Origin: Qipengyuania citrea | GTDB lineage: Bacteria > Pseudomonadota > Alphaproteobacteria > Sphingomonadales > Sphingomonadaceae | DNA: 64,000 nt | Reading direction: 5' to 3' | NCBI RefSeq assembly: GCF_024171405.1 | Contig: NZ_JALJZT010000002.1 | Location: forward strand, 1,364,001 to 1,428,000 | In this document: positions 1 through 64,000 of the stretch, in pieces | Layout of the letters: every line of letters begins with the position of its first letter | Numbering within the stretch: position 1 is the stretch's first letter | The notes under the pieces: model-generated | Database searches by the model: none | Seen by the model: the letters and a program-made list of their open reading frames with translations, nothing else | Told to the model about the DNA's origin: nothing | Translations under genes and position numbers: made by a program

Positions 1-1047
1 CAGGCCGTCGCCGGCCGTCCCCATGAACCGGAAATCGTCGCGCTCGCCCAGCTGGACCTTGCCCGAGACGCTCAGGCCATAGCCCAGCGCGCTGTCCGAA
101 CCGCTCCCGAAGTCATCGTCTGCGATACGCAGGTTCCTGAGGATGCCCGCTGCCGTGAGAGAGCCCCAGTCGCCGGTGAAATTGTAGCGCGCCACTATGT
201 CGGGAATGGTATCGTCGCCGGGCAGCACGCGCGCGCCATTGCTCGCAGTCACGGTTGTTTCGGGCTGCTCCGCCGCCAACATGAAGCCGCCGGCGGTATA
301 GCGGATCATCGGCTGGCGGACGAACACCGTGCCCGGCGTAGTCCCGATGAAGTCCAAGCTGTCCGGCAATGCGCCGACATTCTGGAAGGTCGACCATGCC
401 TGGCCGAACAGCCAATTGTCATAAGTGATGAACGCTTGCCGCAGGCGCGGCTGGTAGCTGTTCGAAATCCGCTCATCGCCATCCGGGGTGACCATGAAGT
501 CGAGCTCGATCTGCGAGCCGAGCGTATGCTCGCCCCCGACATCGGTCGCGGTCTTGAACACGAGGCGGCTCTGGCGGGCGTTAAAATCGGTGTCCCAGCC
601 CGATGCCTCCCCGCCCACCGGAATGGCGCCGGGAATGAGGAAATCGCGCACGATACTGCTTGACCCGACCTGCCCGGCACTGGTGCGCTGGGTGATCGCA
701 TCGAGCTTCACATAGCCGGCGTAGGAAACGCGCGTGTTGCCGACCCGGAAACCCTTGCCGTCCTGCTTCTGCGATTCGTCGATCTGCGCCGCGAGTGCTT
801 CCTGGCGCTCATGAAGATCACGGGTTTCGGCCAGCGCCTGCTGCGTCTGGATAACGGTTTCGGCTTGCCGGGCATCCAGTTCGCCGTCCTTGGCATCAAG
901 CCGCTCGACCAGCTGTGTGACCAGCCGTTCGAGCCGGTCCAGCCGCGCCTCGACATCCTCGTCCTGTGCCGCCGCCGGTGCCGCCGCAAGGCAGGTCCCG
1001 GCAAGAAGTCCTGCGCGGATGAATTTTCCGAATGCGCTGCCACCCAT
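1..1047 (-). CDS. DcaP-like outer-membrane porin, C-terminal part missing at window edge
   Basis: Outer-membrane porin of the DcaP-like type, expected to let small organic solutes across the outer membrane. The start ATG is at 1047 with GAGG a few bases upstream. Residues 1-28 form a signal peptide ending AAAPAAAQ. A short acidic coiled coil follows (about 30-85, EDVEARLDRLERLV...), then beta-barrel sequence with the signature-like VSYAGYVKLDA and a repeated pattern of aromatic-rich strands. At least 349 codons are visible; the gene runs off the left edge, so it is partial. It is divergent from the acetyl-CoA synthetase gene, sharing a 144-bp intergenic region, so a role in short-chain acid entry is plausible but inferred. 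Confidence 0.8.
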   Translation of the reverse strand, partial: MGGSAFGKFIRAGLLAGTCLAAAPAAAQDEDVEARLDRLERLVTQLVERLDAKDGELDARQAETVIQTQQALAETRDLHERQEALAAQIDESQKQDGKGFRVGNTRVSYAGYVKLDAITQRTSAGQVGSSSIVRDFLIPGAIPVGGEASGWDTDFNARQSRLVFKTATDVGGEHTLGSQIELDFMVTPDGDERISNSYQPRLRQAFITYDNWLFGQAWSTFQNVGALPDSLDFIGTTPGTVFVRQPMIRYTAGGFMLAAEQPETTVTASNGARVLPGDDTIPDIVARYNFTGDWGSLTAAGILRNLRIADDDFGSGSDSALGYGLSVSGKVQLGERDDFRFMGTAGDGL

Positions 1048-1191
1048 GTTTGCCTCCCTCAGATATTATCAGGAGGATGATGCGCGCATCGGGCCGGACA
1101 GATAAATCGGCAGATGGTCGTAAGACCTTGGTCTGACAGCGCGTATGGTACCGGGGCTGCTATCCGGGTCGGCAGACAAGGGAGATAGTCC

Positions 1192-3123
<1,932 letters not shown>

Positions 3124-3128
3124 TCGAG

Positions 3129-3764
3129 ATGGCAAGTCGCATCATCATCGCCGACGACCACCCCCTGTTCCGCACGGCGCTAAGCCACGCGGTAGCCAAG
3201 GTGTGGCCCGGGGCCGAGATCGTCGAAACGTCGAGCGCGACCGAGGCCCGGCGCGAGCTGGAACAGGGCGCCGAAGTCCTGCTGCTTGATCTCCACATGG
3301 AGGATTCGAACGGGCTCAGCGCCCTGATGGACTTCCGCCAGGACTTCCCCGCGCTTCCCGTCGCCATCATCTCGGCGAGCGAGGAACCACGTGTGTATGA
3401 TGCGGCAAGCCAGCTGGGCGCGGCGGCCTTCATCCCCAAGTCGGCCAGCCTCGAACTCATGCGCGAGGCGCTGTCATGCGTGCGCGAAGGCGACGACTGG
3501 TTTCCCGAAAGCGACGGCACTACCGACGACGACCTCGCCCGGATTGCCAATCTCACCCCCGCCCAGCGCCGGATACTCGGCCAGTTGAGCGAGGGGCTTC
3601 TCAACAAGCAGATCGCCTATGAGCTCGACATCAGCGAGGCGACGGTAAAGGCGCACATCACTGCCATCTTCCGCAAGCTGGGCGTCGTCAACCGTACGCA
3701 GGCGGTCCTGCTGGCTGCCAAGCTGGACGTGGCTCAGGACGTAGCGGCCCCGACCTCGGCCTGA
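3129..3764 (+). CDS. crbR: LuxR/NarL-type response regulator, CrbR-like
   Basis: Two-component response regulator of 211 aa. The receiver domain covers about 1-120, with the acidic pair D9-D10, phosphoacceptor D54 in LLLDLHM and K104 in FIPKS. The C-terminal LuxR helix-turn-helix spans about 143-205 (LTPAQRRILGQLSEGLLNKQIAYEL...). In Vibrio and Pseudomonas, CrbR is phosphorylated by the SLC5-domain kinase CrbS and activates acs. Here it is co-transcribed with acs and converges with a CrbS-type kinase, so the same acetate switch is inferred. Its last 31 nt overlap the 3' end of the kinase gene on the opposite strand. Confidence 0.85.
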   Translation: MASRIIIADDHPLFRTALSHAVAKVWPGAEIVETSSATEARRELEQGAEVLLLDLHMEDSNGLSALMDFRQDFPALPVAIISASEEPRVYDAASQLGAAAFIPKSASLELMREALSCVREGDDWFPESDGTTDDDLARIANLTPAQRRILGQLSEGLLNKQIAYELDISEATVKAHITAIFRKLGVVNRTQAVLLAAKLDVAQDVAAPTSA

Positions 3765-6700
3765 TTTTCTGGCGTGCTGCGCGCCACGCAATCCGAAAAA
3801 AGCGCTCGCAGCGCGGCTGGCGATGAGGGTTTCAACAGCCGGTTCGCGCCCATGCGTGCCGCGGCGGCCTCGGTTTCCTCGCTCGCTTCGGCAGTCAGCA
3901 GGATCGCGGGCGGACGGGTGCCCCAAGCAGCGCACAGGACCTCGTAAACCCCGTCGCCGCGCGCGTCGTCATCGAGGCGAAAGTCCATGACAACCACGTC
4001 GGGCGCGGTCGGCGCGAGTGCGAGCGCTTCTGCCTCGCCCGAAGCACAGGTCACATCGAGCTGCCATCGGTCGAGCAGCGCGGCGGCCGCGCTGAGCGCA
4101 GCCGGATCGTTGTCGACCACGAGGATGCGCGCATCCGCGAGCGTCGACGCCTTGCGACGCCGACGCTCCGGTTCGGCGCGAGCGCCCCAGCGCAAGACCG
4201 GCAGGCGGACCGAAAAGCTGCTTCCGCGCCCGGGGACCGAGCGCGTCACGACTTCGATCGCGAGCAGCGCAGTGATGCGCCGCACGATGGCGAGGCCCAG
4301 GCCAAGGCCCTCGCGGTCGGGCGTCCGCCCCCGCTGGAACTCGCCGAAGAGCCGTTCGACATCCTCCCCGGCAATACCCGGCCCGGTGTCGAAGACGCAT
4401 AGTTCGATATCGGCACCCGCCCGCCGCACCCCGAGGAGCACGCCCCCGCTCTCGGTGTAGCGGATCGCATTGCTCATCAGGTTGCGCACCACGCTTGCCA
4501 GCAGCGCGCGGTCGGTCTGGATCCACGCGCTTGTGGCGACCCGGCGGAAGGCGAGCCCCTTGTTCTCCGCCTGCACCGAAAACTCGCGCATGATCTCGTC
4601 GAAGATATCGTCGACCGCAACGGGCTCGTACTTCGGCTCGATCCCGCCGCCGTCGAGCTTGGAGATATCGAGCAACGTGCGGATCAGCCGGTCCGCCGAG
4701 GTGATCGACCCGTCAAGGTCCCTGACCAGTGCTTCGAGCTGTTCGCGTCCCCGCACTTCCTCGCCCAGCGCCGAGGCGAAGAGCCGCGCGGCGTTGAGCG
4801 GCTGGATGAGATCGTGGCTGGCCGCGGCGAGGAAGCGGGTCTTCGAACGCGTCGCCGCCTCCAGCTTGGCATTCGCCTCGCTCAGCTGCTGGGTCCGCTC
4901 CAGGACTTTCTGTTCAAGCGCCTGCTCGGCGCGGCGATCGGCAGTGACATCGCTATAGCTGGTGACATAGCCGCCGCCGGGTGCCGGATTGCCGATGATG
5001 CGCATGATCCGGCCATCATGCTGTTCGCGCTCGAGGCGATGCGTGCGACCGGCGCGCATATGCTCGAGCCTGCGGGCGACCTGCAGCTCGATCTCCTCCT
5101 CGGGCACGCCGCCCTGTTCGAGATTGTAGCGGATGAGGTCGGCGATAGGGGTGCCCACGCTGGCCATTTCGTCCGGCAGCGAGAACATGTCCTGGTAACG
5201 GCTGTTCCAGGCGACGAGGTTCATATCGAGATCGACGAGCGCCACGCCCTGGTCGATGTTCTCGATGGCAAGCTGCAGCAGGTCGCCGCTGAAGGAAAGC
5301 CGGCGGTTGGTCTCGTCGAACATGGCGACGACCTGCTCGAGCGGCACGGGATCCCCTTGCGCCCAGCTCGACATGAGCATGCGTGCCGAAGGGGTGCCGA
5401 CCACGCCCGCAATCGTGCGCTCGGCCATGGCGAGGATCTGGGAGTCGGCCGGATCGCTGTCGCGATAACCTGCGCCGAGCGTCTCGCTCGCCCGCTTCTG
5501 GCCGACAAACTGGGCGAGCAGCAGGCGGACGTCGGCGATACGCTTGGCGGTGGTGAAGGCGGGCCGCGCTCCCGGCGCAGCCGTGCCGACGAAGGCCGCC
5601 GCCTGCGCGGCATCGACCAGCGTTTCGCGTCCCAGCGCCGAACCGGCCCAGAAGGCCGCTGTGTTGGCGCCGAGGCTCACCAACACGCCCGAGACCAGCG
5701 GATCGGGATGGATGAGGAAGATCGGCACCTGCCCCGTGGCGGGCGGGAGGATGAGCAGCACCAACCAGCAGACGAAGCCTGCCAGCAAGCCGCAGACCAT
5801 ACCCACCTTGTTGCCGTTCCGCGTGATCATGCCGAGCACGAGTCCCGGCGCGAATTGCGCCATGGCGGCAAAGGCCAGTGTCCCGAGACCGGCAAGGTTC
5901 GCCGTGTTGCCGAAGCCGAGATAGACGAGGTAGGCGAAAAACAGCAGCGCGGCGATGACGAGCCGGCGGATCATCAGCAGGCGGGTTGCGAGGCGGGTCC
6001 GGTCGCCCTGACCCTTGAGTTCGCGCCGGAACACCAGCGGAGAGACGAGATCGTTGGTGATCATCGTCGAGAGAGCCACGCTGGCGACCACGATCATGCC
6101 GGTCGAGGCGGCAAACCCGCCGATGAAGACGAACAGCGCGAGCACCGCATTCCCGCTTTTGAGCGGCAGCTCCATGACGATCAGGTCGGCGGGCGTGGAA
6201 GCGGGGAGCACGGCGATCCCCGCCAGCACGATCGGCACGATGACCAGCGAAGTGACCACCAGATAGGCCGGGAAGATCCACTGCATCCGCGGGCCGGCGC
6301 GGTCGGTCTGCGCCTCGACGAAACTCATGTGGAACTGGCGCGGAAGGCACAGCGCGGCGCAGGCCGCGATCAATGTGAGCACGGCAAACCGCGCATCGAA
6401 CTGGCGAGCCGAAAACGGCGAAACCGAGGGCGCAATCACCTCCGGCCGGTCCGCGACGATGGTCAGCGCGAATGCCGCCACCGCCAGCAGCGCGAGGATC
6501 TTGACCGCCGATTCCACTGCGATGGTCAGCACCAATCCGGCATTATCACCTGCCCGGCCGACGCGGCGCGAGCCGAACAATATGGCGAACAGCGCCATGC
6601 TTCCCGCCACCAGCAGCACCAATTCATTGGCCGAAACCCTGGCCTTGAGTTCGGGATCGAGCGCGAGCAGCGAGGCGCCGACCGATTGCAATTGCAACGC

Positions 6701-7099
6701 CATGTAGGGAAGCGACCCGATCGTGGCGAAGATGGTCACCAACGCCGCAACGATGGCGCTCTTGCCATAACGCGCGGACAGGAAGTCGGCGATCGAGGTC
6801 GAGTGCTGCGCCTTGGCCTGCGCGAGAATGCGCCGCACCAGGCCGAAGCCGAGAGTGAAGACCAGCACCGGGCCGAGATAGATCGGCAAGTAGTGCCAGC
6901 CCGAACTTGCGGCCGACCCCACACCGCCGAAGAAGGTCCAGCTGGTGCAATAGACTGCAAGGCTGAGACCATAGGTCCAGTCGCGCCTGCGCGCGGATAC
7001 GACCTGTCCCGCGTCGGCCAGTCGGTCCTGCCGCGCGGCGATCCAGAACAGCAGCGCCAGGTAGAGCGTCGCCGCGATGATCGCTGCACCGAACAGCAT
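3734..7099 (-). CDS. crbS: SLC5-domain hybrid sensor histidine kinase, CrbS-like
   Basis: Membrane hybrid histidine kinase of 1121 aa. Residues 1-480 form a multi-helix sodium:solute-symporter-like (SLC5) domain. A PAS-like domain lies at about 605-720, followed by a short coiled coil (725-755). The HisKA domain has phospho-His H762 in AAASHDLIQPL. The HATPase has N874 in the N box, FDTGPGI at 903-909 and a GLGLGLA G box. A C-terminal receiver at about 990-1105 has phosphoacceptor D1039 and K1090. This is the architecture of CrbS, which senses or transports acetate-related solute and drives CrbR. It is convergent with crbR and downstream of the symporter genes, separated from them by a hairpin terminator, so it probably has its own promoter. 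Confidence 0.88.
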   Translation of the reverse strand: MLFGAAIIAATLYLALLFWIAARQDRLADAGQVVSARRRDWTYGLSLAVYCTSWTFFGGVGSAASSGWHYLPIYLGPVLVFTLGFGLVRRILAQAKAQHSTSIADFLSARYGKSAIVAALVTIFATIGSLPYMALQLQSVGASLLALDPELKARVSANELVLLVAGSMALFAILFGSRRVGRAGDNAGLVLTIAVESAVKILALLAVAAFALTIVADRPEVIAPSVSPFSARQFDARFAVLTLIAACAALCLPRQFHMSFVEAQTDRAGPRMQWIFPAYLVVTSLVIVPIVLAGIAVLPASTPADLIVMELPLKSGNAVLALFVFIGGFAASTGMIVVASVALSTMITNDLVSPLVFRRELKGQGDRTRLATRLLMIRRLVIAALLFFAYLVYLGFGNTANLAGLGTLAFAAMAQFAPGLVLGMITRNGNKVGMVCGLLAGFVCWLVLLILPPATGQVPIFLIHPDPLVSGVLVSLGANTAAFWAGSALGRETLVDAAQAAAFVGTAAPGARPAFTTAKRIADVRLLLAQFVGQKRASETLGAGYRDSDPADSQILAMAERTIAGVVGTPSARMLMSSWAQGDPVPLEQVVAMFDETNRRLSFSGDLLQLAIENIDQGVALVDLDMNLVAWNSRYQDMFSLPDEMASVGTPIADLIRYNLEQGGVPEEEIELQVARRLEHMRAGRTHRLEREQHDGRIMRIIGNPAPGGGYVTSYSDVTADRRAEQALEQKVLERTQQLSEANAKLEAATRSKTRFLAAASHDLIQPLNAARLFASALGEEVRGREQLEALVRDLDGSITSADRLIRTLLDISKLDGGGIEPKYEPVAVDDIFDEIMREFSVQAENKGLAFRRVATSAWIQTDRALLASVVRNLMSNAIRYTESGGVLLGVRRAGADIELCVFDTGPGIAGEDVERLFGEFQRGRTPDREGLGLGLAIVRRITALLAIEVVTRSVPGRGSSFSVRLPVLRWGARAEPERRRRKASTLADARILVVDNDPAALSAAAALLDRWQLDVTCASGEAEALALAPTAPDVVVMDFRLDDDARGDGVYEVLCAAWGTRPPAILLTAEASEETEAAAARMGANRLLKPSSPAALRALFSDCVARSTPENQAEVGAATS

Positions 7100-7145
7100 G
7101 GCCGTCTCCCTCCGCCTGCCAGACTATCGCAACTGGCGCTTCATG

Positions 7146-7177
7146 CAAGAAAGGGCGGCGCCGGCAGCACCGCCCTT
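7146..7177 (-). terminator. Rho-independent terminator after symporter operon
   Basis: An 8-bp perfect stem, AAGGGCGG / CCGCCCTT (7151-7177), has an 11-nt loop. Read on the minus strand it is followed by TTTCTTG. It lies 24 nt after the stop of the symporter gene and before the crbS start, so it should end the symporter transcript. Confidence 0.6.
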
Positions 7178-7200
7178 CCCTGCGACCGGCCCGATGGCCG

Positions 7201-8976
7201 TCAGTGTGCGTGGGCGTCTCCGGCGCCGCGCGGCACGCGGATCGAATCGACCAGCTTGCGGATCTCGACCGGCGGGCTCGCCGTCATCCTCGAGACCGCG
7301 ATCGCGACACCGAAGTTCAGCACCATGCCGACTACGCCGATCCCTTCAGGCGAAATTCCGAACAGCCAGTTATCCGCCACATTCGCCGCTGGATTGGCCA
7401 GCTTGAAGTAGAAGATGTAGCCGAAGGTGAAGGCCAGACCCGTAACCATGCCCGCAATCGCCCCTTCCTTGTTCATCCGTTTCGAGAAGATGCCCATGAA
7501 GATGGCGGGGAACAGGCTGGCTGCGGCAAGGCCGAAGGCGAATGCCACCACCTGTGCCACCCAGCCCGGCGGATAGATGCCGAGATAGCCTGCAACCACG
7601 ATCGCCGCGGTCGCCGCGAGACGCGCCGCACGCAGTTCGCCTTTCTCCGATATGTCGGGCTTGAACGTGGACTTGAGCAGATCGTGGCTGACCGAGCTGG
7701 AGATCACCAGCAACAGGCCGGCTGCGGTCGAGAGCGCCGCAGCGAGCCCGCCGGCAGCGACCAGCGCGATGACCCAGCCCGGCAAATTGCCGATTTCCGG
7801 GTTGGCGAGGACCATGATGTCGCGGTCGACATAGACCTCGTTCGCACTGTCGGCGACGGGTGCGTTGGTGACCACGCGCTCGCCTGAAGGTCCGGTGCCT
7901 TCGCCAAAGGCGGGGGCTCCTTCGAAGGCATCGCCGCTGCGGTATTGCATCACGCCGTCGCCGTTCTTGTCCTGGAAGGCGATCAGGTCGTTGCGCTCCC
8001 AGTTCTTGAACCACCCGGGTGCTTCCGAATAGCTCGTCTCGTTCACCGTATCGATGAAGTTGAGGCGGGCGAAGGCACCGACCGCAGGCGCGGTGGTGTA
8101 GAGCAGGGCGATGAACACCAGCGCCCAGCCAGCCGACTTGCGGGCGTCGGACGCCTTGGGGACCGTGAAGAAGCGCACGATCACATGCGGCAGCCCCGCG
8201 GTCCCGACCATCAGCGCCAGGGTGATGCAGAACACATCCACCATGCTCTTCGACCCGTCGGTATATTCGCCGAAGCCGAGATCGGTGAGCACCAGATTGA
8301 GTTTCTGGAGCACGTATAGCCCCGACCCGTCGTTGATCTGGCTGCCCAGGCCGAATTGCGGGATCGGGTTGCCGGTGATCATGAAGCTGAGGAAGAAGGC
8401 CGGCACCATATAGGCGAAGATGAGCACGCAATATTGCGCGACCTGCGTATAGGTGATGCCCTTCATCCCGCCGAGCACGGCGTAAATGAAGACGATCCCC
8501 ATACCGATGATCACGCCCATGGTGATGTCCACGTCGAGGAAGCGCGAGAACACGATCCCCACGCCGCGCATCTGGCCTGCGATGTAAGTGAAGCTGATGA
8601 AGATCAGGCAGATCACCGCGACGACGCGCGCCGCGTTGGAGTAATACCGGGTGCCGATGAAATCGGGCACGGTAAACTGGCCGAACTTGCGCAGATATGG
8701 TGCCAACAGCAGCGCCAGCATGACGTAACCGCCGGTCCAGCCCATCAGATAGACCGACCCGTCATAGCCGAGGAAAGCGATGAGACCGGCCATCGAGATG
8801 AAGCTTGCCGCGCTCATCCAGTCGGCTGCGGTCGCCATGCCATTGACGACCGGGTTGACCCCGCCGCCGGCGACATAGAATTCCTTCGTCGAACCCGCCC
8901 TGCTCCACAGGGCGATGCCGATGTACAGGGCGAAGCTGGCGCCGACGAAGAGATAGATCAGAGTTTGCGTGTCCAT
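7201..8976 (-). CDS. Sodium:solute symporter, VC_2705 subfamily (large subunit)
   Basis: Inner-membrane sodium/solute symporter of the SLC5 family, 591 aa with about 13 predicted hydrophobic segments. The N-terminal motif EFYVAGGGVNPVVNGMATAADWMSAASFISMAG is characteristic of ActP-like transporters. The ~90-residue insertion rich in acidic residues at about 310-400 (with a DKNGDGVMQYR calcium-site-like stretch) is typical of the VC_2705 subgroup. It lies 10 nt downstream of a DUF4212 small-subunit gene and next to acs/crbS/crbR, so acetate or a related monocarboxylate is the likely substrate. Substrate is inferred from context; ActP itself is not normally paired with DUF4212. Confidence 0.87.
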   Translation of the reverse strand: MDTQTLIYLFVGASFALYIGIALWSRAGSTKEFYVAGGGVNPVVNGMATAADWMSAASFISMAGLIAFLGYDGSVYLMGWTGGYVMLALLLAPYLRKFGQFTVPDFIGTRYYSNAARVVAVICLIFISFTYIAGQMRGVGIVFSRFLDVDITMGVIIGMGIVFIYAVLGGMKGITYTQVAQYCVLIFAYMVPAFFLSFMITGNPIPQFGLGSQINDGSGLYVLQKLNLVLTDLGFGEYTDGSKSMVDVFCITLALMVGTAGLPHVIVRFFTVPKASDARKSAGWALVFIALLYTTAPAVGAFARLNFIDTVNETSYSEAPGWFKNWERNDLIAFQDKNGDGVMQYRSGDAFEGAPAFGEGTGPSGERVVTNAPVADSANEVYVDRDIMVLANPEIGNLPGWVIALVAAGGLAAALSTAAGLLLVISSSVSHDLLKSTFKPDISEKGELRAARLAATAAIVVAGYLGIYPPGWVAQVVAFAFGLAAASLFPAIFMGIFSKRMNKEGAIAGMVTGLAFTFGYIFYFKLANPAANVADNWLFGISPEGIGVVGMVLNFGVAIAVSRMTASPPVEIRKLVDSIRVPRGAGDAHAH

Positions 8977-8986
8977 CGTCGCCTCC

Positions 8987-9265
8987 TCAATCGTCGAGAT
9001 CGTATTTGCGCTCGAGCTTCCTCATCTTGACGACGTAGTAGAAGATCAGCGCGATGAAGATGTAGATCGAGCCCTGTTGGGCGAACCAGAAGCCGAGCGG
9101 ATATCCGCCGACCGTGAACTGGTCGAGGAAGTCGCGGAACAGGATTCCGGCCCCGAATGAACAGGCGAACCAGATCGCCATCAACGTGACCAGCAGGCGG
9201 ATATTGTCGCGCCAGTAGGCGCCCTCCGCTTCGCTGGTCTGATGGGTTTCGTTCTCGTCGGACAT
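8987..9265 (-). CDS. DUF4212 symporter small subunit
   Basis: Small inner-membrane protein of 92 aa: a polar N-terminus, then YWRDNIRLLVTLMAIWF and two transmembrane helices (about 24-44 and 64-84), with a basic-acidic tail. The YW..N..L motif and size match DUF4212, which is almost always encoded immediately upstream of VC_2705-type sodium symporters and is thought to be an accessory subunit. It lies 10 nt ahead of that gene here, on the same strand. A clear purine-rich ribosome site (AGGGAGGGGGA) precedes the ATG. Confidence 0.88.
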   Translation of the reverse strand: MSDENETHQTSEAEGAYWRDNIRLLVTLMAIWFACSFGAGILFRDFLDQFTVGGYPLGFWFAQQGSIYIFIALIFYYVVKMRKLERKYDLDD

Positions 9266-9381
9266 GGAATCCCCCTCCCTTTCGTATGTGCAAAGCGCCC
9301 AGAAATTGGGAAGCTTTGCGAAGGGAGGCTATGCCGCGCCGCCCCGCGCGGCGAGCGCGACAAAAGTCTAATGAGGGGGGT

Positions 9382-10056
9382 CTAGAGCGCCTCCAGGCGG
9401 CCGAGGCGGGTGTCCGTGGACATGCGCGAGAGCTGCGCCAGCAGCAGCTCGCCGGCCGCCAGCGCATCGGACAGCGCGTCGTGCTGGCTGTAGGCGGGCA
9501 GGCCATACCGCGCGCGGGTTGCCGCGAGACGATATGCCCCGCTGCCGACGAGGTTGGGATTGAGCCTGCGCTCGAGCGCCAGCGTGCAGATCGACCGGAC
9601 CGGAAGCGAAAAGCCGAAGTGCGCCCGGGTCACGCGGGCGGTCACCCCGCGTTCGATCGACGCACCATGCGCGATCATGACGCGCCCCGCGAGCGCCCCG
9701 ACCAGTTCGTCTACGACGCTGCCGAGACTATCCCCGGCCCGCGCCCGCTGTTCGCCGATCCCGTGGACCGCGACGGCATCGTCATCGAGCCTGCGAGCGC
9801 TTTTAACGTCGAAGGATCGTGCGGTGCCCAGATCGATCCCGCGCGCGTCGAAGGCCAGCCAGCCTGCCTGCAGCACATGCGCATTGCCTGCGAGACCATC
9901 GAGCTCGAAGTCGAGCGCGAGCAAGGATACGTCGCCGATGGGCGTGTCGGCATCGGGCCAGTCGGCCTGCGCATAATGCGCGAGCAGCGCATCGCCCCTG
10001 GCCGCGCAGGCTTTGAGGCCGCGCGCGAAGCGCCACGACCGCAGCGCCTCACGCAA
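9382..10056 (-). CDS. DEDD-type 3'-5' exonuclease domain protein
   Basis: Protein of 224 aa with a DnaQ/epsilon-type exonuclease fold. LALDFELDGL (about 46-55) carries the first Asp/Glu pair, VMIAHGASIERG (about 125-136) the second motif, and YSQHDALSDALAAGELL (about 188-204) the third with the His/Asp. The start appears to be TTG at 10056, overlapping the stop of the upstream DUF294 gene, which indicates translational coupling. The pair (DUF294 protein plus epsilon-like exonuclease) is commonly found beside acetate symporter genes in proteobacteria. Its substrate is unknown; it is too short to be a replicative polymerase subunit. Confidence 0.78.
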   Translation of the reverse strand: MREALRSWRFARGLKACAARGDALLAHYAQADWPDADTPIGDVSLLALDFELDGLAGNAHVLQAGWLAFDARGIDLGTARSFDVKSARRLDDDAVAVHGIGEQRARAGDSLGSVVDELVGALAGRVMIAHGASIERGVTARVTRAHFGFSLPVRSICTLALERRLNPNLVGSGAYRLAATRARYGLPAYSQHDALSDALAAGELLLAQLSRMSTDTRLGRLEAL

Positions 10057-11911
10057 TGCCGCCCGCCAAATTGCGCCTGAGCGATTCCAGCCCGCCGCGA
10101 ATTACCGCGAAGGCATCCTTGAGATAGTCCCGCTCGAGCGGAGAGAGCGAGGCGGGGTCGATGACATTGTCCGGCGCCTTGCCCCGGCGAAGCTGCGCCG
10201 CCTGATGCGCAATCCGCAGCTCGTTGACGAGCAGGAATGCATCCTTGAGACTTTCCGCATCGCCCTTCGCCATGCGCCCCGCCGCGGCCAGCGCGGCGAG
10301 CCTTTCGAGCGTGCCGACCGCGGAGATACCTTCGGACAAGGCGAAGGTGCGGGCGATGGCGATCAACGGCAGGATGGCCTGTGCCTTGGCATCGAAGCCC
10401 TTGGTCCCGTCGGCGGTTTTTTCCAGCACGAGATTGCGGAAGATGCCGAGCGGAATGCGGCTGCGCTGCGCATCGCGCGCGAGGTAGCTCAGGAACAGCC
10501 GGTTGCTCGCGACTTTCTCGAGGACATAGCCCCGCAAGTCGCGTTCCACCTCGAGCCTGCCATGGACCACGCGCATGTCGAAGAAGATCGTCGCGCGCAG
10601 GATCTTGTCCTCGTCGGGATTGTCGATCCAGTCGTCGTAACGCGATTGCCATTCACCCAAGGTCAGCCGCTGGTCGGCATTTCGCGCCATGATCCCGCCA
10701 TTGCAGTAAACAAAGCCCGCCTGGTGCAGCGTATCGGAAATGCGCGTGCCCAGCGCTTCGAAATAGGCCCGGCCGGCCGCATCGACCCGGTCGTCGATCA
10801 CCAGGCCATTGTCCTGGTCGGACCCGACCAATTGTTCACCCCTTGCCAGCGAACCGAAGACCATCAGCGCATAGGGGACGGGTGGCGGGCCAAGCTCCGC
10901 CTCGGCCAGCTCTGCTGCACGCCGATGCACTGCCTCGCCGAGCGCGGAGGTAAAGCGCATGGTGTGCTCGGCGTGAAAGCCGCCCGCATCCATCCGCGTG
11001 AAGCCTTCGGGAATACGTTCGGCTGCGGCGACCAGCGCCTCGGGCGTTGCCGCTTGTGCGACAAGCATGCCCGTGTCGATCGCGCTGTCGCCGAGGTGGG
11101 CCAGGATGTCGGTCGCGCTCAAGATGGCGAACAACTCCCCGTCCGGGCCAAGCAGGGGTATATGGCGAAACCCGCCGGCGGCCATCATCGCCATGGCCTC
11201 CGAGATATTCGCACTTTCGGGCAGCGTACATGGCGCCGGGGTCATGACGGCGCTGATAGGCGTATCGAAACTGCGCCCCGTCGCGACCACCCGGTTGCGC
11301 AGGTCCTTGTCGGTGAAGATCCCGACCAGCTTGTCGTTTGTGCAAATTGCCAGCGTGCTCACATCGTGATGGCTCATCAGCGTGGCGGCATCGGAAACAA
11401 GCGTATCCGGATTGCACGAGACCGGTCGGCGATGCGTGAGGAGTTCCCGGATACTACGCTGTCCGAGCAGGCTGGAGTGCCTGCTCTTCAGGTCGCGCAC
11501 GGCATTGCGGATGCGCGCGCTCTCGTTTTCGGCAAAGAACTCGCGAAAAGCAGTCGATTTCTGGCGCAGCTCGCGAAAAAGGTCCCCCGGCAAGAGATAG
11601 GCGAGCGTATCCTCGAGCGCGACGGTCGTATTGCGCACCTCGCCCCCGCGCAGCAGCGAGGGAAAGGCAAAGCAGCTTCCCGCATCGAGATGCGCCGTCA
11701 GATCGTCTCCCGCGAGCCGCAGTTCGACCGATCCCGAACGCACGATGTAGAGATGCTCATTGTGCCCGCCGCTCGCCAGGATTTCCTCGCCGGAGCGGTA
11801 GTACCGAACCGTCACCCGGCGTACGGCAGGGACCAGCGTGTCGCGGTCGAGTGCGTCGAACGGGGCCGTATGCTCGAGAAAAGACCGGATATCGCTCAGC
11901 TCGCTGACCAT
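10049..11911 (-). CDS. cNMP-binding / CBS / DUF294 nucleotidyltransferase-like protein
   Basis: Cytosolic 620-aa protein with three modules: an N-terminal cyclic-nucleotide-binding fold (about 10-130, PFDALDRDTLVPAVRRV...), a CBS pair (about 165-285, with VSDAATLMSHHDVSTLAICTND), and a DUF294 nucleotidyltransferase-like domain (about 310-450) with the GSLARGEQL..SDQDNGLV motif, followed by the helical DUF294_C domain. The G-S-x10-D-x-D pattern suggests a GlnD-like active site. The family is linked to acetate-transport loci, and this copy is coupled to the exonuclease at 9382-10056. It is probably a regulatory enzyme; the actual reaction is not known. Confidence 0.85.
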   Translation of the reverse strand: MVSELSDIRSFLEHTAPFDALDRDTLVPAVRRVTVRYYRSGEEILASGGHNEHLYIVRSGSVELRLAGDDLTAHLDAGSCFAFPSLLRGGEVRNTTVALEDTLAYLLPGDLFRELRQKSTAFREFFAENESARIRNAVRDLKSRHSSLLGQRSIRELLTHRRPVSCNPDTLVSDAATLMSHHDVSTLAICTNDKLVGIFTDKDLRNRVVATGRSFDTPISAVMTPAPCTLPESANISEAMAMMAAGGFRHIPLLGPDGELFAILSATDILAHLGDSAIDTGMLVAQAATPEALVAAAERIPEGFTRMDAGGFHAEHTMRFTSALGEAVHRRAAELAEAELGPPPVPYALMVFGSLARGEQLVGSDQDNGLVIDDRVDAAGRAYFEALGTRISDTLHQAGFVYCNGGIMARNADQRLTLGEWQSRYDDWIDNPDEDKILRATIFFDMRVVHGRLEVERDLRGYVLEKVASNRLFLSYLARDAQRSRIPLGIFRNLVLEKTADGTKGFDAKAQAILPLIAIARTFALSEGISAVGTLERLAALAAAGRMAKGDAESLKDAFLLVNELRIAHQAAQLRRGKAPDNVIDPASLSPLERDYLKDAFAVIRGGLESLRRNLAGGIA

Positions 11912-12182
11912 TCAGCCACGATAGCACGACTGGCGCCATTTGGCGTGTCGACGTTAGTCTGACCACGCGGGAGCAGCAACATGACAGGACGATGGAGGCT
12001 TTCGCAGCAGATCAGAAAGGTCATCTACTGCCGAGGCCAACACCGGCTTTTCGCGATTGGGAGGTCTTGCAGCGTCATGTAGTGCTCAAACCGTCTGATA
12101 CGGCGGTTTGGCGCTGTTCGGCCGGCGAAGAAAAGGTCGCGCGGGCCGTCTTGTCCGTCAACTCTGCCCACGCAAAAGCAAA
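11912..12182 (+). other. Chromosomal spacer next to the left attachment site
   Basis: No convincing gene. A 7-bp hairpin CAAACCG/CGGTTTG lies at 12087-12110 with no T-run on either strand. An open frame at 11992-12243 runs straight across the attachment core into the element, so it is very unlikely to be a gene. Before integration this segment would have been the downstream flank of tRNA-Ser. Confidence 0.5.
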
Positions 12183-12201
12183 TGGCGGAGCAGGAGGGAT
12201 T
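12183..12201 (+). other. attL: distal direct-repeat copy of tRNA-Ser 3' end
   Basis: The 19-bp sequence TGGCGGAGCAGGAGGGATT is identical, in the same orientation, to 39082-39100, the 3' end of the tRNA-Ser gene including the CCA complement. Identity stops exactly at both ends. This is what a tyrosine recombinase leaves after inserting an element at a tRNA 3' end: chromosome to the left, element to the right. The integrase lies at the opposite end beside the intact tRNA. Confidence 0.85.
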
Positions 12202-12233
12202 ATTAGGTCGCAACCTAATGATTTGAAATCATT
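12202..12233. other. Two back-to-back hairpins abutting attL
   Basis: Immediately after the core repeat lie two perfect inverted repeats: ATTAGGT-cgca-ACCTAAT (12202-12219) and AATGATTT-g-AAATCATT (12217-12233), overlapping by 3 nt. They are AT-rich against a GC-rich background. They could be recombinase or accessory-factor binding sites at the end of the element, or a transcription stop; neither is shown. The rest of the gap to 12471 contains one TCCCACA motif (12261-12267) and nothing else recognisable. Confidence 0.5.
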
Positions 12234-12471
12234 TTCCTACTAATTCGCCGCCAGTTGAATTCCCACAATTCTGACCACACGTCCAGATCGTCGCCGGTAT
12301 TCGACATCAAAATTATGCCCCATCGCGGCGTTGGCTGTCCAGCATTTTCCCTCTCCGTCCGCTCTTGACCTGAGAGAAGAGTTTCCTTTGTCGTCTGATC
12401 CCGGCGCGCGCGACTACCGCCATGCCACGTGCGTTCTGACGATCAAAAGAGGATGGGGAAAAGCGGGTAGA

Positions 12472-12660
12472 CTAACCGTCGCAAGCGCAGCCTTTGCCCT
12501 TCTTACAAGTCTTATCCCGAGCGATGCAGCTATCGCCGCAAGCCTTGCCCTTGCTGCATGTTTTACAGCACCCATCTGCATAAGCGGTACCGCAAACTGG
12601 TGTCGCTGCGCCACTCAGCGAAGCGACAGATAACGCCAACGAAGCCAGTAGAATTTTCAT
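12472..12660 (-). CDS. Small secreted cysteine-rich protein
   Basis: Protein of 62 aa with a typical signal peptide (about 1-27) and a short mature part carrying most of nine cysteines (residues 23, 31, 32, 35, 41, 45, 52, 58, 60) in the pattern CCKxCxxGKACGDSCI...CxxGxGCAC, plus many Lys/Gly. Homologous short proteins of this pattern are widespread in bacterial genomes as uncharacterised secreted proteins. The start ATG is preceded by GGGAGAA at good spacing. It stands alone as the first gene inside attL. Disulfide-rich or metal-binding roles are plausible; none is established. Confidence 0.72.
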   Translation of the reverse strand: MKILLASLALSVASLSGAATPVCGTAYADGCCKTCSKGKACGDSCIARDKTCKKGKGCACDG

Positions 12661-13317
12661 CGTGCGATTCTCCCGTCAGAGGGCGTATCGCGAAAAAGTA
12701 GGGGTCCAGTTAACAGCGATATCCGGGTTCGGTGAAAAGCATAGCCGTTGCCCAGCCATGGGGACATTACACCGGCTTCTACGCTACGCCCTGATCCGGT
12801 ACCCTGGCCGCCTGTTGGTCAGGAGCATTATCGGTCCCCCTACGAGAGCTTATCTTTGCGGGCCTAGCGATCTTTTTATAGTTCTTACTCACTTAGCTCG
12901 TAGGCTGAGCTGCGGCAGGAATGGGGCCGCTAGCCGTCGGTCCGCTTTTGACTGGCTTACGTTTGAAAGCTGCCGAAAGCGTTATAGTGCAAATCGGCCC
13001 AACGTTTGCCGGTCTGGAAAACGCCCTAAAACCGGTCATTCGAGTGACTGAGATTTTCGCCTGAGAACTACTATTAGTTTACCGTAGACTCCATTGGTGC
13101 CTTACGATCTGATCGAGGCGGTTTGAAAGATCGCGCCGTGTTTTAACCGCTGTTGGCTTGGGTGCCGGTATTCATCATGGCGTAGCAAGGCGGCGACCGC
13201 GCTTGAGAAGAATGCGACGTGGCGCTCGACCTTGATCTTGTTTGCAGGTTGCAGCCTTGCCTGAGCGACACCCTCGAGAAATTAGCGATTTTCGATGAAT
13301 TGCGGTATCGGGGCACG
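12661..13317. other. Long non-coding stretch with a dispersed repeat copy
   Basis: About 650 bp without a supportable gene. Open frames here (for example 12662-13051 plus) lack a ribosome site, have non-coding-like composition and no recognisable domain. Positions 12924-12951 (GGGCCGCTAGC..GTC.GTCCG.TTTTGA) match 23314-23341 with three mismatches, one copy of a degenerate intergenic repeat family inside this element. Confidence 0.5.
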
Positions 13318-14265
13318 ATGACGGAACGGCATGAAGCAATTGTCGAAGAGGTTTTGCAATCCTCATCCAGTGCCGCGCATTCTCTTGTCGCGGCGAGCTG
13401 GTGTCGTTCCGGCCTAAGGCATGGTCTCGATGCCGGGGCCAATCGCGCATCGGAACTCGTGTCCGGTAGCGACCTCACCCAACGACGGCAGCGCCATGAG
13501 TTGATGCTGGACGTCGCGCGGCCACTTCTCGACCAGTTGTTCCAGGCCGTTTCCGCTACCGGCTGTGCCGTGATGCTGTCCGATAATAACGGCGTCGTGC
13601 TGGAAGCGCGCAGCCTGGCTGGCGATCGCGAACTCTTTGAGCGAGTTGGTCTGACCCCCGGCGGGGTATGGAGCGAGAGCCGGGAAGGCACCAATGGTAT
13701 CGGCACATGCCTGATCGAGGGTCGGCCCGTCACGATCCACCGCAACGAACATTTCGCCAGTCGCAACATTGGTATCAGCTGCATGGATGCGCCAGTGCGC
13801 GATGCGACCGGCCAGCTTGTCGGCGCGCTCGATATTTCGAATTGTCGCGACGATCACAGCGCCGCGATGGGGATATTGGTGCAGAAGATTGTTCAGGACG
13901 CAGCGCGCCGGATCGAAAGTGGCATCTTTCGCAAACACTTCGCCGCGCATCGGATCGTCGATGCCAATCTGGCGGGCGGAGATGCAGCCCTGCTGGCCGT
14001 GGATCAGGACGACCTGGTCATTGGTGCAACCTTTGCCGCCAGGCACCGCTTCGGGCTGACCGACGCTTGCCTGGAAGCGCGCCGCACGGCTTCCGATATT
14101 CTCGGTAGTGAAGCAGCCCCGTCCCTCCACGACTCGGAACGGGCCGTGTTACGAAGAGCATTGGCGCAGGCCGGTGGCAACGCCACGCAGGCAGCAAAAG
14201 ATCTCGGAATAGGGCGTGCGACGCTTTATCGGCGGATGGAAAAGGTTGGCTTGCAGCGCAGCTGA
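13318..14265 (+). CDS. GAF-Fis HTH transcriptional regulator of alcohol oxidation genes
   Basis: Transcription regulator of 315 aa related to AcoR-type activators but without the AAA+ sigma-54 domain. An N-terminal segment resembles the AcoR N-terminus ([12 protein letters not shown]...), a GAF domain spans about 55-200 ([47 protein letters not shown]), and a C-terminal Fis-type helix-turn-helix covers about 270-312 ([32 protein letters not shown]). ATG 13318 is preferred over the in-frame 13219 because homology begins there. It lies directly upstream, same strand, of the aldehyde/alcohol dehydrogenase genes and of a palindromic site, and so probably controls them in response to ethanol or acetaldehyde. 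Confidence 0.83.
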
Positions 14266-14283
14266 CACATACACCGACCTAAG

Positions 14284-14301
14284 TGTCTCGATAGTGAGAC
14301 A
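14284..14301. promoter_or_regulatory. Palindromic operator upstream of aldehyde dehydrogenase
   Basis: TGTCTC-gatagt-GAGACA is a perfect 6+6 inverted repeat in the 139-bp gap between the GAF-Fis regulator and the aldehyde dehydrogenase gene. Fis-type helix-turn-helix regulators bind inverted repeats of TGTC-N-GACA form, so this is the natural target of the adjacent regulator. It sits about 100 nt upstream of the ATG. No convincing sigma-54 -24/-12 element was found nearby. Confidence 0.55.
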
Positions 14302-14404
14302 GTCTGCCCATGCAATTGCCGGCGGGCTCTTTTCAGCACCGCTTTTTCGCGGAACCATCATCCTCACGACCGGGAGCACCCGGCAAATTCGAGAGGATCA
14401 ACTG

Positions 14405-15925
14405 ATGGACATACAAACAAACCCCGCCGCTTCGATGACGGCTCCGTTTGCGGAGCGCTACGACAACTTCATCGGCGGCAAATGGGTGGCGCCCAAGGAC
14501 GGGCGCTGTTTCGACAATATCTCCCCGATCACCGGCAAGGTGGTCGGTCAGGTCGCGCGCAGCCAGGGGGCGGACATCGAGGCCGCGCTCGACGCGGCGC
14601 ATGCCGCGAGGGATGCGTGGGGCCGCACCAGCGTTGGCGAGCGCGCGCTGATCCTCAACCGCATCGCCGACCGGATGGAGGAAAATCTCGAAAAGATCGC
14701 GATCGCGGAAACCTGGGACAACGGCAAACCGCTCCGCGAAACGATGGCCGCCGACATTCCGCTTGCGATCGACCATTTCCGCTATTTCGCGGGCTGTATT
14801 CGCGCGCAGGAAGGCGGCATTTCGGAAATCGACCACGATACGGTCGCCTACCATTTTCACGAGCCGCTGGGCGTGGTCGGCCAGATCATTCCGTGGAACT
14901 TCCCGATCCTGATGGCGGTGTGGAAGCTCGCCCCCGCGCTGGCGGCTGGCAACTGCGTGGTGCTCAAACCTGCCGAGCAGACCCCGGCCTCGATCATGGT
15001 GCTGATGGAGCTGATCGGCGACCTGCTGCCCGCCGGCGTGGTCAACGTGGTCAACGGCTTCGGCGTGGAAGCGGGCAAGCCGCTCGCCAGCAGCAGCCGG
15101 ATCGCCAAGATCGCCTTTACCGGCGAGACGAGCACCGGCCGCCTGATCATGCAATATGCGACCGAAAACCTGATCCCGGTCACGCTGGAACTGGGCGGCA
15201 AGAGCCCGAACATCTTCTTCGAGGATGTGTGCCGCGAGGACGACGACTATCTCGACAAAGCAATCGAGGGCTTCGTGATGTTCGCGCTCAATCAGGGGGA
15301 GATCTGCACCTGTCCCAGCCGCGCGCTCGTGCATGAGAGCATCTACGACCGCTTTATGGAACGTGCGATGCAGCGCGTCGAAGCGATCAAGGCGGGCAAT
15401 CCGCTCGACATGGAGACGATGATCGGCGCGCAGGCGAGCAGCGAACAGCGCGACAAGATCCTCTCCTACATCGACATCGGCAAGCAGGAAGGTGCTGAGC
15501 TGCTGACCGGCGGCGAGGCGACGCGGTTCGAGGGCGAGATCGCGGACGGCTACTACGTCAAGCCGACCGTGTTCAGGGGCAACAACCGGATGCGCATCTT
15601 CCAGGAGGAGATCTTCGGTCCGGTCCTCTCGGTCACGACCTTCAAGGATCAGGACGAGGCGCTGAGCATCGCCAATGATACGCTCTATGGCCTCGGCGCA
15701 GGCGTATGGAGCCGCGATGCCAACACCTGCTACCGCTTCGGCCGGGCGATCCAGGCCGGGCGCGTGTGGACCAACTGCTACCACGCCTATCCCGCCCATG
15801 CGGCGTTCGGCGGCTACAAGCAGTCGGGCATCGGACGCGAAAACCACCGCATGATGCTGGATCACTATCAGCAGACCAAGAACATGCTGGTCAGCTACAG
15901 CGCGAAGAAGCTCGGCTTCTTCTGA
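14405..15925 (+). CDS. NAD-dependent aldehyde dehydrogenase (acetaldehyde-type)
   Basis: Oxidises acetaldehyde to acetate with NAD. It has 506 aa, standard length for the ExaC/AldB group. The NAD-binding [22 protein letters not shown] motif starts near 162, the general base E262 lies in LELGGKSPN, and the nucleophile C301 lies in [16 protein letters not shown] 14405 is chosen because it has GAGAGGA upstream; the open frame continues 5' only by chance. It is followed after 70 nt by adhP and then the DUF779-acetyl-CoA synthetase gene, making an ethanol catabolic operon. Confidence 0.92.
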
Positions 15926-15995
15926 GGCGACAGGCCGGTGCGGTGAAAGTCCGCCGCACCGCCCCCGAACACAACAGAAATACAGGAGAATTGCT

Positions 15996-17027
15996 ATGAG
16001 CAAGAGCATGAAAGCCGCCGTCGTCCGCGCCTTCGGCGAACCGCTGCGGATCGAGGAAGTGCCGGTTCCGGAAGTGCAGCCGGGTATGATCCAGGTGGCC
16101 ATCCAGGCCTCGGGCGTGTGCCACACCGATCTGCATGCCGCCGAAGGCGACTGGCCGGTCAAGCCCGAACCGCCCTTCATTCCCGGCCATGAAGGCGTCG
16201 GCTTCGTTTCCGCCGTGGGCAAAGGTGTAACCCATGTGAAGGAAGGCGACCGGGTCGGCGTGCCGTGGCTCTACACCGCCTGCGGCCATTGCGTGCACTG
16301 TCTCGGCGGGTGGGAAACGCTGTGCGAAAGCCAGCTCAACACCGGCTATTCGGTCAATGGCGGGTTCGCCGACTATGTTCTGGCCGACCCCAACTATGTC
16401 GGCCACCTGCCCGACAATGTGGGCTTCAACGAGATCGCGCCGGTGCTGTGCGCGGGCGTGACGGTCTACAAGGGCCTGAAAATGACCGAGACCAAGCCGG
16501 GCGATGCGGTGGCGATCTCCGGCATCGGCGGGCTTGGCCACATGGCAGTGCAATATGCGGTCGCGATGGGGCTGAACGTGGTTGCGGTCGACGTCGACGA
16601 CGCCAAGCTCGAACTGGCGCGCAAGCTCGGCGCGGTGGAGACCGTGAACGCGCGGACCGACAATGACCCTGCCGCGACGGTCAAGCGCCTGACCGGCGGC
16701 GTGCGCGGCGCGCTGGTGACCGCGGTGAGCGAGAAGGCCTTCGAACAGGCGGTCGGCATGGTCGGGCGCGGTGGTACGCTTGCGCTCAACGGCCTGCCGC
16801 CGGGCGATTTCCCGCTCAACATCTTCGGCATGGTGCTGAACGGCATCACCGTGCGCGGCTCGATCGTGGGCACGCGGCTGGACCTGCAGGAATCGCTCGA
16901 TTTCGCAGGCGACGGCAAGGTGAAGGCGACGATCTCCACCGCCGGTCTGGACGACATCAATGCGGTGTTCGACCGCATGCGGCAGGGCCAGATCGAAGGG
17001 CGCGTCGTCCTGGACATGACCCAATGA
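15996..17027 (+). CDS. adhP: Zinc-dependent alcohol dehydrogenase, AdhP type
   Basis: Medium-chain zinc alcohol dehydrogenase, 343 aa, oxidising ethanol to acetaldehyde with NAD. Catalytic zinc ligands are in [15 protein letters not shown] and GHEGVG. The structural zinc loop [15 protein letters not shown] lies at about 95-110, and the Rossmann motif [13 protein letters not shown] at about 172-184. The start ATG follows GGAGAA. The last 4 nt (ATGA) overlap the start of the next gene, so translation of the two is coupled. Confidence 0.92.
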
Positions 17028-19303
17028 CGCAAAGTGCCGCGCCGGATGGCCGAGTGGTCCGTCGCGTGATCGCCACCGACGCGGCCACAGCCCTGCTGGG
17101 CCAGATCATCGAACGTCATGGCCCCGTGCTTATCCACCAGTCGGGCGGGTGCTGTGACGGCTCCAGCCCGATGGTCTATCCGCGCGGCGAGTTCCGCCTC
17201 GGCGGGTCGGACGTGCTGCTGGGCACGATCGGCACCACACCGGTCTATATCGGCGCGGCGCAGTTCGCGGTGTGGAAACACACGCAGCTGATCCTCGACG
17301 TGGTGGAAGGGCGAGGCGGCATGTTCAGCCTCGATAATGGAACGGGCCGGCGCTTCCTCGTGCGAAGCCGGACCTATGGGGAGAGAGAAATCGCCATGTT
17401 GCACAAGGCCGACAGGTTTCGCGCCATGCAGGCATCGATCGACAGCGATGCGGACGCCTTCTGGCTGGACGAAGCGCACCGGCTCGACTGGAGCGTCTTC
17501 CCGACGAAGGCGGACGAGAGCAGCTTCGACAAGGGCGATTTCGGCATTCGCTGGTTCGCCGATGGCGAGCTGAACGTCTCGGTCAATTGCCTCGACCGCC
17601 ACCTCGAGACGCGCGGCGACCAGCCCGCGATCGTGTTCGAAGGCGACGAGCCGGACGAAGGGCGAACGCTCACCTATCGTGAGCTGCACTGGCAAGTCTG
17701 CCGCTTCGCCAACGTCCTGAAAGCCAACGGGATCGGTAAGGGCGACCGGGTGATCCTTTACATGCCGATGGTGCCCGAAGCGGCGATTGCAATGCTCGCC
17801 TGCGCCCGGATCGGGGCGGTCCATTCGGTCGTCTTCGGCGGCTTCTCGCCCGACAGCCTGGCCGACCGGATCGCCGATTGCGACGCTACGCTGGTCGTCA
17901 CCGCCGATGAAGGCACGCGCGGCGGCAAGCGCATTCCCCTCAAGGCCAATGTCGACAGCGCGCTGGAGCGCGCGAGCGGGGTCGACACGGTCATCGTCAT
18001 GCAGCGGACGGGTGGCCAAGTATCGATGCGCAAGGGGCGCGACATCTTGTGGGAGGAGGCCTGCGCGGATGCCCCCGCCGATTGCCCGCCCGAAGCGATG
18101 AACGCGGAAGATCCGCTGTTCATCCTCTATACCTCCGGATCGACCGGCAAGCCCAAGGGCGTGCTGCACACCACCGGCGGGTATCTGCTTTGGTCGACGC
18201 TGACCTTCGATCTGCTGTTCGGCCCCGAGGAGGGGAAGGATGTCGCCGACGATCTGTTCTGGTGCACCGCCGATGTCGGCTGGATCACCGGGCACACCTA
18301 TGTCGTCTACGGCCCGCTCTCCAACGGCGCGCGCACGGTCATGTTCGACGGGGTGCCCAACTATCCCGATCCGGGGCGCCTCTGGGAGACCAGCCAGCGC
18401 CTCGGCGTCACGATCTTCTACACCGCGCCGACCGCGATCCGCGCGCTGATGCGGCAGGGCGACCGATGGGTGACGCGCCACGACCTGTCCGCGATCCGCC
18501 TGCTGGGCACGGTGGGCGAGCCGATCAACCATGAGGCCTGGGAATGGTATCATGACATGGTCGGGCGCGGCGAATGCCCGATCGTCGACACCTGGTGGCA
18601 GACCGAAACGGGCGGCGCACTGATTGCTCCCGTCCCCGGCGCTACCGAGACTAAGCCCGGCAGCGCGACCCTGCCACTCCCCGGCGTCGACCCCGAACTG
18701 GTCGATGGCGAAGGGCATCTTCTCACCGGCGCAACGGAGGGCAATCTGGTTCTCACCCGCAGCTGGCCGGGCATGATGCGCACCATCTTCGGCGACCACG
18801 ACCGGTTCTTCCAAACCTATTTCAGCACCTTCCCCGGCACCTATTTCACCGGCGACGGCGCGCGGCGCGACGAGGATGGCTATTACTGGATCACCGGCCG
18901 GGTCGACGACGTTATCAACGTGTCTGGGCACCGCATGGGCACTGCCGAAGTCGAAAATGCGCTGGACGAGCATGTGCTGGTGGCCGAGGCCGCCGTCGTA
19001 GGCATGCCACATGATATCAAGGGCCAAGGCATCCATGCGTTCGTGACGCTGAAAGCCGGCGAAGAAGGCAGCGATGCCTTGCGGCAGGAACTGCGTGACC
19101 TGGTGCGCAGCGAGATCGGACCATTCGCCACGCCCGACGTCATCCAATTCGCGCCCGACCTGCCCAAGACCCGGTCGGGCAAGATCATGCGCCGGGTTCT
19201 GCGCAAAATCGCCGAGGGGCAGCCTGACGAAATTGGTGACATCTCGACGCTGGCGGAGCCTGCGGTGGTCGAGGATCTGGTGGCCAAGCGCATGAGGCCG
19301 TGA
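17024..19303 (+). CDS. DUF779 domain fused to acetyl-CoA synthetase
   Basis: A 759-aa reading frame with two parts. Residues 1-124 are a DUF779 domain (signature [13 protein letters not shown]), normally a separate small protein encoded beside aldehyde dehydrogenases. Residues 125-759 are a complete AMP-forming acetyl-CoA synthetase ([11 protein letters not shown]; catalytic lysine K720 in SGKIMRR), paralogous to the enzyme at 1192-3123. No stop codon separates them. An internal ATG at 17396 is preceded by GGGGAGAGAG, so a separate 635-aa synthetase may also be made by internal initiation. The gene overlaps adhP by 4 nt and completes an ethanol-to-acetyl-CoA pathway. Confidence 0.88.
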
Positions 19304-19343
19304 ACCTCGATTATTTGCTGTGGCCGCTAAGCCCGCTTTCTAG

Positions 19344-19387
19344 CTAAAACCAGACTGACCGCTGTCGGCCCCTTCGAGCCAGTCAGC
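19344..19387 (+). repeat. Dispersed intergenic repeat, left of ars operon
   Basis: CTAAAACCAGACTG followed by a degenerate GC..CGGCCC....CCAGTCA segment; matches 23242-23280 in the same orientation, with 14 identical leading bases and looser similarity after that. The two copies bracket the arsenic operon. Confidence 0.45.
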
Positions 19388-19443
19388 TTTGCGCCCCAAT
19401 TCCGGACGTTCGGCCTCTTCCAAAGAACCCCTCAAAGCGGCCA

Positions 19444-20190
19444 TCACGATGAGGACAGAGCAATCGTCGATATGTCCTCCTCCGGATTGATGACCTTACC
19501 GGCTTCCTTCCTCTCAGAGTAGCGGTCGACCAACTGTTCCGAGTGCGGGCGCAGGAGGACCGTAAAGCGGACTAGTTCCTCCATGACGTCCACGATCCGG
19601 TCGTAGAGCGAGGACCGTTTCATGCGGCCGGCCTCGTCGAACTCCTCGTATGCCTTCGGCACGCTGGACTGGTTGGGGATGGTGAACATCCGCATCCAGC
19701 GCCCAAGCAACCGCAGTGTGTTGACGGTGTTGAACGACTGTGAGCCTGCTGACACCTGCATGACTGCCAGCGTCCGCCCCTGAGTAGGGCGCATGCCTCC
19801 GATGCTTAGCGGCAGGTGATCGATCTGGGTCTTCATGATGCCGGTAATCTGACCGTGCCGCTCCGGGCTGCACCAGACCATACCTTCGGACCAGAACGCA
19901 TGCTCGCGCAATTCCTGGACGGCTGGGTGGTCATCCCCCCCGATCTGATCGGGTAGCGGCAGGTCTGACGGATCAAAAACGCGCGTCTCCGCGCCGAACA
20001 GCTGCAGCAATCGAGCAGCTTCCTCAATCGCGAGGCGCGAATACGAGCGTTCCCGCAGGGAGCCGTAGAGCAGCAGGATACGCGGCGGTGGCTGGTCGGA
20101 ACCGAGGTTCTCGGCAGGACGGGCATGGACGAAGGACGGATCAAGCGCCGGGAAGGTGTCGGGATCGGGCAAGGGACGCAGACGGGACAA
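19444..20190 (-). CDS. arsH: ArsH organoarsenical NADPH:FMN oxidoreductase
   Basis: Cytosolic flavoprotein of 248 aa that in characterised members oxidises toxic trivalent methyl- or aromatic arsenicals using NADPH/FMN. The flavodoxin-like FMN-binding motif [13 protein letters not shown] lies near 40-52, [18 protein letters not shown]-like sequence near 105-125, and the C-terminal [19 protein letters not shown] is diagnostic of ArsH. The start is assigned to TTG at 20190 because GGAGA lies 6 nt upstream and upstream codons lack homology. It is the last gene of the ars operon, 23 nt after ynfA. Confidence 0.9.
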
Positions 20191-20213
20191 AGAAATTCTC
20201 CGAATTCGGGTCG

Positions 20214-20537
20214 TCAGCCACGCGGGCCGAACAGGATGATGGCAGCGCCGGCGAGCACGACCGCGCCGCCGATGAAGTCCCACCGATCGGGCGTAGTGCC
20301 TTCGATGATCCACAACCACAGGAGCGACGCGGCAACATAGACCCCGCCATAGGCTGCGAAGGCGCGGCCTGCGGCGTCGGTCGGAACGAGAGTCAGCAGC
20401 CAGGCGAACAGGGCCAGCGACACCATCCCAGGCAGTAGCCACAAGGGGCTCTTCTCCAGCCGCCAGCAGGCCCAGAATGCGAAGCAGCCGGCGATTTCGA
20501 ACAGCGCCGCGAGCGGATAGACGAGGAACAGCTTCAT
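20214..20537 (-). CDS. YnfA/UPF0060 family small membrane protein
   Basis: Inner-membrane protein of 107 aa with four predicted helices and the family motifs [14 protein letters not shown] (about 10-23), [20 protein letters not shown] (about 57-76) and [19 protein letters not shown] (about 84-102). YnfA is a small transporter-like family related to SMR proteins. Its ATG overlaps the stop of arsB by 4 nt, so it is an integral member of the ars operon, between arsB and arsH. Any link to arsenic is by context only. Confidence 0.85.
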
Positions 20538-21820
20538 GCGAGGCTCAATCGCAGTGCGAGGGCCGCCAGGGTCACCAGCAGGATTGGCGTGGTCAGCGTG
20601 ATGCCGACGCGGAAGTAATAGCCCCAGCCGATCTTCACGCCCTTCTGGCCCAGCACATGCAGCCATAGCAGGGTGGCGAGCGAACCGATCGGGGTGATCT
20701 TCGGCCCGAGGTCGCAGCCGATCACGTTGGCGTAGATCATCGCGTCGCGAACGGGGCCGGTGGCGCCCGTAGCGTCGATCGACAGCGCGCCGACGAGGAC
20801 GGTTGGCATGTTGTTCATCCCTGAGGAAAGCACGGCCGCCAGGATGCCTGTCCCGAAGGTAGCGCCCCACACACCGCCCTCTGCCGAGCGTTCGAGCAGT
20901 TCCGCTATAGCGGCGGCGAGCCCGGCGTTGCTCATGCCGTAAACGACCAGATACATGCCGAGTGAGAAGATCACGACCTGCCAGGGGGCCTCGCGGATCA
21001 CCCGGCCAGTCGGAATGACCCGTCCGCGCGCGGCGATCGCGATCAGCGCCAGCGCGCCGACGGCGGCGACCGCGCTGATCGGAACGCCGAGCGGATCGAG
21101 GACGAAGAAGCCGACCAGCAGCAATGCCAGCACCACCCACCCGGCGCGGAAGGTCGCCCGGTCGCGGATCGCCTCTGCAGGAAGGCGAAGCTGGGCGACA
21201 TGGTAGCTGGCGGGAATGTCCTTCCGGAAGAACAGCATCAAAGCCACCAGCGTGGCCGCGATGGCGGCAAGATCGACCGGCACCATGACCAGCGCATACT
21301 CGCCGAACCCGATGTCGAAGAAGTCGGCCGACACGATATTGACGAGGTTCGAGACGACCAACGGTAGGCTGGCAGTATCGGAGATGAATCCCGCTGCCAT
21401 GACGAAGGCCAATGTCGCCTTGGCATTGTAGCCCAGCGCCCGGAGCATCGCGATCACGATGGGGGTTAGGATCAGCGCGGCCCCATCGTTGGCGAAGATG
21501 GACGCAACGCCTGCACCGAGCAGCACCACGAGCACGAACAGCATGCGCCCGTTTCCGCGGCCCCATCGTGCGACATGGAGCGCGGCCCACTCGAAGAATC
21601 CCGCCCGGTCGAGGATGAGGCTGATGAGGATGATCGCAACGAAGGCGCCGGTCGCATTCCAGATGATGTTCCACACCACTGGAATGTCGGCGAGTGAGAT
21701 GACGCCGGTGGCAAGCGCCAGCAGTGCTCCGCCGATCGCGCTCCACCCGATGCCGAGCCCACGCGGCTGCCAGATCACCAGCGTGATGGTGGCAATGAAG
21801 ATCGTGATCGCAAGCAGCAT
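20534..21820 (-). CDS. arsB: ArsB arsenite efflux membrane protein
   Basis: Inner-membrane arsenite/antimonite:H+ antiporter, 428 aa, about 12 hydrophobic segments, length as in the family. Characteristic stretches are [27 protein letters not shown]-like sequence, [16 protein letters not shown], and [38 protein letters not shown]. The ATG at 21820 shares one base with the arsC stop (TGATG). No ArsA ATPase is present, so it should act as a stand-alone antiporter. Confidence 0.93.
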
Positions 21821-22248
21821 CAGGCGATACGCTTGCCCGCTACATCCGCGACCTGCTCGCCGTCCTCCTTGGTGAAGGCGCCCTGCTGTGGGCTTGGCAA
21901 AATGTCGAGCACCGCCTCGGACGGACGGCACAGGCGGACGCCGAGCGGGGAGACGACGAGTGGTCTGTTGATGAGGATCGGGTGTTCCATCATCGCGTCC
22001 ACGAGCGCTGTATCGCTCAGGCTCTCATCGCCGAGCCCCAGTTCGGCAAAAGGCGTGCCCTTTTCGCGCAGCACCTCCCTCGGACTTAGCCCGGCGCGCT
22101 CGATCAGGCTTTCCAGCATCGCGCGCGATGGCGGTGTCTTCAGATACTCGACCACATGCGGCTCGATTCCGGCATTGCGGATCATCGCCAGCGTGTTGCG
22201 CGAGGTGCCGCACTCGGGATTATGATAGACGACGATGTCGGTGGTCAT
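21820..22248 (-). CDS. arsC: Glutaredoxin-type arsenate reductase ArsC
   Basis: Reduces arsenate to arsenite using glutathione/glutaredoxin. It has 142 aa with the catalytic cysteine C13 in [10 protein letters not shown] and the substrate-binding arginines in the region [18 protein letters not shown]. It is a member of the ArsC/Spx thioredoxin-fold family. It overlaps arsB by one base and begins directly after the stop of a second, unrelated arsenate reductase gene. Confidence 0.93.
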
Positions 22249-22767
22249 TCAGGATTCCTTGGCCTTGGCGCTCGCGCCTTCTTCGCGGCCGATGGCGGCC
22301 AATTTGCTGCGCACAGACATTTCGTCGATGCTCTGGAGCGGCAGCATCAGGAACAGCTCGATCCGGCGTTTGAGATAGCTGAGCGCATCGACGAACGCCT
22401 GCCGCTGGCCATCGCCCTCGACCGCGGCGGGATCCTCGACGCCCCAATGCGCGGTGAGCGGCTTGCCTAGCCATACCGGACAGCTCTCGCCCGCGGCGTT
22501 GTCGCAGACAGTGAAGATGAAATCGAACTCAGGTGCGCCGGGGTTGGTGAACTCGCTCCAGTTCTTCGAGTGCAGGCCATCGATCGGATAACCGAAGCTA
22601 TCGAGCACCTCGAGCGACATCGGATGCACGTCGCCCTTGGGCTGGCTGCCTGCGCTGTATGCATGGAAGCGACCTCCGCCCATCTTGTTCATCAGCGCTT
22701 CGCCCAAAATCGAGCGGGCCGAATTGCCCGTGCATAGGAACAGAACATTGTAAGGTTGGTCAGGCAC
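22249..22767 (-). CDS. arsC: Low-molecular-weight phosphatase-type arsenate reductase
   Basis: Second arsenate reductase of 172 aa from the low-molecular-weight tyrosine-phosphatase fold. The P-loop cysteine is C12 in FLCTGNSARS, and further cysteines C88 (FTVCDN) and C95 (GESCPVW) fit the intramolecular redox relay. The GTG start at 22767 is chosen because AAGGAG lies 6 nt upstream; it is 11 nt after the arsR stop. The C-terminal helical extension (about 125-172) is longer than in the minimal thioredoxin-linked enzyme. Confidence 0.88.
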   Translation of the reverse strand: MPDQPYNVLFLCTGNSARSILGEALMNKMGGGRFHAYSAGSQPKGDVHPMSLEVLDSFGYPIDGLHSKNWSEFTNPGAPEFDFIFTVCDNAAGESCPVWLGKPLTAHWGVEDPAAVEGDGQRQAFVDALSYLKRRIELFLMLPLQSIDEMSVRSKLAAIGREEGASAKAKES

Positions 22768-22778
22768 TGTCTGCTCCT

Positions 22779-23111
22779 TCAGCAGCAATGGGAGAGTTCG
22801 GCCACGAGCGGCTCGCAAAGCTCTGCGCGGCCCTCACAACAATCCTTGGCGATAAAGAGCATCAGGTCGCGCAGGACCTCGATGTTCGCGCGCTGGATCA
22901 TCTGCCGCCCCCTCTTCTCAGGTATGACGAGACCAGCGCCCACGAGGATCGCGAGATGACTCGAGAAGGTGCTCTGGGTGAGGCCCGAGGCTTCGACGAG
23001 CTGGCCTGTCGAGAGCCCGTCGGGTTCGCTGCGCACGAGACGGCGAAACGCATCAAGCCTCGTTGAGTGCGCGAGAGCGGAGAGTGCTTCGAGTGCCGAT
23101 GTCGACTTCAT
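22779..23111 (-). CDS. arsR: ArsR arsenite-responsive repressor
   Basis: Winged-helix repressor of 110 aa with HTH at about 33-60 (GLSTGQLVEASGLTQSTFSSHLAIL). Cysteines C91, C92 and C99 near the C-terminus, with C109-C110 at the end, resemble the As(III) site of the Acidithiobacillus-type ArsR rather than the CVC site in the HTH of plasmid R773. It is first in the operon arsR-arsC-arsC-arsB-ynfA-arsH. A perfect inverted repeat overlaps its start codon. ATG 23111 lacks a ribosome site, and a promoter immediately upstream suggests a leaderless mRNA; TTG 23147 is the alternative start. Confidence 0.88.
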   Translation of the reverse strand: MKSTSALEALSALAHSTRLDAFRRLVRSEPDGLSTGQLVEASGLTQSTFSSHLAILVGAGLVIPEKRGRQMIQRANIEVLRDLMLFIAKDCCEGRAELCEPLVAELSHCC

Positions 23112-23134
23112 CCATCGACAATTATCGATGGATG
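23109..23134 (-). promoter_or_regulatory. arsR: ArsR operator overlapping arsR start
   Basis: CATCCATCGA-caatta-TCGATGGATG is a perfect 10-bp inverted repeat whose left end coincides with the arsR ATG. On the minus strand TTGACG (23147-23142) and, 17 nt on, TAATTG form a candidate promoter whose -10 lies inside the repeat, with transcription expected to start at or next to the ATG. Binding of ArsR here would block its own operon. Confidence 0.65.
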
Positions 23135-23241
23135 TTAGGGCCGTCAATTCCTATCGACATTGGCCGATGAATTGAGCTGGATTCGATGGGACTTCCTATT
23201 GGCCCTCCGTGGTTCGACGGCCGGATCCGACTTTCTAAATC

Positions 23242-23280
23242 CTAAAACCAGACTGTCTGCTGGCGGCCCAATTCCAGTCA
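23242..23280 (+). repeat. Dispersed intergenic repeat, right of ars operon
   Basis: CTAAAACCAGACTG plus degenerate tail, same orientation as 19344-19387. A second family member adjoins it at 23314-23341 (similar to 12924-12951). The 23112-23390 gap holds these repeats and no gene. Confidence 0.45.
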
Positions 23281-23390
23281 TACGATTTAAGAAAGTCTCA
23301 ATGGGCAGCTTCTGGGCCGCTAGCGGTCTGTCCGGTTTTGAACATGATTTGAGTTGAAGCGGACATCCATCCGTGCAGATTTAAGACCGA

Positions 23391-24556
23391 TTACTTGTCT
23401 ACCGGCGACTGATGCACTGCTGAAAGCTTCGCGAGATAACGCCCGCCGAAGCGCAAGACCAGTCGGCGCAGGACGAAGAAAAACCCGTTCGATGGCACGA
23501 ACATCTGCGATTTGAGCCACACGGTCTTGCGCTGTTTTTCAATGTAGGGGCGCAAGCCCCTTCCCAACTTTTCAGCGCGGCGGGCACATTGCCGTTCTGA
23601 GCGGCAAGGGCTTCACCCAGTTGCTGCCCGCCCATCAACCCGGCTGTCGCGCCCATGCCGGAAAACAGCGTGAGGCACCATGCGCTGTCCCCCACCAGCA
23701 CCACGCGGCCCTTGTGCCAGCGGTCCATCTCCACCGTGTGGACCGAATCGAACAGATAGTCGGGCGCGTTGGACAGATCCTCCAGCGCTTCCTCCACGAT
23801 GGAGTGGGGCTCCATATCGGCAAAGACATCGCGCAGCGTTTCCACCGCAGGCCGTTCGAACTGCGCATCTACATCCTTGGTGCGATAGGCAAAGAACGCC
23901 GTCGGCGTATGATCCTGCAGCGGGAAGACCCAGAGCGAGCGTTTATCCTGATTGAGGATTACTCCGTCGCGCTGGCGGAATGTCTCCATCTGTTCTTCTA
24001 GCTGATAAGCGCAGATCACCGCATCCAGCGAATGCATGAACTTCTCTTGCGGGCCGAACACCAGCTTGCGCACGGTGAAGCGCAGGCCATCGGCACCGAT
24101 CACCAGGTCGAAGCGCTCGATCGTTGAACTGCCGTCTTTCGTATCCAGCGTCACATCGACGCCGTCCGCGCGCTCAACAATGGCCACGGGGCTTGTGCCG
24201 AACCGGATTTCGACCTGCCCGTCGACGCCGTTCCACAACCCTTCTTCGATATCACCGCGCAGCAGCGTGGCAGGCCGGGTCGGCTGGTCGGCGAACCCGG
24301 CTACGCGCACACGTCCGCCGTCTTTCGTCATGTGCCAATTCGGCGAGGCTTCGGGCGTGCGGATATGGATGCCGGGCAGCACGCCCAGCCTTTCCGCCGC
24401 ATGTTTGCCCGCATCCTGAAGGCCGATGAAATAGCCGCCTGTCCGTCGCTCAGGCGCGCGTTCGACGATGACGGGTTCCCACCCGGCCTTCTTAAGCGAC
24501 ATGGCGCTGGCCATTCCGGCGATGCCGAGGCCGACGATAAGAGCGCGTTGAGTCAT
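23391..24556 (-). pseudogene. FAD-dependent monooxygenase with a C-terminal frameshift
   Basis: PheA/TfdB-like flavin monooxygenase. The N-terminal GLGIAGMASAMSLKKAGW dinucleotide fold is at about 8-25, the DG-like motif DLVIGADGLRFTVRK near 155, and GDSAWCLTLFSGMGATAGLMGGQQL near 285-310. After KSWEG (near 23557-23563) the reading frame is out of register. In the open frame the protein ends at 23399 with Cys/Arg/Ser-rich sequence. One base shifted, family-like sequence LRPYIEKQRKTVWLKSQMF...FVLRRLVLRFGGRYLAKLS continues to a TAA at 23391. A one-base loss fits best. It may be a decayed gene or a sequencing error. It is divergent from a TetR regulator. Confidence 0.75.
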
Positions 24557-24617
24557 GATTGCTGTATCCTTCCTGTCGGGGGTGAGGGGCGAAAGCCCCT
24601 GCGCCCGAACCGATATG

Positions 24618-24665
24618 AACACTGTATAGATACCTCGCGCGCTTTTTGTCTAGACACTGTTTAGA
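24618..24665. promoter_or_regulatory. Tandem TetR-type operators between monooxygenase and regulator
   Basis: In the 129-bp divergent gap, TCTAGACACTGTTTAGA (24649-24665) is a near-perfect 17-bp palindrome. A second copy of its right part, ACACTGTATAGA, lies at 24619-24630. TetR repressors typically bind such palindromes in the divergent promoter region, so both the monooxygenase and the regulator gene would be controlled from here. Confidence 0.55.
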
Positions 24666-24685
24666 TTGCGTGCCAGATTGCCCTC

Positions 24686-25300
24686 ATGACCAAGACGAAA
24701 CGCGACAGCTATCATCATGGCGACCTGCGCAGCGCGCTGATTTCCGCCGCGGAAGAGATCATCGCCGCAGAAGGCGTGGAAGGCTTCACGCTGCGCAAGG
24801 CAGCGCGCAAGGCGGGCGTATCCCCCGGCGCGCCAACGCATCATTTCGGCAGCATGGCGGGCTTGCTGACGCAGGTGGCGCGGCGCAGTTACGAGGCACT
24901 GGGCAAGCAACTGGCAGGCGCGGCAGAGGGGCTGGAAGGCAACGCGGCGCTGCGCGCGCTGACCGCCGTCTATGTTAGGTTCGCGCGCGACAACACGGGC
25001 CGTTTCCGCCTGATGGGCCGCACCGACTTGATCGAATTGGAGGACGATGACCTGCGGGCTGCGGTCTATCGGGCGATGCGCCCGCTCGCCGCCGCCGCTG
25101 CCGGAACACGCGGCCTCGGCGTGCCGACCCCCGAGTTCGAGCGACTGGATCCGCGCCTGATCGCCGCCATCGTCCCCGCGCACGGACTGGCGCATCTGGC
25201 CACCGAAGGACGGCTGGCCGCGACAATGCGGTCGGGAGAGGTGGACGCGCAGGCGCAAGACGCGTTGGTGGACGAGGTTTTGCGCGCGCTGTGGCCTTGA
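24686..25300 (+). CDS. TetR/AcrR-family regulator
   Basis: Repressor-type regulator of 204 aa. The N-terminal TetR helix-turn-helix spans about 9-55 (YHHGDLRSALISAAEEIIAAEG... GVSPGAPTHHFGSMAGLLTQVA), and the C-terminal part is an Ala-rich helical ligand domain with a TetR_C-type tail. The YHHGDLR start is common to a TetR subgroup. It is divergent from the FAD monooxygenase and preceded by two palindromic sites. The ligand is unknown. Confidence 0.85.
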   Translation: MTKTKRDSYHHGDLRSALISAAEEIIAAEGVEGFTLRKAARKAGVSPGAPTHHFGSMAGLLTQVARRSYEALGKQLAGAAEGLEGNAALRALTAVYVRFARDNTGRFRLMGRTDLIELEDDDLRAAVYRAMRPLAAAAAGTRGLGVPTPEFERLDPRLIAAIVPAHGLAHLATEGRLAATMRSGEVDAQAQDALVDEVLRALWP

Positions 25301-25542
25301 AGCAAACCGCCCAAACCGATAGCCGCTACGCAATACTGATCACGCTGAACGCGAACGAGCCATATGCTACGACTTCGGTTTCTTGCTGTGCCTCGATATC
25401 TGACGCTGGAGGCGCGCGCGTGTCCTACCCGCCTGCTCGGGCAAACAGGACAGCTCTCCAGCGCAGGAAGTTACCTGTACTACAATGGTGAGCACGTCTG
25501 CTGTTGAAAAACCGCCACTCGCGCGCCAAACATTCCCCCAAA

Positions 25543-27105
25543 ATGCGTAAGATCCTCGCCTTTTTCCACGCTTTGCTGGCAACCGTACTGCTCACTTGCG
25601 GCGTCGCAGCTTTCGCCGCGACGTCGATTCTTCCGTCGTCCGGGGACGCCGCCGAGGCGCAGGTGGCGATGGATCCCTTCGGGCGGGAAACGCCGCGATC
25701 GACCGTGACCAATCTGCTGGGCGTGCTGGCGAGCGAAGATCCTGGTGCCCTCGATCCCTATCTCGACCTGCCTGCCGGTATGGATCGCGCAGAGGTCGTG
25801 CCGCGCCTGCGCGCTGCGCTCGATGCGGGCGGGACGCTCGCCACCTATCAGGAACTGGCCAACGAGCCCAACGGGCGGCTCGACGATGGCCTCGGCCCGA
25901 CACGCGAACAGGTCGGGACACTCGCCGGGGGCGAGATACCCATCCTGCTGACACAGAGCAGCGGCACGGACGGGCCTGCCATCTGGCGGCTGTCGGCGGA
26001 AACGCTACAGGCGCTCCCGGATATCGAACCGCAGGCGATCCCGGAAGAAGAGGCTATCGTCGCCGGTGCCCCTGCGCTGGATTGGGTCAAGCTGCTGGGA
26101 CTATTGATCGCCGTCTTCATCGCGACCCGGTTGCTGGCCGCGCTGGTCCTGCTCGGTCTGCGGCAGGTCCTCTCGCGCGATGGGGCGGTGTACCGGGTCC
26201 TCGATGCCGCCCTGCCGCCGCTGGCGCTGGTTGTCACCATCGTCGGTTTCCGGCTGTGGTCGGACGCTGCGCCGATCTCGATCGTCGCGCGTCAGGTCGT
26301 GCTGCGCTATCTCGGCATTGCAGCGTGGATCGTGTTCCTGTGGTTCCTGTTCCGCCTGGTCGATGCGCTCGCCCGGTGGCTGTCGCTGCGCATGACGCGG
26401 CGCGCGCGGTACCAGAGCGCGTCTGTCATCGTCTTTGCCCGCCGGGTTATCAAGGCCGGACTGTTGGTCCTGGGGGCGCTCGGCATCCTCGACACGCTCG
26501 GCTTCGATGTCACCGCTGGTGTGGCGGCGCTCGGCATCGGCGGTCTGGTCTTGGCGCTGGGTGCACAGAAGACGGTCGAGAACCTGGTCGGCACCGTATC
26601 CGTGCTGGCCGACCGGCCGGTGCAGGTCGGGGATGTGTGCAAGGTCGGCGATGTGCTCGGCACGATCGAGGATATCGGGATGCGGTCGACCCGGATCAGG
26701 ACGCTGGAACGAACCGTCGTCACGATCCCCAATGGCGATTTTTCCTCACGCCAGATCGAAAACTATACCAAGCGCGAACGTTTCCTCTTCAACGAGACGA
26801 TCGGCCTCGAATACGCCTTGGATGCGGCCAAGCTGCGTGAAGGGATTGGCCTGATAGCAGAGGCGCTCGCACAGAACGAGCACATCGCCCCGGAGCCGCG
26901 CCGGGCGACATTACGTTATTTTGCAACGGACTCGCTGGCGATCGAAACCTTTGCCTACATCATGACCGCCGATTTCGACGAAAGCCTGAGAATCCGCAAC
27001 GATCTCATGCTCGACATCTACGAGCGATTGGAACAGGCAGGCATCGGGTTCGCCTTCCCGACACAGACCCTTTACCTGCGCAAGGACGAAACCGGGCAAG
27101 GGTGA
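25543..27105 (+). CDS. Mechanosensitive ion channel of the MscS family
   Basis: Inner-membrane MscS-type channel of 520 aa. A signal-like first helix (1-25) precedes a periplasmic domain of about 150 residues, then several transmembrane segments and the conserved pore/beta domain AGVAALGIGGLVLALGAQKTVENLVGTVSVLADRPVQVGD (about 320-360). The cytosolic vestibule contains the family motif TVVTIPNGDFSSRQIENYTKR. The ATG at 25543 is preferred because the signal sequence begins there. It would protect against hypo-osmotic shock. It lies alone, convergent with the TetR gene at 27132. Confidence 0.88.
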   Translation: MRKILAFFHALLATVLLTCGVAAFAATSILPSSGDAAEAQVAMDPFGRETPRSTVTNLLGVLASEDPGALDPYLDLPAGMDRAEVVPRLRAALDAGGTLATYQELANEPNGRLDDGLGPTREQVGTLAGGEIPILLTQSSGTDGPAIWRLSAETLQALPDIEPQAIPEEEAIVAGAPALDWVKLLGLLIAVFIATRLLAALVLLGLRQVLSRDGAVYRVLDAALPPLALVVTIVGFRLWSDAAPISIVARQVVLRYLGIAAWIVFLWFLFRLVDALARWLSLRMTRRARYQSASVIVFARRVIKAGLLVLGALGILDTLGFDVTAGVAALGIGGLVLALGAQKTVENLVGTVSVLADRPVQVGDVCKVGDVLGTIEDIGMRSTRIRTLERTVVTIPNGDFSSRQIENYTKRERFLFNETIGLEYALDAAKLREGIGLIAEALAQNEHIAPEPRRATLRYFATDSLAIETFAYIMTADFDESLRIRNDLMLDIYERLEQAGIGFAFPTQTLYLRKDETGQG

Positions 27106-27131
27106 CGCGGTATGGTGGCGGTCACGCAACG

Positions 27132-27749
27132 CTATCCGGCTGACGGTTCGCCGAACATGATCTGCCTGAAGACCTTCACGTAACTTTCTTCCGGCTGGGT
27201 GCCGTCGCCCGATCGCAAGACCGCGGTATGCCAGAGTATGAGCAAGGTTTCGGTGATGACATCGGCGGGCAAGCGGAGTGGCTGCCCAAACTGGGCGGCC
27301 AGGCCTTCGATCAGAACCCGGAACTGGGCCGTTACACGCGCCTCCGCAGCCTTGTACTGCGCGCGGAATTCCGGGTTGCGAAAGGCATAGAGCTGCAATT
27401 CCAGCGCCAGCGCCGCCCAGGCCTGGCGATCGGGGATGTCGGCTAGCCACGCAGCAAGCGTTTGCATGGCCTGGTCGATATCGGCTTCCGGGATCGAGGC
27501 GGCGAGGTCTTCCAGTCGGTCCCGCTGTTCGGCCAAGTGACCTTCCATGACTTCGAGCAGCAGCAACTCCTTGCTCTCGAAGTTCGAATAAAAGGCGCCT
27601 TGCGTAAATCCGGCGTCGGCGCAGAGCTGGCGCACGGAAAGTGCCGGGATGGAATGGGCGATCATCAGCCGCTCGGCCGATTTGATCAGCTTGGCGCGTG
27701 TTTCCGCCTGGCTTTGCCGACGCGATTTGGTGGTGGTTTCGCCGCTCAT
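27132..27749 (-). CDS. TetR-family regulator of the peroxidase cassette
   Basis: Regulator of 205 aa with the TetR HTH at about 15-62 (AETRAKLIKSAERLM... FTQGAFYSNFESKELLLLEV) and a helical C-terminal domain. The HTH strand TQGAFYSNF is typical. It is divergent from the catalase-family gene, with a palindrome in the shared promoter gap, and so is probably the repressor of the catalase/DyP/thioesterase operon. Ligand unknown. Confidence 0.85.
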   Translation of the reverse strand: MSGETTTKSRRQSQAETRAKLIKSAERLMIAHSIPALSVRQLCADAGFTQGAFYSNFESKELLLLEVMEGHLAEQRDRLEDLAASIPEADIDQAMQTLAAWLADIPDRQAWAALALELQLYAFRNPEFRAQYKAAEARVTAQFRVLIEGLAAQFGQPLRLPADVITETLLILWHTAVLRSGDGTQPEESYVKVFRQIMFGEPSAG

Positions 27750-27798
27750 GGTGCTCGATCCGTCTCAAAAATCCTGATTTTCGGAACCAAATTTTCAG

Positions 27799-27812
27799 AT
27801 ATCACTTGATAT
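27799..27812. promoter_or_regulatory. Palindrome in the TetR/catalase divergent promoter
   Basis: ATATCA-ct-TGATAT is a perfect 6+6 inverted repeat in an AT-rich patch of the 137-bp divergent gap. It is the best candidate operator for the adjacent TetR protein and would cover promoters in both directions. Confidence 0.5.
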
Positions 27813-27886
27813 TTCAAATGCCCGGCCAGAGGATCGGTTTCCCGTCGATCCTTTTCAGCAGGCAAAACAGGCAGGAGTTGTTGCCC

Positions 27887-28972
27887 ATGCAGCCCATACG
27901 GTTCACCCCCAATGTCGAGCAAGTCGATCCCGACGAACAGCGGCTGACGCGCGAGATCGTCGAACAGATGAATGCGACGGCGCGCAACGCGTTCGAACGG
28001 CATCGGCACGCCCATCGCGATGCCCATGCGAAATCGCACGCGATCCTTAAGGGTAGCATGACCGTGCACGACGGTCTGTCGGCTGAGCTTGCGCAGGGCA
28101 TCTTCGCTTCTCCGAAGACCTACGAGGTCGTCGCGCGGCTTTCGTCCGCGCCGGGCGATATCCATTCGGACGAGGTTCCGGCCCCGCGCGGTTTCGCGAT
28201 CAAGGTGATCGGCGTTCCGGGTGACCGGCTTTCGCCCGACATCGGTGGCGAGAACCAGGATTTCCTGATGGTGAATTTCCCGGTGCTCGCCTTCGGCACG
28301 ATCCCGAAATACAAGCAGATGCTGGGTCTGCTCGAAAAGAACGCGCATGCGCCCGATTTCTTCCAACGCCTCGTTGCCGGCGTGGCGCGCGGCGCGAAGG
28401 ATGCGGTGGAAGCGGTGGGCAAGGTGCCGAGCGCGACGCTCGAGGGGTTGGCGCGCGACAACAATCATCCTCTCGGCGAAACCTATCATACGCAGGCCGC
28501 TGTCCGGTTCGGCGACCATGTCGCCAAACTGTCGCTCGCCCCGAAATCCCGATCCGTGCGCGATTTGACCGGTCGGGATCTCGGAGACGTTCAATATTCG
28601 ACTATGCGCGACGTGATCGGCAATTTTTTCCGCGCGAACGGCGCCGAATATGAATTGCGCGCGCAGCTCTGCACCGATCTCGAAACGATGCCGGTGGAAG
28701 ATGCGGCGGTGTTGTGGGAAGAGGAAAAGTCTCCTCATCGTGCCGTCGCCACGCTGCGCTTCGACAGCCAAGGCCCCTACAGCCCGCCACGCCAGGTGTT
28801 CGGCGACGATGTATTGTCGTTCAATCCATGGAACGGCGTCGAGGCGCATCGTCCGCTGGGCGGCATCATGCGCATTCGCCGCGCGGCCTACGAACGGTCC
28901 AGCGCCTATCGTCACACCCAGAACGATCGCCCGCGCATAGAGCCGCAGGCCCTGTCCGACATTCCCGATTGA
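27887..28972 (+). CDS. Catalase-family heme protein (small SrpA-like)
   Basis: A 361-aa protein of the catalase superfamily, shorter than classical catalases. The distal His region HAKSHAILKGSMTV is at about 46-59, the Asn motif DFLMVNFPVLAF at about 125-136 corresponds to the catalase VNNPVFF motif, and the proximal heme region MRIRRAAYERSSAYR is near the C-terminus. Such small catalase-like proteins often act on organic or lipid hydroperoxides rather than H2O2 alone. It is first gene of a four-gene cassette with a DyP peroxidase. The ATG is preceded by CAGGAG. Confidence 0.85.
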   Translation: MQPIRFTPNVEQVDPDEQRLTREIVEQMNATARNAFERHRHAHRDAHAKSHAILKGSMTVHDGLSAELAQGIFASPKTYEVVARLSSAPGDIHSDEVPAPRGFAIKVIGVPGDRLSPDIGGENQDFLMVNFPVLAFGTIPKYKQMLGLLEKNAHAPDFFQRLVAGVARGAKDAVEAVGKVPSATLEGLARDNNHPLGETYHTQAAVRFGDHVAKLSLAPKSRSVRDLTGRDLGDVQYSTMRDVIGNFFRANGAEYELRAQLCTDLETMPVEDAAVLWEEEKSPHRAVATLRFDSQGPYSPPRQVFGDDVLSFNPWNGVEAHRPLGGIMRIRRAAYERSSAYRHTQNDRPRIEPQALSDIPD

Positions 28973-28997
28973 CCACCAAGCGCAAAAGGAGCGCGCC

Positions 28998-29693
28998 ATG
29001 ACCAAAAGCATCGATCCGCGTCTTGCCGATGAGAGCAAGCCCGAAGAAATCCGCCGCCGTGCGCGCGAGCTGGCAGAAGACTTGCCGCAGCTGGCGAAAA
29101 TTGCGCTGGAAGCGATGATCCGTGACCACAATCCCGATTACAAGGGCACTGCCAACAAGGCGGGGCGCGCAGGCATGCAGTCGGGCAATGTGTCCGAACT
29201 GACTGCTATCGCCAAGGTGAAGCCGGGCGGGGCGGATCGCCTGCGCCGGATCTTCGATCTGACCAACGGCAATATGGACGGCGCGCAGCGCGTGTCGACC
29301 TTGCACGATATGCGCTTCGTTTTCTTCGACGACGATACGCGGATCCTGTTCGCCACAACCTATGATGGCGACTGGGACACCTATATTAACGATTTCGCCA
29401 CCAAGATTCCCGGCTTGATGGACTTGCTCTTCGCCAACATCGAAGGATGGCCGGGCATCGACAGTCCCAAGGTGAAAGACTTCATCGCCGATCACCAGAT
29501 CGATGCATCGGGCTGGTTCGTCGCAAATCCGCAGGTGACCGTTGTGGATACTCGCCGGTACCAGCGGATGGAGCACGCGCTGGATGACTTCCTCGAAAAA
29601 TCCCGGGCGAATGCGGATATGGATCCCGCCACGAGCAAGGCTCTCGACGAGCTGAGCACGGCCATCGCGCAACCCGAAGGCGTGGATTATTGA
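28998..29693 (+). CDS. Uncharacterised protein of catalase/DyP cassette
   Basis: Protein of 231 aa with no recognised name. The middle (about 65-180) alternates strands and helices: ELTAIAKVKPGGADRLRRI, MRFVFFDDDTRILFATTYDGDWDTYINDF. This resembles a dimeric ferredoxin-like (alpha/beta-barrel) half, the fold also used by DyP peroxidases. That is inference from sequence pattern only. The N-terminus is highly charged and helical. There is no signal peptide. It sits 25 nt after the catalase-like gene and one base before the DyP start, so it is clearly co-expressed with both. Confidence 0.7.
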   Translation: MTKSIDPRLADESKPEEIRRRARELAEDLPQLAKIALEAMIRDHNPDYKGTANKAGRAGMQSGNVSELTAIAKVKPGGADRLRRIFDLTNGNMDGAQRVSTLHDMRFVFFDDDTRILFATTYDGDWDTYINDFATKIPGLMDLLFANIEGWPGIDSPKVKDFIADHQIDASGWFVANPQVTVVDTRRYQRMEHALDDFLEKSRANADMDPATSKALDELSTAIAQPEGVDY

Positions 29694-29694
29694 C

Positions 29695-31083
29695 ATGGGC
29701 ATTCTGCAAGAACTTTCCGCCCGCTTCCGTCCCGACAAGGTCAAGCTCCAACTCGACGATATCCAAGCGCTGATCCTGCGATCCCGGCCCGAACCCTATG
29801 TCGGCATCCATTCGATGATCCATGTCGACGAGGCCGCGGGTGGTCGGGATCTTTTACGACGCTTGGCCGACCATATCCCTGCTGCATCGGGGTGGACGGA
29901 TGAACTAGATTCGTGGACCGGCGTCGCCATCAGCTACGATGGCTTGAAGGCACTCGGGCTGCCGGAAACCTCGCTGGGGAGTTTTCCGCTGGCCTTCCAG
30001 CAGGGCATGGCCGCTCGTGCCGAGCAACTACGCGATTTAGGCGAAAACGCGCCCGAAACATGGGAGGATCCCTATCGCCCCGGCACCTGCCATATCGCAT
30101 TGACCATTTATGCGCGCGACGACGATGCGCTCGACGGCGTGCTGGCAAAGGCCGAGGCCGAACTGGAAAAATCCACCGGCATCACGCTGATCGGTACGCA
30201 CCGTTTCGGTGCCGACGAGGACGCAAAGAACCCCTTCGGCTTTCGCGACAGCATTTCGCAGCCGTTGGTCGACGGGAGCGGGGTCGACCCCTTGCCCGGT
30301 CAGGAGCGCGCTATCGCGCCTGGAGAATTCATCTTGGGCGAGGACAGTGAGACCGGCAGCCCGCTCGCCATGCCGCAACCCGAACCGCTTGGGCGCAACG
30401 GGTCATACATCGTGCTGCGCAAATACCAGAGCCGGGTCGGCGCCTTCAACGACTTCCTGCGCGGACAATCCGCCGACGAAGCCGAGCAGGATTATATCGC
30501 CGCGAAAATGTTCGGCCGGTGGCAGAGCGGTGCGCCATTGCCGCTTGCGCCGGAACGGGATGATCCGGAGCTCGGTGCCGATCCGCAGCGCAACAACGAC
30601 TTCTCTTACGAAGACGATCATCGCGGCCTTGTCTGTCCGCACGCCGCGCACATGCGCCGCCTCAATCCGCGCGACAGCCAGCTTACGATCCTCAGCGACG
30701 TGAACATCCACCGCATTATCAGGCGCTCGTCTACCTATGGACCGAAATGGAGCCGCGACGTGACATCCGAAGTCGATGCGCAGGAAGATCGCGGGCTGTT
30801 CTTCATCTTCATCAGCGCCAGGGCCTTCGATACGATCGAATTTCTCCAGCAGGAATGGATCAACCGTGGCAACTTCGTCGATCTGGGCGAAGAACGGGAT
30901 CCGGTCGTCGGCCTGCACCAGACGCCCGGGACCTTTACCATTCCCGAAACGCCGGTGCGCCGAAAAATCGATGGCGTGACCACCTTCAACCGGCTGCGCG
31001 GCGGAGAATACATGTTCATGCCCTCGCTCACGGCCCTGCGCTGGATTGGCGACGGCGCATGGGACGAAGGCGCGAGCCCATGA
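29695..31083 (+). CDS. DyP-type heme peroxidase
   Basis: Dye-decolourising peroxidase of 462 aa. The conserved distal Asp is in the motif GFRDSISQP (about 182-190), where the usual GxxDG has Ser in place of the last Gly. The proximal heme-ligand His is in CPHAAHMRRLNPRDS (about 315-330). The conserved distal Arg lies in HRIIRRSSTYGPKW. The C-terminal half carries the second ferredoxin-like lobe (GLFFIFISARAFDTIEFLQQEW). There is no signal peptide, so it is cytosolic. It overlaps the downstream thioesterase gene by 4 nt (ATGA). Confidence 0.87.
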   Translation: MGILQELSARFRPDKVKLQLDDIQALILRSRPEPYVGIHSMIHVDEAAGGRDLLRRLADHIPAASGWTDELDSWTGVAISYDGLKALGLPETSLGSFPLAFQQGMAARAEQLRDLGENAPETWEDPYRPGTCHIALTIYARDDDALDGVLAKAEAELEKSTGITLIGTHRFGADEDAKNPFGFRDSISQPLVDGSGVDPLPGQERAIAPGEFILGEDSETGSPLAMPQPEPLGRNGSYIVLRKYQSRVGAFNDFLRGQSADEAEQDYIAAKMFGRWQSGAPLPLAPERDDPELGADPQRNNDFSYEDDHRGLVCPHAAHMRRLNPRDSQLTILSDVNIHRIIRRSSTYGPKWSRDVTSEVDAQEDRGLFFIFISARAFDTIEFLQQEWINRGNFVDLGEERDPVVGLHQTPGTFTIPETPVRRKIDGVTTFNRLRGGEYMFMPSLTALRWIGDGAWDEGASP

Positions 31084-31499
31084 ACCCACAGAGGGGGCAG
31101 GAGGGCGGTTCGGCTTTCGTCTATCCCATCACGGTCGGCCCTGATGCGATCGACGAGCTCGATCACGTCAACAATGCGGTCTATCTGACCTGGGTGCAGC
31201 AGGCGATCACCGCCTATTGGGTCGCACATGCGCCGGCGGAGGAGGTCGCAAAGATCGCATGGATCGCCCTGCGCCACGACATCAGATATCGCAGCGAGGC
31301 GTTTCTCGGCGACCAGCTCGAGGCGAAAGTCCTCCTCAGGGGCTTTCGTGGGTCCCGCTCGCAATTCGAAATACAGTTCAGCCGCGGCAGCGTGTCTGTC
31401 GCCGAAGTGGACACGACCCTGTGCTGCATCGACCGAGAAACACGGCAGCTGCACCGCATCACGCACGAGTTGGCGAGGCATTTCGCCATTGTAGCTTAA
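31080..31499 (+). CDS. Acyl-CoA thioesterase, 4HBT hotdog family
   Basis: Thioesterase of 139 aa with the 4-hydroxybenzoyl-CoA-type hotdog signature DELDHVNNAVYLTWVQQA (about 27-44), including the catalytic Asp in LDHVNN. The start ATG overlaps the DyP stop as ATGA. It would hydrolyse an acyl-CoA to free acid. Its coupling to two heme peroxidases hints at processing of fatty-acyl or lipid peroxidation products, which is inference. Confidence 0.82.
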   Translation: MNPQRGQEGGSAFVYPITVGPDAIDELDHVNNAVYLTWVQQAITAYWVAHAPAEEVAKIAWIALRHDIRYRSEAFLGDQLEAKVLLRGFRGSRSQFEIQFSRGSVSVAEVDTTLCCIDRETRQLHRITHELARHFAIVA

Positions 31500-31967
31500 T
31501 GCACACGGCTTCTTGCCCTTTTTCTCCGAGCCATTTGACAATCCCAACGCGAAGGCGCGAAAACTGTATAAGTTCTATTAATCGCAGCCTCACAACTATC
31601 CCCGTTCTAGCGAGGATACCGACCCGTTATCGTTGCATTTGTTATGCAATGCCTCGGCGCTGCCGACCAAGGCGGTCGCAATAGGAGCGCACATTTGCAG
31701 CGATCCCTTGTGCTGAACCGACGCCCACTCTCGGGGGGGTCAGCACGCCGATCGCAAGGAGTGGTTGCTAAGGTGCGAAGCTGCCATCTGGGCTGATGCT
31801 GACGACAGGCAGCTTTCGGAAAAGATTCAAGCGAGCTCAAATGGCCGACATTAAGGCGCAATGCAGACTGACTGCTATGGGCCGATTGGAGAAAGTCCGG
31901 TCTTGGCGGGAAACGAAACTAGAGCAGACTTCCAACACGCGTTTGGAGAATACTATTCTCGAAATCC
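31500..31967. other. Non-coding stretch downstream of peroxidase cassette
   Basis: No gene is supportable. Open frames here lack ribosome sites and domain similarity. A loosely repeat-like segment (CAGACTGACTGCTATGGGCC, 31864-31883) resembles the dispersed intergenic repeats at 19344 and 23242. Composition is less GC-rich than the genes around it. Confidence 0.45.
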
Positions 31968-32133
31968 TCAAGCGGCCGAGAGTACGTCGTAAGGCTGGGC
32001 GAACTCTTCCGACTTCAGTTCCCTGCCCACGTCATCGAAGGCATAGACATGCTCGATACGATTGCTCTGTTGTGGACAGGCAACGCCAAGCATTACGTCC
32101 TTGTGCCTTGAAATAGAAGGTCTCGGTCTTCAT
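31968..32133 (-). pseudogene. Frameshifted remnant of a short gene
   Basis: From an ATG at 32133 a frame reads MKTETFYFKAQGRNAWRCLSTTE, then loses register at about 32064. Skipping one base gives NRIEHVYAFDDVGRELKS-EEFAQPYDVLSAA and a TGA at 31968. Both halves look like ordinary protein sequence, and together would encode about 55 aa. No family is recognised. The call rests on coding-like composition only. Confidence 0.35.
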
Positions 32134-32196
32134 GGACCTCGATGGGCATGCACGGCGCCTCGACTGCCTTGCAAGACAAGGCTTTGAACCACGATC

Positions 32197-32724
32197 ATGG
32201 ATGAAATCGTAGTCGACGGCGTTTTACGTGATTTACGGCATCTTCGCAGCTTCGCTGTCACCGTACCGAATAAAGGCAAGGATGGCGCAGATTTGATTGT
32301 CCGGGTTTCCCTCGGTCTGCATACTGTGTCGCGAGGATGCGAGCGAGGCGCGCATCATTTGGAAGATGAGAACGGCAAGCCACGACAGTTTTGCGAGGAC
32401 CGCTATGCATTCTCGCTTGGCTTACCTGAACTGTCAAAGCGGATGGTTGAGCAAAATTACTTCTGCTGGGATTCCATCGATCGTAACCGGGCGATGAATT
32501 ATGCGGTGATAGACGTTGCGCCTGGTCGCATTCGCGAGCTGATTGATGGCGAGCATCAAGTGGTATTTTTTTACCTGTATCCCTGCAGTCAGCCTGAAGC
32601 CGATGTAAATTTGGTGATTACGAGTTGCTACGCTCGACACGTAATTTTCAGCCGTATTAGGCGGCGTTACAATCTGCACACGCTGTTACGCACCTGTCTG
32701 TATAAAGAACGAAGGATCCCCTAA
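32197..32724 (+). CDS. Conserved-looking hypothetical protein of the mobile element
   Basis: Cytosolic protein of 175 aa without signal peptide or membrane segment. It is mixed alpha/beta and contains the stretches LRHLRSFAVTVPNKGKDG, FCEDRYAFSLGLPELSKRMVE and HVIFSRIRRRYNLHTLLRTCLYKERRIP. The arrangement (DG.L..LR.F, C..RY.FSL.LP, a DRNR motif, C-terminal RRRYN..LLR.CLY) resembles short proteins of unknown function often carried on plasmids and islands. It is a single gene ending 4 nt before a strong terminator hairpin. No function can be proposed. Confidence 0.68.
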   Translation: MDEIVVDGVLRDLRHLRSFAVTVPNKGKDGADLIVRVSLGLHTVSRGCERGAHHLEDENGKPRQFCEDRYAFSLGLPELSKRMVEQNYFCWDSIDRNRAMNYAVIDVAPGRIRELIDGEHQVVFFYLYPCSQPEADVNLVITSCYARHVIFSRIRRRYNLHTLLRTCLYKERRIP

Positions 32725-32728
32725 CGAC

Positions 32729-32759
32729 AAAGGGCTTCCGCTTTAGGCGGAAGCCCTTT
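32729..32759 (+). terminator. Strong hairpin terminator
   Basis: AAAGGGCTTCCGC-tttag-GCGGAAGCCCTTT is a 13-bp perfect stem with a 5-nt loop, 4 nt after the stop of the 175-aa gene. The stem ends in CTTT on either strand, so it may act in both directions. Confidence 0.8.
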
Positions 32760-33148
32760 GAAAAATGCGGGTGTGCCTTACCGTGGTGTACCGGCCATTG
32801 AGGCGCACATGCTGCGGCGACCGAGTTATCGGAAGCCCCGCTGTCCGTAGCTGATCATTCAATGCCACAGGATCGTAAAGGTTTCAATAAAAAGTTGAGT
32901 CGCAGAAAGAGTGTGAGCCCTCCGCAATCGGCCAACATGCATTCTGATCGGCGTTACGGAAAGCCTTAATCGAGCTAACTCAAATCTGAAAACCACCGTT
33001 GCTCACAATCGCTACATTAAGGCGCTTACCTGTTGTCGAACAAATTGTCCCCATAATGCTCGACTTACGAGTGGCGAGTTTCAGGCTCGACCAACCGCTC
33101 AGCAAACGACCGAAATTGGGGCGCAAAGCTGCCGTAGGCGCAGCACCC
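32760..33148. other. Non-coding stretch
   Basis: About 390 bp with no supportable gene. The frames present are short, lack ribosome sites and have no domain. Nothing repetitive was recognised beyond the preceding terminator. Confidence 0.4.
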
Positions 33149-33316
33149 CTACGAGCGTTGCGAAAGCGCAATCACCAGCTTGGCGGCGAGCGCTTCTTCG
33201 GCTTTCTCCCGTCGTTCGCGGATCTTTGATACTAGCTGGCGCTTTGAATGATCCGGCATACTAATGATTGCGGCAAGCACCACGGCCTTCAGAAGATCGG
33301 GGTGAGTGGTCGTCAT
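33149..33316 (-). CDS. 55-aa protein coupled to the AlpA-like regulator
   Basis: Short gene of 55 codons reading MTTTHPDLLKAVVLAAIISM, then a helical, charged second half with KIRERREKAEEALAAKL and a hydrophobic ending. A textbook AGGAGG lies 6 nt before the ATG. The start overlaps the stop of the upstream HTH gene (ATGA), so both are made from one mRNA. It appears to form two amphipathic helices. Such small partners are common next to AlpA-like proteins in mobile elements; no function is known. Confidence 0.65.
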   Translation of the reverse strand: MTTTHPDLLKAVVLAAIISMPDHSKRQLVSKIRERREKAEEALAAKLVIALSQRS

Positions 33317-33564
33317 GCGATCCCTCCTGACCCTTCGCCCGAATTTCGCAGCCGCTCTACAAGCGCGCGCAGACTGGACGTAAGAACGAGAGTGGCGCTC
33401 CCCATCTTGATGATCTCGACCTGGCCTTTAGCGATGAGCACGTAGAGCGTGCTGCGGCCGATCCCGAGATAGCGACAGGCTTCGGGTACGCGCATGGCGA
33501 TCGGCTCGATTGCCTGGCGCCCATGTTGCTCGCGAAGATGCTCGGTCGTGCTTGCAGATGGCAT
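33313..33564 (-). CDS. AlpA/excisionase-like HTH DNA-binding protein
   Basis: Protein of 83 aa with a MerR-like (HTH_17) fold: AMRVPEACRYLGIGRSTLYVLIAKGQVEIIKMGSATLVLTSSL (about 22-64), the pattern of excisionase/AlpA proteins that bend att DNA or activate integrase genes. ATG 33564 is chosen because GAAAGGA precedes it; the frame stays open further 5'. It lies within the tRNA-Ser element about 4.4 kb from the integrase and is the most likely recombination directionality factor or regulator of excision. Confidence 0.72.
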   Translation of the reverse strand: MPSASTTEHLREQHGRQAIEPIAMRVPEACRYLGIGRSTLYVLIAKGQVEIIKMGSATLVLTSSLRALVERLRNSGEGSGGIA

Positions 33565-34540
33565 AGCGTTCGGTCCTTTCGTCTGTGGGGTGATGACGGA
33601 CCGACCTGGCGGAGCATGGAGGGAGCAGGTCAGGCCCGCCATCGGTACAGAGTATCGGTCAATACGGTTCAGCTGCGCTACAAGACGTTTCTACGCTGGA
33701 GCTGCCGTATGCGCGCCGGAGCGCCGGCACCCTGCTGACGGGATCCCGGACGGATCTGCTGGTACCGTTACGGACCGGTATAGATCAGTGAGCGGGAGGA
33801 ATATTTCGGTCCATGACAGCTGCAAAATCCGAGCGCCGTCGCATCAGGGTTTGAAAACAAAGAACAATCTGCAAAACCGCCGTCTTGAATAGGACCAAGC
33901 CGGCGCTTTTTCCTCAACAAAACCAACCACATGCAGCCCGACCGACGGCGCTGCTTTTATCTTGCCATGCAGCTTCTTCTCCCAAACCAGACGCTCACGG
34001 ACGATAATCCGCTCGCGACATACACCGGGAATTCTCTGCATGGCTCGTGTGTTCGGGGTGCATTGGTGCTGCTCACCAGGGCATCATGACTATGCAAAAG
34101 CGCGGTCAAGCGACCGCATTTCGACCTGCCAATCCGACCGTTAGCCTGCAGAGCTGCCTCGCGCCAAGCGTGGGCGAGCGTCGCTTGCCGCGCACACAAC
34201 TTGCATTTGGACGTGTACCAAACTTGCAGGGAGCAACCTTGTCGAACGCAATTGCGACACAGTTACTCTGGCGGACTAGACGCTGACGATCGGAGCTTAG
34301 TGCCCAAAGCGGATCCGACGGACTGCTGGCCGAGTGTTCGTGCGACTGCTTTTAGGGGAATCATGAAGATGCTCGAATGTCCGATATTGGGGTGGAAAGC
34401 GGACTGACGGGTTGTGGTAGTTAGATGCATTAAGCGGACGTTCGCCCGATGACGCAGTTTGGGCCGATACCTGATCCGGCCGACATACCTGGACGGAACG
34501 AAAAATCTTCGTCTTCATCAGAGTTTGAAGGGAATAGCTT
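33565..34540. other. About 1 kb without a gene
   Basis: The longest gene-free stretch in the window, less GC-rich than surrounding coding sequence. Short partial palindromes occur near 33640-33800 (for example TACCG...CGGTA around 33761-33782), and GCGGAC/GGCC-rich fragments like those of the dispersed repeats near 34310-34450. No RNA gene or ORF is convincing. Confidence 0.45.
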
Positions 34541-35854
34541 ATGAAGACAGGCGTAATCTCGGCTGCGATAGTGGCGCTGTCGCCATCGTTCGCCCTGGCA
34601 CAAGCCGGAGGACCTCCACCAACGCCGCCCGAGCTAAATGACGAGGCAATCGCAAAAGGTAGGTCGTCCGACACTTCGCGCGCTTACGCCGAAGCTTTCG
34701 GGGTCAACGCGACCGAAGCCAAAGACCGACTGGCCGCGCAAGATAGAGCCGTGGTGTATGCCGAAGGTCTATTGAGTTCTGAACCGTCGGGTTTTGTCGA
34801 TCTTGAAATTCAGCACGAGCCGAATTTCAAGATCGTCGTCTATTACAACAAATCGATCGACCGGCAAAAGCTGACCAGCGCAGCGCCGGTGGAATTGCGG
34901 CGCTATCTGGTATTTAATCCGATCAACAAAGCCCGGGACGAAATTCGGGCCGACCGCCAAGCTGTTTCGCAGGCGCTGACTGCCGCCGGGCTGCAATACG
35001 GTCTCGAATTTTCCTTACGGAAGGGCGAATTCATCCTGGGGATACCGGCCAACGCCGATGAAGCGCGGTACCGCGCCGTGTTACCGACCCTGACACGAGC
35101 TAATATCAGCGTCGTGCGAGGGGCAACCAGCGTCGATGCCGCCGGACTTTATGGCGGGTACTGGTTCGAAGCCGAGTTTTACTGCACGGCCGGGTGGCCC
35201 GTTCGTAACTCTGCCGGCACCGAAGGCCTTCTGACGGCCGGACATTGTGGCCCTCCTTACGAAATGAATTTTTCTTGGAGCAGCGAGCGTCCCGTCTTGG
35301 CGCCGGCATGGGCACGAAAGGACGAGTTGCGCGGCTACCAGACCCTCGACCATGCAATGTATCCCTTGGGGCAGCACACTACGACGCGGGTCATCAATAT
35401 CGAGAACAATCGCGTCTATCGCGGTGAGACGAATACGGTGCCGGGCATTGTTACGGCATTCTACGAGATCGCCAGTCCGCGCCAACCGGTTCGTGGCCAA
35501 TATCTCTGCAAGATGGGTTCGACGACGGGCTTAACCTGCGGGATTGTGGCCGACATCAACTTTAATGGCGACGGGCAATGGAATGTCGTAAAGGTGAGCC
35601 AATCCGCACAAAGGCATATTGCCGAAGGCGGGGATAGCGGCGGCCCCGTCTTTTCGTGGAGTTCCGACGGCTCGATGGTGCATCCGATCGGCATCATGAA
35701 GCGCACCGCACGCGTGAATGACCAAGTATGTCGGAATAGCAGCACCACAGCATCGAACAACACGACCTGCTACTTCACGTTCATCCCGCTTACGACGATA
35801 CGCGCTTACGATCCCTTTCAGGTCAATACGGTAGACGGGTTTCGTTCGCCATGA
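34541..35854 (+). CDS. Secreted trypsin-like serine protease with prodomain
   Basis: Exported S1-family protease of 437 aa. Residues 1-20 are a signal peptide ending ALAQ. About 21-195 is a propeptide-like region with no protease motif. The catalytic domain follows with H235 in LLTAGHCG, D270 in TLDHAMYP and S366 in EGGDSGGPVF, and cysteines C215/C236 and C323/C333 placed for disulfides. The layout is like streptogrisin/alpha-lytic proteases, which use a prodomain for folding. Its last 4 nt overlap the start of a small exported protein gene. Confidence 0.87.
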   Translation: MKTGVISAAIVALSPSFALAQAGGPPPTPPELNDEAIAKGRSSDTSRAYAEAFGVNATEAKDRLAAQDRAVVYAEGLLSSEPSGFVDLEIQHEPNFKIVVYYNKSIDRQKLTSAAPVELRRYLVFNPINKARDEIRADRQAVSQALTAAGLQYGLEFSLRKGEFILGIPANADEARYRAVLPTLTRANISVVRGATSVDAAGLYGGYWFEAEFYCTAGWPVRNSAGTEGLLTAGHCGPPYEMNFSWSSERPVLAPAWARKDELRGYQTLDHAMYPLGQHTTTRVINIENNRVYRGETNTVPGIVTAFYEIASPRQPVRGQYLCKMGSTTGLTCGIVADINFNGDGQWNVVKVSQSAQRHIAEGGDSGGPVFSWSSDGSMVHPIGIMKRTARVNDQVCRNSSTTASNNTTCYFTFIPLTTIRAYDPFQVNTVDGFRSP

Positions 35855-36285
35855 GGCCCTTGGTCCCTGCTTCGGTTGTATCGCTTGCTCTCGCGGTATC
35901 CCCTGCTGCCTGTACCCAGCCGGGCACCGGAGCTGCACAAACTCCGGTGCCGGTGATGGCCGATTACGATCAATCTTTCGACGCCATCGCCTTCTTGGGG
36001 AAACTGCAACGTGACGAAGAGTGTATTGTTCTGATCGGCTCGGACGGAACGCGGTATGTGCCGGTCTTTCGTAAATCGGCAGATGCAACCGAACTGGCCC
36101 GCAAATTCGATCTGGTCAGCGGCGAGACGGTGACGGTCAACGGAATGAACCGCTTCCCGAGCGATGGGCCCGCTGCCGAAAATTTTCGCCCTTGGGCAAA
36201 GTGTGGGACTTACTTTTTTACGTATGGCGGTATCGATAGCGGATGGAGAAAGCCTCCCCGCCCGGCCAACGTGCCGGAAGGGTAG
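35851..36285 (+). CDS. Small exported (possibly lipo-) protein paired with protease
   Basis: Protein of 144 aa with a signal sequence ending SPAAC, which reads as a weak lipobox with Cys at about residue 21. The mature part has a compact beta-rich segment (EECIVLIGSDGTRYVPVF... LVSGETVTVNGMNRF) and two further cysteines that could form a disulfide. It starts within the protease stop codon (ATGA), so expression is coupled. It might be a protease partner, inhibitor or anchor; no family is firmly recognised. Confidence 0.65.
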   Translation: MRPLVPASVVSLALAVSPAACTQPGTGAAQTPVPVMADYDQSFDAIAFLGKLQRDEECIVLIGSDGTRYVPVFRKSADATELARKFDLVSGETVTVNGMNRFPSDGPAAENFRPWAKCGTYFFTYGGIDSGWRKPPRPANVPEG

Positions 36286-36519
36286 GCGAGAGAATGCACG
36301 TGCCTGAGAAAGGCGGCTGACTATAAAGATTTGTATGACAGGACAATAAGTTGCCATGCAGACCTCCATAACTTTTGCGCGTAAAGCCCTCTGAGCCCGG
36401 TCCAATGGCCGCTTTTAGGTAGGGCGTAGGTCACGGTGATTGACCGCGTTCGGGTCGTAAGCGGAATGGCTGCTTTCGGCACGTGTCTCGCAAAAGCGGC
36501 CGAGCGTTCGTTGCGTCGA
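36286..36519. other. Intergenic region with repeat-like fragments
   Basis: Convergent gap between the lipoprotein gene and the MNT-HEPN gene. It contains GGTCCAATGGCCGC and similar GGCC-rich fragments resembling other intergenic repeats of this element. No gene. Confidence 0.35.
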
Positions 36520-37458
36520 TTATCGTTTGTCTGGCCTCGCGTTAGCTTCGGACTTTAGTTTTCTGAGGCGCTCGGAGCACACCTCATGCACCACTCGGCC
36601 AAGCTCTTCGACCTGCTCACCGAGCCACTCGAGCTCTTCCTTGGTAATTCGGTAATGCTTAGAGTAGCGCGCTTTCACGTATGCTTCCTTGAGCTTCTCG
36701 AACCGCGAGCGATCCTTACGGTTGTCGCGCGGCCAGACGTAAGTGAGACGATGATCAATCCGCTCGGCCTGAGTGCGCAAGAAACCCAAGTTGTGGACAT
36801 GGGGAGTGTAGAAAGTGCAGACCAGCAGTACACAATGATACAAGCTTTCCGCAGCTTGATGCATTAAGAACGCTGCTCTCTTATACCGTCCCTTATCCAA
36901 AAGATGATTAGCGCTGTCGACGAAATCGGTCGCTCCGGGCAGCCACTCGTCAAAATACTCCTGCGCCATGGCTAGCGCCTGCGTGGGTGTCTTGGGTTTC
37001 GGCGTATGGAGTTCGCTGTCGTCGGACTGGTAGAGCGCGACCCCGTCCTGCTTCACATCCATGAAGAAATAGCGGCCATGGGCTAACCCGTCGTTCACTT
37101 CCTGAAGCGTGTGGACGATGAAGTTCACCGGCGTGTGCAGCGTGCCGGTCACGCCGTATTCGCGCATTAACCGGTCATCGAGCTTCGACCAGTACTTGAC
37201 CCGGTCGGTCAGCCGCTTGTCGTTGACAATGATGAGCAGGTCGTAGTCCGACTGGTAACCCTTGGCCGTGTGCGGTTCGTCGACCCACGTCCCGCGTGCA
37301 TAGCTGCCGTACAGGATGACCTTGAGGATCCGGCCGGCCTTCTTCCAATCGTGCTTGGCCAAAGCAAAAGCGTCGTCGAACTCTTCAAAGATCAGCTGCA
37401 CCACGCGTTCGATCTCGCGCTGCTTTTGCGGGGGAAGATGATCGAAGTCGGTCTTCAT
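36520..37458 (-). CDS. MNT-HEPN: nucleotidyltransferase fused to HEPN domain
   Basis: Cytosolic protein of 312 aa with two modules. The N-terminal minimal nucleotidyltransferase carries ILYGSYARGTW (G51-S52) and DYDLLIIV (D71, D73), the Pol-beta active-site pattern. The C-terminal HEPN helical domain (about 165-300) contains GRYKRAAFLMHQAAESLYHCVLL and YVKARYSKHYRI. Separate MNT and HEPN genes form toxin-antitoxin pairs in which the nucleotidyltransferase AMPylates the HEPN RNase. Here both are fused, and the canonical HEPN RX4-6H motif is not clear. It is next to the orphan origin and integrase, so it may be an element-maintenance or defence gene. Confidence 0.8.
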   Translation of the reverse strand: MKTDFDHLPPQKQREIERVVQLIFEEFDDAFALAKHDWKKAGRILKVILYGSYARGTWVDEPHTAKGYQSDYDLLIIVNDKRLTDRVKYWSKLDDRLMREYGVTGTLHTPVNFIVHTLQEVNDGLAHGRYFFMDVKQDGVALYQSDDSELHTPKPKTPTQALAMAQEYFDEWLPGATDFVDSANHLLDKGRYKRAAFLMHQAAESLYHCVLLVCTFYTPHVHNLGFLRTQAERIDHRLTYVWPRDNRKDRSRFEKLKEAYVKARYSKHYRITKEELEWLGEQVEELGRVVHEVCSERLRKLKSEANARPDKR

Positions 37459-37571
37459 CGCTCAAACCTTAGCAAGCTGTTCGAGGGGTTGCACCTGCCG
37501 TGTGCGGGAGCGCGTGGCGACGGCGCCACCTAGGTCGCTGAGAAGCCGTGCACAGACGGCTTCGCGTTAGT

Positions 37572-37592
37572 AACAATCCGATAAGGATTGTT
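37572..37592. other. Perfect hairpin in the origin-like region
   Basis: AACAATCC-gataa-GGATTGTT is a perfect 8-bp inverted repeat in the AT-rich gap between the MNT-HEPN gene and the iterons. In plasmid origins such a repeat often lies between the iterons and the rep gene; here the rep gene is absent. Confidence 0.45.
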
Positions 37593-37650
37593 GTTAGCTT
37601 AGTTAAGGGGCGCTGGAGCCCAGCATTTCTGCGGGTTTGAGGCCGGTTTC

Positions 37651-37714
37651 GGTTACCGATAGACCGAACTTCCGGTTCCCGATAGACCGAGCTCCCGGGT
37701 TCCCGATAGACCGA
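37651..37714. repeat. Three iterons of a plasmid-type origin
   Basis: Three 17-bp direct repeats, GGTTACCGATAGACCGA (37651-37667), GGTTCCCGATAGACCGA (37674-37690) and the same again (37698-37714), are spaced 23 and 24 nt apart, about two helical turns, all in one orientation. This is the geometry of replication-initiator binding sites. A perfect DnaA box follows 13 nt later. No initiator gene is in the window. Confidence 0.75.
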
Positions 37715-37727
37715 ATATTGCACAGCC

Positions 37728-37736
37728 TTATCCACA
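37728..37736 (+). other. DnaA box beside the iterons
   Basis: TTATCCACA, an exact consensus DnaA box, lies 13 nt after the third iteron. Together with the iterons and AT-rich DNA at 37565-37620, this has the composition of an oriV. Confidence 0.65.
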
Positions 37737-37787
37737 GGGCCGCCGTCCCGTCTCCGGGGATACGCCATGGTCTACGCTCCATCGCCT

Positions 37788-38936
37788 TTATCCTCCTTTG
37801 CAGCAATTCGCTGCCCAGTCTTCCATCAGCAGCCTGCGCTTTTCCAGCAGATTGCCGCGCCGGTAGGCTGCCTCGGTCTTGTCCTTCACCACATGGGCCA
37901 GCGCTGCTTCTGCGACATCGCTCGGGTGGTTGGTCTCCTCGCTCGCCCAATCGCGGAAGGCCGAGCGGAACCCGTGAACCGTGCAACTCTCCTTCATCTC
38001 GCGCAGCAGCTTGGTAAGCGTCATGTCGGACATCGCCTTCCTCCCCCGCATCCCGGGAAAGGCGAGGTCACAGTTCCTGATCCGCAGTTCCATGCAGCGC
38101 TCGATAATCCGTATCGCCCGATCGCAGAGCGGCACGACATGCTCGCGATTGGCTTTCATCCGCTCTTTGGGGATGGTCCATAGTTTCTCATTGAGATCGA
38201 ACTCGTCAAAGACCGCATGGCGCACTTCGCCCGAGCGGGCAGCGGTGAGGATCGCAAACTCCAGCGCCAGCCTGCTGTAGCTCTCGCGCTCGCGCAGGCG
38301 CGGGATGAAGTCAGGCAGCTTCGCATAGGCCATAGCCGCGAAGTGCCCTTCCTGCCTGGGCTGACGTGGCAGGCCCTTGCTGATCGCGCGCATGGGCGCC
38401 TCGCTGTCGCGGTATCCGGAGGCATAGGCCCAGTCGAGCACTGTTCCGATCCGCTGGCGCACCCGGCGCGCGGTTTCTGGCTTTGCCAGCCAGATCTCGG
38501 CCAGCACGTTGCGGATCATGGGGCCCGTGATGTCATTAACCTGCACGTTGCCCAGATGCGGGAAGGCGTAAGCCTCCAGCGTCCTGATCCATTGCTTCTC
38601 GTGCTTCTCGTTGCGCCAGGTCGATCTATGCTGTGCGAGTACCTTCGCGGTCGCCTCGCGAAACGTGGGAATGCCTTGTGCCTTCCTGCGTTCAAACAAA
38701 GGATCGAGTCCGAGTTCGACCCAGGTCCGGATCTCCCGCGCCCGCTCTCGCGCAATTGCGAGCGATATCTTCGATGCACTGCCCAGACCAAAATCGCGGC
38801 GATTGCCGCTTTTCTGAACCCGGACCATCCAGCTCTTCGTGCCCGACGGCTTCACCACCAGATAAAGCCCATCTCCGTCGCCTATCCTGCCGGGTCTCGT
38901 CGCGGCCTTAACCGCTGTTGCCGAAAGCTTTCCCAT
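37788..38936 (-). CDS. int: Tyrosine integrase of the tRNA-Ser element (DUF4102 type)
   Basis: Site-specific recombinase of 382 aa. The N-terminal DUF4102 arm-binding domain covers about 1-85 (GDGDGLYLVVKPSGTKSWMVRV), the core-binding domain about 95-185, and the catalytic domain has R234 (TAARSGEVR), H321/R324 (HGFRSAFRDWA), H348 and nucleophile Y358 (TEAAYRRGN). ATG 38936 is chosen over GTG 38981 because GGGAGAA precedes it and homology begins there. It lies 145 bp from the tRNA-Ser 3' end, pointing into the element, as usual for tRNA-integrated islands. All catalytic residues are intact. Confidence 0.93.
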   Translation of the reverse strand: MGKLSATAVKAATRPGRIGDGDGLYLVVKPSGTKSWMVRVQKSGNRRDFGLGSASKISLAIARERAREIRTWVELGLDPLFERRKAQGIPTFREATAKVLAQHRSTWRNEKHEKQWIRTLEAYAFPHLGNVQVNDITGPMIRNVLAEIWLAKPETARRVRQRIGTVLDWAYASGYRDSEAPMRAISKGLPRQPRQEGHFAAMAYAKLPDFIPRLRERESYSRLALEFAILTAARSGEVRHAVFDEFDLNEKLWTIPKERMKANREHVVPLCDRAIRIIERCMELRIRNCDLAFPGMRGRKAMSDMTLTKLLREMKESCTVHGFRSAFRDWASEETNHPSDVAEAALAHVVKDKTEAAYRRGNLLEKRRLLMEDWAANCCKGG

Positions 38937-38944
38937 GACTCGAA

Positions 38945-39008
38945 TTCTCCCACATTTATTCCCACAAATCCAATCGGACACCGATGGATGAGCAAGGACA
39001 GTGTGGGA
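38945..39008. promoter_or_regulatory. Candidate integrase arm-type sites (TGTGGGA)
   Basis: TCCCACA (TGTGGGA on minus) occurs at 38948-38954 and 38960-38966 just upstream of int, and inverted at 39002-39008. One copy also lies near the opposite end at 12261-12267, embedded in a shared ATTCCCACAA (12259-12268 and 38958-38967). Repeats of this kind flanking the cores fit integrase arm sites. Confidence 0.45.
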
Positions 39009-39081
39009 CCCGAATCACCTGATAAGCCGCGCAAATTCTTGGCTTTCTCGGGTCGCCGGTGGAAAATAGGGGAAAGGGTGG

Positions 39082-39100
39082 TGGCGGAGCAGGAGGGATT
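39082..39100 (+). other. attR: core at tRNA-Ser 3' end
   Basis: Second copy of the 19-bp direct repeat TGGCGGAGCAGGAGGGATT, identical to 12183-12201. It marks the integrase-proximal boundary of the element. The intervening segment, counting one core copy, is 26,899 bp. Confidence 0.85.
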
Positions 39101-39172
39101 CGAACCCTCGATACGGGGTTACCGTATACACACTTTCCAGGCGTGCGCCTTCGACCACTCGGCCACTGCTCC
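39082..39172 (-). tRNA. tRNA-Ser (anticodon GGA), CCA encoded
   Basis: The minus strand reads a 7-bp acceptor GGAGCAG/CTGCTCC, a D arm, an anticodon stem CACGC/GTGTG with loop CTGGAAA (anticodon GGA at 39136-39138), a long class-II variable arm and the T arm GAGGG-TTCGAAT-CCCTC, then G and an encoded CCA (39082-39084). It decodes UCC/UCU. The gene is complete, so integration of the element at its 3' end restored it. Confidence 0.95.
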
Positions 39173-39482
39173 GCGTTCCTGCCCGGCCCACCGCGCTTCG
39201 CGTTCATCGAGACCGCGATCCGGAGAACCCGACCCCAGCGCTCACACCATGAAGCGATAGGGCTGACAAGAAGGCGCGCGTCTAGCGGCGCTGCGGGGGA
39301 ATCGCAAGCCGCTGCGGAACCGGGATGGTCGGGCAGGCGTTTTTCGTAGTACAAGCCGGTTCAACGACGGTGCTGCGCGGATCAGGCATCCCCTGCGAAC
39401 ACCGTCTCGAAGCCCCCTCCCGCCCCTTCAATGTGCGAGAGGGGGCTTTTGTTTTGCCCGGGCGGGTGGCACCCCTTCTTCC
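39173..39482. other. Chromosomal spacer upstream of tRNA-Ser and cyclophilin gene
   Basis: No gene. The left part should hold the tRNA-Ser promoter (minus strand); I cannot place it confidently. A terminator-like hairpin lies at 39410-39455. Confidence 0.4.
39410..39455 (+). terminator. Terminator-like hairpin before the cyclophilin gene
   Basis: AAGCCCCCTC / GAGGGGGCTT forms a 10-bp stem with a 19-nt loop, followed by TTGTTTTG on the plus strand. No plus-strand gene is visible upstream within the chromosomal flank, so it may end an unrecognised transcript or be a relic of a gene displaced by the element. Confidence 0.5.
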
Positions 39483-40535
39483 ATGACTAGATCGCTTCTC
39501 CCCCTCGCCGCGCTGCTTGCGCTGGGTTCACCCGTAATGGCGCAAGAGGAGACAGCCGCGCCCTCTCCCAATCAAATCGTGGAGGAGGCCGCGCACGAAG
39601 AATGGGTGGCGATTGCGCCCGAAGACCTGCTGGTGATGACGCTAGCACCGGCAGCGGACGGCAGCACGCGCAGGGTGGTGATCCAGCTGATGCCCGCGCC
39701 CTTCAGCCAAGGCTGGGTCGAAAACATTCGCACGCTCGCGCGCGCCGGGTGGTACGACGGCATCACCGTCAACCGGGTGCAGGACAATTACGTCGTCCAG
39801 TGGGGCGATCCCAATTACGACAATCCCGAGGCGGAGGGTAAGGCGAAGCCGTTGCCCGAAGGGCTCGAGGTGATGGGAGAAGCTGAGTATACGACCCCCT
39901 CTTTTGTCCCCCCCGCATCATCGATAAAGCACGAATTGCAGGGCGCGGCGACGATGTCCGGCCTGATCGCAGCTGGGGTCAATGTTGATGCATTGATGGC
40001 GGAGCCCGAACCCACACAGACCTCTGAGGCGAGACGAGCCCTAGCAGATCGTTACTCCCGGTTTGCCGCATTCACACAGGGTTGGCCAATTGGGGGGCGT
40101 GACGAAGAATTCTGGCCCGTCCACTGCTACGGCATGGTCGGTGTAGGCCGCGGGATGTCGCCCGACACGGGATCGGGCGCGGAACTCTATACGGTAATAG
40201 GCCATGCGCCGCGCCATCTCGATCGCAATATCGCGTTGGTCGGGCGCATCGTGGACGGGATGGAGCATCTATCCTCGCTCCCACGTGGCTCGGGCGCGCT
40301 GGGCTTCTACACCACCGAGGAATCGGACAAGCGCACACCGATCCTTTCGGTGCGCTTGGCCAGCGATCTGCCCGAGGCCGAGAGGCCCGCCTTCGAATAT
40401 CTCTCGACCGAGAGCGAGACATTCGCGCGCTATGCCGATGCTCGCGCCAACCGCCGCGATCCGTTCTTTATCCAACCCGCAGGCGGGGCAGATATCTGCA
40501 ACATACCCGTCCCCGTGCGCCGGGTGGCCGATTGA
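39483..40535 (+). CDS. Cyclophilin-type peptidyl-prolyl isomerase, exported
   Basis: Periplasmic proline isomerase of 350 aa with a signal peptide ending PVMAQ (about 1-21). The cyclophilin fold starts at about 65 (RVVIQLMPAPFSQGWVENIRTLARAGWYDGITVNRVQDNYVVQWGDP) and resumes after a long insertion (about 115-215) with YGMVGVGRGMSPDTGSGAELYTVIG and NIALVGRIVDGMEHLSSLPRG. The insertion makes it about twice the minimal size. The downstream DUF1905 gene starts inside its stop codon. Confidence 0.87.
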   Translation: MTRSLLPLAALLALGSPVMAQEETAAPSPNQIVEEAAHEEWVAIAPEDLLVMTLAPAADGSTRRVVIQLMPAPFSQGWVENIRTLARAGWYDGITVNRVQDNYVVQWGDPNYDNPEAEGKAKPLPEGLEVMGEAEYTTPSFVPPASSIKHELQGAATMSGLIAAGVNVDALMAEPEPTQTSEARRALADRYSRFAAFTQGWPIGGRDEEFWPVHCYGMVGVGRGMSPDTGSGAELYTVIGHAPRHLDRNIALVGRIVDGMEHLSSLPRGSGALGFYTTEESDKRTPILSVRLASDLPEAERPAFEYLSTESETFARYADARANRRDPFFIQPAGGADICNIPVPVRRVAD

Positions 40536-40849
40536 GCGAAAGCGTCTTCGTAGTCGCGCCCTTGTGGCGCTGGACCGCGAAGAACGGCGTCAGCTGGTTT
40601 TTCGTGACCATCGACGGTGAGGAAGGCGAGGAGCTCTCGGCGACCGAAGCGATGCGGCGGCTCGAACTGGGCGGCCAGCGCGGTTTCCGCTCGCTCAAGG
40701 TCGAGGCACGGATTGGCGCAACCGTATGGCAGACATCGTGTTTCCCGCGCGACGAGGGCGGCTGGCTGCTGCCGGTCAAGGCAGCGGTGCGCAAGGCGGA
40801 AGCGACCACCGAGGGTGACCCGGTCGCAGTAACGCTGCGCCCGCTCTAG
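40532..40849 (+). CDS. DUF1905 domain protein
   Basis: Protein of 105 aa matching DUF1905, a small beta-barrel-like domain often found with YdeI/OmdA-type proteins: PLWRWTAKNGVSWFFVTIDGEEGEEL near the start and GFRSLKVEARIGATVWQTSCFPRDEGGWLLPVKAAVRKAE at about 51-90. The start is TTG at 40532, overlapping the cyclophilin stop (TTGA), so it is translationally coupled. It ends convergently, overlapping the VOC gene by 4 nt. Function unknown. Confidence 0.75.
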   Translation: MSESVFVVAPLWRWTAKNGVSWFFVTIDGEEGEELSATEAMRRLELGGQRGFRSLKVEARIGATVWQTSCFPRDEGGWLLPVKAAVRKAEATTEGDPVAVTLRPL

Positions 40850-41211
40850 ACCCGCTGCATCAATTCGATGCGATTGCCGAAGGGGTCGGCGATATCCCCG
40901 CGCACATAGCCTTCGAGCGGCTTGCCCGGCTTGAATCGGATACCCGCTTCGCCCAGCCGCGCGACCAGCGCGGCGAGGTCGCCGACGATCAGCGCGGGGT
41001 GCGCGCGGCGCGCGGGCAGGAAGGCATCCTCGACCCCACAATGGATCGCCACCTGGCCGCGTTCGAACCAGCAACCGCCATTGACCGCGAGCTGGGCGGG
41101 CTTGGCGACCTCTTCCAGCCCCATGAGATCGATCCAGAAGCGCCGCGCATGCGGTTCCCCGCCATGCGGCATCGCCAGCTGGACATGGTCGATGCCCAGC
41201 ACGCCGGTCAT
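40846..41211 (-). CDS. VOC-superfamily (glyoxalase-like) protein
   Basis: Protein of 121 aa with a single vicinal-oxygen-chelate fold: IDHVQLAMPHGGE (about 7-19), VAIHCGVEDAFLPARRAHPALIV (about 54-76) and YVRGDIADPFGNRIELMQ (about 102-119) with the usual metal-ligand Glu near the end. Usually dimeric dioxygenase, isomerase or resistance proteins; the reaction cannot be deduced. Its ATG overlaps the stop of the RelA/SpoT gene (ATGA), so both are on one transcript. Confidence 0.8.
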   Translation of the reverse strand: MTGVLGIDHVQLAMPHGGEPHARRFWIDLMGLEEVAKPAQLAVNGGCWFERGQVAIHCGVEDAFLPARRAHPALIVGDLAALVARLGEAGIRFKPGKPLEGYVRGDIADPFGNRIELMQRV

Positions 41212-43322
41212 ACGCGTTCGGCCTGCGCGATCGAATCGCTGGCCCGCAGCGCGCTGAGAATGCGGGTAAGATGCGGCACGTCCTGCACTTCGAGGTCGAT
41301 TTCGTAAGTGGTGAAGGGATGGTCGAGCTGGGTCTGCTCGAGGCTGGTCACATTGACGTGGTTCTGCGCGAAGATGCCTGCCATTTCGGCCAGCGTTCCG
41401 GGCCGGTCGTACAGCGTGACACGCAGCCGCCCGACCGCGCCGCGCGAGCGTTTGCCCCACGACAGGTCGAGCCAGTCGCTGTCGATCCCGCTGGCGAGGT
41501 GGTTGCAGTCGATCGTATGGACCTCGACGCCTTCGCCGGGCTTGCGCAGGCCCACGATCCGGTCGCCAGGAACCGGGTGGCAGCATTCGGCGAGCTGGAA
41601 GCCGACCCCCGGGGTCAGCCCGCGGATCGACAGCGCCTTGCCGCTCTTGGCCCAGTCGGGCTCGTTTTCGAGCTCGGCGGTGCAGCCGGGGACCAGCGCT
41701 TCCATAACCGCGCGATCCTCGATCTTGGCCGCACCGATGGCGTAAAAGAGGTCCTCTTCCTCTTCCATCTCCAACCGTTTCAAGGCTTCGCGCAGTGCCT
41801 TCTTGCCGACCTTGGCGGGCACACGCAGCGCGATCTCGTCGAACAGTTTCTGCCCGATCTCCGCCACTTCGGCGCGTTCCTTGAGCCGGACTGCGCGGCG
41901 AATGGAGGCGCGCGCCTTGCCGGTCACGACGAAGCCCAGCCAGCTCAGCTGCGGATCGGCATTGTCGCTTTTGATGATCTCGACCACGTCGCCATTGTTG
42001 AGCTGCGTGCGCAGCGGCATGTGCCGCCCGTTGATCTTCGCGCCCACCGTCTGCGCGCCGAGGTCGGTATGCACGGCAAAGGCGAAATCGACCGGAGTCG
42101 CCCCCTTGGGCAGCTGGAACAGCGCGCCCTTGGGCGTGAAGGCAAAGATGCGATCCTGGTAGATCGCCAGGCGCGTGTGTTCGAGCAGCTCTTCGGGATC
42201 GTGGCTCGCGTCGACGATCTCAATCAGGTCGCGCAGCCAGCCGACCTGCCCGTCGGGCCGTTCATCCTGCTTGTAGGCCCAGTGCGCGGCGAAGCCGAAT
42301 TCGTTCACCCGGTGCATCTCGCGCGTGCGGATCTGCACTTCGACGCGCATCGACTTGCCGTAGATCAGCGAGGTGTGGAGCGACCGATAGCCGTTGTTCT
42401 TCGGCGTCGAGATGTAGTCCTTGAACTTGCCCGGGAGGAACTGCCATGTCGTATGCAGCACCCCCAGCGCGCGGTAGCAGTCGGCCACATCTTCGCAGAT
42501 GATGCGAAAGGCCATGATATCGGTGACCTGTTCGAACGAGACATGGCGTTCGGCCATCTTGCGCCAGATAGAATAGGGGTGCTTTTCGCGCCCCGAAACC
42601 TCGCTGGTGATCCCCGCCTCGAGCAGCGCGTGCTTCATGTCGAGCGCGATGGCATCGACTTGGCCGCCATCCTCGCTGTGGATCTGATTGAGCCGCTGCG
42701 TGATCGTCTCGTATGCCTCGGGCTCGATCTGCTCGAAGGCGAGCATCTGCATCTCGCGCATATATTCATACAGACCGATGCGCTCGGCCAACGGGGCGTA
42801 GATATCCATCGTCTCGCGCGCGATGCGCTGGCGCTTCTCGGGTTTCTTGATGAAGTGCAGCGTGCGCATATTGTGCAGCCGGTCACCCAGCTTGACCAGC
42901 AGCACGCGGATGTCCTCACTCATCGCCAGCAGGAACTTGCGCAGGTTTTCCGCCGCGCGCTCGTTCTCGGGCATCTGCTCGATCTTCGACAGCTTGGTCA
43001 CCCCGTCGACCAGCCGCGCGACATCCTTGCCGAAGTGCTTTTCGATATCGTCGATCGTCGCCAGCGTGTCTTCCACCGTATCGTGGAGCAGCGCGGTCGC
43101 GATGGTTTCCTGGTCGAGCTTGAGATCGGTCATCAGGCCGGCAACTTCGACCGGGTGGCTGAAATAGGGATCGCCGCTGGCGCGGGTCTGCGTGCCGTGC
43201 TTCTGCACGGTATAGACATAGGCGCGGTTGAGCATCGCCTCGTCGGCGTCGGGATCGTATTCCTTGACCCGCTCAACGAGTTCGTACTGGCGCAGCATAT
43301 CTTCGAGATAGGTGCGCTTCAC
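41208..43322 (-). CDS. Bifunctional (p)ppGpp synthetase/hydrolase RelA/SpoT
   Basis: Stringent-response enzyme of 704 aa, the single Rsh type of alphaproteobacteria. The HD hydrolase domain has H80-D81 in ALLHDTVED and HP in YFSHPVEV. The synthetase domain lies at about 230-350 (AFRIICEDVADCYRALGVLHTTW; YRSLHTSLIYG), with a TGS domain (about 385-450), a helical/zinc-finger region and a C-terminal ACT domain (VGRLRVTLYDRPGTLAEMAGIF). All catalytic motifs of both activities are present, so it should both make and degrade (p)ppGpp. Confidence 0.94.
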   Translation of the reverse strand: MKRTYLEDMLRQYELVERVKEYDPDADEAMLNRAYVYTVQKHGTQTRASGDPYFSHPVEVAGLMTDLKLDQETIATALLHDTVEDTLATIDDIEKHFGKDVARLVDGVTKLSKIEQMPENERAAENLRKFLLAMSEDIRVLLVKLGDRLHNMRTLHFIKKPEKRQRIARETMDIYAPLAERIGLYEYMREMQMLAFEQIEPEAYETITQRLNQIHSEDGGQVDAIALDMKHALLEAGITSEVSGREKHPYSIWRKMAERHVSFEQVTDIMAFRIICEDVADCYRALGVLHTTWQFLPGKFKDYISTPKNNGYRSLHTSLIYGKSMRVEVQIRTREMHRVNEFGFAAHWAYKQDERPDGQVGWLRDLIEIVDASHDPEELLEHTRLAIYQDRIFAFTPKGALFQLPKGATPVDFAFAVHTDLGAQTVGAKINGRHMPLRTQLNNGDVVEIIKSDNADPQLSWLGFVVTGKARASIRRAVRLKERAEVAEIGQKLFDEIALRVPAKVGKKALREALKRLEMEEEEDLFYAIGAAKIEDRAVMEALVPGCTAELENEPDWAKSGKALSIRGLTPGVGFQLAECCHPVPGDRIVGLRKPGEGVEVHTIDCNHLASGIDSDWLDLSWGKRSRGAVGRLRVTLYDRPGTLAEMAGIFAQNHVNVTSLEQTQLDHPFTTYEIDLEVQDVPHLTRILSALRASDSIAQAERV

Positions 43323-43422
43323 CCGCCTGAACAGATGGAATCTTCACGCAGGGCCGCTGCGGGTGGCATGCGCCGTGCAGCGATCCTACCTGTGCATCAC
43401 ATCATCCGGAGAGAGACAGGCC

Positions 43423-44808
43423 ATGACCCAGACGCGCACCGAAACCGATTCCATCGGCCCCATCGAAGTCCCTGCCGACGCCTATTGGGGCGCGCAGACG
43501 CAGCGCAGCCTGACCAACTTCCCCTTCCCCGCGCACCAGCGCATGCCGATCCAGATCGTCCACGCGCAGGCGGCGGTCAAACAGGCAGCATCGCGGATCA
43601 ACCGCCAGCACGGACTGGAGGCACCGCTCGCCGAGGCGATCGAGAGCGCCGCCACCGCGATCCGGGCAGGCGAATATGACGATCAGTTCCCGCTGACCAT
43701 CTTCCAGACGGGCAGCGGCACGCAGACCAATATGAACGTCAACGAAGTGATCGCCGGGATCGCCAATGAAGCGCTGGCGGGCACGCGCGGCGGCAAGGAG
43801 CCGGTCCATCCCAACGACCATGTAAACCGCTCGCAAAGCTCGAACGACAGCTTCCCCACCGCGCTGCATGTCGCCGCCGCGCTGGCGTCGCGCGATGCGC
43901 TGCTGCCCGCACTCGACCGGCTGGTCGCAGCGCTCGATGCCAAGGCGCGGGCCTTTGCCGATATCGTCAAGATCGGCCGCACGCATACGCAGGACGCCAC
44001 CCCGCTGACGCTGGGGCAGGAATTTTCCGGCTATGTCGCGCAGCTGACAAGCTGCCGGGTGCGGATCGAAAGCGCATTGGAGAACGACATCCGCAAGCTC
44101 GCGATCGGCGGCACCGCGGTCGGCACCGGGCTCAATGCGCCCGATGGCTGGGCCGCGGATATGGCCCGCGCGATCAGCGACATCACCGACTTCGCCTTCG
44201 AGCCTGCGCCCAACACCTTCGAACAGCTCGCTGCGAAGGACGGGCTGGTGTCCTTCTCGGGCGCGCTCAACACGCTCGCGGTGGCGCTCAACAAGATCGC
44301 CAACGATATCCGCTTCCTCGCATCGGGTCCGCGCTCGGGCCTTGGCGAACTGTCGCTACCCGCGAACGAACCGGGCAGCTCGATCATGCCGGGCAAGGTC
44401 AACCCGACCCAGTGCGAGATGCTGACGATGGTCGCGGGCCAGGTGATCGGCAATCACCAGGCAGTGACGGTGGGCGGGATGCAGGGCCATTTCGAGCTCA
44501 ACGTGTTCATGCCGCTGATCGGGTCGAACGTGATCCGCTCGGTCGAATTGCTCGCAATCGGGATGGAAGGTTTTGCCACCCGCTGCGTCGAGGGGATCGA
44601 GGCGAACGAGGAACAAATCGCCGCGCTGGTCGAACGCTCCTTGATGCTGGTGACGGCATTGGCGCCCGAGATCGGCTACGACAATGCCGCCAAGATCGCC
44701 AAGCATGCACACCAGACCGGCCAGACGCTCAAGCAGGCGGGCCTCGAGCTGGGGCTGGTGGACGAGCCGACCTTCGACCGCCTCGTCCGCCCCGCCGATA
44801 TGGTGTGA
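43423..44808 (+). CDS. fumC: Class II fumarate hydratase
   Basis: TCA-cycle enzyme converting fumarate to malate, 461 aa, homotetrameric family. Visible motifs are TGSGTQTNMNVNEVIA, SSNDSFPTALHVA, the TH of IGRTHTQDATP and the signature GSSIMPGKVNPTQCEML. ATG 43423 is taken because a GAGAGA site precedes it and homology begins there. It is transcribed away from rsh and convergent with the M1 peptidase gene, whose stop lies 2 nt away. Confidence 0.95.
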   Translation: MTQTRTETDSIGPIEVPADAYWGAQTQRSLTNFPFPAHQRMPIQIVHAQAAVKQAASRINRQHGLEAPLAEAIESAATAIRAGEYDDQFPLTIFQTGSGTQTNMNVNEVIAGIANEALAGTRGGKEPVHPNDHVNRSQSSNDSFPTALHVAAALASRDALLPALDRLVAALDAKARAFADIVKIGRTHTQDATPLTLGQEFSGYVAQLTSCRVRIESALENDIRKLAIGGTAVGTGLNAPDGWAADMARAISDITDFAFEPAPNTFEQLAAKDGLVSFSGALNTLAVALNKIANDIRFLASGPRSGLGELSLPANEPGSSIMPGKVNPTQCEMLTMVAGQVIGNHQAVTVGGMQGHFELNVFMPLIGSNVIRSVELLAIGMEGFATRCVEGIEANEEQIAALVERSLMLVTALAPEIGYDNAAKIAKHAHQTGQTLKQAGLELGLVDEPTFDRLVRPADMV

Positions 44809-44809
44809 C

Positions 44810-46714
44810 CTAGCCCTCGGTCCCGAGAATGCGGTCGACCCCGCCGCGCGTTACCGCGTGGTAGCTGCCGCGGGTCTCGGCATAGATGCGCTGCGCGATC
44901 GGCCGGCCCCATTCGCCCTGGTCCCACAGCACCTGGAACAGCGGGCGCACGAATTTCGCGCGGCCGACCTCGGCGAGGAATTCCTCCGCCTGCGGCACCG
45001 CGGGTTCGTAGCGGTTGGCGAGCGCCAGTTCGAGCCACAGGAACAGCTCCTCGTTATTGCCCGTGCCCGACAGGCCCAGCGCGCCCTCGAGCGCGGCGAG
45101 TTGCCCGGCAGTACGCTGCTTGGGGATATTGTCGAGGAAACGCTGGCGCTCGGCGCTGCTCCACTGCGCATAGCCCGCCGGGATCGTGCCCTCGGCGGCA
45201 TAGGCCGACACCGCGGCATCGACCGCAGCGAATGCCGCCGGGTCGGGCTTGGCCACATTCGCGGGCAGGCCCGGCTCGAAGATCCATTCGCGGAGTTGCA
45301 GCCGGTCGGCCTCGGCGTCGCCCCGCACCAGGTTTTCCATCATATCCGCGAGGAACAGCTCGCTGGTGGCGGGCTGGAAGGCATGGTTGTCGAACCACTG
45401 GCGCAGCCAGGCGTCGAAACGCTCGCGGCCGACCACGCTTTCGACCGTGCGCAGGAAGAACGCGCCCTTGTCATAGGCAATCGCGCTGCCGAGCTGGTAG
45501 CCACCATCGGTGCTCAGCGCGGTACCGGGGGCATCCTCGCCGACCTCGGCCAGCGTTTCCTCGATATTGGCGAACATCAGCGCGGCTTCCTGCTCGGCGC
45601 GCTGCTTGCCATAGACCGCCTCGACGATGCGGTTCTCGAAATAGGTGGTCACGCCCTCGTTGAGCCAGCTGTCACCCCACACCGCATTGGTGACGAGATT
45701 GCCCGACCAGCTATGTGCCAGTTCATGCGCGACGAGCCCGTTGTTCGATCGGTCGCCCGCGATGAAGGTCGGGGTGAGGAAGCTCATCACCGGGTTTTCC
45801 ATCCCGCCATAGGGGAAGGCGGGCGGCAGCACGATCATGTCGTAGCGGCCCCAGCGGTATTCGCCGTAGAGTTCCTCCGCCGCGACGACCATTTCCTCGG
45901 TGTCGTTCACTTCGCGCCATGCCCGGTCGAGCGTGGCGGGTTCGGCCCAGACGCCGGTGCGCGGACCGATCGCGCGGAAATCGATATCGCCCGCCGCGAT
46001 CGCGATGAGATAAGGCGGCACCGGCTTGTCCATCACGAAGGTAAAGGCACGGCGGCCGTTGCCGAGGTCCTCGGGTTCACCCTGGCGCACGCCGCTCATC
46101 ACCACGTCGAGCGGCTCGGGCGCGGTGATGCGCGCTTCCCATGTCTGCCGGATGCCGGGGCTGTCCTGCGTCGGGATCCAGCTGCGATTGAGTATCGCCT
46201 GTCCTTGGCTGAATAGGAAGGGATGCACCCCGCCCTTGGTCTGTTCGGGGCTGAGCCATTGCAGCGCGCTGGCATCGGCGCGCGCGCGATAGGCGATGCG
46301 CAGCGTCTCCGCGCCGTCGAGGCGGATCGTCAGCGGCGCGCCCTTGCCGCCTTCGGCCACCGTTTCGCCTACCGTATGGGACAGCGCGCGGCCCTGCCCG
46401 TCGGTGACCTGCGCGATCTCCAGCCCGTTGGTGTCGAGCACGATCTCCTCAGCCCCCGGCGCGGCCAGCACGGTCAGTTCCGCTGTCCCGCCGACGCGCC
46501 TGGCGTCGAAATCGAGGTCGAGATCGAGCGCGACATGCGTCACCCGCGCGACCTGCGGCTGCGCATGGGTCAGCGTATCTACCGCCTCGGGCGAGGTGAG
46601 GATCGGCGCGACCATCGCTGCGGGAGGCGCGGTCGATACGACCGGTTCGCCCGGCACACCCGCGCAGGCGGTCGTGGCAAGCAGGATGGCGAGGCTGAAG
46701 ACATGGCTGCGCAT
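44810..46714 (-). CDS. M1-family zinc aminopeptidase, lipoprotein
   Basis: Exported metallo-aminopeptidase of 634 aa. The N-terminal lipoprotein signal is MRSHVFSLAILLATTACAG (lipobox ending at the Cys near 17). The M1 exopeptidase motif GGMENPVMSF precedes the zinc site HELAHSWSGNLVTNA with the third ligand Glu in WLNEGVTTYFE. The C-terminal helical domain (about 470-630) resembles leukotriene-A4-hydrolase-type proteins. ATG 46714 is chosen at the signal sequence. It likely degrades peptides in the periplasm. Confidence 0.9.
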   Translation of the reverse strand: MRSHVFSLAILLATTACAGVPGEPVVSTAPPAAMVAPILTSPEAVDTLTHAQPQVARVTHVALDLDLDFDARRVGGTAELTVLAAPGAEEIVLDTNGLEIAQVTDGQGRALSHTVGETVAEGGKGAPLTIRLDGAETLRIAYRARADASALQWLSPEQTKGGVHPFLFSQGQAILNRSWIPTQDSPGIRQTWEARITAPEPLDVVMSGVRQGEPEDLGNGRRAFTFVMDKPVPPYLIAIAAGDIDFRAIGPRTGVWAEPATLDRAWREVNDTEEMVVAAEELYGEYRWGRYDMIVLPPAFPYGGMENPVMSFLTPTFIAGDRSNNGLVAHELAHSWSGNLVTNAVWGDSWLNEGVTTYFENRIVEAVYGKQRAEQEAALMFANIEETLAEVGEDAPGTALSTDGGYQLGSAIAYDKGAFFLRTVESVVGRERFDAWLRQWFDNHAFQPATSELFLADMMENLVRGDAEADRLQLREWIFEPGLPANVAKPDPAAFAAVDAAVSAYAAEGTIPAGYAQWSSAERQRFLDNIPKQRTAGQLAALEGALGLSGTGNNEELFLWLELALANRYEPAVPQAEEFLAEVGRAKFVRPLFQVLWDQGEWGRPIAQRIYAETRGSYHAVTRGGVDRILGTEG

Positions 46715-46890
46715 TGGGTTCTCTCTTGCATGATGGGCGCACCGGAACGGCGACAGATCGGAAATTCGCCGCGCTATATCAACGATCCCGCCACACCTTT
46801 CCAGCCCGCAGAGCGAATACCTATCCACGGACTTCCGAAACGCGCTCCAATGCGCAATGGTAACGTTATCAACGATTCGGGGAGGATCCT

Positions 46891-47784
46891 ATGAACCGCT
46901 TTTCGATGCTCAGCCTCGGCTGCGCGCTTGCGCTGAGCTGCGCCGTCCCGGCACAGGCCACCGACACCGGGGAGGCACTGGCGCAGGCCATGACGCCCGA
47001 GCGCGAGCTGCTGTTCGCCGACGAATTCGATACCGGCACGCTCGACCGCGACAAATGGATCGTGATCGGGACCGACTTCTGGGTGAACAACGAGCAACAG
47101 GCCTATATCGACGACCCTTCGACCATCGCCTTTCGCGATGGTGTAGCGGGCGCCGATGGCGGCGTGCTGGTGCTGTGCCCTGTGTTCACGCCGGGCACTG
47201 ATCCCAACAAGGACCGTGACGCGCCCTTCGTGTCGGGCCGGATCGAAAGCCAGGGCAAGTTCGACTTCACCCATGGCCGCGCCGAAGCGCGCATCAAACT
47301 GCCGGACAATGTCGGCGTGTGGCCCGCCTTCTGGCTGCTCGGCAACGGCCAATGGCCCGAGACGGGCGAAATCGACATCATGGAATATGTCGGCGAGAAG
47401 GACTGGATCGGGGTCGCGCTGCACGGCCCGGGCTATTCGGGCGAGACCCCGATCGTGAACAAGTTCTTCTTCCCCGAAGGGCTCGATGTGACGGGCTGGC
47501 ACACCTATTCGGTCGAATGGACCGACCGCCAGGTCGATTTCATGGTCGACGGGCATGTGCTGTATCGGGCCACCCGGCCAATGGTTGAACATTACGGCGA
47601 TTGGCGGTTCGACAATGCCAAATATCTGATCCTCAACTTCGCGATGGGCGGTGCGTATCCGGTCAAGACCAATGGCATCCAGAAGCCCTATGTCGGCATC
47701 CCGCAGGAAACCGTCGACGCGGTCGAGCGGGGCGAGGTCGAGATGCTGGTCGACTGGGTCCGGGTCTACGCACCGGAGGAGTGA
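46891..47784 (+). CDS. Secreted glycoside hydrolase family 16
   Basis: Exported beta-glucanase-like enzyme of 297 aa with signal peptide (about 1-24, ending VPAQAT). The GH16 fold has FADEFDTGTLDRDKW near 43 and the catalytic signature GEIDIMEYVG (two Glu and Asp, about 167-176), followed by GWHTYSVEWTDRQVDFMVDG. Family members act on laminarin, lichenin, agar or carrageenan; substrate cannot be chosen from sequence alone. It ends directly against the convergent hemF stop with no spacer. Confidence 0.9.
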   Translation: MNRFSMLSLGCALALSCAVPAQATDTGEALAQAMTPERELLFADEFDTGTLDRDKWIVIGTDFWVNNEQQAYIDDPSTIAFRDGVAGADGGVLVLCPVFTPGTDPNKDRDAPFVSGRIESQGKFDFTHGRAEARIKLPDNVGVWPAFWLLGNGQWPETGEIDIMEYVGEKDWIGVALHGPGYSGETPIVNKFFFPEGLDVTGWHTYSVEWTDRQVDFMVDGHVLYRATRPMVEHYGDWRFDNAKYLILNFAMGGAYPVKTNGIQKPYVGIPQETVDAVERGEVEMLVDWVRVYAPEE

Positions 47785-48657
47785 TCAGCTCCAGACCGCC
47801 TCGGGCGGCAGGCTCATCAAGATCGCGTCGATATTGCCGCCGGTCTTGAGGCCGAACAGCGTGCCACGGTCGTAGACGAGGTTGAACTCGGCATAGCGCC
47901 CGCGCCATTCGAGCTGGGTTTGCTTGTCCTGTGCCGTAAACGCGTTGTCCATCCGGCGGCGCACCAGCCGCGGGAAGATATCGAGAAAAGCCTCGCCCAC
48001 GTCCTTGGTGAAAGCGAGATTGCGGTCGAACGCGGCCCCTTCGTCGACAGCGGGACCCTCGCATTCGAGGTGGTCGTAGAAGATCCCGCCCACCCCGCGG
48101 TGCACGCCGCGGTGGGGGATGTAGAAATAGTCGTCGGCCCACTTCTTGAAGCGTTCGTAATAGGTCGGGTTGTGCGCCGCGCAGGCCGCGCGGAAACAGG
48201 CGTGGAATTCGTCCGTGTCCTCGGCATAGGGGATCGGCGGATTGAGATCGGCCCCGCCGCCGAACCACGCCTTGCCGGTGGTCAGGAACCGCGTGTTCAT
48301 ATGCACGGCGGGCACATGCGGATTGGCCATATGCGCGACCAGGCTGATGCCGGTGGCGGTGAAACCCGGGCTGTCCGCGCTGGCGCCATTGATCGTGGCG
48401 GCGAATTCCTTCGCGAAATTGCCGCGCACGGTCGAGACGTTCACGCCGACCTTTTCGAACACCTTGCCCTTCATCAAGCCGCGCGTCCCGCCGCCAGGAT
48501 CGGCATTGCCTTCCTCTTCGCGGTTCCAGCTGTCGTACTGGAAGCCGGCATCGCTGCCCGCTTCGCGCTCGATGGCTTCGAATTCGGCGCAGATGCGGTC
48601 GCGCAGGCTTTCGAACCAGGTGCGGGCGGTCTCGGTCTGCTGGGTCCAGTCGGTCAT
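47785..48657 (-). CDS. hemF: Oxygen-dependent coproporphyrinogen III oxidase
   Basis: Heme biosynthesis enzyme converting coproporphyrinogen III to protoporphyrinogen IX with O2, 290 aa. Family motifs are visible: GGGTRGLMKGKVFEKVGVNVSTVRG, SLVAHMANPHVPAVHMNTRFL, WFGGGADLNPPIPY, and the C-terminal EFNLVYDRGTLFGLKTGGNIDAILMSLPP. The start codon, position and length agree with the family. Confidence 0.95.
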   Translation of the reverse strand: MTDWTQQTETARTWFESLRDRICAEFEAIEREAGSDAGFQYDSWNREEEGNADPGGGTRGLMKGKVFEKVGVNVSTVRGNFAKEFAATINGASADSPGFTATGISLVAHMANPHVPAVHMNTRFLTTGKAWFGGGADLNPPIPYAEDTDEFHACFRAACAAHNPTYYERFKKWADDYFYIPHRGVHRGVGGIFYDHLECEGPAVDEGAAFDRNLAFTKDVGEAFLDIFPRLVRRRMDNAFTAQDKQTQLEWRGRYAEFNLVYDRGTLFGLKTGGNIDAILMSLPPEAVWS

Positions 48658-48702
48658 GGCAAAAGCCTTGCCATCCCCACTTCGCTACGGCAATAGCGAG
48701 CC

Positions 48703-49407
48703 ATGGTTCCCCTTTCGTTCGCAGGCGAGGAATGGCTCCTCACCGAAGGCCGCGCGCTGTACTGGCCGCGCGAACGCGCGCTGCTGGTGGCCGACCTGCA
48801 TCTGGAAAAAGGCAGTTTCTTCGCGCGGCACGGACAGTTGATCCCGCCCTATGACAGCCGCGAAACGCTGGAGCGCGTGGCGCTGGCGATCCGCGAAACG
48901 GGCGCGCGCCGGGTCATCACGCTGGGCGACAATTTCCACGATTCGGCCGGATCGACCCGGCTTGAAGAGCATGCTGCGGGGATGCTCCACGCGCTGACCC
49001 GCACGGTCGACTGGGTGTGGATCACCGGCAATCACGATCCCGAAATGGAAGCCCGCTGCGGCGGCACGCTGGCGGAAGAACTCGAGCTCGGCGGGCTGAT
49101 CCTGCGCCACCGCGCCAAGGCGGGCGAAATCCGCCCGGAACTGTCGGGCCACTACCACCCCCGCCTCCAGCTCAAGGTGCGCCAGCGCCATATCCGTCGC
49201 CCCTGCGCGGTGGTCAGCGCGAACGATGGCCCCGGCGGCAAGCCGGGCGGACGCATGATCCTGCCCGCCTTCGGCGCCTTTACCGGGGGGATGGATGCCG
49301 CCGATCCGGCGATCCTGAAGGCGCTCCAGCCAGCGCAGCGGATCGATGCGGTGGTCCCGGCCAGGGGCCAGCTGGCGCGCTTCAACCTGTGGAACCGCGC
49401 TGCCTGA
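48703..49407 (+). CDS. pdeM: PdeM metallophosphoesterase-type endonuclease
   Basis: Protein of 234 aa of the ligase-associated DNA-damage-response endonuclease family (PdeM). Metallophosphoesterase motifs in order are LLVADLHLEKGSFFARHG (about 28-45), TLGDNFHDS, ITGNHD and SGHYHPRL. In many bacteria it is encoded with a DNA ligase and Lhr-type helicase; those partners are not adjacent here. Its stop overlaps the next gene start (TGATG). Confidence 0.87.
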   Translation: MVPLSFAGEEWLLTEGRALYWPRERALLVADLHLEKGSFFARHGQLIPPYDSRETLERVALAIRETGARRVITLGDNFHDSAGSTRLEEHAAGMLHALTRTVDWVWITGNHDPEMEARCGGTLAEELELGGLILRHRAKAGEIRPELSGHYHPRLQLKVRQRHIRRPCAVVSANDGPGGKPGGRMILPAFGAFTGGMDAADPAILKALQPAQRIDAVVPARGQLARFNLWNRAA

Positions 49408-49841
49408 TGGCGCTCCTCCCATTGAACTATGCCTTTGCCAGCCTGACGGTCTGGCATGTGGTCATTTGGCTAGCGCTAAGCGCGCCCATGCTGGCCCTCG
49501 CAACCGGAAAATCCGTTGGCGATAGGCTTACGGCCTTCGCGAACGGTGCTATTTTGATCGCGGTCATGTATTGCTGGGTAGCACCGATAGTCGGGCAGGC
49601 ATTCGGTCAGAAATTCAGCTGGGCGCAAATCTGGCCGAGCGGTTTCATCCTCGCCACGGTGTTTACGGGCGCCGCGGCGCTCCACTTCTCAAAGCTGAGC
49701 TGGGGCCTAAGCTTCGCCATGATTTGCGTGGGGATACCATTTTTCGGATTTGGGTTTTCGGCAGCCTACTGGGCGCTGCCCCGCCTTACCGGTCCATGGT
49801 TGTTTGATCTGCCAGAAATGCCTTGGGGCGTATCGCTCTAA
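49407..49841 (+). CDS. Small four-helix membrane protein of unknown function
   Basis: Protein of 144 aa with about four hydrophobic segments (about 12-33, 43-63, 76-96, 102-124) and no recognised domain. Translation probably couples to pdeM because the ATG overlaps its TGA. Composition is a little less GC-rich than the neighbours. Nothing further can be said. Confidence 0.55.
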
Positions 49842-49971
49842 CGCAACGCTCGCGCGCAAATATGCGCCCCATTCGCATAACACACTTCCGAATCCCCGGA
49901 ACAATGCCTACATGCTGGCTTTCCGAATACCGCAACCAGTTCCGAATACGGCCACCAAAGGAGAGTGCCCC

Positions 49972-50514
49972 ATAGCCCGTCCACCCCGGCGCAGCATGCA
50001 AATGCCCGTGAAAAGCGGCCCGCGCTACGATAACATGATCAATGTGCCGAAAGTCCGCGTGATCGACCACGAAGGCGAAAACATCGGCGTTATGTTCACC
50101 CGCGAAGCGGTCGAGCAGGCCAATGAACTTGGTCTCAACCTCGTCGAAGTGTCCCCCAATGCGGACCCGCCGGTGTGCAAGTTCCTCGATGTCGGCAAGC
50201 ACCGCTACGAGGCGCAGAAAAAAGCCAACCTCGCCCGCAAGACGCAGAAGACCCAGGAAATCAAAGAGGTCAAGATGCGCCCGAACATCGACACCCACGA
50301 TTACGAGGTGAAGATGCGCAATGTCGTCAAGTTCCTCGAGAACGGCGACAAGGTGAAGTGCACGCTGCGGTTCCGCGGCCGCGAAATGGCGCACCAGCAG
50401 CTCGGCATGGATCTCCTCAACCGCGTCCGCGACGATGTCGAGGAAATCGCCAAGGTCGAAGCCTTCCCGCGCCTCGAAGGGCGTCAGATGATTATGGTGC
50501 TCGCGCCCAAGTAA
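49972..50514 (+). CDS. infC: Translation initiation factor IF-3
   Basis: IF-3 of 180 aa, binds the 30S subunit and proofreads start codons. The N-domain is recognisable from [15 protein letters not shown] and [24 protein letters not shown], the C-domain from [41 protein letters not shown]. The best start is ATA at 49972: AAGGAG (49958-49963) lies 8 nt upstream, and the next in-frame ATG (49996) has no ribosome site. Rare AUU/AUA starts are the hallmark of infC and allow IF-3 to repress its own synthesis. The leader holds three TTCCGAAT copies of unknown meaning. Confidence 0.92.
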
Positions 50515-50537
50515 GGCGCACGCCACACTGCATTGCG

Positions 50538-50566
50538 AAAGGGCGGCGCTTCGGGGCCGCCCTTTT
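50538..50566 (+). terminator. infC: Rho-independent terminator after infC
   Basis: AAAGGGCGGC-gcttcggg-GCCGCCCTTT, a 10-bp stem with TTTT at the 3' side, 24 nt after the infC stop. Confidence 0.75.
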
Positions 50567-50651
50567 CGTATCGGGCATCCATGCGCCTGGCGCGTTGCCC
50601 CGTCCGCGCACCGCTGTTAGCAGTTCGCGCCAAGGGGGGAGATCGCAGCAC

Positions 50652-52061
50652 ATGGCGGCCAGACATATCGGATTGCTGGTGGGCGCTGCGGCGCTGCTGG
50701 CCAGCATTTTCCTGCCCACACCCGCGGGCATGGAGCGCGAGGCCTTTATCGTCGCCGGGCTGGTGGTGCTGATGGCCGCCTGGTGGATGACCGAGGCGCT
50801 GCCGCTGACCGCGACCGCGCTGATGCCGTTCATCGTGCTGCCCTTTGCCGGGGTGATGAGTGCCAAGGAAACCGCAAGCGCCTATTATTCCGACATCCTG
50901 TTCCTGCTGCTGGGCGGGGGGTTCATTGCGCTGGCGATCGAGCGCACCGGCCTGCATCGGCGGCTTGCGCTGGGGATCCTCAGCCTGCTTGGCGGGCGCG
51001 GCGGACAGGCCGGCCTGCTGCTGGCCTTCATGATCGCCGCCGCGATCCTGTCGATGCTGATTTCGAACACTTCCACCACCCTCATCATGATGCCCATGGC
51101 CGTCGCCGTCCTCGCGGGCGGCGGGGTGCTGGCCGGGGACCGCGACGGGCTGGCGGGCGCCTTGCCCATGGGGATCGCGTTTGCGGCCAGCATCGGCGGG
51201 CTCGGCACGCTGGTCGGATCGCCAACCAACGCTATTTCGGTGGGGCTGCTGGACACGATGATCGGCACACAGATCAGCTTTGCCGAATGGTCGTTCTACG
51301 GCTTCCCCATCGTGCTGCTCGGCGTCCCGCTCGCGGCTTTCCTCGTCGCGCGGGTCCAGCGCGTCTCGGCGCATCCCTTCGATGTCGCTGCAGCACGCGC
51401 CGCGGTGGCCAATGAACAGCCGATGGGGTCAGCCGAACGGCGGTTGATGATCGTCGTCGCGCTGACCTTTGCCGCCTGGATGACGCGGCTGGTGCTGGGA
51501 CCCTACCTGCCGGAAGGGTCGTGGACCGATGGGACCATCGCCATCATCGCCAGCCTGGCGCTGTTCCTGTTGCCCGATGGCACCGGGCGGCCGCTGCTGG
51601 TGTGGGAAGAGGCCAACCGCGCGCCGTGGGGGGTCATCATGATGTTCGGCGGCGGGCTGGCACTGGCGGCGGGCATGAGCGCAAGCGGGCTGGCCGACTG
51701 GCTGGGCTATGCGCTGCTCCCGCTCGAGGCCTTTCCGCTCGTATTCGTCGCGCTTGCCGTGGTCGCCATGGTGGTGCTGATCACCGAGTTTGCCAGCAAT
51801 GTCGCCACCGCCACCGGGATCATCCCGGTAATCGCCGCGCTGGTGGTCGCGCTGGGCGTCGATCCGATCCTGCTTGCCATGCCCGCGGCGCTTGCGGCGA
51901 GCTGGGGGTTCATGCTGCCCGCCGGCACCGGCCCCAATGCGATCGCCTGGTCGACCGGGCACATCCGCATCGACCGCATGGTCAAGGCCGGGCTGCTGCT
52001 CGACATCGTCGGGATTTTCATGGTCGTCGGCGTGGTGTGGGGCATGGCGGCGCTGGTCTAG
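50652..52061 (+). CDS. SLC13/DASS-family anion symporter
   Basis: Inner-membrane divalent-anion:Na+ symporter of 469 aa with about 11-12 helices. Family features include WWMTEALPLTATALMPFIVLP near 45, the SNT motif ISNTSTTLIMMPMA, SIGGLGTLVGSPTNAISVG, and the C-terminal ITEFASNVATATGIIPV..., FMLPAGTGPNAIAW. Members transport dicarboxylates, sulfate or phosphate; the NATAT-type pattern favours dicarboxylate but this is inference. It stands alone downstream of the infC terminator. Confidence 0.87.
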   Translation: MAARHIGLLVGAAALLASIFLPTPAGMEREAFIVAGLVVLMAAWWMTEALPLTATALMPFIVLPFAGVMSAKETASAYYSDILFLLLGGGFIALAIERTGLHRRLALGILSLLGGRGGQAGLLLAFMIAAAILSMLISNTSTTLIMMPMAVAVLAGGGVLAGDRDGLAGALPMGIAFAASIGGLGTLVGSPTNAISVGLLDTMIGTQISFAEWSFYGFPIVLLGVPLAAFLVARVQRVSAHPFDVAAARAAVANEQPMGSAERRLMIVVALTFAAWMTRLVLGPYLPEGSWTDGTIAIIASLALFLLPDGTGRPLLVWEEANRAPWGVIMMFGGGLALAAGMSASGLADWLGYALLPLEAFPLVFVALAVVAMVVLITEFASNVATATGIIPVIAALVVALGVDPILLAMPAALAASWGFMLPAGTGPNAIAWSTGHIRIDRMVKAGLLLDIVGIFMVVGVVWGMAALV

Positions 52062-52239
52062 CGCGAGGACGCGCGGCGCGGGGGTGCGAGAATTTCCTGC
52101 CCTGGCCCCTGCGCGCTAGAGCCCGCCGCATGCCCGGTGCATCGCATTTCCGCGCCTCTTGCCATGACTTATTGGCGGACCGCGCGTTTCTGCATCGGGA
52201 CCGTGTTCCATGCGTTCCATCCTGTGGGGATCGTCGCAG

Positions 52240-52268
52240 TTGAAACCAACTTCGGTCCACCATATGGA
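52240..52268 (+). promoter_or_regulatory. Candidate sigma-70 promoter for the structured leader
   Basis: TTGAAA (52240-52245) and TATGGA (52263-52268) are separated by exactly 17 nt. Transcription would start near 52275, giving a leader of about 113 nt before the ATG at 52388. Upstream 52062-52239 shows nothing recognisable. Confidence 0.5.
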
Positions 52269-52274
52269 ATGCGC

Positions 52275-52387
52275 AATAGTGGCGGCCGGTGGAGAAGCGT
52301 TCCTGCGGAGGTTAGGAACGGGTGCCCCGGCCCATCCGACTTGGCTCCCGCCTTCCTGGGAGCGTTGATCAGGAAGGAGGTTCGCCG
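52275..52387 (+). ncRNA. Structured 5' leader with two mutually exclusive hairpins
   Basis: The leader folds into hairpin 1, CGTTCCT/AGGAACG (52298-52320), enclosed by an outer GGCCGG/CCGGCC pairing (52284-52289 with 52327-52332). After that come two alternatives. Hairpin 2 is GCTCCC/GGGAGC (52344-52363). Hairpin 3 is CCTTCCTG/CAGGAAGG (52351-52377), 8 bp, which overlaps hairpin 2 and sequesters the ribosome site AGGAAGGAGG (52371-52380). This is the layout of a translational switch controlling the downstream sulfur-amino-acid enzyme. It does not match SAM-II, SAH or SAM/SAH consensus as I know them. Confidence 0.5.
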
Positions 52388-53695
52388 ATGAGCGACCACG
52401 ATATCGACCCGACCTCGCCGCGTATGGCGCCCAAGCCCGAAGTCACCAAGATCGACGGGCGCGAACTCAAGCCCAGCACGCTGATGATGGGCTATGGCTA
52501 CGACCCGGTGCTGTCCGAAGGCAGCCTCAAGCCGCCGATCTTCCTCACCTCGACCTTCGCCTTCCCAAGCGCCGCCGACGGCAAGCGCCATTTCGAAGGC
52601 ATCACCGGCAAGCGCCCAGGCGGCGCGGACGGCCTGGTCTATTCGCGCTTCAACGCGCCCAACCAGGAAATCCTCGAAGATCGCCTCTCGGTGTGGGACG
52701 GCGCTGAAGACGCGCTCAGCTTCTCCAGCGGGATGACCGCGATCTGCGTGCTGATGCTCGCCTATGCCAGCCAGAACGACGTGATCGTCCATTCGGGCCC
52801 GCTCTACGCGGCATCCGAAGGCTTCGTCGCCAAGGTGCTCGCCAAGTTCGGCGTGACCTATGTCGACTTCCCCGCCGGCGCCACGCGCGAGGAGATCGAC
52901 GCGGTGCTGACAAAGGCGAAGGCGCAGGCCGACGAACAGGGCGGCAAGGTCTGCATGGTCTATCTCGAAAGCCCGGGTAACCCGACCAATGCGCTGGTCG
53001 ACATCGAAGCGGTCCGCGCCTCGGTCGATGCGGCGCAGCTCGACTGCCCGATCGCGATCGACAACACCTTCCTCGGCCCGCTGTGGCAGCGCCCGCTCGA
53101 CCAGGGCGCCGACATTGTCGTCTATTCGCTAACCAAATATGTCGGCGGCCATTCGGACCTCGTAGCGGGCAGCATTGCCGGGGCGAAGAAATGGATGGAT
53201 CCGGTGCGCATGCTGCGCAACACCATGGGAGGTATCTGCGATCCGAACACCGCCTGGATGCTGATGCGCAGCCTCGAGACGGTCGAACTGCGGATGAACC
53301 GCGCGGGCGAGAACGCCGCCAAGGTCTGCGATTTCCTCGCCCGGCATTCCAAGGTCGAAGGGCTCGGCTATCTCGGCATGATCAAGGATGCGCGCCAGCA
53401 GGACATTTACAACCGTCACTGCAAGGGTGCGGGCAGCACCTTCTCGCTGCTGCTCAAGGGCGGCGAGGCCGAATGCTTCCGCTTCCTCGACAGCCTCAAG
53501 ATCGCCAAGCTGGCGGTCAGCCTCGGCGGGACCGAGACGCTGGCGAGCCACCCTGCTTCGATGACGCACCTCTCGGTTGCGGAAGGCCGGCGTGCGGAAC
53601 TGGGGATCTCGGACAACCTCGTTCGTATCAGCATCGGCATCGAAGACGCCGACGATCTGATCGCCGACTTCACGCGGGCGCTGGAGGCGGTCTGA
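52388..53695 (+). CDS. Cystathionine gamma-synthase / methionine gamma-lyase family enzyme
   Basis: PLP enzyme of the trans-sulfuration family, 435 aa. Visible are YSRFNAPNQEILEDRLSVWDGAEDALSFSSGMTAI (about 98-132), the PLP-lysine motif YSLTKYVGGHSDLVAGS (about 243-259), and the C-terminal SLGGTETLASHPASMTH...DNLVRISIGIED. The family includes cystathionine gamma-synthase, O-acylhomoserine sulfhydrylase and methionine gamma-lyase; I cannot choose safely. ATG 52388 has a strong AGGAAGGAGG site lying inside hairpin 3 of the leader. It overlaps the next frame at its stop codon. Confidence 0.87.
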   Translation: MSDHDIDPTSPRMAPKPEVTKIDGRELKPSTLMMGYGYDPVLSEGSLKPPIFLTSTFAFPSAADGKRHFEGITGKRPGGADGLVYSRFNAPNQEILEDRLSVWDGAEDALSFSSGMTAICVLMLAYASQNDVIVHSGPLYAASEGFVAKVLAKFGVTYVDFPAGATREEIDAVLTKAKAQADEQGGKVCMVYLESPGNPTNALVDIEAVRASVDAAQLDCPIAIDNTFLGPLWQRPLDQGADIVVYSLTKYVGGHSDLVAGSIAGAKKWMDPVRMLRNTMGGICDPNTAWMLMRSLETVELRMNRAGENAAKVCDFLARHSKVEGLGYLGMIKDARQQDIYNRHCKGAGSTFSLLLKGGEAECFRFLDSLKIAKLAVSLGGTETLASHPASMTHLSVAEGRRAELGISDNLVRISIGIEDADDLIADFTRALEAV

Positions 53696-54576
53696 CCCGG
53701 ATCGGCTTCCTCGCCTGTCCCGAAACGCTCCCCGGCGAGGGTCCTCGCCGGGGAGACGCGTTCGAGCACGATCTCGAGGTCGCCGCGCTGCGGCCCGCGT
53801 TCGAGGCGGCGGGACTGGAGCTGGTCGAGATCGACTGGCGCGCTTCGCTGGATGCATTCGGCGACATCGCGCTGGTCCTGCTGGGCACTGCGTGGGATTA
53901 TCAGGACTATCCCGAGGCGTTCCTCGCCCGGCTCCAGGGGCTTGCCGCGAAAGGCATCGCGGTCTGCAATCCCCCCGAGGTGGTCCGCTGGAATGCGGAC
54001 AAGCGCTATCTGCGCGAACTGGCCGAACGCGGGGCAACAACCGTGCCGACGCTTTGGCTCGACGATGCGGGCCCGGACGACGTGCTTGCGGCGATTGCCG
54101 AATTCGCCACTGATCGCGTGGTAGTCAAACGCCAGGTCGGCGCGGGCGGATTGGGCCAGCACAGCTTCGCCCGCGACGCGCTGCCCGATCCCGGTTGGAC
54201 GATGGGCCGCCCCTGCATGATCCAGCCCTTCCTGCCGGGCATTGTCTCGGAAGGCGAGTACACCTTCGTTTTCATCGACGGCGCTTTCAGCCACGGCGTG
54301 CTCAAGCGCGCGGGCGCAGGCGACTATCGCATCCAGTCGCTCTATGGCGGTTACGAGCGCGATTATGCGCCCGACCCGCAGGACCTCGCGAGGGCCGAGG
54401 CCATCTTGGCCGCGCTGCCCTTCGACGACCTGCTATACGCGCGCATCGACATGGTGCGGCGGCCAGCAGGCGAACTGGCGGTGATGGAAGCGGAGCTGAT
54501 CGAGCCATATCTCTACCCCGAGCAGGGACCGGGCTTGGGCCGCAAGCTGGCAGCGGCTATCGTCGCCCGGCTGTAG
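53692..54576 (+). CDS. ATP-grasp domain protein, glutathione-synthetase-like
   Basis: Protein of about 294 aa with an ATP-grasp fold: LVLLGTAWDYQDYPEAF (about 58-74), VVRWNADKRYLRELAERGATTVPT (about 95-118), VVVKRQVGAGGLGQHSF with ATP-binding lysine (about 142-158), and a C-terminal VMEAELIEPYLYPEQGPGL metal-site region. No ATG/GTG/TTG lies near the N-terminus of the homologous part. A CTG at 53692, with GGAGG 4 nt upstream and overlapping the previous stop, is the best start. It would ligate an amine to a carboxylate; substrate unknown. Similar proteins are found in glutathione-type and lantibiotic-like systems. Confidence 0.78.
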   Translation: MTRIGFLACPETLPGEGPRRGDAFEHDLEVAALRPAFEAAGLELVEIDWRASLDAFGDIALVLLGTAWDYQDYPEAFLARLQGLAAKGIAVCNPPEVVRWNADKRYLRELAERGATTVPTLWLDDAGPDDVLAAIAEFATDRVVVKRQVGAGGLGQHSFARDALPDPGWTMGRPCMIQPFLPGIVSEGEYTFVFIDGAFSHGVLKRAGAGDYRIQSLYGGYERDYAPDPQDLARAEAILAALPFDDLLYARIDMVRRPAGELAVMEAELIEPYLYPEQGPGLGRKLAAAIVARL

Positions 54577-54586
54577 GGAGGCGGGC

Positions 54587-55378
54587 ATGACGGACAAAAT
54601 ATTCTTGGTAATCGGCGCGGGCGCGGGGATCGGCGGCCATGCGGCCGCGCGCTTCGCCCGCGGGGGCTACCACGCGGTGCTGGCGCGGCGTTCCGACGAA
54701 GCGGGGCTGGCCAGGCTGGTCCACGCGATCGAGGAGGACGGCGGCAAGGCCACGGGCACTTTGCTCGACGCGGCGGCGGATGGCTCGATCGAGGAACTGG
54801 TCGACCGCATCGAGCGCGACATCGGGCCGATCCACACCGTGCTCTACAATCTTGGGGCGCAGATCGGGAACCGCACGCTTGGCGACACCCCGCATCGGAC
54901 CTTCGAACTGGGCTGGCGGCTGGGCTGCTTCGGCCTGTTCCGGCTGGCGCATGCGGTGACCCCGCTGATGGTCGCGCGCGGCAGCGGCACCATCCTCGTC
55001 ACTTCGGCCACCGCTGCCGTACGCGGCAATGCCGGACAGCACAGCCACGCCGCAGCGATGGGCGGGCGCCGGATGCTGTGCCAGACGCTCAATGCCGAAT
55101 TCGCCCCGCAGGGTGTGCATATCGCGCATGTCGTGGTCGATGGGTCGGTCGATGCGCCCGATACGCTGGGCAAGCTGCTCGGCGATAGGTTCGAGGCATA
55201 CAAGGCGGCGAAAGGCGAAGACGGGGTGATCGATCCGGGCGCGCTTGCCGAAACCTATTGGCACCTCGCGCACCAGCCGCGCAATTGCTGGACCCACGAA
55301 ATGGATGTCCGGCCGTTTACTGATGCCCCGTGGTGGAACGACAATCCAATTCCGGCGATCGATACCAAATCGAAATAG
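54587..55378 (+). CDS. SDR-family protein lacking the catalytic Tyr-Lys
   Basis: Rossmann-fold protein of 263 aa of the short-chain dehydrogenase/reductase superfamily. The nucleotide-binding VIGAGAGIGGHAAARFAR is at about 8-25, NLG at about 86-88, and the strand ILVTSATAAVRGN near 138-150. At the position of the active-site YxxxK it reads HSHAAAMGGRRM, so neither Tyr nor Lys is present. It may be a binding protein or use other residues. A SAF-AxAK-type subgroup of SDRs also departs from the canonical Tyr. It follows the ATP-grasp gene after 10 nt. Confidence 0.82.
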   Translation: MTDKIFLVIGAGAGIGGHAAARFARGGYHAVLARRSDEAGLARLVHAIEEDGGKATGTLLDAAADGSIEELVDRIERDIGPIHTVLYNLGAQIGNRTLGDTPHRTFELGWRLGCFGLFRLAHAVTPLMVARGSGTILVTSATAAVRGNAGQHSHAAAMGGRRMLCQTLNAEFAPQGVHIAHVVVDGSVDAPDTLGKLLGDRFEAYKAAKGEDGVIDPGALAETYWHLAHQPRNCWTHEMDVRPFTDAPWWNDNPIPAIDTKSK

Positions 55379-55390
55379 CCGCCTTGGCGG

Positions 55391-55924
55391 CTAGCCCTTC
55401 CACTCGCGGCGTTCTTCAGCGGCCTTGAGCACTTCATAGGCCAGCTGCAGCTTCTGGAATTCGGCCGCGGCTTCCTTGTCGCCCGGTTTGACGTCGGGAT
55501 GGACGGTCTTCGCCTTGTCGCGCCAGGCCTTCTTGATCGCGACGAATTCCGCGTCCGATTCAAGTTCGAGCACGTCGAGCGCGCGCATTTCGTCGGCGCT
55601 GCGCGATCCGTCGCCGCTTCCGCTCCAGCCATAATGCTGGGCTTCGGCATAGCCCGCATTCTCGCTGCGTTCAGCAGTGGTGCGGGCTTCCTTCTCGGCC
55701 TTGTCGAGGCCTTCGAAATAGTCCCACTTCTGATTGTATTCGGCCGCGTGCTTCTGACAGAACATCCAGCGTTCGGGACTGTTCGGGGCCTTGGGCGCGG
55801 GGCATGCCCCCGGCTCTTCGCAACCATGGCGATCGCACAGGCGCACGGTCGTCGCCTCACGCGACGAGCCATAGCCCCGCCAGCGTGGGAAGCCCCAGTC
55901 GTTGGAACGGCGCGGCTTAGCCAT
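55391..55924 (-). CDS. J-domain protein with N-terminal zinc-like segment
   Basis: Protein of 177 aa ending in a DnaJ J-domain (about 115-174) with the HPD tripeptide in TVHPDVKPGDKEAAAEFQKLQLAYEVLK. The N-terminal part has four cysteine/histidine-rich sites (RLCDRHGCEEPGACPAPKAP, MFCQKHAAEYN), probably a small zinc-binding fold. It would recruit DnaK to a target. The first ATG is 55924. Its stop and the convergent SDR stop are the two ends of a perfect palindrome, TAGCCGCC-tt-GGCGGCTA (55376-55393). Confidence 0.85.
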   Translation of the reverse strand: MAKPRRSNDWGFPRWRGYGSSREATTVRLCDRHGCEEPGACPAPKAPNSPERWMFCQKHAAEYNQKWDYFEGLDKAEKEARTTAERSENAGYAEAQHYGWSGSGDGSRSADEMRALDVLELESDAEFVAIKKAWRDKAKTVHPDVKPGDKEAAAEFQKLQLAYEVLKAAEERREWKG

Positions 55925-56066
55925 GCGTCGGGACAATCATTTTTCGGGTAAGCATGGCGTCAATCTAGGAGGATAGGCGAAAGGTGCAAGCGCTCAGGAA
56001 CCAGTTTCAAATTGAAATGTTGCACTGCAAGCAATGCTTAATATTTTCGCCCTAGAAAGCCGACCG

Positions 56067-56228
56067 ATGAAACCGACCATGAGCAAACAGCTGTGCCTGT
56101 CCGCAACCGCCGCGATCCTGTCGATGGCGGTCTTCGTGCTGATCGCAGGACGGGGCGGGCTCCATGCGGACACTGCCGACCAGATGGCCGCCCAGACGCC
56201 GCTGGTGAGCCTTACCGTTACGCAATAG
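56067..56228 (+). CDS. Small hydrophobic hypothetical protein
   Basis: Peptide of 53 aa, MKPTMSKQLCLSATAAILSM..., with one hydrophobic segment (about 8-26) followed by a short polar tail, which could be a signal peptide or a membrane anchor. It ends 29 nt before a perfect bidirectional terminator, which supports a real transcript. Ribosome site is poor; the frame begins upstream at 56034. No homologue is recognised. Confidence 0.4.
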   Translation: MKPTMSKQLCLSATAAILSMAVFVLIAGRGGLHADTADQMAAQTPLVSLTVTQ

Positions 56229-56256
56229 CCATCGCCCGCAGATCATCGCAGGCTTG

Positions 56257-56284
56257 AAAGGGCTCCCGGATCCGGGAGCCCTTT
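56257..56284. terminator. Bidirectional terminator, perfect 28-bp palindrome
   Basis: AAAGGGCTCCCG-gatc-CGGGAGCCCTTT, fully self-complementary over 28 bp, ends with TTT in both directions. It separates the plus-strand small gene from pal, the last gene of the tol operon on the minus strand. Confidence 0.8.
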
Positions 56285-56292
56285 CCATTTGA

Positions 56293-56799
56293 TCAGCTGA
56301 TGGTGATCGTCGCCGCGCGGCGGTTTTGCGCCCACGCCGATTCGTTCGAACCCAGCGCAACCGGGCGTTCCTTGCCATAGCTCACCGTTCGGATACGGTT
56401 TGCCGGAATGCCGATCGAGACGAGGTAGTTCTTCGCCGCATTGGCCCGGCGTTCACCCAGCGCGAGGTTGTAGTCGCGCGTCCCGCGTTCGTCGCAGTGC
56501 CCTTCGATGGTGAAGGTCACCTGCGCATACTGGCTGAAATACTGCGCCTGGCGCTGCAGCTTGGTCTGGTCTTCGGCGTCAATATTGAAGCGGTCGGTAT
56601 CGAAATAGACGACCGTATTTTCCTGCCCGACGGCATTGACGAAATGCTGCTGCGAACCGACCGACGGACCGCTCGGCGCGGGGGCCGGGGCAGGCGTTTC
56701 GGTCGGCGGCGGTGGCAGTTCCTCAGGCGCCTTCTTCTGGCAGGCTGCAAGCGCGATGGTCGATGCAAGCATCAGGCCGGTAGCAACACGGGTATTCAT
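56293..56799 (-). CDS. pal: Peptidoglycan-associated lipoprotein Pal
   Basis: Outer-membrane lipoprotein of 168 aa. Lipobox ASTIALAAC (Cys near 20), a Pro/Ala-rich linker (about 25-50), then an OmpA-like peptidoglycan-binding domain with VVYFDTDRFNID, FTIEGHCDERGTRDYNLALGERRANAAKNYL, as in Pal proteins. It closes the Tol-Pal operon, needed for outer-membrane constriction and stability. Its ATG (56799) is 77 nt after the tolB stop. Confidence 0.93.
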   Translation of the reverse strand: MNTRVATGLMLASTIALAACQKKAPEELPPPPTETPAPAPAPSGPSVGSQQHFVNAVGQENTVVYFDTDRFNIDAEDQTKLQRQAQYFSQYAQVTFTIEGHCDERGTRDYNLALGERRANAAKNYLVSIGIPANRIRTVSYGKERPVALGSNESAWAQNRRAATITIS

Positions 56800-56875
56800 A
56801 GGCTGTCCCCTTTTAAACAGCGTGGTGAAATCGGTTTTGCCCCCCGAATTCGGTCCCTGTTGTAGTTCAATGCAG

Positions 56876-58264
56876 TTACGGCAGGATCGGTCCCCAGGCC
56901 GGGTCCGACGCATCGACCGGCGTAGGCAGGCGGCGCAGATTGTCGCCGGTCAGATCGACCTGCCACAGCGATGTCTTACCGCTGTTTCGCTCGGTGCGGA
57001 AGAACTGGATGATGCGGCCGTTGGGTGCCCACGTCGGGGCCTCGTCCTGCCAGCCATTGGTCAGCGAGCGCAGGTTGCGGCCATTGGGGCTCATCACCGA
57101 GACGTTGAAATTGCCCGCGATGTGCGTGAAGGCGATCTGGTCGCCGCGCGGGCTCCATTCGGGCGTTGCCGCGCGTCCGCCGAAGAAGGACAGGCGGCGC
57201 TGTCCGGTGCCATCGGCATTCATGATGTAGATCTGCTGGCTGCCCGACCGGTCGCTTTCGAAGACAATCTGGCTGCCGTCGGGCGAATAGGAGCCGCCGA
57301 TGTCGATCCCGGGCGTATCGGTCAGCCGCTGGCTTTCCCCGCCCCGCGCGGCAACGCGGTAGATGTCGGTATTGCCGCCGACCGCCATCGAATAGAGGAT
57401 CCAGCGACCGTCGGGGCTCCAACGCGGCGCGAAAGTGGGATTGCTGCTTTCCGTCACCAGCGTCTGGCGACCGGTACCGATGTCATAGACATAGATCCGC
57501 GGATTGCCGTCGACATAGCTGAGATAAACGAGCTGCTTGTAGTCGGGCGAATAGCGCGGTGTCAGCGCGGTCGAGCGGCCGGTGGTGATGAAGCGGTGGT
57601 TCGCCCCGTCGCTATCCATGATCGCCAGCCGCTTGGTGCGGTTATCCTTGGGACCGGTTTCGGCGATATAGGCAATGCGGCTGTCGAAGAACGGGCTTTC
57701 GCCGGTCAGGCGTGCGTAGATCAGATCGGCGCATTTGTGCGCGGCGCGGCGCCAGTCGGCTGGCGGGACCACCCAGCCTTCGCGGACCAGTTCCTGCTGC
57801 AGCGCCATGTCGTAGAGATAGCAGCCGACCGTCAGCCGATCGTCGCTGCGCCCGCGGACATAGCCATGGACCAGCATTTCGGCGCCGCGGTTCGACCATG
57901 TCGACCAGTTGGGCGCAGTGATCTCGCCAAAGCTCGGCTGCGGCAATGCGTCGGGACCGGTCGGCTTGAACAGGCCGTTGTTGCGCAGATCGGCGGTGAT
58001 GACGCGCGCCAATTCCTTGCCGAGCGCCGCAGTGCCCGATGAACTCGCCGGTGTCGCGACGTCGCGATCGGTGGCAAAACCGGGAATGGCGATCCCGAGA
58101 TCGTCGAGATTGCCATCGAAGCTGACCGTTCCCGAAAGGCCTTCGCCCTCGTCGATGGTCTCGACCTCGCCGCCTTCGAGAACCGGCTGGCCAAGGTCCT
58201 GGTTCTGCGCCGCGAGCGGCGCTGCGATCAGGAGCGATAGGACGAACAGGGCTGATTGCTTCAT
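56876..58264 (-). CDS. tolB: Tol-Pal translocation protein TolB
   Basis: Periplasmic beta-propeller protein of 462 aa with a signal peptide ending AAPLAAQ. The N-terminal TolB_N domain lies at about 40-180. The C-terminal WD40/PD40-type repeats show the repeated SPDGSQIVF, SPRGDQIAF and APNGRIIQF motifs. It interacts with Pal and links the inner-membrane TolQRA complex to it. The ATG overlaps the tolA stop by 4 nt. Confidence 0.94.
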   Translation of the reverse strand: MKQSALFVLSLLIAAPLAAQNQDLGQPVLEGGEVETIDEGEGLSGTVSFDGNLDDLGIAIPGFATDRDVATPASSSGTAALGKELARVITADLRNNGLFKPTGPDALPQPSFGEITAPNWSTWSNRGAEMLVHGYVRGRSDDRLTVGCYLYDMALQQELVREGWVVPPADWRRAAHKCADLIYARLTGESPFFDSRIAYIAETGPKDNRTKRLAIMDSDGANHRFITTGRSTALTPRYSPDYKQLVYLSYVDGNPRIYVYDIGTGRQTLVTESSNPTFAPRWSPDGRWILYSMAVGGNTDIYRVAARGGESQRLTDTPGIDIGGSYSPDGSQIVFESDRSGSQQIYIMNADGTGQRRLSFFGGRAATPEWSPRGDQIAFTHIAGNFNVSVMSPNGRNLRSLTNGWQDEAPTWAPNGRIIQFFRTERNSGKTSLWQVDLTGDNLRRLPTPVDASDPAWGPILP

Positions 58265-59109
58265 CGGGACAGGTTCCAGTCGAAATCAACGGTTACGGTC
58301 TTCCACGCCTCGTAATATTCGGGCGGGAGGTCGAAAGGGGCGGCGAGTTGGACCGCCCTGATAGCATTTTCCGCATGGCGCGGCGCCTGCGCGCGATTGG
58401 CTTCGGTTTCGCCGCGCTGGCCAAGCAGGCTCGGCGCCCCGGCCAGTGTCCCATCCGGATTGAGCCGGAAGCGGATCCTCGACACCAGCTTCTCGCGATC
58501 CGCGCCGTCTACCGGGCGCCAATGCGGACGCAATTGACGGGCGACGGCCTGGAACAGCGATGCTTTGGCACTGGCACCGATCTGCGATGCGGGAACGCGC
58601 GTTTCATCGGTCGTCGTGCTGCTTCCAGAACCTTCGAGGAAATTGTCGCTCAAGCGCGAACCGCCACTGCGCTGGCTGCTTTGCGGCTGGTTCTGGCTGC
58701 GCTGTGGCTGCGCTTCGCTACGCTGCGCCGGGCTCTGCGTGCGCGGCGGATCGGGGCGCCGCCGCGGACTGGTATCGGCACGGGCATTGGGCGAGGGAAC
58801 GGGAGATTGGACCTGCGGCGGTGTCGGCCGTGTAATCTGGGGCGATGCGGGCTGGTCTTGCGCAGGCGCAGGCGCCGGATTGATGTCGAGCGTCGGCGCG
58901 GTCGAAGCGCGGCTTTCGGTGACCGGATCGGGCGCAGTGGCTTCCATCCCGACGTCCTCGGCGAGGCTCACCGTCATCCGCTGCGGCGGGTCGATCACGG
59001 GGGCGGGGAACAGGCCCTGCACCATCAGCATCGCGAACAGCGCAAGGTGCAGCACGACCGCGACCGCCAGTCCGGTCCGCTCCTCTGCGCTGATGCCTGT
59101 CCTCTCCAT
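58261..59109 (-). CDS. tolA: TolA-like energy-coupling protein
   Basis: Inner-membrane TolA-type protein of 282 aa. One N-terminal transmembrane helix (about 14-32, VAVVLHLALFAMLMV), a long Pro/Gln/Arg/Ser-rich unstructured linker (about 60-170) with repeated QSPAQRSEAQPQRSQNQPQ-like sequence, and a C-terminal TonB/TolA-like beta domain (about 190-280, VARQLRPHWRPVDGADREKLVSRIRFRL). It is shorter than enterobacterial TolA and low in Ala/Lys. The position within the operon fixes the call. Confidence 0.88.
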   Translation of the reverse strand: MERTGISAEERTGLAVAVVLHLALFAMLMVQGLFPAPVIDPPQRMTVSLAEDVGMEATAPDPVTESRASTAPTLDINPAPAPAQDQPASPQITRPTPPQVQSPVPSPNARADTSPRRRPDPPRTQSPAQRSEAQPQRSQNQPQSSQRSGGSRLSDNFLEGSGSSTTTDETRVPASQIGASAKASLFQAVARQLRPHWRPVDGADREKLVSRIRFRLNPDGTLAGAPSLLGQRGETEANRAQAPRHAENAIRAVQLAAPFDLPPEYYEAWKTVTVDFDWNLSR

Positions 59110-59118
59110 GGATCGCCG

Positions 59119-59595
59119 CTACGATTCGTCCGATGAACGGTTGTTGACCGCCGCCGGGGCGGCGCTGTTGGTGATCAGCGAGATACGATTGAGCCCGGCG
59201 CGGTTCAATTCGCCCATCACCGCCATGACCCGGCCATAATCGAGCGCACGGTCGGCACGCAGCGTGATATCCGGCCCGTCACCGCCCATGCGCGGCAGGC
59301 TTTCGAGCGCCTGCGGCAGGCCGCCGAGCGGGACTTCGGTGTCATCGATATAGACATACCCCGCCTGGTCGATGCTGATGGTCACCTGCTGCTGCTCGTT
59401 GGACAATTGCGCAGCGCGGCTGTCGGGCAGATCGATCGGCACACCCGCGGTCAGCAGCGGCGCGGTGACCATGAAGATGATCAGTAGCACCAGCATGACA
59501 TCGACGAAGGGCGTGACGTTGATTTCGGACATCGGCCGGCGATGCCCGCCACGCCCGCGCCGGGTCCCCCGCGCAGAAGCCAGACCCATCGCCAT
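59119..59595 (-). CDS. tolR: TolR (ExbD-type) proton-channel subunit
   Basis: Inner-membrane protein of 158 aa. After an Arg-Gly-rich N-terminus (MAMGLASARGTRRGRGGHRR), the ExbD/TolR motif MSEINVTPFVDVMLVLLIIFMVTAPLL carries the essential Asp of the single helix. A periplasmic peptidoglycan-proximal domain follows. It forms the proton-driven stator with TolQ. Its ATG shares one base with the tolQ stop (TGATG). Confidence 0.94.
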   Translation of the reverse strand: MAMGLASARGTRRGRGGHRRPMSEINVTPFVDVMLVLLIIFMVTAPLLTAGVPIDLPDSRAAQLSNEQQQVTISIDQAGYVYIDDTEVPLGGLPQALESLPRMGGDGPDITLRADRALDYGRVMAVMGELNRAGLNRISLITNSAAPAAVNNRSSDES

Positions 59596-60293
59596 CAGCG
59601 CGTTTCCAGCTGGCGGCTGAAAGTCGCATTCAGCTTGTCGGCAAACCGCTGGAGGCGCGCTTCGTAGCGATCGACGCGGTGGCTGAAGCGGTTGTAGGCG
59701 ATCACCGCCGGGATGGCGGCAAACAGGCCGATGGCGGTAGCGAACAGCGCTTCGGAGATCCCGGGTGCGACCACCGCGAGCGAGGAGCTTTCCTGCGCAC
59801 CGATCTGGAAGAAACTGTTCATGATGCCCCAGACGGTACCGAACAGCCCCACAAAGGGCGCAACCGAGCCGACAGTGGCGAGAAAGTTCAGCCGTTCGGC
59901 AATGTCATCGGCTTCCAGTGCGATCTGGCTGTCCATGGCAGTCGCAATGCGTCCGCGCAGGGCCTCGGGATCGCGGACCGGGTTCTTGGTCGAACGGCGG
60001 TATTCCGCCACCGCCGCCTGCGCCACGCGGGCGGCGGGAATGTCCTTGTTGCCGCGCTCGGACGTCAGCCGGTCGAAGCTGTCGGCTTCCCAGAACTCGC
60101 CTTCATAAGCGATGGTCCGGCTGCGCAGCTTGCGCATCCGCAGGCTGAAACTGACGATGATCATCCACACCCAGATGCTGGCCAGCAGCAGGCCCGCCAT
60201 GACCAGCTGGACGACGATATCGGCGTCGAGGAACAGGCGGATCGGATCGAGCCGGGTCGGTGCCGCAGCGGCGAGGAGAGTAAGCGAGCTCAT
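59595..60293 (-). CDS. tolQ: TolQ (ExbB-type) proton-channel subunit
   Basis: Inner-membrane protein of 232 aa, MotA/TolQ/ExbB family. Three predicted helices (about 22-45, 130-155, 170-195) with the conserved FVGLFGTVWGIMNSF and ALFATAIGLFAAIPAVIAYN in the last two. It provides the pore half for the proton motive force used by TolA. ATG 60293 overlaps the ybgC stop by 4 nt. Confidence 0.94.
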   Translation of the reverse strand: MSSLTLLAAAAPTRLDPIRLFLDADIVVQLVMAGLLLASIWVWMIIVSFSLRMRKLRSRTIAYEGEFWEADSFDRLTSERGNKDIPAARVAQAAVAEYRRSTKNPVRDPEALRGRIATAMDSQIALEADDIAERLNFLATVGSVAPFVGLFGTVWGIMNSFFQIGAQESSSLAVVAPGISEALFATAIGLFAAIPAVIAYNRFSHRVDRYEARLQRFADKLNATFSRQLETR

Positions 60294-60754
60294 GGGTTCC
60301 CTTGATCGGCAAAACGCGCGAAGGCCGCGCGCCATTCCTCCGGCTGGCGCCTGGGCCGGCCTTCGGGTGAAACGAAGCCGACGCGCAATTGTGCCTCGGC
60401 CAGAAGTTCGCGCTCTTGACCCGCCAACCTGAACGCAAGCTGGTGCATCCGGCACGACGCCGCGCGCAGTTCGGTGCAGCGGGTTTCGATCAGCACATCG
60501 TCGTCGAGCTTGGCGGGGCGAAGGTACTTCAGATTGACCTCCGACACCGCATAGGCGCCCACTCCGGCCTCGATCGCCGAACGCTGGTCGATCTCGAGCT
60601 GGCGCAGCAGATCGCTGCGCGCGCGTTCGAACCAGCGCAGGTAATTGGCGTGATAGGTGATCCCCGAAAGATCGGTGTCTTCGTAATAGACACGCACGGC
60701 ATAAAAGTGCCGGTCGCCGTCGAGCGTGCCATCGGGGAAGGTGGGCAAGGTCAT
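60290..60754 (-). CDS. ybgC: YbgC-type acyl-CoA thioesterase
   Basis: Hotdog-fold acyl-CoA thioesterase of 154 aa, first gene of the tol-pal operon as in most proteobacteria. The catalytic motif YEDTDLSGITYHANYLRWFERARSDLLR is at about 22-49. In other bacteria it hydrolyses short-chain acyl-CoA and interacts with phospholipid synthesis. The first ATG (60754) is used; a TTG two codons upstream is less likely. Confidence 0.92.
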   Translation of the reverse strand: MTLPTFPDGTLDGDRHFYAVRVYYEDTDLSGITYHANYLRWFERARSDLLRQLEIDQRSAIEAGVGAYAVSEVNLKYLRPAKLDDDVLIETRCTELRAASCRMHQLAFRLAGQERELLAEAQLRVGFVSPEGRPRRQPEEWRAAFARFADQGNP

Positions 60755-60842
60755 ATGCAAGCGCGCCCCTTAGACGAGCCGCTATTCCCGCGGCAATGCA
60801 GAACGACGAAACGACATATTCGAGCGACCAGCCGGAAGCGGG

Positions 60843-61853
60843 TCACTCGCCGCGCAGATCGGACAGCTTGCGCTCCCATTGCAGCGCATGGGTGATGATC
60901 TGCGACAGATCGGCATGTTTGGGCTGCCACGGCAGCGTTTCGCGGATGCGCGAGGGGTCCGAGACAAGCTCTGCCGGATCGCCCGCGCGGCGCGCTTCCA
61001 GCCGCCTCTCGATCGTCTGGTTGGTCACGCGGTCGACCGCGTCGAGAACTTCGAGCACCGAGAACCCGCGCCCATAGCCGCAATTCATCGTGAGCGAGCG
61101 CTCGGGCTGCTCGATCAGCGCCTCGAGCGCCAGCAGATGCGCGGCCGCAAGATCGCTGACATGGATATAGTCGCGCACGCCGGTGCCGTCGGGGGTGTCG
61201 TAGTCGGTCCCGAACACCGCCACGCTGTCGCGCTTGCCGGTGGCGGCTTCGCAGGCGACCTTGATCAGATGCGTCGCGCCGGCGGTCGACTGGCCGGTGC
61301 GCGCCTGCGGGTCGGCCCCCGCGACGTTGAAATAGCGCAGGGCGCAGAAGTTGAAGCCATAGGCCGCGCTCGAATCGGCGAGCATCTGTTCGGTCATCAG
61401 CTTCGACCAACCATAGGGGTTGATCGGCTGCCGCGGACTGTCTTCGGAAACCGGAGAGCTTGCGGGCGTGCCATAGGTCGCCGCGGTCGAGCTGAAGATG
61501 AAATGCTGCACCCCGCCCTCGACCGCAGCCTCGATCAGCGCCCGGCTCTTCACCGTATTGTTGTCGTAATAGGAGAGCGGGTCTTCGACCGATTCGGGGA
61601 CGATGATCGAACCGGCGAAATGCATGATCGCCTCGATCCCCTGCTCGGCGAAGATCTGCTCGAGCAGGATGGTATCGGATATGTCGCCTTCATAGAGCGG
61701 CACGTCTTCGGGCACCGCAAAGGCGAAACCGGTCGACAGATTGTCGATCACCGCCACCGGCCAGCCTGCGTCGCGCAGCGCAAGGACCGCATGGCTACCG
61801 ATATAGCCCGCCCCGCCGGTAACCAGCACGGGCACTTTCGTCGTCTCGCTCAT
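60843..61853 (-). CDS. galE: UDP-glucose 4-epimerase
   Basis: NAD-dependent epimerase of 336 aa interconverting UDP-glucose and UDP-galactose. Rossmann motif GGAGYIGSHAV (about 11-21), the SSTAATYG strand, and the YxxxK active site in PYGWSKLMTEQ. Product likely feeds polysaccharide/LPS synthesis. ATG 61853 (MSETTKVPVLVTG) fits the family start. It lies upstream of the tol operon on the same strand, 88 nt from ybgC. Confidence 0.93.
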   Translation of the reverse strand: MSETTKVPVLVTGGAGYIGSHAVLALRDAGWPVAVIDNLSTGFAFAVPEDVPLYEGDISDTILLEQIFAEQGIEAIMHFAGSIIVPESVEDPLSYYDNNTVKSRALIEAAVEGGVQHFIFSSTAATYGTPASSPVSEDSPRQPINPYGWSKLMTEQMLADSSAAYGFNFCALRYFNVAGADPQARTGQSTAGATHLIKVACEAATGKRDSVAVFGTDYDTPDGTGVRDYIHVSDLAAAHLLALEALIEQPERSLTMNCGYGRGFSVLEVLDAVDRVTNQTIERRLEARRAGDPAELVSDPSRIRETLPWQPKHADLSQIITHALQWERKLSDLRGE

Positions 61854-61990
61854 GGCCTGCGGACGTAGCATACCAAATGGTAACGGCAACTTTCTAGATC
61901 TGCGGTCCAACGCCCCGGTGCGGATTTGCATCGTCATGCGTTGCAGGGGCAGGCATTCAGGCCGCTACGACGTTAGAAGGATCGCCAGAG

Positions 61991-62596
61991 ATGAACCGCT
62001 TCCCCCTCGCCCTCGGCATCGCCGCCACCCTGACACTCGCGGGCTGCACCACGCCGGTCGGCCCGGTCGAGGTAACCCGTTTCGTTGCGCCTGAGCAGGC
62101 CGCGCAATTGGGCCAGGGCAGCATCTTTGTCGAAACCGCGCCGGGCACCGGCGGCGACAGCCTCGCGCTGGCCCCCTACAAGGCTGCCGTCGCCGAGGAA
62201 TTGCGCCGGCTGGGGTATAGCGAAAGCGACCGCAGCGGCGCACGCCAGATCGCGCAGGTATCGCTGTCGCAATACGTAATCGGCAGCGGCGGAAAGCGCA
62301 GCCCGGTCAGCGTAGGCGTCGGTGGATCGACCGGCAGTTATGGCTCGGGCGTCGGCGTGGGGATCGGGATCAACCTGGGCGGCGGGGCGAAGGATCGCTT
62401 CGGCACCGAGCTTGCTGTAACCATACGCGACGAAGCCACCGGGCAGAGCATCTGGGAAGGCCGCGCCGATTTCCAGCCGCCCGAGAATTCACCCCTTGCG
62501 CGGGGCCAGGCGAACGCCCAGACGGTCGCCTCAGCGCTGTTCCGGGAGTTCCCCGGCAACAATGGCGAAACGATAGAAGTAGAGGTTACCGAGTGA
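61991..62596 (+). CDS. DUF4136-type lipoprotein
   Basis: Exported lipoprotein of 201 aa with lipobox TLAGC (Cys near 19). The remainder is a DUF4136-like fold: [35 protein letters not shown], a Gly-rich loop ([24 protein letters not shown]) and [13 protein letters not shown]. The family is found at the cell envelope; function unknown. Its stop overlaps the GTG start of the carboxypeptidase by 4 nt (GTGA), so the two are coupled. Confidence 0.8.
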
Positions 62597-63732
62597 ACGA
62601 TATCCGGATCGATTCTGCCTTCGACAGTGGCAATATCGAGGTCCTTTCGGTGGATGGTGCCAGCGCGAAGCTGGCGATCCCGAAGGACACCAATAGCGAT
62701 TTCAAACAGTGGTTCCATTTCCGGGTCGCAGGCGCTGCGGGACGCGAGCTGGTACTGATGATCAGCGGCCTCGAACAGAGCGCCTACCCCGGCGGCTGGC
62801 CCGATTACGACGCCTGCGTATCCGAGGATCGCGATTACTGGGGCCGCGCAGCCTCGTCCTATGACAAGGATGCCGACGGCGGTACGCTGACGATCCGTTA
62901 TACGCCCGCCAGCGATATCGCCTGGTTCGCCTATTTCGCGCCCTATTCGATGGAGCGCCATCACGATCTCATCGCCGAGGCAGCGTCGTCCGAAGGCGTC
63001 GACCATGTCCATCTGGGCACGACGCTCGACGGGCAACCGCTCGATTGCCTCGAAATGGGCGAAGGCCGCTTCAACGTGTGGCTCTATGCGCGCCAGCATC
63101 CGGGCGAAACGCAGGCCGAATGGTGGATGGAAGGCGCGCTCGAAGTGCTGACCGATCCCGCCGACAGCGTGGGCCGCGAATTGCGCAAGCGGTGCCGCCT
63201 GCATCTGGTGCCCAATTGCAACCCCGACGGCTCGAAGCGCGGCAATCTGCGCGTCAACGCCGCGGGATCGAACCTCAACCGCGAATGGGAAAACCCGACC
63301 GCGGAAAAATCACCCGAAGTCCTCGCGATCCGCAACCACATGGACAAGACTGGCGTCGATTTCGCAATGGACGTCCACGGCGACGAGGCGATCCCCGTCA
63401 GCTTCCTTGCCGGTTTCGAAGGCATCCCCAGCTGGACCGACGAACAGGGCGAACGCTACTATCGCTACGAAGCGATCCTCGACCGCCGCACACCCGATTT
63501 CCAGACCGAACTGGGCTATACCAAGTCGGCACCGGGCCGGGCCAATCTGTCGATGAGCACCAACCAGGTCGCCGAACGCTTCGGCGCGACTGCGATGACG
63601 CTGGAAATGCCCTATAAGGACAACAAGGCCAATCCCGAGCCCGAACAGGGCTGGAGCCCGGAACGCTGCAAGATGCTCGCACGCGACTGCCTCGCTTCAT
63701 TGCTCGAGCTGATCGAAACACAGGACAGCTGA
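62593..63732 (+). CDS. M14-type zinc carboxypeptidase, cytosolic class
   Basis: Metallocarboxypeptidase of 379 aa, in the family that includes cytosolic carboxypeptidases. An N-terminal beta domain (1-130) precedes the M14 catalytic domain. Zinc ligands are in [11 protein letters not shown] (H and E, about 175-180) and DVHGDEAIP (third His), and the catalytic Glu is in [11 protein letters not shown]. There is no signal peptide, so it is expected in the cytosol. The start is GTG at 62593. Substrate in bacteria is unknown. Confidence 0.85.
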
Positions 63733-63741
63733 GCGCGGGCT

Positions 63742-63915
63742 TCAGTCGTCGAGGATCTTGCGCGACACCTCGTCCATCGTGCCGGTGACCAGCAGCGGCT
63801 GGCCGCCGACGATACCGACGGTGGTCTGGCCGTTTTCGGCCGCACGCAGCCAAGCGATATTGGACGCAACTACGAGGTAGTTTCCGCCACGCGAATCAAG
63901 GGCAACGAATTTCAT
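63742..63915 (-). CDS. 57-aa protein of unknown function
   Basis: Short gene reading MKFVALDSRGGNYLVVASNI, then WLRAAENGQTTVGIVGGQPL, then LVTGTMDEVSRKILDD. The order of short beta strands then a C-terminal helix recalls the FlbD/YcaR-like small regulators, but this is only a pattern. A GGAG lies upstream with slightly long spacing (11 nt). It is convergent with the M14 gene. No name can be given. Confidence 0.55.
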   Translation of the reverse strand: MKFVALDSRGGNYLVVASNIAWLRAAENGQTTVGIVGGQPLLVTGTMDEVSRKILDD

Positions 63916-64000
63916 AATGGGGGGTGTCTCCTGACCCTCCCCCGATAGCCCGAAACCGCCGGGGAAGCGATCAAGATCGCGTGGCTTCAGGCAACAGCCG
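63916..64000. other. Right edge of the window
   Basis: No gene or site is recognised in the last 85 bp. Confidence 0.3.

Follow-up and report, generated by a model that had tools for sequence, protein, structure and literature searches.

The window, i.e. the whole analysed stretch of 64,000 nt from Qipengyuania citrea (GCF_024171405.1, contig NZ_JALJZT010000002.1, positions 1,364,001-1,428,000), carries an integrative element, or genomic island, of 26,899 bp (39082 minus 12183) which is inserted in the 3' end of a tRNA-Ser(GGA) gene and restores the tRNA. Its features are listed in Table 1.

Table 1. Features of the tRNA-Ser(GGA) island, with positions given for the window.
Feature	Position	Strand	Remarks
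Left attachment core	12183-12201	+	Displaced tRNA-Ser(GGA) 3' end, 19 bp; empty site in G069
Left att arm	12203-12230	+	Inverted repeat TTAGGTCNCAACCTAA + TGANTTGAAATC; kept in the G067 and G021 elements
62-aa Cys-rich protein	12472-12660	-	Secreted-looking by eye; no Pfam match
Cargo block A, alcohol/aldehyde oxidation	12924-19412		6.5 kb; sharp left end GGGCCGCTAGC
GAF + Fis-type HTH regulator	13219-14265	+	Pfam
Aldehyde dehydrogenase	14216-15925	+	PF00171, E=7e-161
Zinc alcohol dehydrogenase	15996-17027	+	Pfam
DUF779 + acetyl-CoA-synthetase-like ligase	17024-19303	+	Pfam
Joint repeat A/B	19344-19440		
Cargo block B	19444-23147	-	FMN reductase (ArsH-like), UPF0060, ArsB, ArsC, LMW phosphatase-type, ArsR-type regulator
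Joint repeat B/C	23242-23341		Takes in the left end of block C
Cargo block C	23314-31864		FAD monooxygenase, TetR, MscS channel, TetR, weak catalase-like, DyP peroxidase, thioesterase-like
Joint repeat	33103-33133	-	Coincides with the end of G067 and G068 homology
AlpA/excisionase-like HTH_17 gene	33313-33642	-	PHROG 66, E=1.7e-5; PF12728
Joint repeat	34374-34404	-	28 bp from the edge of a block common to G019
Trypsin-like serine protease	34541-35854	+	E=2e-6, under cut-off; TAGHC and GDSGGP motifs by eye
Fused MNT nucleotidyltransferase-HEPN gene	36520-37458	-	Backbone; solved relative of the HEPN half 4nqf, E=2.9e-36
RepA-type origin region without repA	37563-37741		179 bp; hairpin, three iterons (37647-37716), DnaA-box-like TTATCCACA
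Tyrosine integrase	37788-38981	-	397 aa; Phage_int_M, Arm-DNA-bind_3, and Phage_integrase domains; intact ORF
Right att arm	38945-38975	+	Two direct TCCCACA motifs, also present in G067 and G021
Restored tRNA-Ser(GGA)	39082-39172	-	ARAGORN; right attachment core is 39082-39100

The island is bounded by two direct copies of the 19-bp sequence TGGCGGAGCAGGAGGGATT, both on the plus strand. The right copy is the 3' end, including the encoded CCA, of the only tRNA gene which ARAGORN reports in the window (Rfam tRNA, 59.1 bits). A third copy was not found in the window with up to three mismatches, and the shuffle control gave 0.04 matches on average, with two copies being reached in none of 100 shuffles. 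When the 3.2-Mb genome was searched with up to one mismatch, the repeat occurred at these two places only, and its reversed pattern had no match. Genome G069, which is from the same species, provides a naturally empty site: the counterpart of window positions 5712-12201 (96.6%) joins that of positions 39082-39866 (94.8%) directly; the 19-bp sequence is present once, and the tRNA-Ser(GGA) gene is intact. This is the junction which the initial annotation had predicted for a relative lacking the insert. Because the repeat is confined to two places in the genome, rather than matching many unrelated sites, and because of the empty site, the base-exact delimitation of a 26.9-kb element proposed there holds, as does the placement of the second copy at the end of an intact tRNA beside an intact tyrosine integrase. 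Other candidate empty sites were ruled out, G014 because 12.2 kb of other genes separate the tRNA-Ser gene from the left flank, G005 and G013 because they are not clean. With its 3'-end repeats and restored tRNA, the empty site in a relative, and the integrase beside one end, the element has all that defines a tRNA-integrated island.

The integrase gene is 101 bp from the tRNA end. As judged from gene positions, its clade uses tRNA-Ser genes: at 14 of 15 loci, such a gene (four anticodons) is found 101-150 bp from the integrase match. The AlpA-like HTH protein is probably the directionality factor; the island has the integrase and directionality factor of an IME, the latter assigned by family. 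No relaxase was detected among 40 ORFs given to Pfam, which were mostly island ORFs, with small ORFs covered incompletely; as a cis-acting site that a helper might use, the island offers a candidate region, the non-coding one described below. The left att arm motif, which was derived from the window and G067, occurs with no mismatch in L108 and with three in L230; between G067 and the left att arm region there is a longer match of 73%.

According to the initial annotation, everything between the two ends is cargo. This does not hold for the att arms, the AlpA-like gene, the MNT-HEPN gene, a non-coding region of ~180 bp, and the integrase, which recur as a backbone in islands with other cargo. 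The AlpA-like gene is present in 9 of 10 repA-less islands tested, that of the window included. The gene labels given earlier (alcohol/aldehyde oxidation, ars, peroxidases, trypsin-like protease, MNT-HEPN) largely hold, with some of the matches being under curated cut-offs.

By its pattern of similarities, the cargo is a mosaic whose blocks are shared independently of one another. Block A is 99.97% identical to sequences from G079 and G068 and 99.8% identical to that from G001 (three other species). Block B has counterparts in G067, G068, and G075 (85-98% identity) and block C (8.5 kb, with the peroxidase) in seven genomes (97.6-98.4%). Blocks A and C have sharp ends at palindromic repeats, and the five close copies of these repeats in the same genome are all inside islands. 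At an identity of at least 95%, 6 of 12 distinct borders are within 40 bp of a joint repeat, with 2.9% of the island being that close (binomial p=4e-7); this statistic is partly circular because the two joint-repeat motifs were derived from the borders of blocks A and C. At an identity of at least 70%, the proportion is 12 of 40, so that half or more of the block borders are away from joint repeats. The count excludes loci from the same genome, matches below 500 bp, and endpoints which are close to the island ends or at most 60 bp from the end of a locus. Similarity to the A/B joint, not position, identified the copies at 33103 and 34374, both of which are at borders. We infer that the blocks may have been acquired via recombination at these short palindromic repeats. 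Integron-like cassettes were rejected as unproven: the block ends do share half-sites, but the orientations break a single cassette rule. A simple transposon was rejected also: no transposase is among the Pfam-scanned ORFs of blocks A and C, and the ends do not form plain terminal inverted repeats.

The non-coding backbone region between the integrase and MNT-HEPN genes matches the origin found beside RepA (PF10134) genes. Judged from the sequence, it has the iterons and the DnaA-box-like site of a RepA-type replicon. No repA gene is found beside it, the only RPA match of the genome (C2:1600053-1600742) being outside the island, and the Pfam-scanned island ORFs contain no Rep family save a weak RP-C match, under its cut-off, in the ArsR-like regulator of block B. 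The region was surveyed by alignment and covariance model in 60 genomes from the genus. This resulted in 28 loci, of which 16 are beside RPA (match 50-97 bp away), 11 are strong copies without RPA nearby, and one is weak. At all 11 strong repA-less loci an MNT-HEPN gene adjoins the region, and at ten of them an integrase, which is of one of three types; the locus without a neighboring integrase is G067:C12. Three iterons were found in 10 of the 11 repA-less copies. At one of the surveyed loci, L198 (G023:C57), the iterons were mislocated and counted as one, and the covariance model matches over the full length. The DnaA-box-like TTATCCACA is present in 10/11 repA-less but in only 1/16 RepA-linked copies. 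In public collections, an iteron pattern which excluded GATAGTCCGA, the form present in most relatives, detected nine stretches in scattered genomes; the same pattern detected none in viral contigs.

A second copy in the same genome overlaps the 3' end of the RPA gene (PF10134, E=5e-88), which has genes for an S26 peptidase (TraF-like), SLT, a DUF3363 relaxase, and TraG as neighbors. This RepA/relaxase/TraG element is ~197 kb from the island on the same chromosome, and no mating-pair gene is among five Pfam-scanned ORFs of its region. The same gene order, with two small genes extra, is annotated in the Novosphingobium plasmid Lpl, where the origin region was also located. In Tn4371-like ICEs, traF is found beside the RepA and relaxase genes. 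Ten plasmid records of 4.6-7.5 kb match about two iterons; in the two which were inspected, RPA is encoded and a TATCCACAG box adjoins the repeats. Of the 7 genomes in which a strong repA-less copy occurs, 5 have an RPA gene, compared to 10 of 53 others (one-sided Fisher p=0.008), which may simply mirror a wealth of mobile elements in such genomes. RPA is missing from G068 and G022 despite their repA-less copy, and likewise from G077 with its weak copy. Conversely, 5 of 21 RPA genes are without an origin copy according to the model, which was run with stricter filters.

Because the island has an apparent plasmid replication origin but no repA, it may need another mobile element for its copying or movement. 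We consider it somewhat probable (roughly 55%) that the tRNA-Ser island is excised as a circle, that its origin is used in trans by a co-resident element, and that its cargo was gained at the palindromic repeats. Excision would be due to the integrase and the AlpA-like protein. RepA from a co-resident RepA/relaxase/TraG element, e.g. the one on the same chromosome, would act on the island origin, and the relaxase of this helper would perhaps use the origin region too, making the island a helper-dependent mobilizable element. More tentatively, a family of islands with exchangeable integrases may be "replication satellites" of RepA-type conjugative elements, whose origin they keep without repA. 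In these, RepA from an element that is incoming or already resident would start replication after excision, MNT-HEPN would secure or enforce the dependence, and cargo would be joined precisely at island palindromes without a transposase.

Other readings were weighed against trans use of the origin. A fixed, dead island, with a repeat that arose by chance and a decayed integrase region, is hardly credible given the exact empty site in the sister genome, the intact integrase ORF, the att arms conserved in three elements, and the 98-100% identity of blocks A and C to other species. Were the region a passive leftover from an ancestral plasmid or conjugative element, deletion of repA would account for the homology extending into ~20 bases of the repA 3' end of the RepA-linked copy. 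A remnant should decay, however, while the origin is 80% conserved among nine repA-less islands compared to 57.7% for third codon positions in the neighboring gene (higher in 34 of 36 pairs). Moreover, the hairpin stems differ on both sides and yet still pair, as seen in folds rather than by a formal covariation count. We thus regard a remnant as improbable.

The region could also have been borrowed from a plasmid to regulate MNT-HEPN (or the integrase). RepA from an incoming element would then bind it and switch the gene, so that it would act as a sensor of competitors and not as an origin. In favor of this, the spacer between the region and MNT-HEPN is conserved to almost the same degree (77%), with the origin scoring higher in just 22 of 36 pairs. 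In the nine islands measured, 102-106 bp separate the region from the start of MNT-HEPN downstream, and the region travels with this gene across three integrase types. Yet an operator would not need the full origin anatomy that is kept, including the iterons and the box which is frequent in repA-less copies only, and in the RepA element of the same genome MNT-HEPN is ~9 kb away from the region; we find this reading rather unlikely. Possible, if doubtful, is a region which serves mainly as an oriT mimic, the hairpin being cut by the DUF3363 relaxase of the helper by analogy to relaxase-less islands that copy the oriT of an ICE; this would be compatible with a role as origin. It is consistent with the position of the region between repA and the traF-slt-relaxase genes in RepA/relaxase elements, with a related hairpin followed by GTTAGAGGGG in conjugative plasmid Lpl, and with small RepA plasmids which match over the iterons only. 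On the other hand, iterons are unnecessary for an oriT, the scan detected no hairpin in 3 of 27 copies (one of these being mislocated), and we know of no nick site or relaxase specificity for DUF3363 relaxases.

Trans use of the repA-less origin would offer an island a way to rely on a conjugative element for its replication in addition to its transfer. This could help to explain why near-identical cargo recurs across species in islands without recognizable transfer genes. The exact ends and the naturally empty sister strain make the idea directly testable, and the repeat-bounded blocks offer a way to study the exchange of gene blocks between islands without transposases.

Several known systems share parts of this arrangement. 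Salmonella genomic island 1 (SGI1) is likewise an integrated mobilizable island with an iteron and DnaA-box origin near its integration genes, and it replicates only with a helper (PMC7433901). SGI1 has its own rep gene beside the origin, whereas the island analysed here has no RPA nearby, and RepA would be that of the helper. GISul2 and the Brucella IncP island are integrative elements with a plasmid replication module and encode RepA (PMC5704250), while only the origin region is kept here. Tn4371-like ICEs unite genes for RepA and a relaxase, as do the elements with the RepA-linked copies, and neither gene was found in our island; iterons are mentioned nowhere in the text of the paper on these ICEs (PMC2789088). 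Relaxase-less islands of the MGIVflInd1 type have an oriT which is akin to that of the helper ICE (PMC5704250). As in our island, no relaxase was found, a non-coding region is common with a conjugative element, and integrase and directionality factor are their own; the region shared in our case contains replication-origin iterons. Type VII HEPN-MNT toxin-antitoxin systems also combine MNT and HEPN domains (PMC11586414). A member would be expected to have separate genes scoring above the family cut-off, whereas the island has a single fused ORF which reaches 16.8 bits with the NCBIfam MntA model (cut-off 60). Islander (PMC4383910) catalogues tRNA-targeted genomic islands which have a tyrosine integrase, a regenerated tRNA gene, and a displaced 3' fragment marking the ends. 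The ends of our island are no different, and it belongs to this known type; its recurrent backbone and its repA-less origin go beyond the definition.

The 19-bp sequence that bounds the island has no third copy in the window (up to 3 mismatches) and is confined to the same two positions in the complete genome (up to 1 mismatch). It is thus not a sequence scattered over many unrelated sites, as it would be in a refuting case named in the initial annotation, and the exact ends and the integrase beside an intact tRNA gene described there are confirmed (see the table). A search of 60 genomes from the genus revealed an empty site in a strain of the same species (G069), in which homology to window positions 11800-12201 ends exactly where the 19-bp copy ends. 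As had been anticipated for a relative lacking the insert, positions 5712-12201 (96.6% sequence identity) are there joined straight to 39082-39866 (94.8%); the junction holds the 19 bp once, and its tRNA-Ser(GGA) is intact. The insert has a length of 26,899 bp, and its insertion at tRNA-Ser is demonstrated by the ends and the empty site. As to its kind, the island is ordinary; its limits are now known to the base. The insertion place is a hotspot. In genome G013, the distance from the left-flank DUF294 gene to the tRNA-Ser 3' end is 2.6 kb (L047, G013:C66, 6953-9623; the tRNA is truncated by the contig end), and the tiny element in between carries another integrase, of 437 aa, together with an AlpA-like gene of 258 aa. 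The same interval holds 12.2 kb of other genes in G014.

Features of the island and its attachment site (window coordinates)
Feature	Position	Strand	Remarks
19-bp repeat, left copy	12183-12201		
Cys-rich protein	12472-12660		62 aa, secreted-looking, just within the left end; no Pfam match
Block A (alcohol/aldehyde oxidation)	12922-19399		
Block C (peroxidases etc.)	about 23264/23314 to 31851-31864		
MscS gene	25555-27104		
Single run of three ORFs	27698-31083		weak catalase-like ORF, middle ORF, DyP peroxidase
Middle protein of this run	28998-29693		no family above cut-off
HTH_17/AlpA-like segment	~33105-34008		
Two-gene block	34541-36285		trypsin-like protease and lipoprotein-like neighbour; left edge is a joint repeat (palindromic repeat at cargo block borders); 85% in G019 (C1:2075462-2077314)
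Right backbone segment	36454-39114		fused MNT-HEPN gene, ~180-bp non-coding region, integrase
Non-coding region	37563-37741		hairpin, GTTAAGGGG stretch, three iterons, TTATCCACA
Tyrosine integrase			397 aa; 101 bp from tRNA-Ser(GGA)
tRNA-Ser(GGA)	39082-39172	minus	sole tRNA gene of the window
19-bp repeat, right copy	39082-39100		3' end of tRNA-Ser(GGA)

The interior had been considered to consist entirely of cargo, which does not hold. Comparison with the related elements of G067 and G021 (stretches L107, L108, L111) showed that the att arm, the AlpA-like segment, and the right backbone segment are common to all three; beyond these, only block B (ars) is also common, in G067. Going by its domains, the MNT-HEPN gene may act in defence or in the manner of a toxin-antitoxin system, but it is a fused gene whose matches to such families are weak or below cut-off. 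Its HEPN half has a solved relative (4nqf).

Relatives of the integrase protein (E<=1e-60) were found in 39 of the 60 genomes. Larger stretches were compared for the twelve best relatives (61 to 48% identity), apart from the window's own gene, those of G067 and G021, and a broken gene in G068. A tRNA-Ser 3' end faces the integrase at a distance of 112-150 bp in 11 of these 12 loci; the twelfth (G026) shows no tRNA. Once the window, G067, and G021 elements are added, tRNA-Ser is found at 14 of 15 loci, the anticodons at clade loci being GGA, GCT, CGA, and TGA. The broken G068 gene, left out of this count, adjoins tRNA-Ser(GCT); this island relative (L109, G068:C1:230475-231597) has its integrase split by an inverted stretch. 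Six more distant integrase loci with short flanks showed tRNA-Tyr (2/6) or no tRNA (4/6). The left att arm motif, derived from the window and G067, was recovered in G021 with 3 mismatches, adjoining a duplicate of the 3' end of the tRNA used by the G021 element, and the right att arm (a TCCCACA pair) is common to the three elements.

The hairpin of the non-coding region (AACAATCC/GGATTGTT) lies within GTTAG repeats, and the iterons are spaced by 23 and 24 bp. The same genome has a second copy at C2:1599785-1599962, which extends into the 3' end of a RepA gene (PF10134, RPA; E=5e-88). This gene belongs to a block coding for an S26 peptidase (TraF-like), SLT, a DUF3363 relaxase, and TraG. This region (C2:1589785-1600820; L127, L128), which has an MNT-HEPN copy of its own, is likely to be a conjugative element or plasmid that has integrated; five of its ORFs were searched against Pfam, and none is a mating-pair gene. 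The annotation of Novosphingobium plasmid Lpl shows the same gene order plus two extra small genes, and the origin region was located there with variant iterons. Several of the best plasmid matches are from Sphingomonadales. Ten plasmid records (4.6-7.5 kb) match about two iterons alone. In the two of these records that were inspected, both from Rhodobacterales, the iteron match abuts or overlaps the repA start and a TATCCACAG box adjoins a run of related repeats. Because copies sit by RepA genes in this genome and in Lpl, and because the iterons match repA plasmids, we read the non-coding region as a putative RepA-type replication origin.

A search of the 60 genomes with a covariance model of ten copies of the region, under stricter filters by which weak matches may be lost, returned 29 rows, corresponding to 28 loci (two rows being pieces of one) in 16 genomes. 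RPA matches number 21 and are spread over 15 of the 60 genomes; 16 loci have such a match 50-97 bp away, and 5 of the 21 RPA genes are without a model match under the stricter filters. Eleven strong loci, including that of the window, and a weak one (G077) have no RPA gene nearby. MNT-HEPN adjoins all eleven strong repA-less loci (one matches only the first 202 residues), and an integrase is on the other side in ten (the exception being G067:C12). Of these ten integrases, three are of the type found in the window, five belong to a 430-aa type, and the other two to a type of ~440 aa, with one of the two in pieces in the comparison. The AlpA-like gene is present in nine of ten repA-less islands tested, window counted and G067:C18 left out. 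Another island of the same genome (C2:735047-738059, L130) combines a 366-aa integrase with MNT-HEPN and an AlpA-like gene; the covariance model gave no match for an iteron region there.

Three iterons were found in 16/16 RepA-linked and 10/11 repA-less copies, and TTATCCACA in 10/11 repA-less versus 1/16 RepA-linked copies, the remaining repA-less copy having been mislocated in both cases. Hairpin stems vary by group with both sides changed (AGGAATC/GATTCCT, AACAATCC/GGATTGTT, ATCAATCC/GGATTGAT); the scan found no hairpin in 3/27 copies, one of them mislocated. Among nine repA-less islands (36 pairs), mean identity is 80% for the origin region, 77% for the 102-106-bp spacer to MNT-HEPN, and, within MNT-HEPN codons, 57.7% for third and 91.2% for first and second positions. 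The identity of the origin region is above that of third codon positions in 34 of the 36 pairs, and above that of the spacer in 22 of the 36. The region therefore seems to be kept by selection, by a test which is blind to its role as origin, oriT, or regulatory region. An RPA gene is co-resident in 5/7 genomes with a strong repA-less copy versus 10/53 others (one-sided Fisher p=0.008); G068 and G022 have a repA-less copy and no RPA gene, with G077 as a third if its weak copy is counted.

The cargo is a mosaic. Block A matches its counterparts in G079 and G068 at 99.97% identity and that in G001 at 99.8%. For block B, identity to G067, G068, and G075 is 85-98%, and block C recurs at 97.6-98.4% in seven genomes, with partial versions devoid of the MscS gene in G069 (L121, G069:C2:2259704-2265162) and G077 (L124). 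Blocks A and C share their first letters, GGGCCGCTAGC, despite different genes, in three and four different contexts. The left end of block C is not single: homology starts 50 bp earlier in G013 and G068 (at 23264) and 80 bp later in G079 (at 23394). Both blocks have their right ends inside a degenerate palindromic repeat, which was matched in six of ten genomes searched. With up to 3 mismatches, the window's genome has five copies (three within the island, a fourth next to the MNT-HEPN gene of the RepA region, and the fifth inside another MNT-HEPN island) and none of the reversed pattern; block-border statistics on these repeats are partly circular. Cargo blocks may have been gained by recombination at these repeats.

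What raises the island above the ordinary is the recurrent core of integrase, repA-less origin, and MNT-HEPN together with the repeat-bounded cargo. Judged from the protein families, the integrase and the AlpA-like protein would excise the island. Because the repA-less origin is conserved, we infer that replication or transfer of the island may be aided in trans by the RepA or relaxase of a co-resident element.

Among the matches listed from the open-licence literature on helper-supplied island replication and RepA iterons, no origin of this kind is described; the available portion of PMC11389934 contains nothing on repA-less origins, and the word "iteron" does not occur in PMC5704250. Tn4371 ICEs carry both a relaxase and RepA (PMC2789088). 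Replication proteins are also encoded by several IMEs, among them GISul2 and a Brucella island with RepA, and relaxase-less islands of the MGIVflInd1 type have an oriT related to that of the helper ICE (PMC5704250). SGI1 shares an iteron/DnaA-box origin with the island but encodes its own rep gene, whereas the origin of the island is repA-less (PMC7433901).
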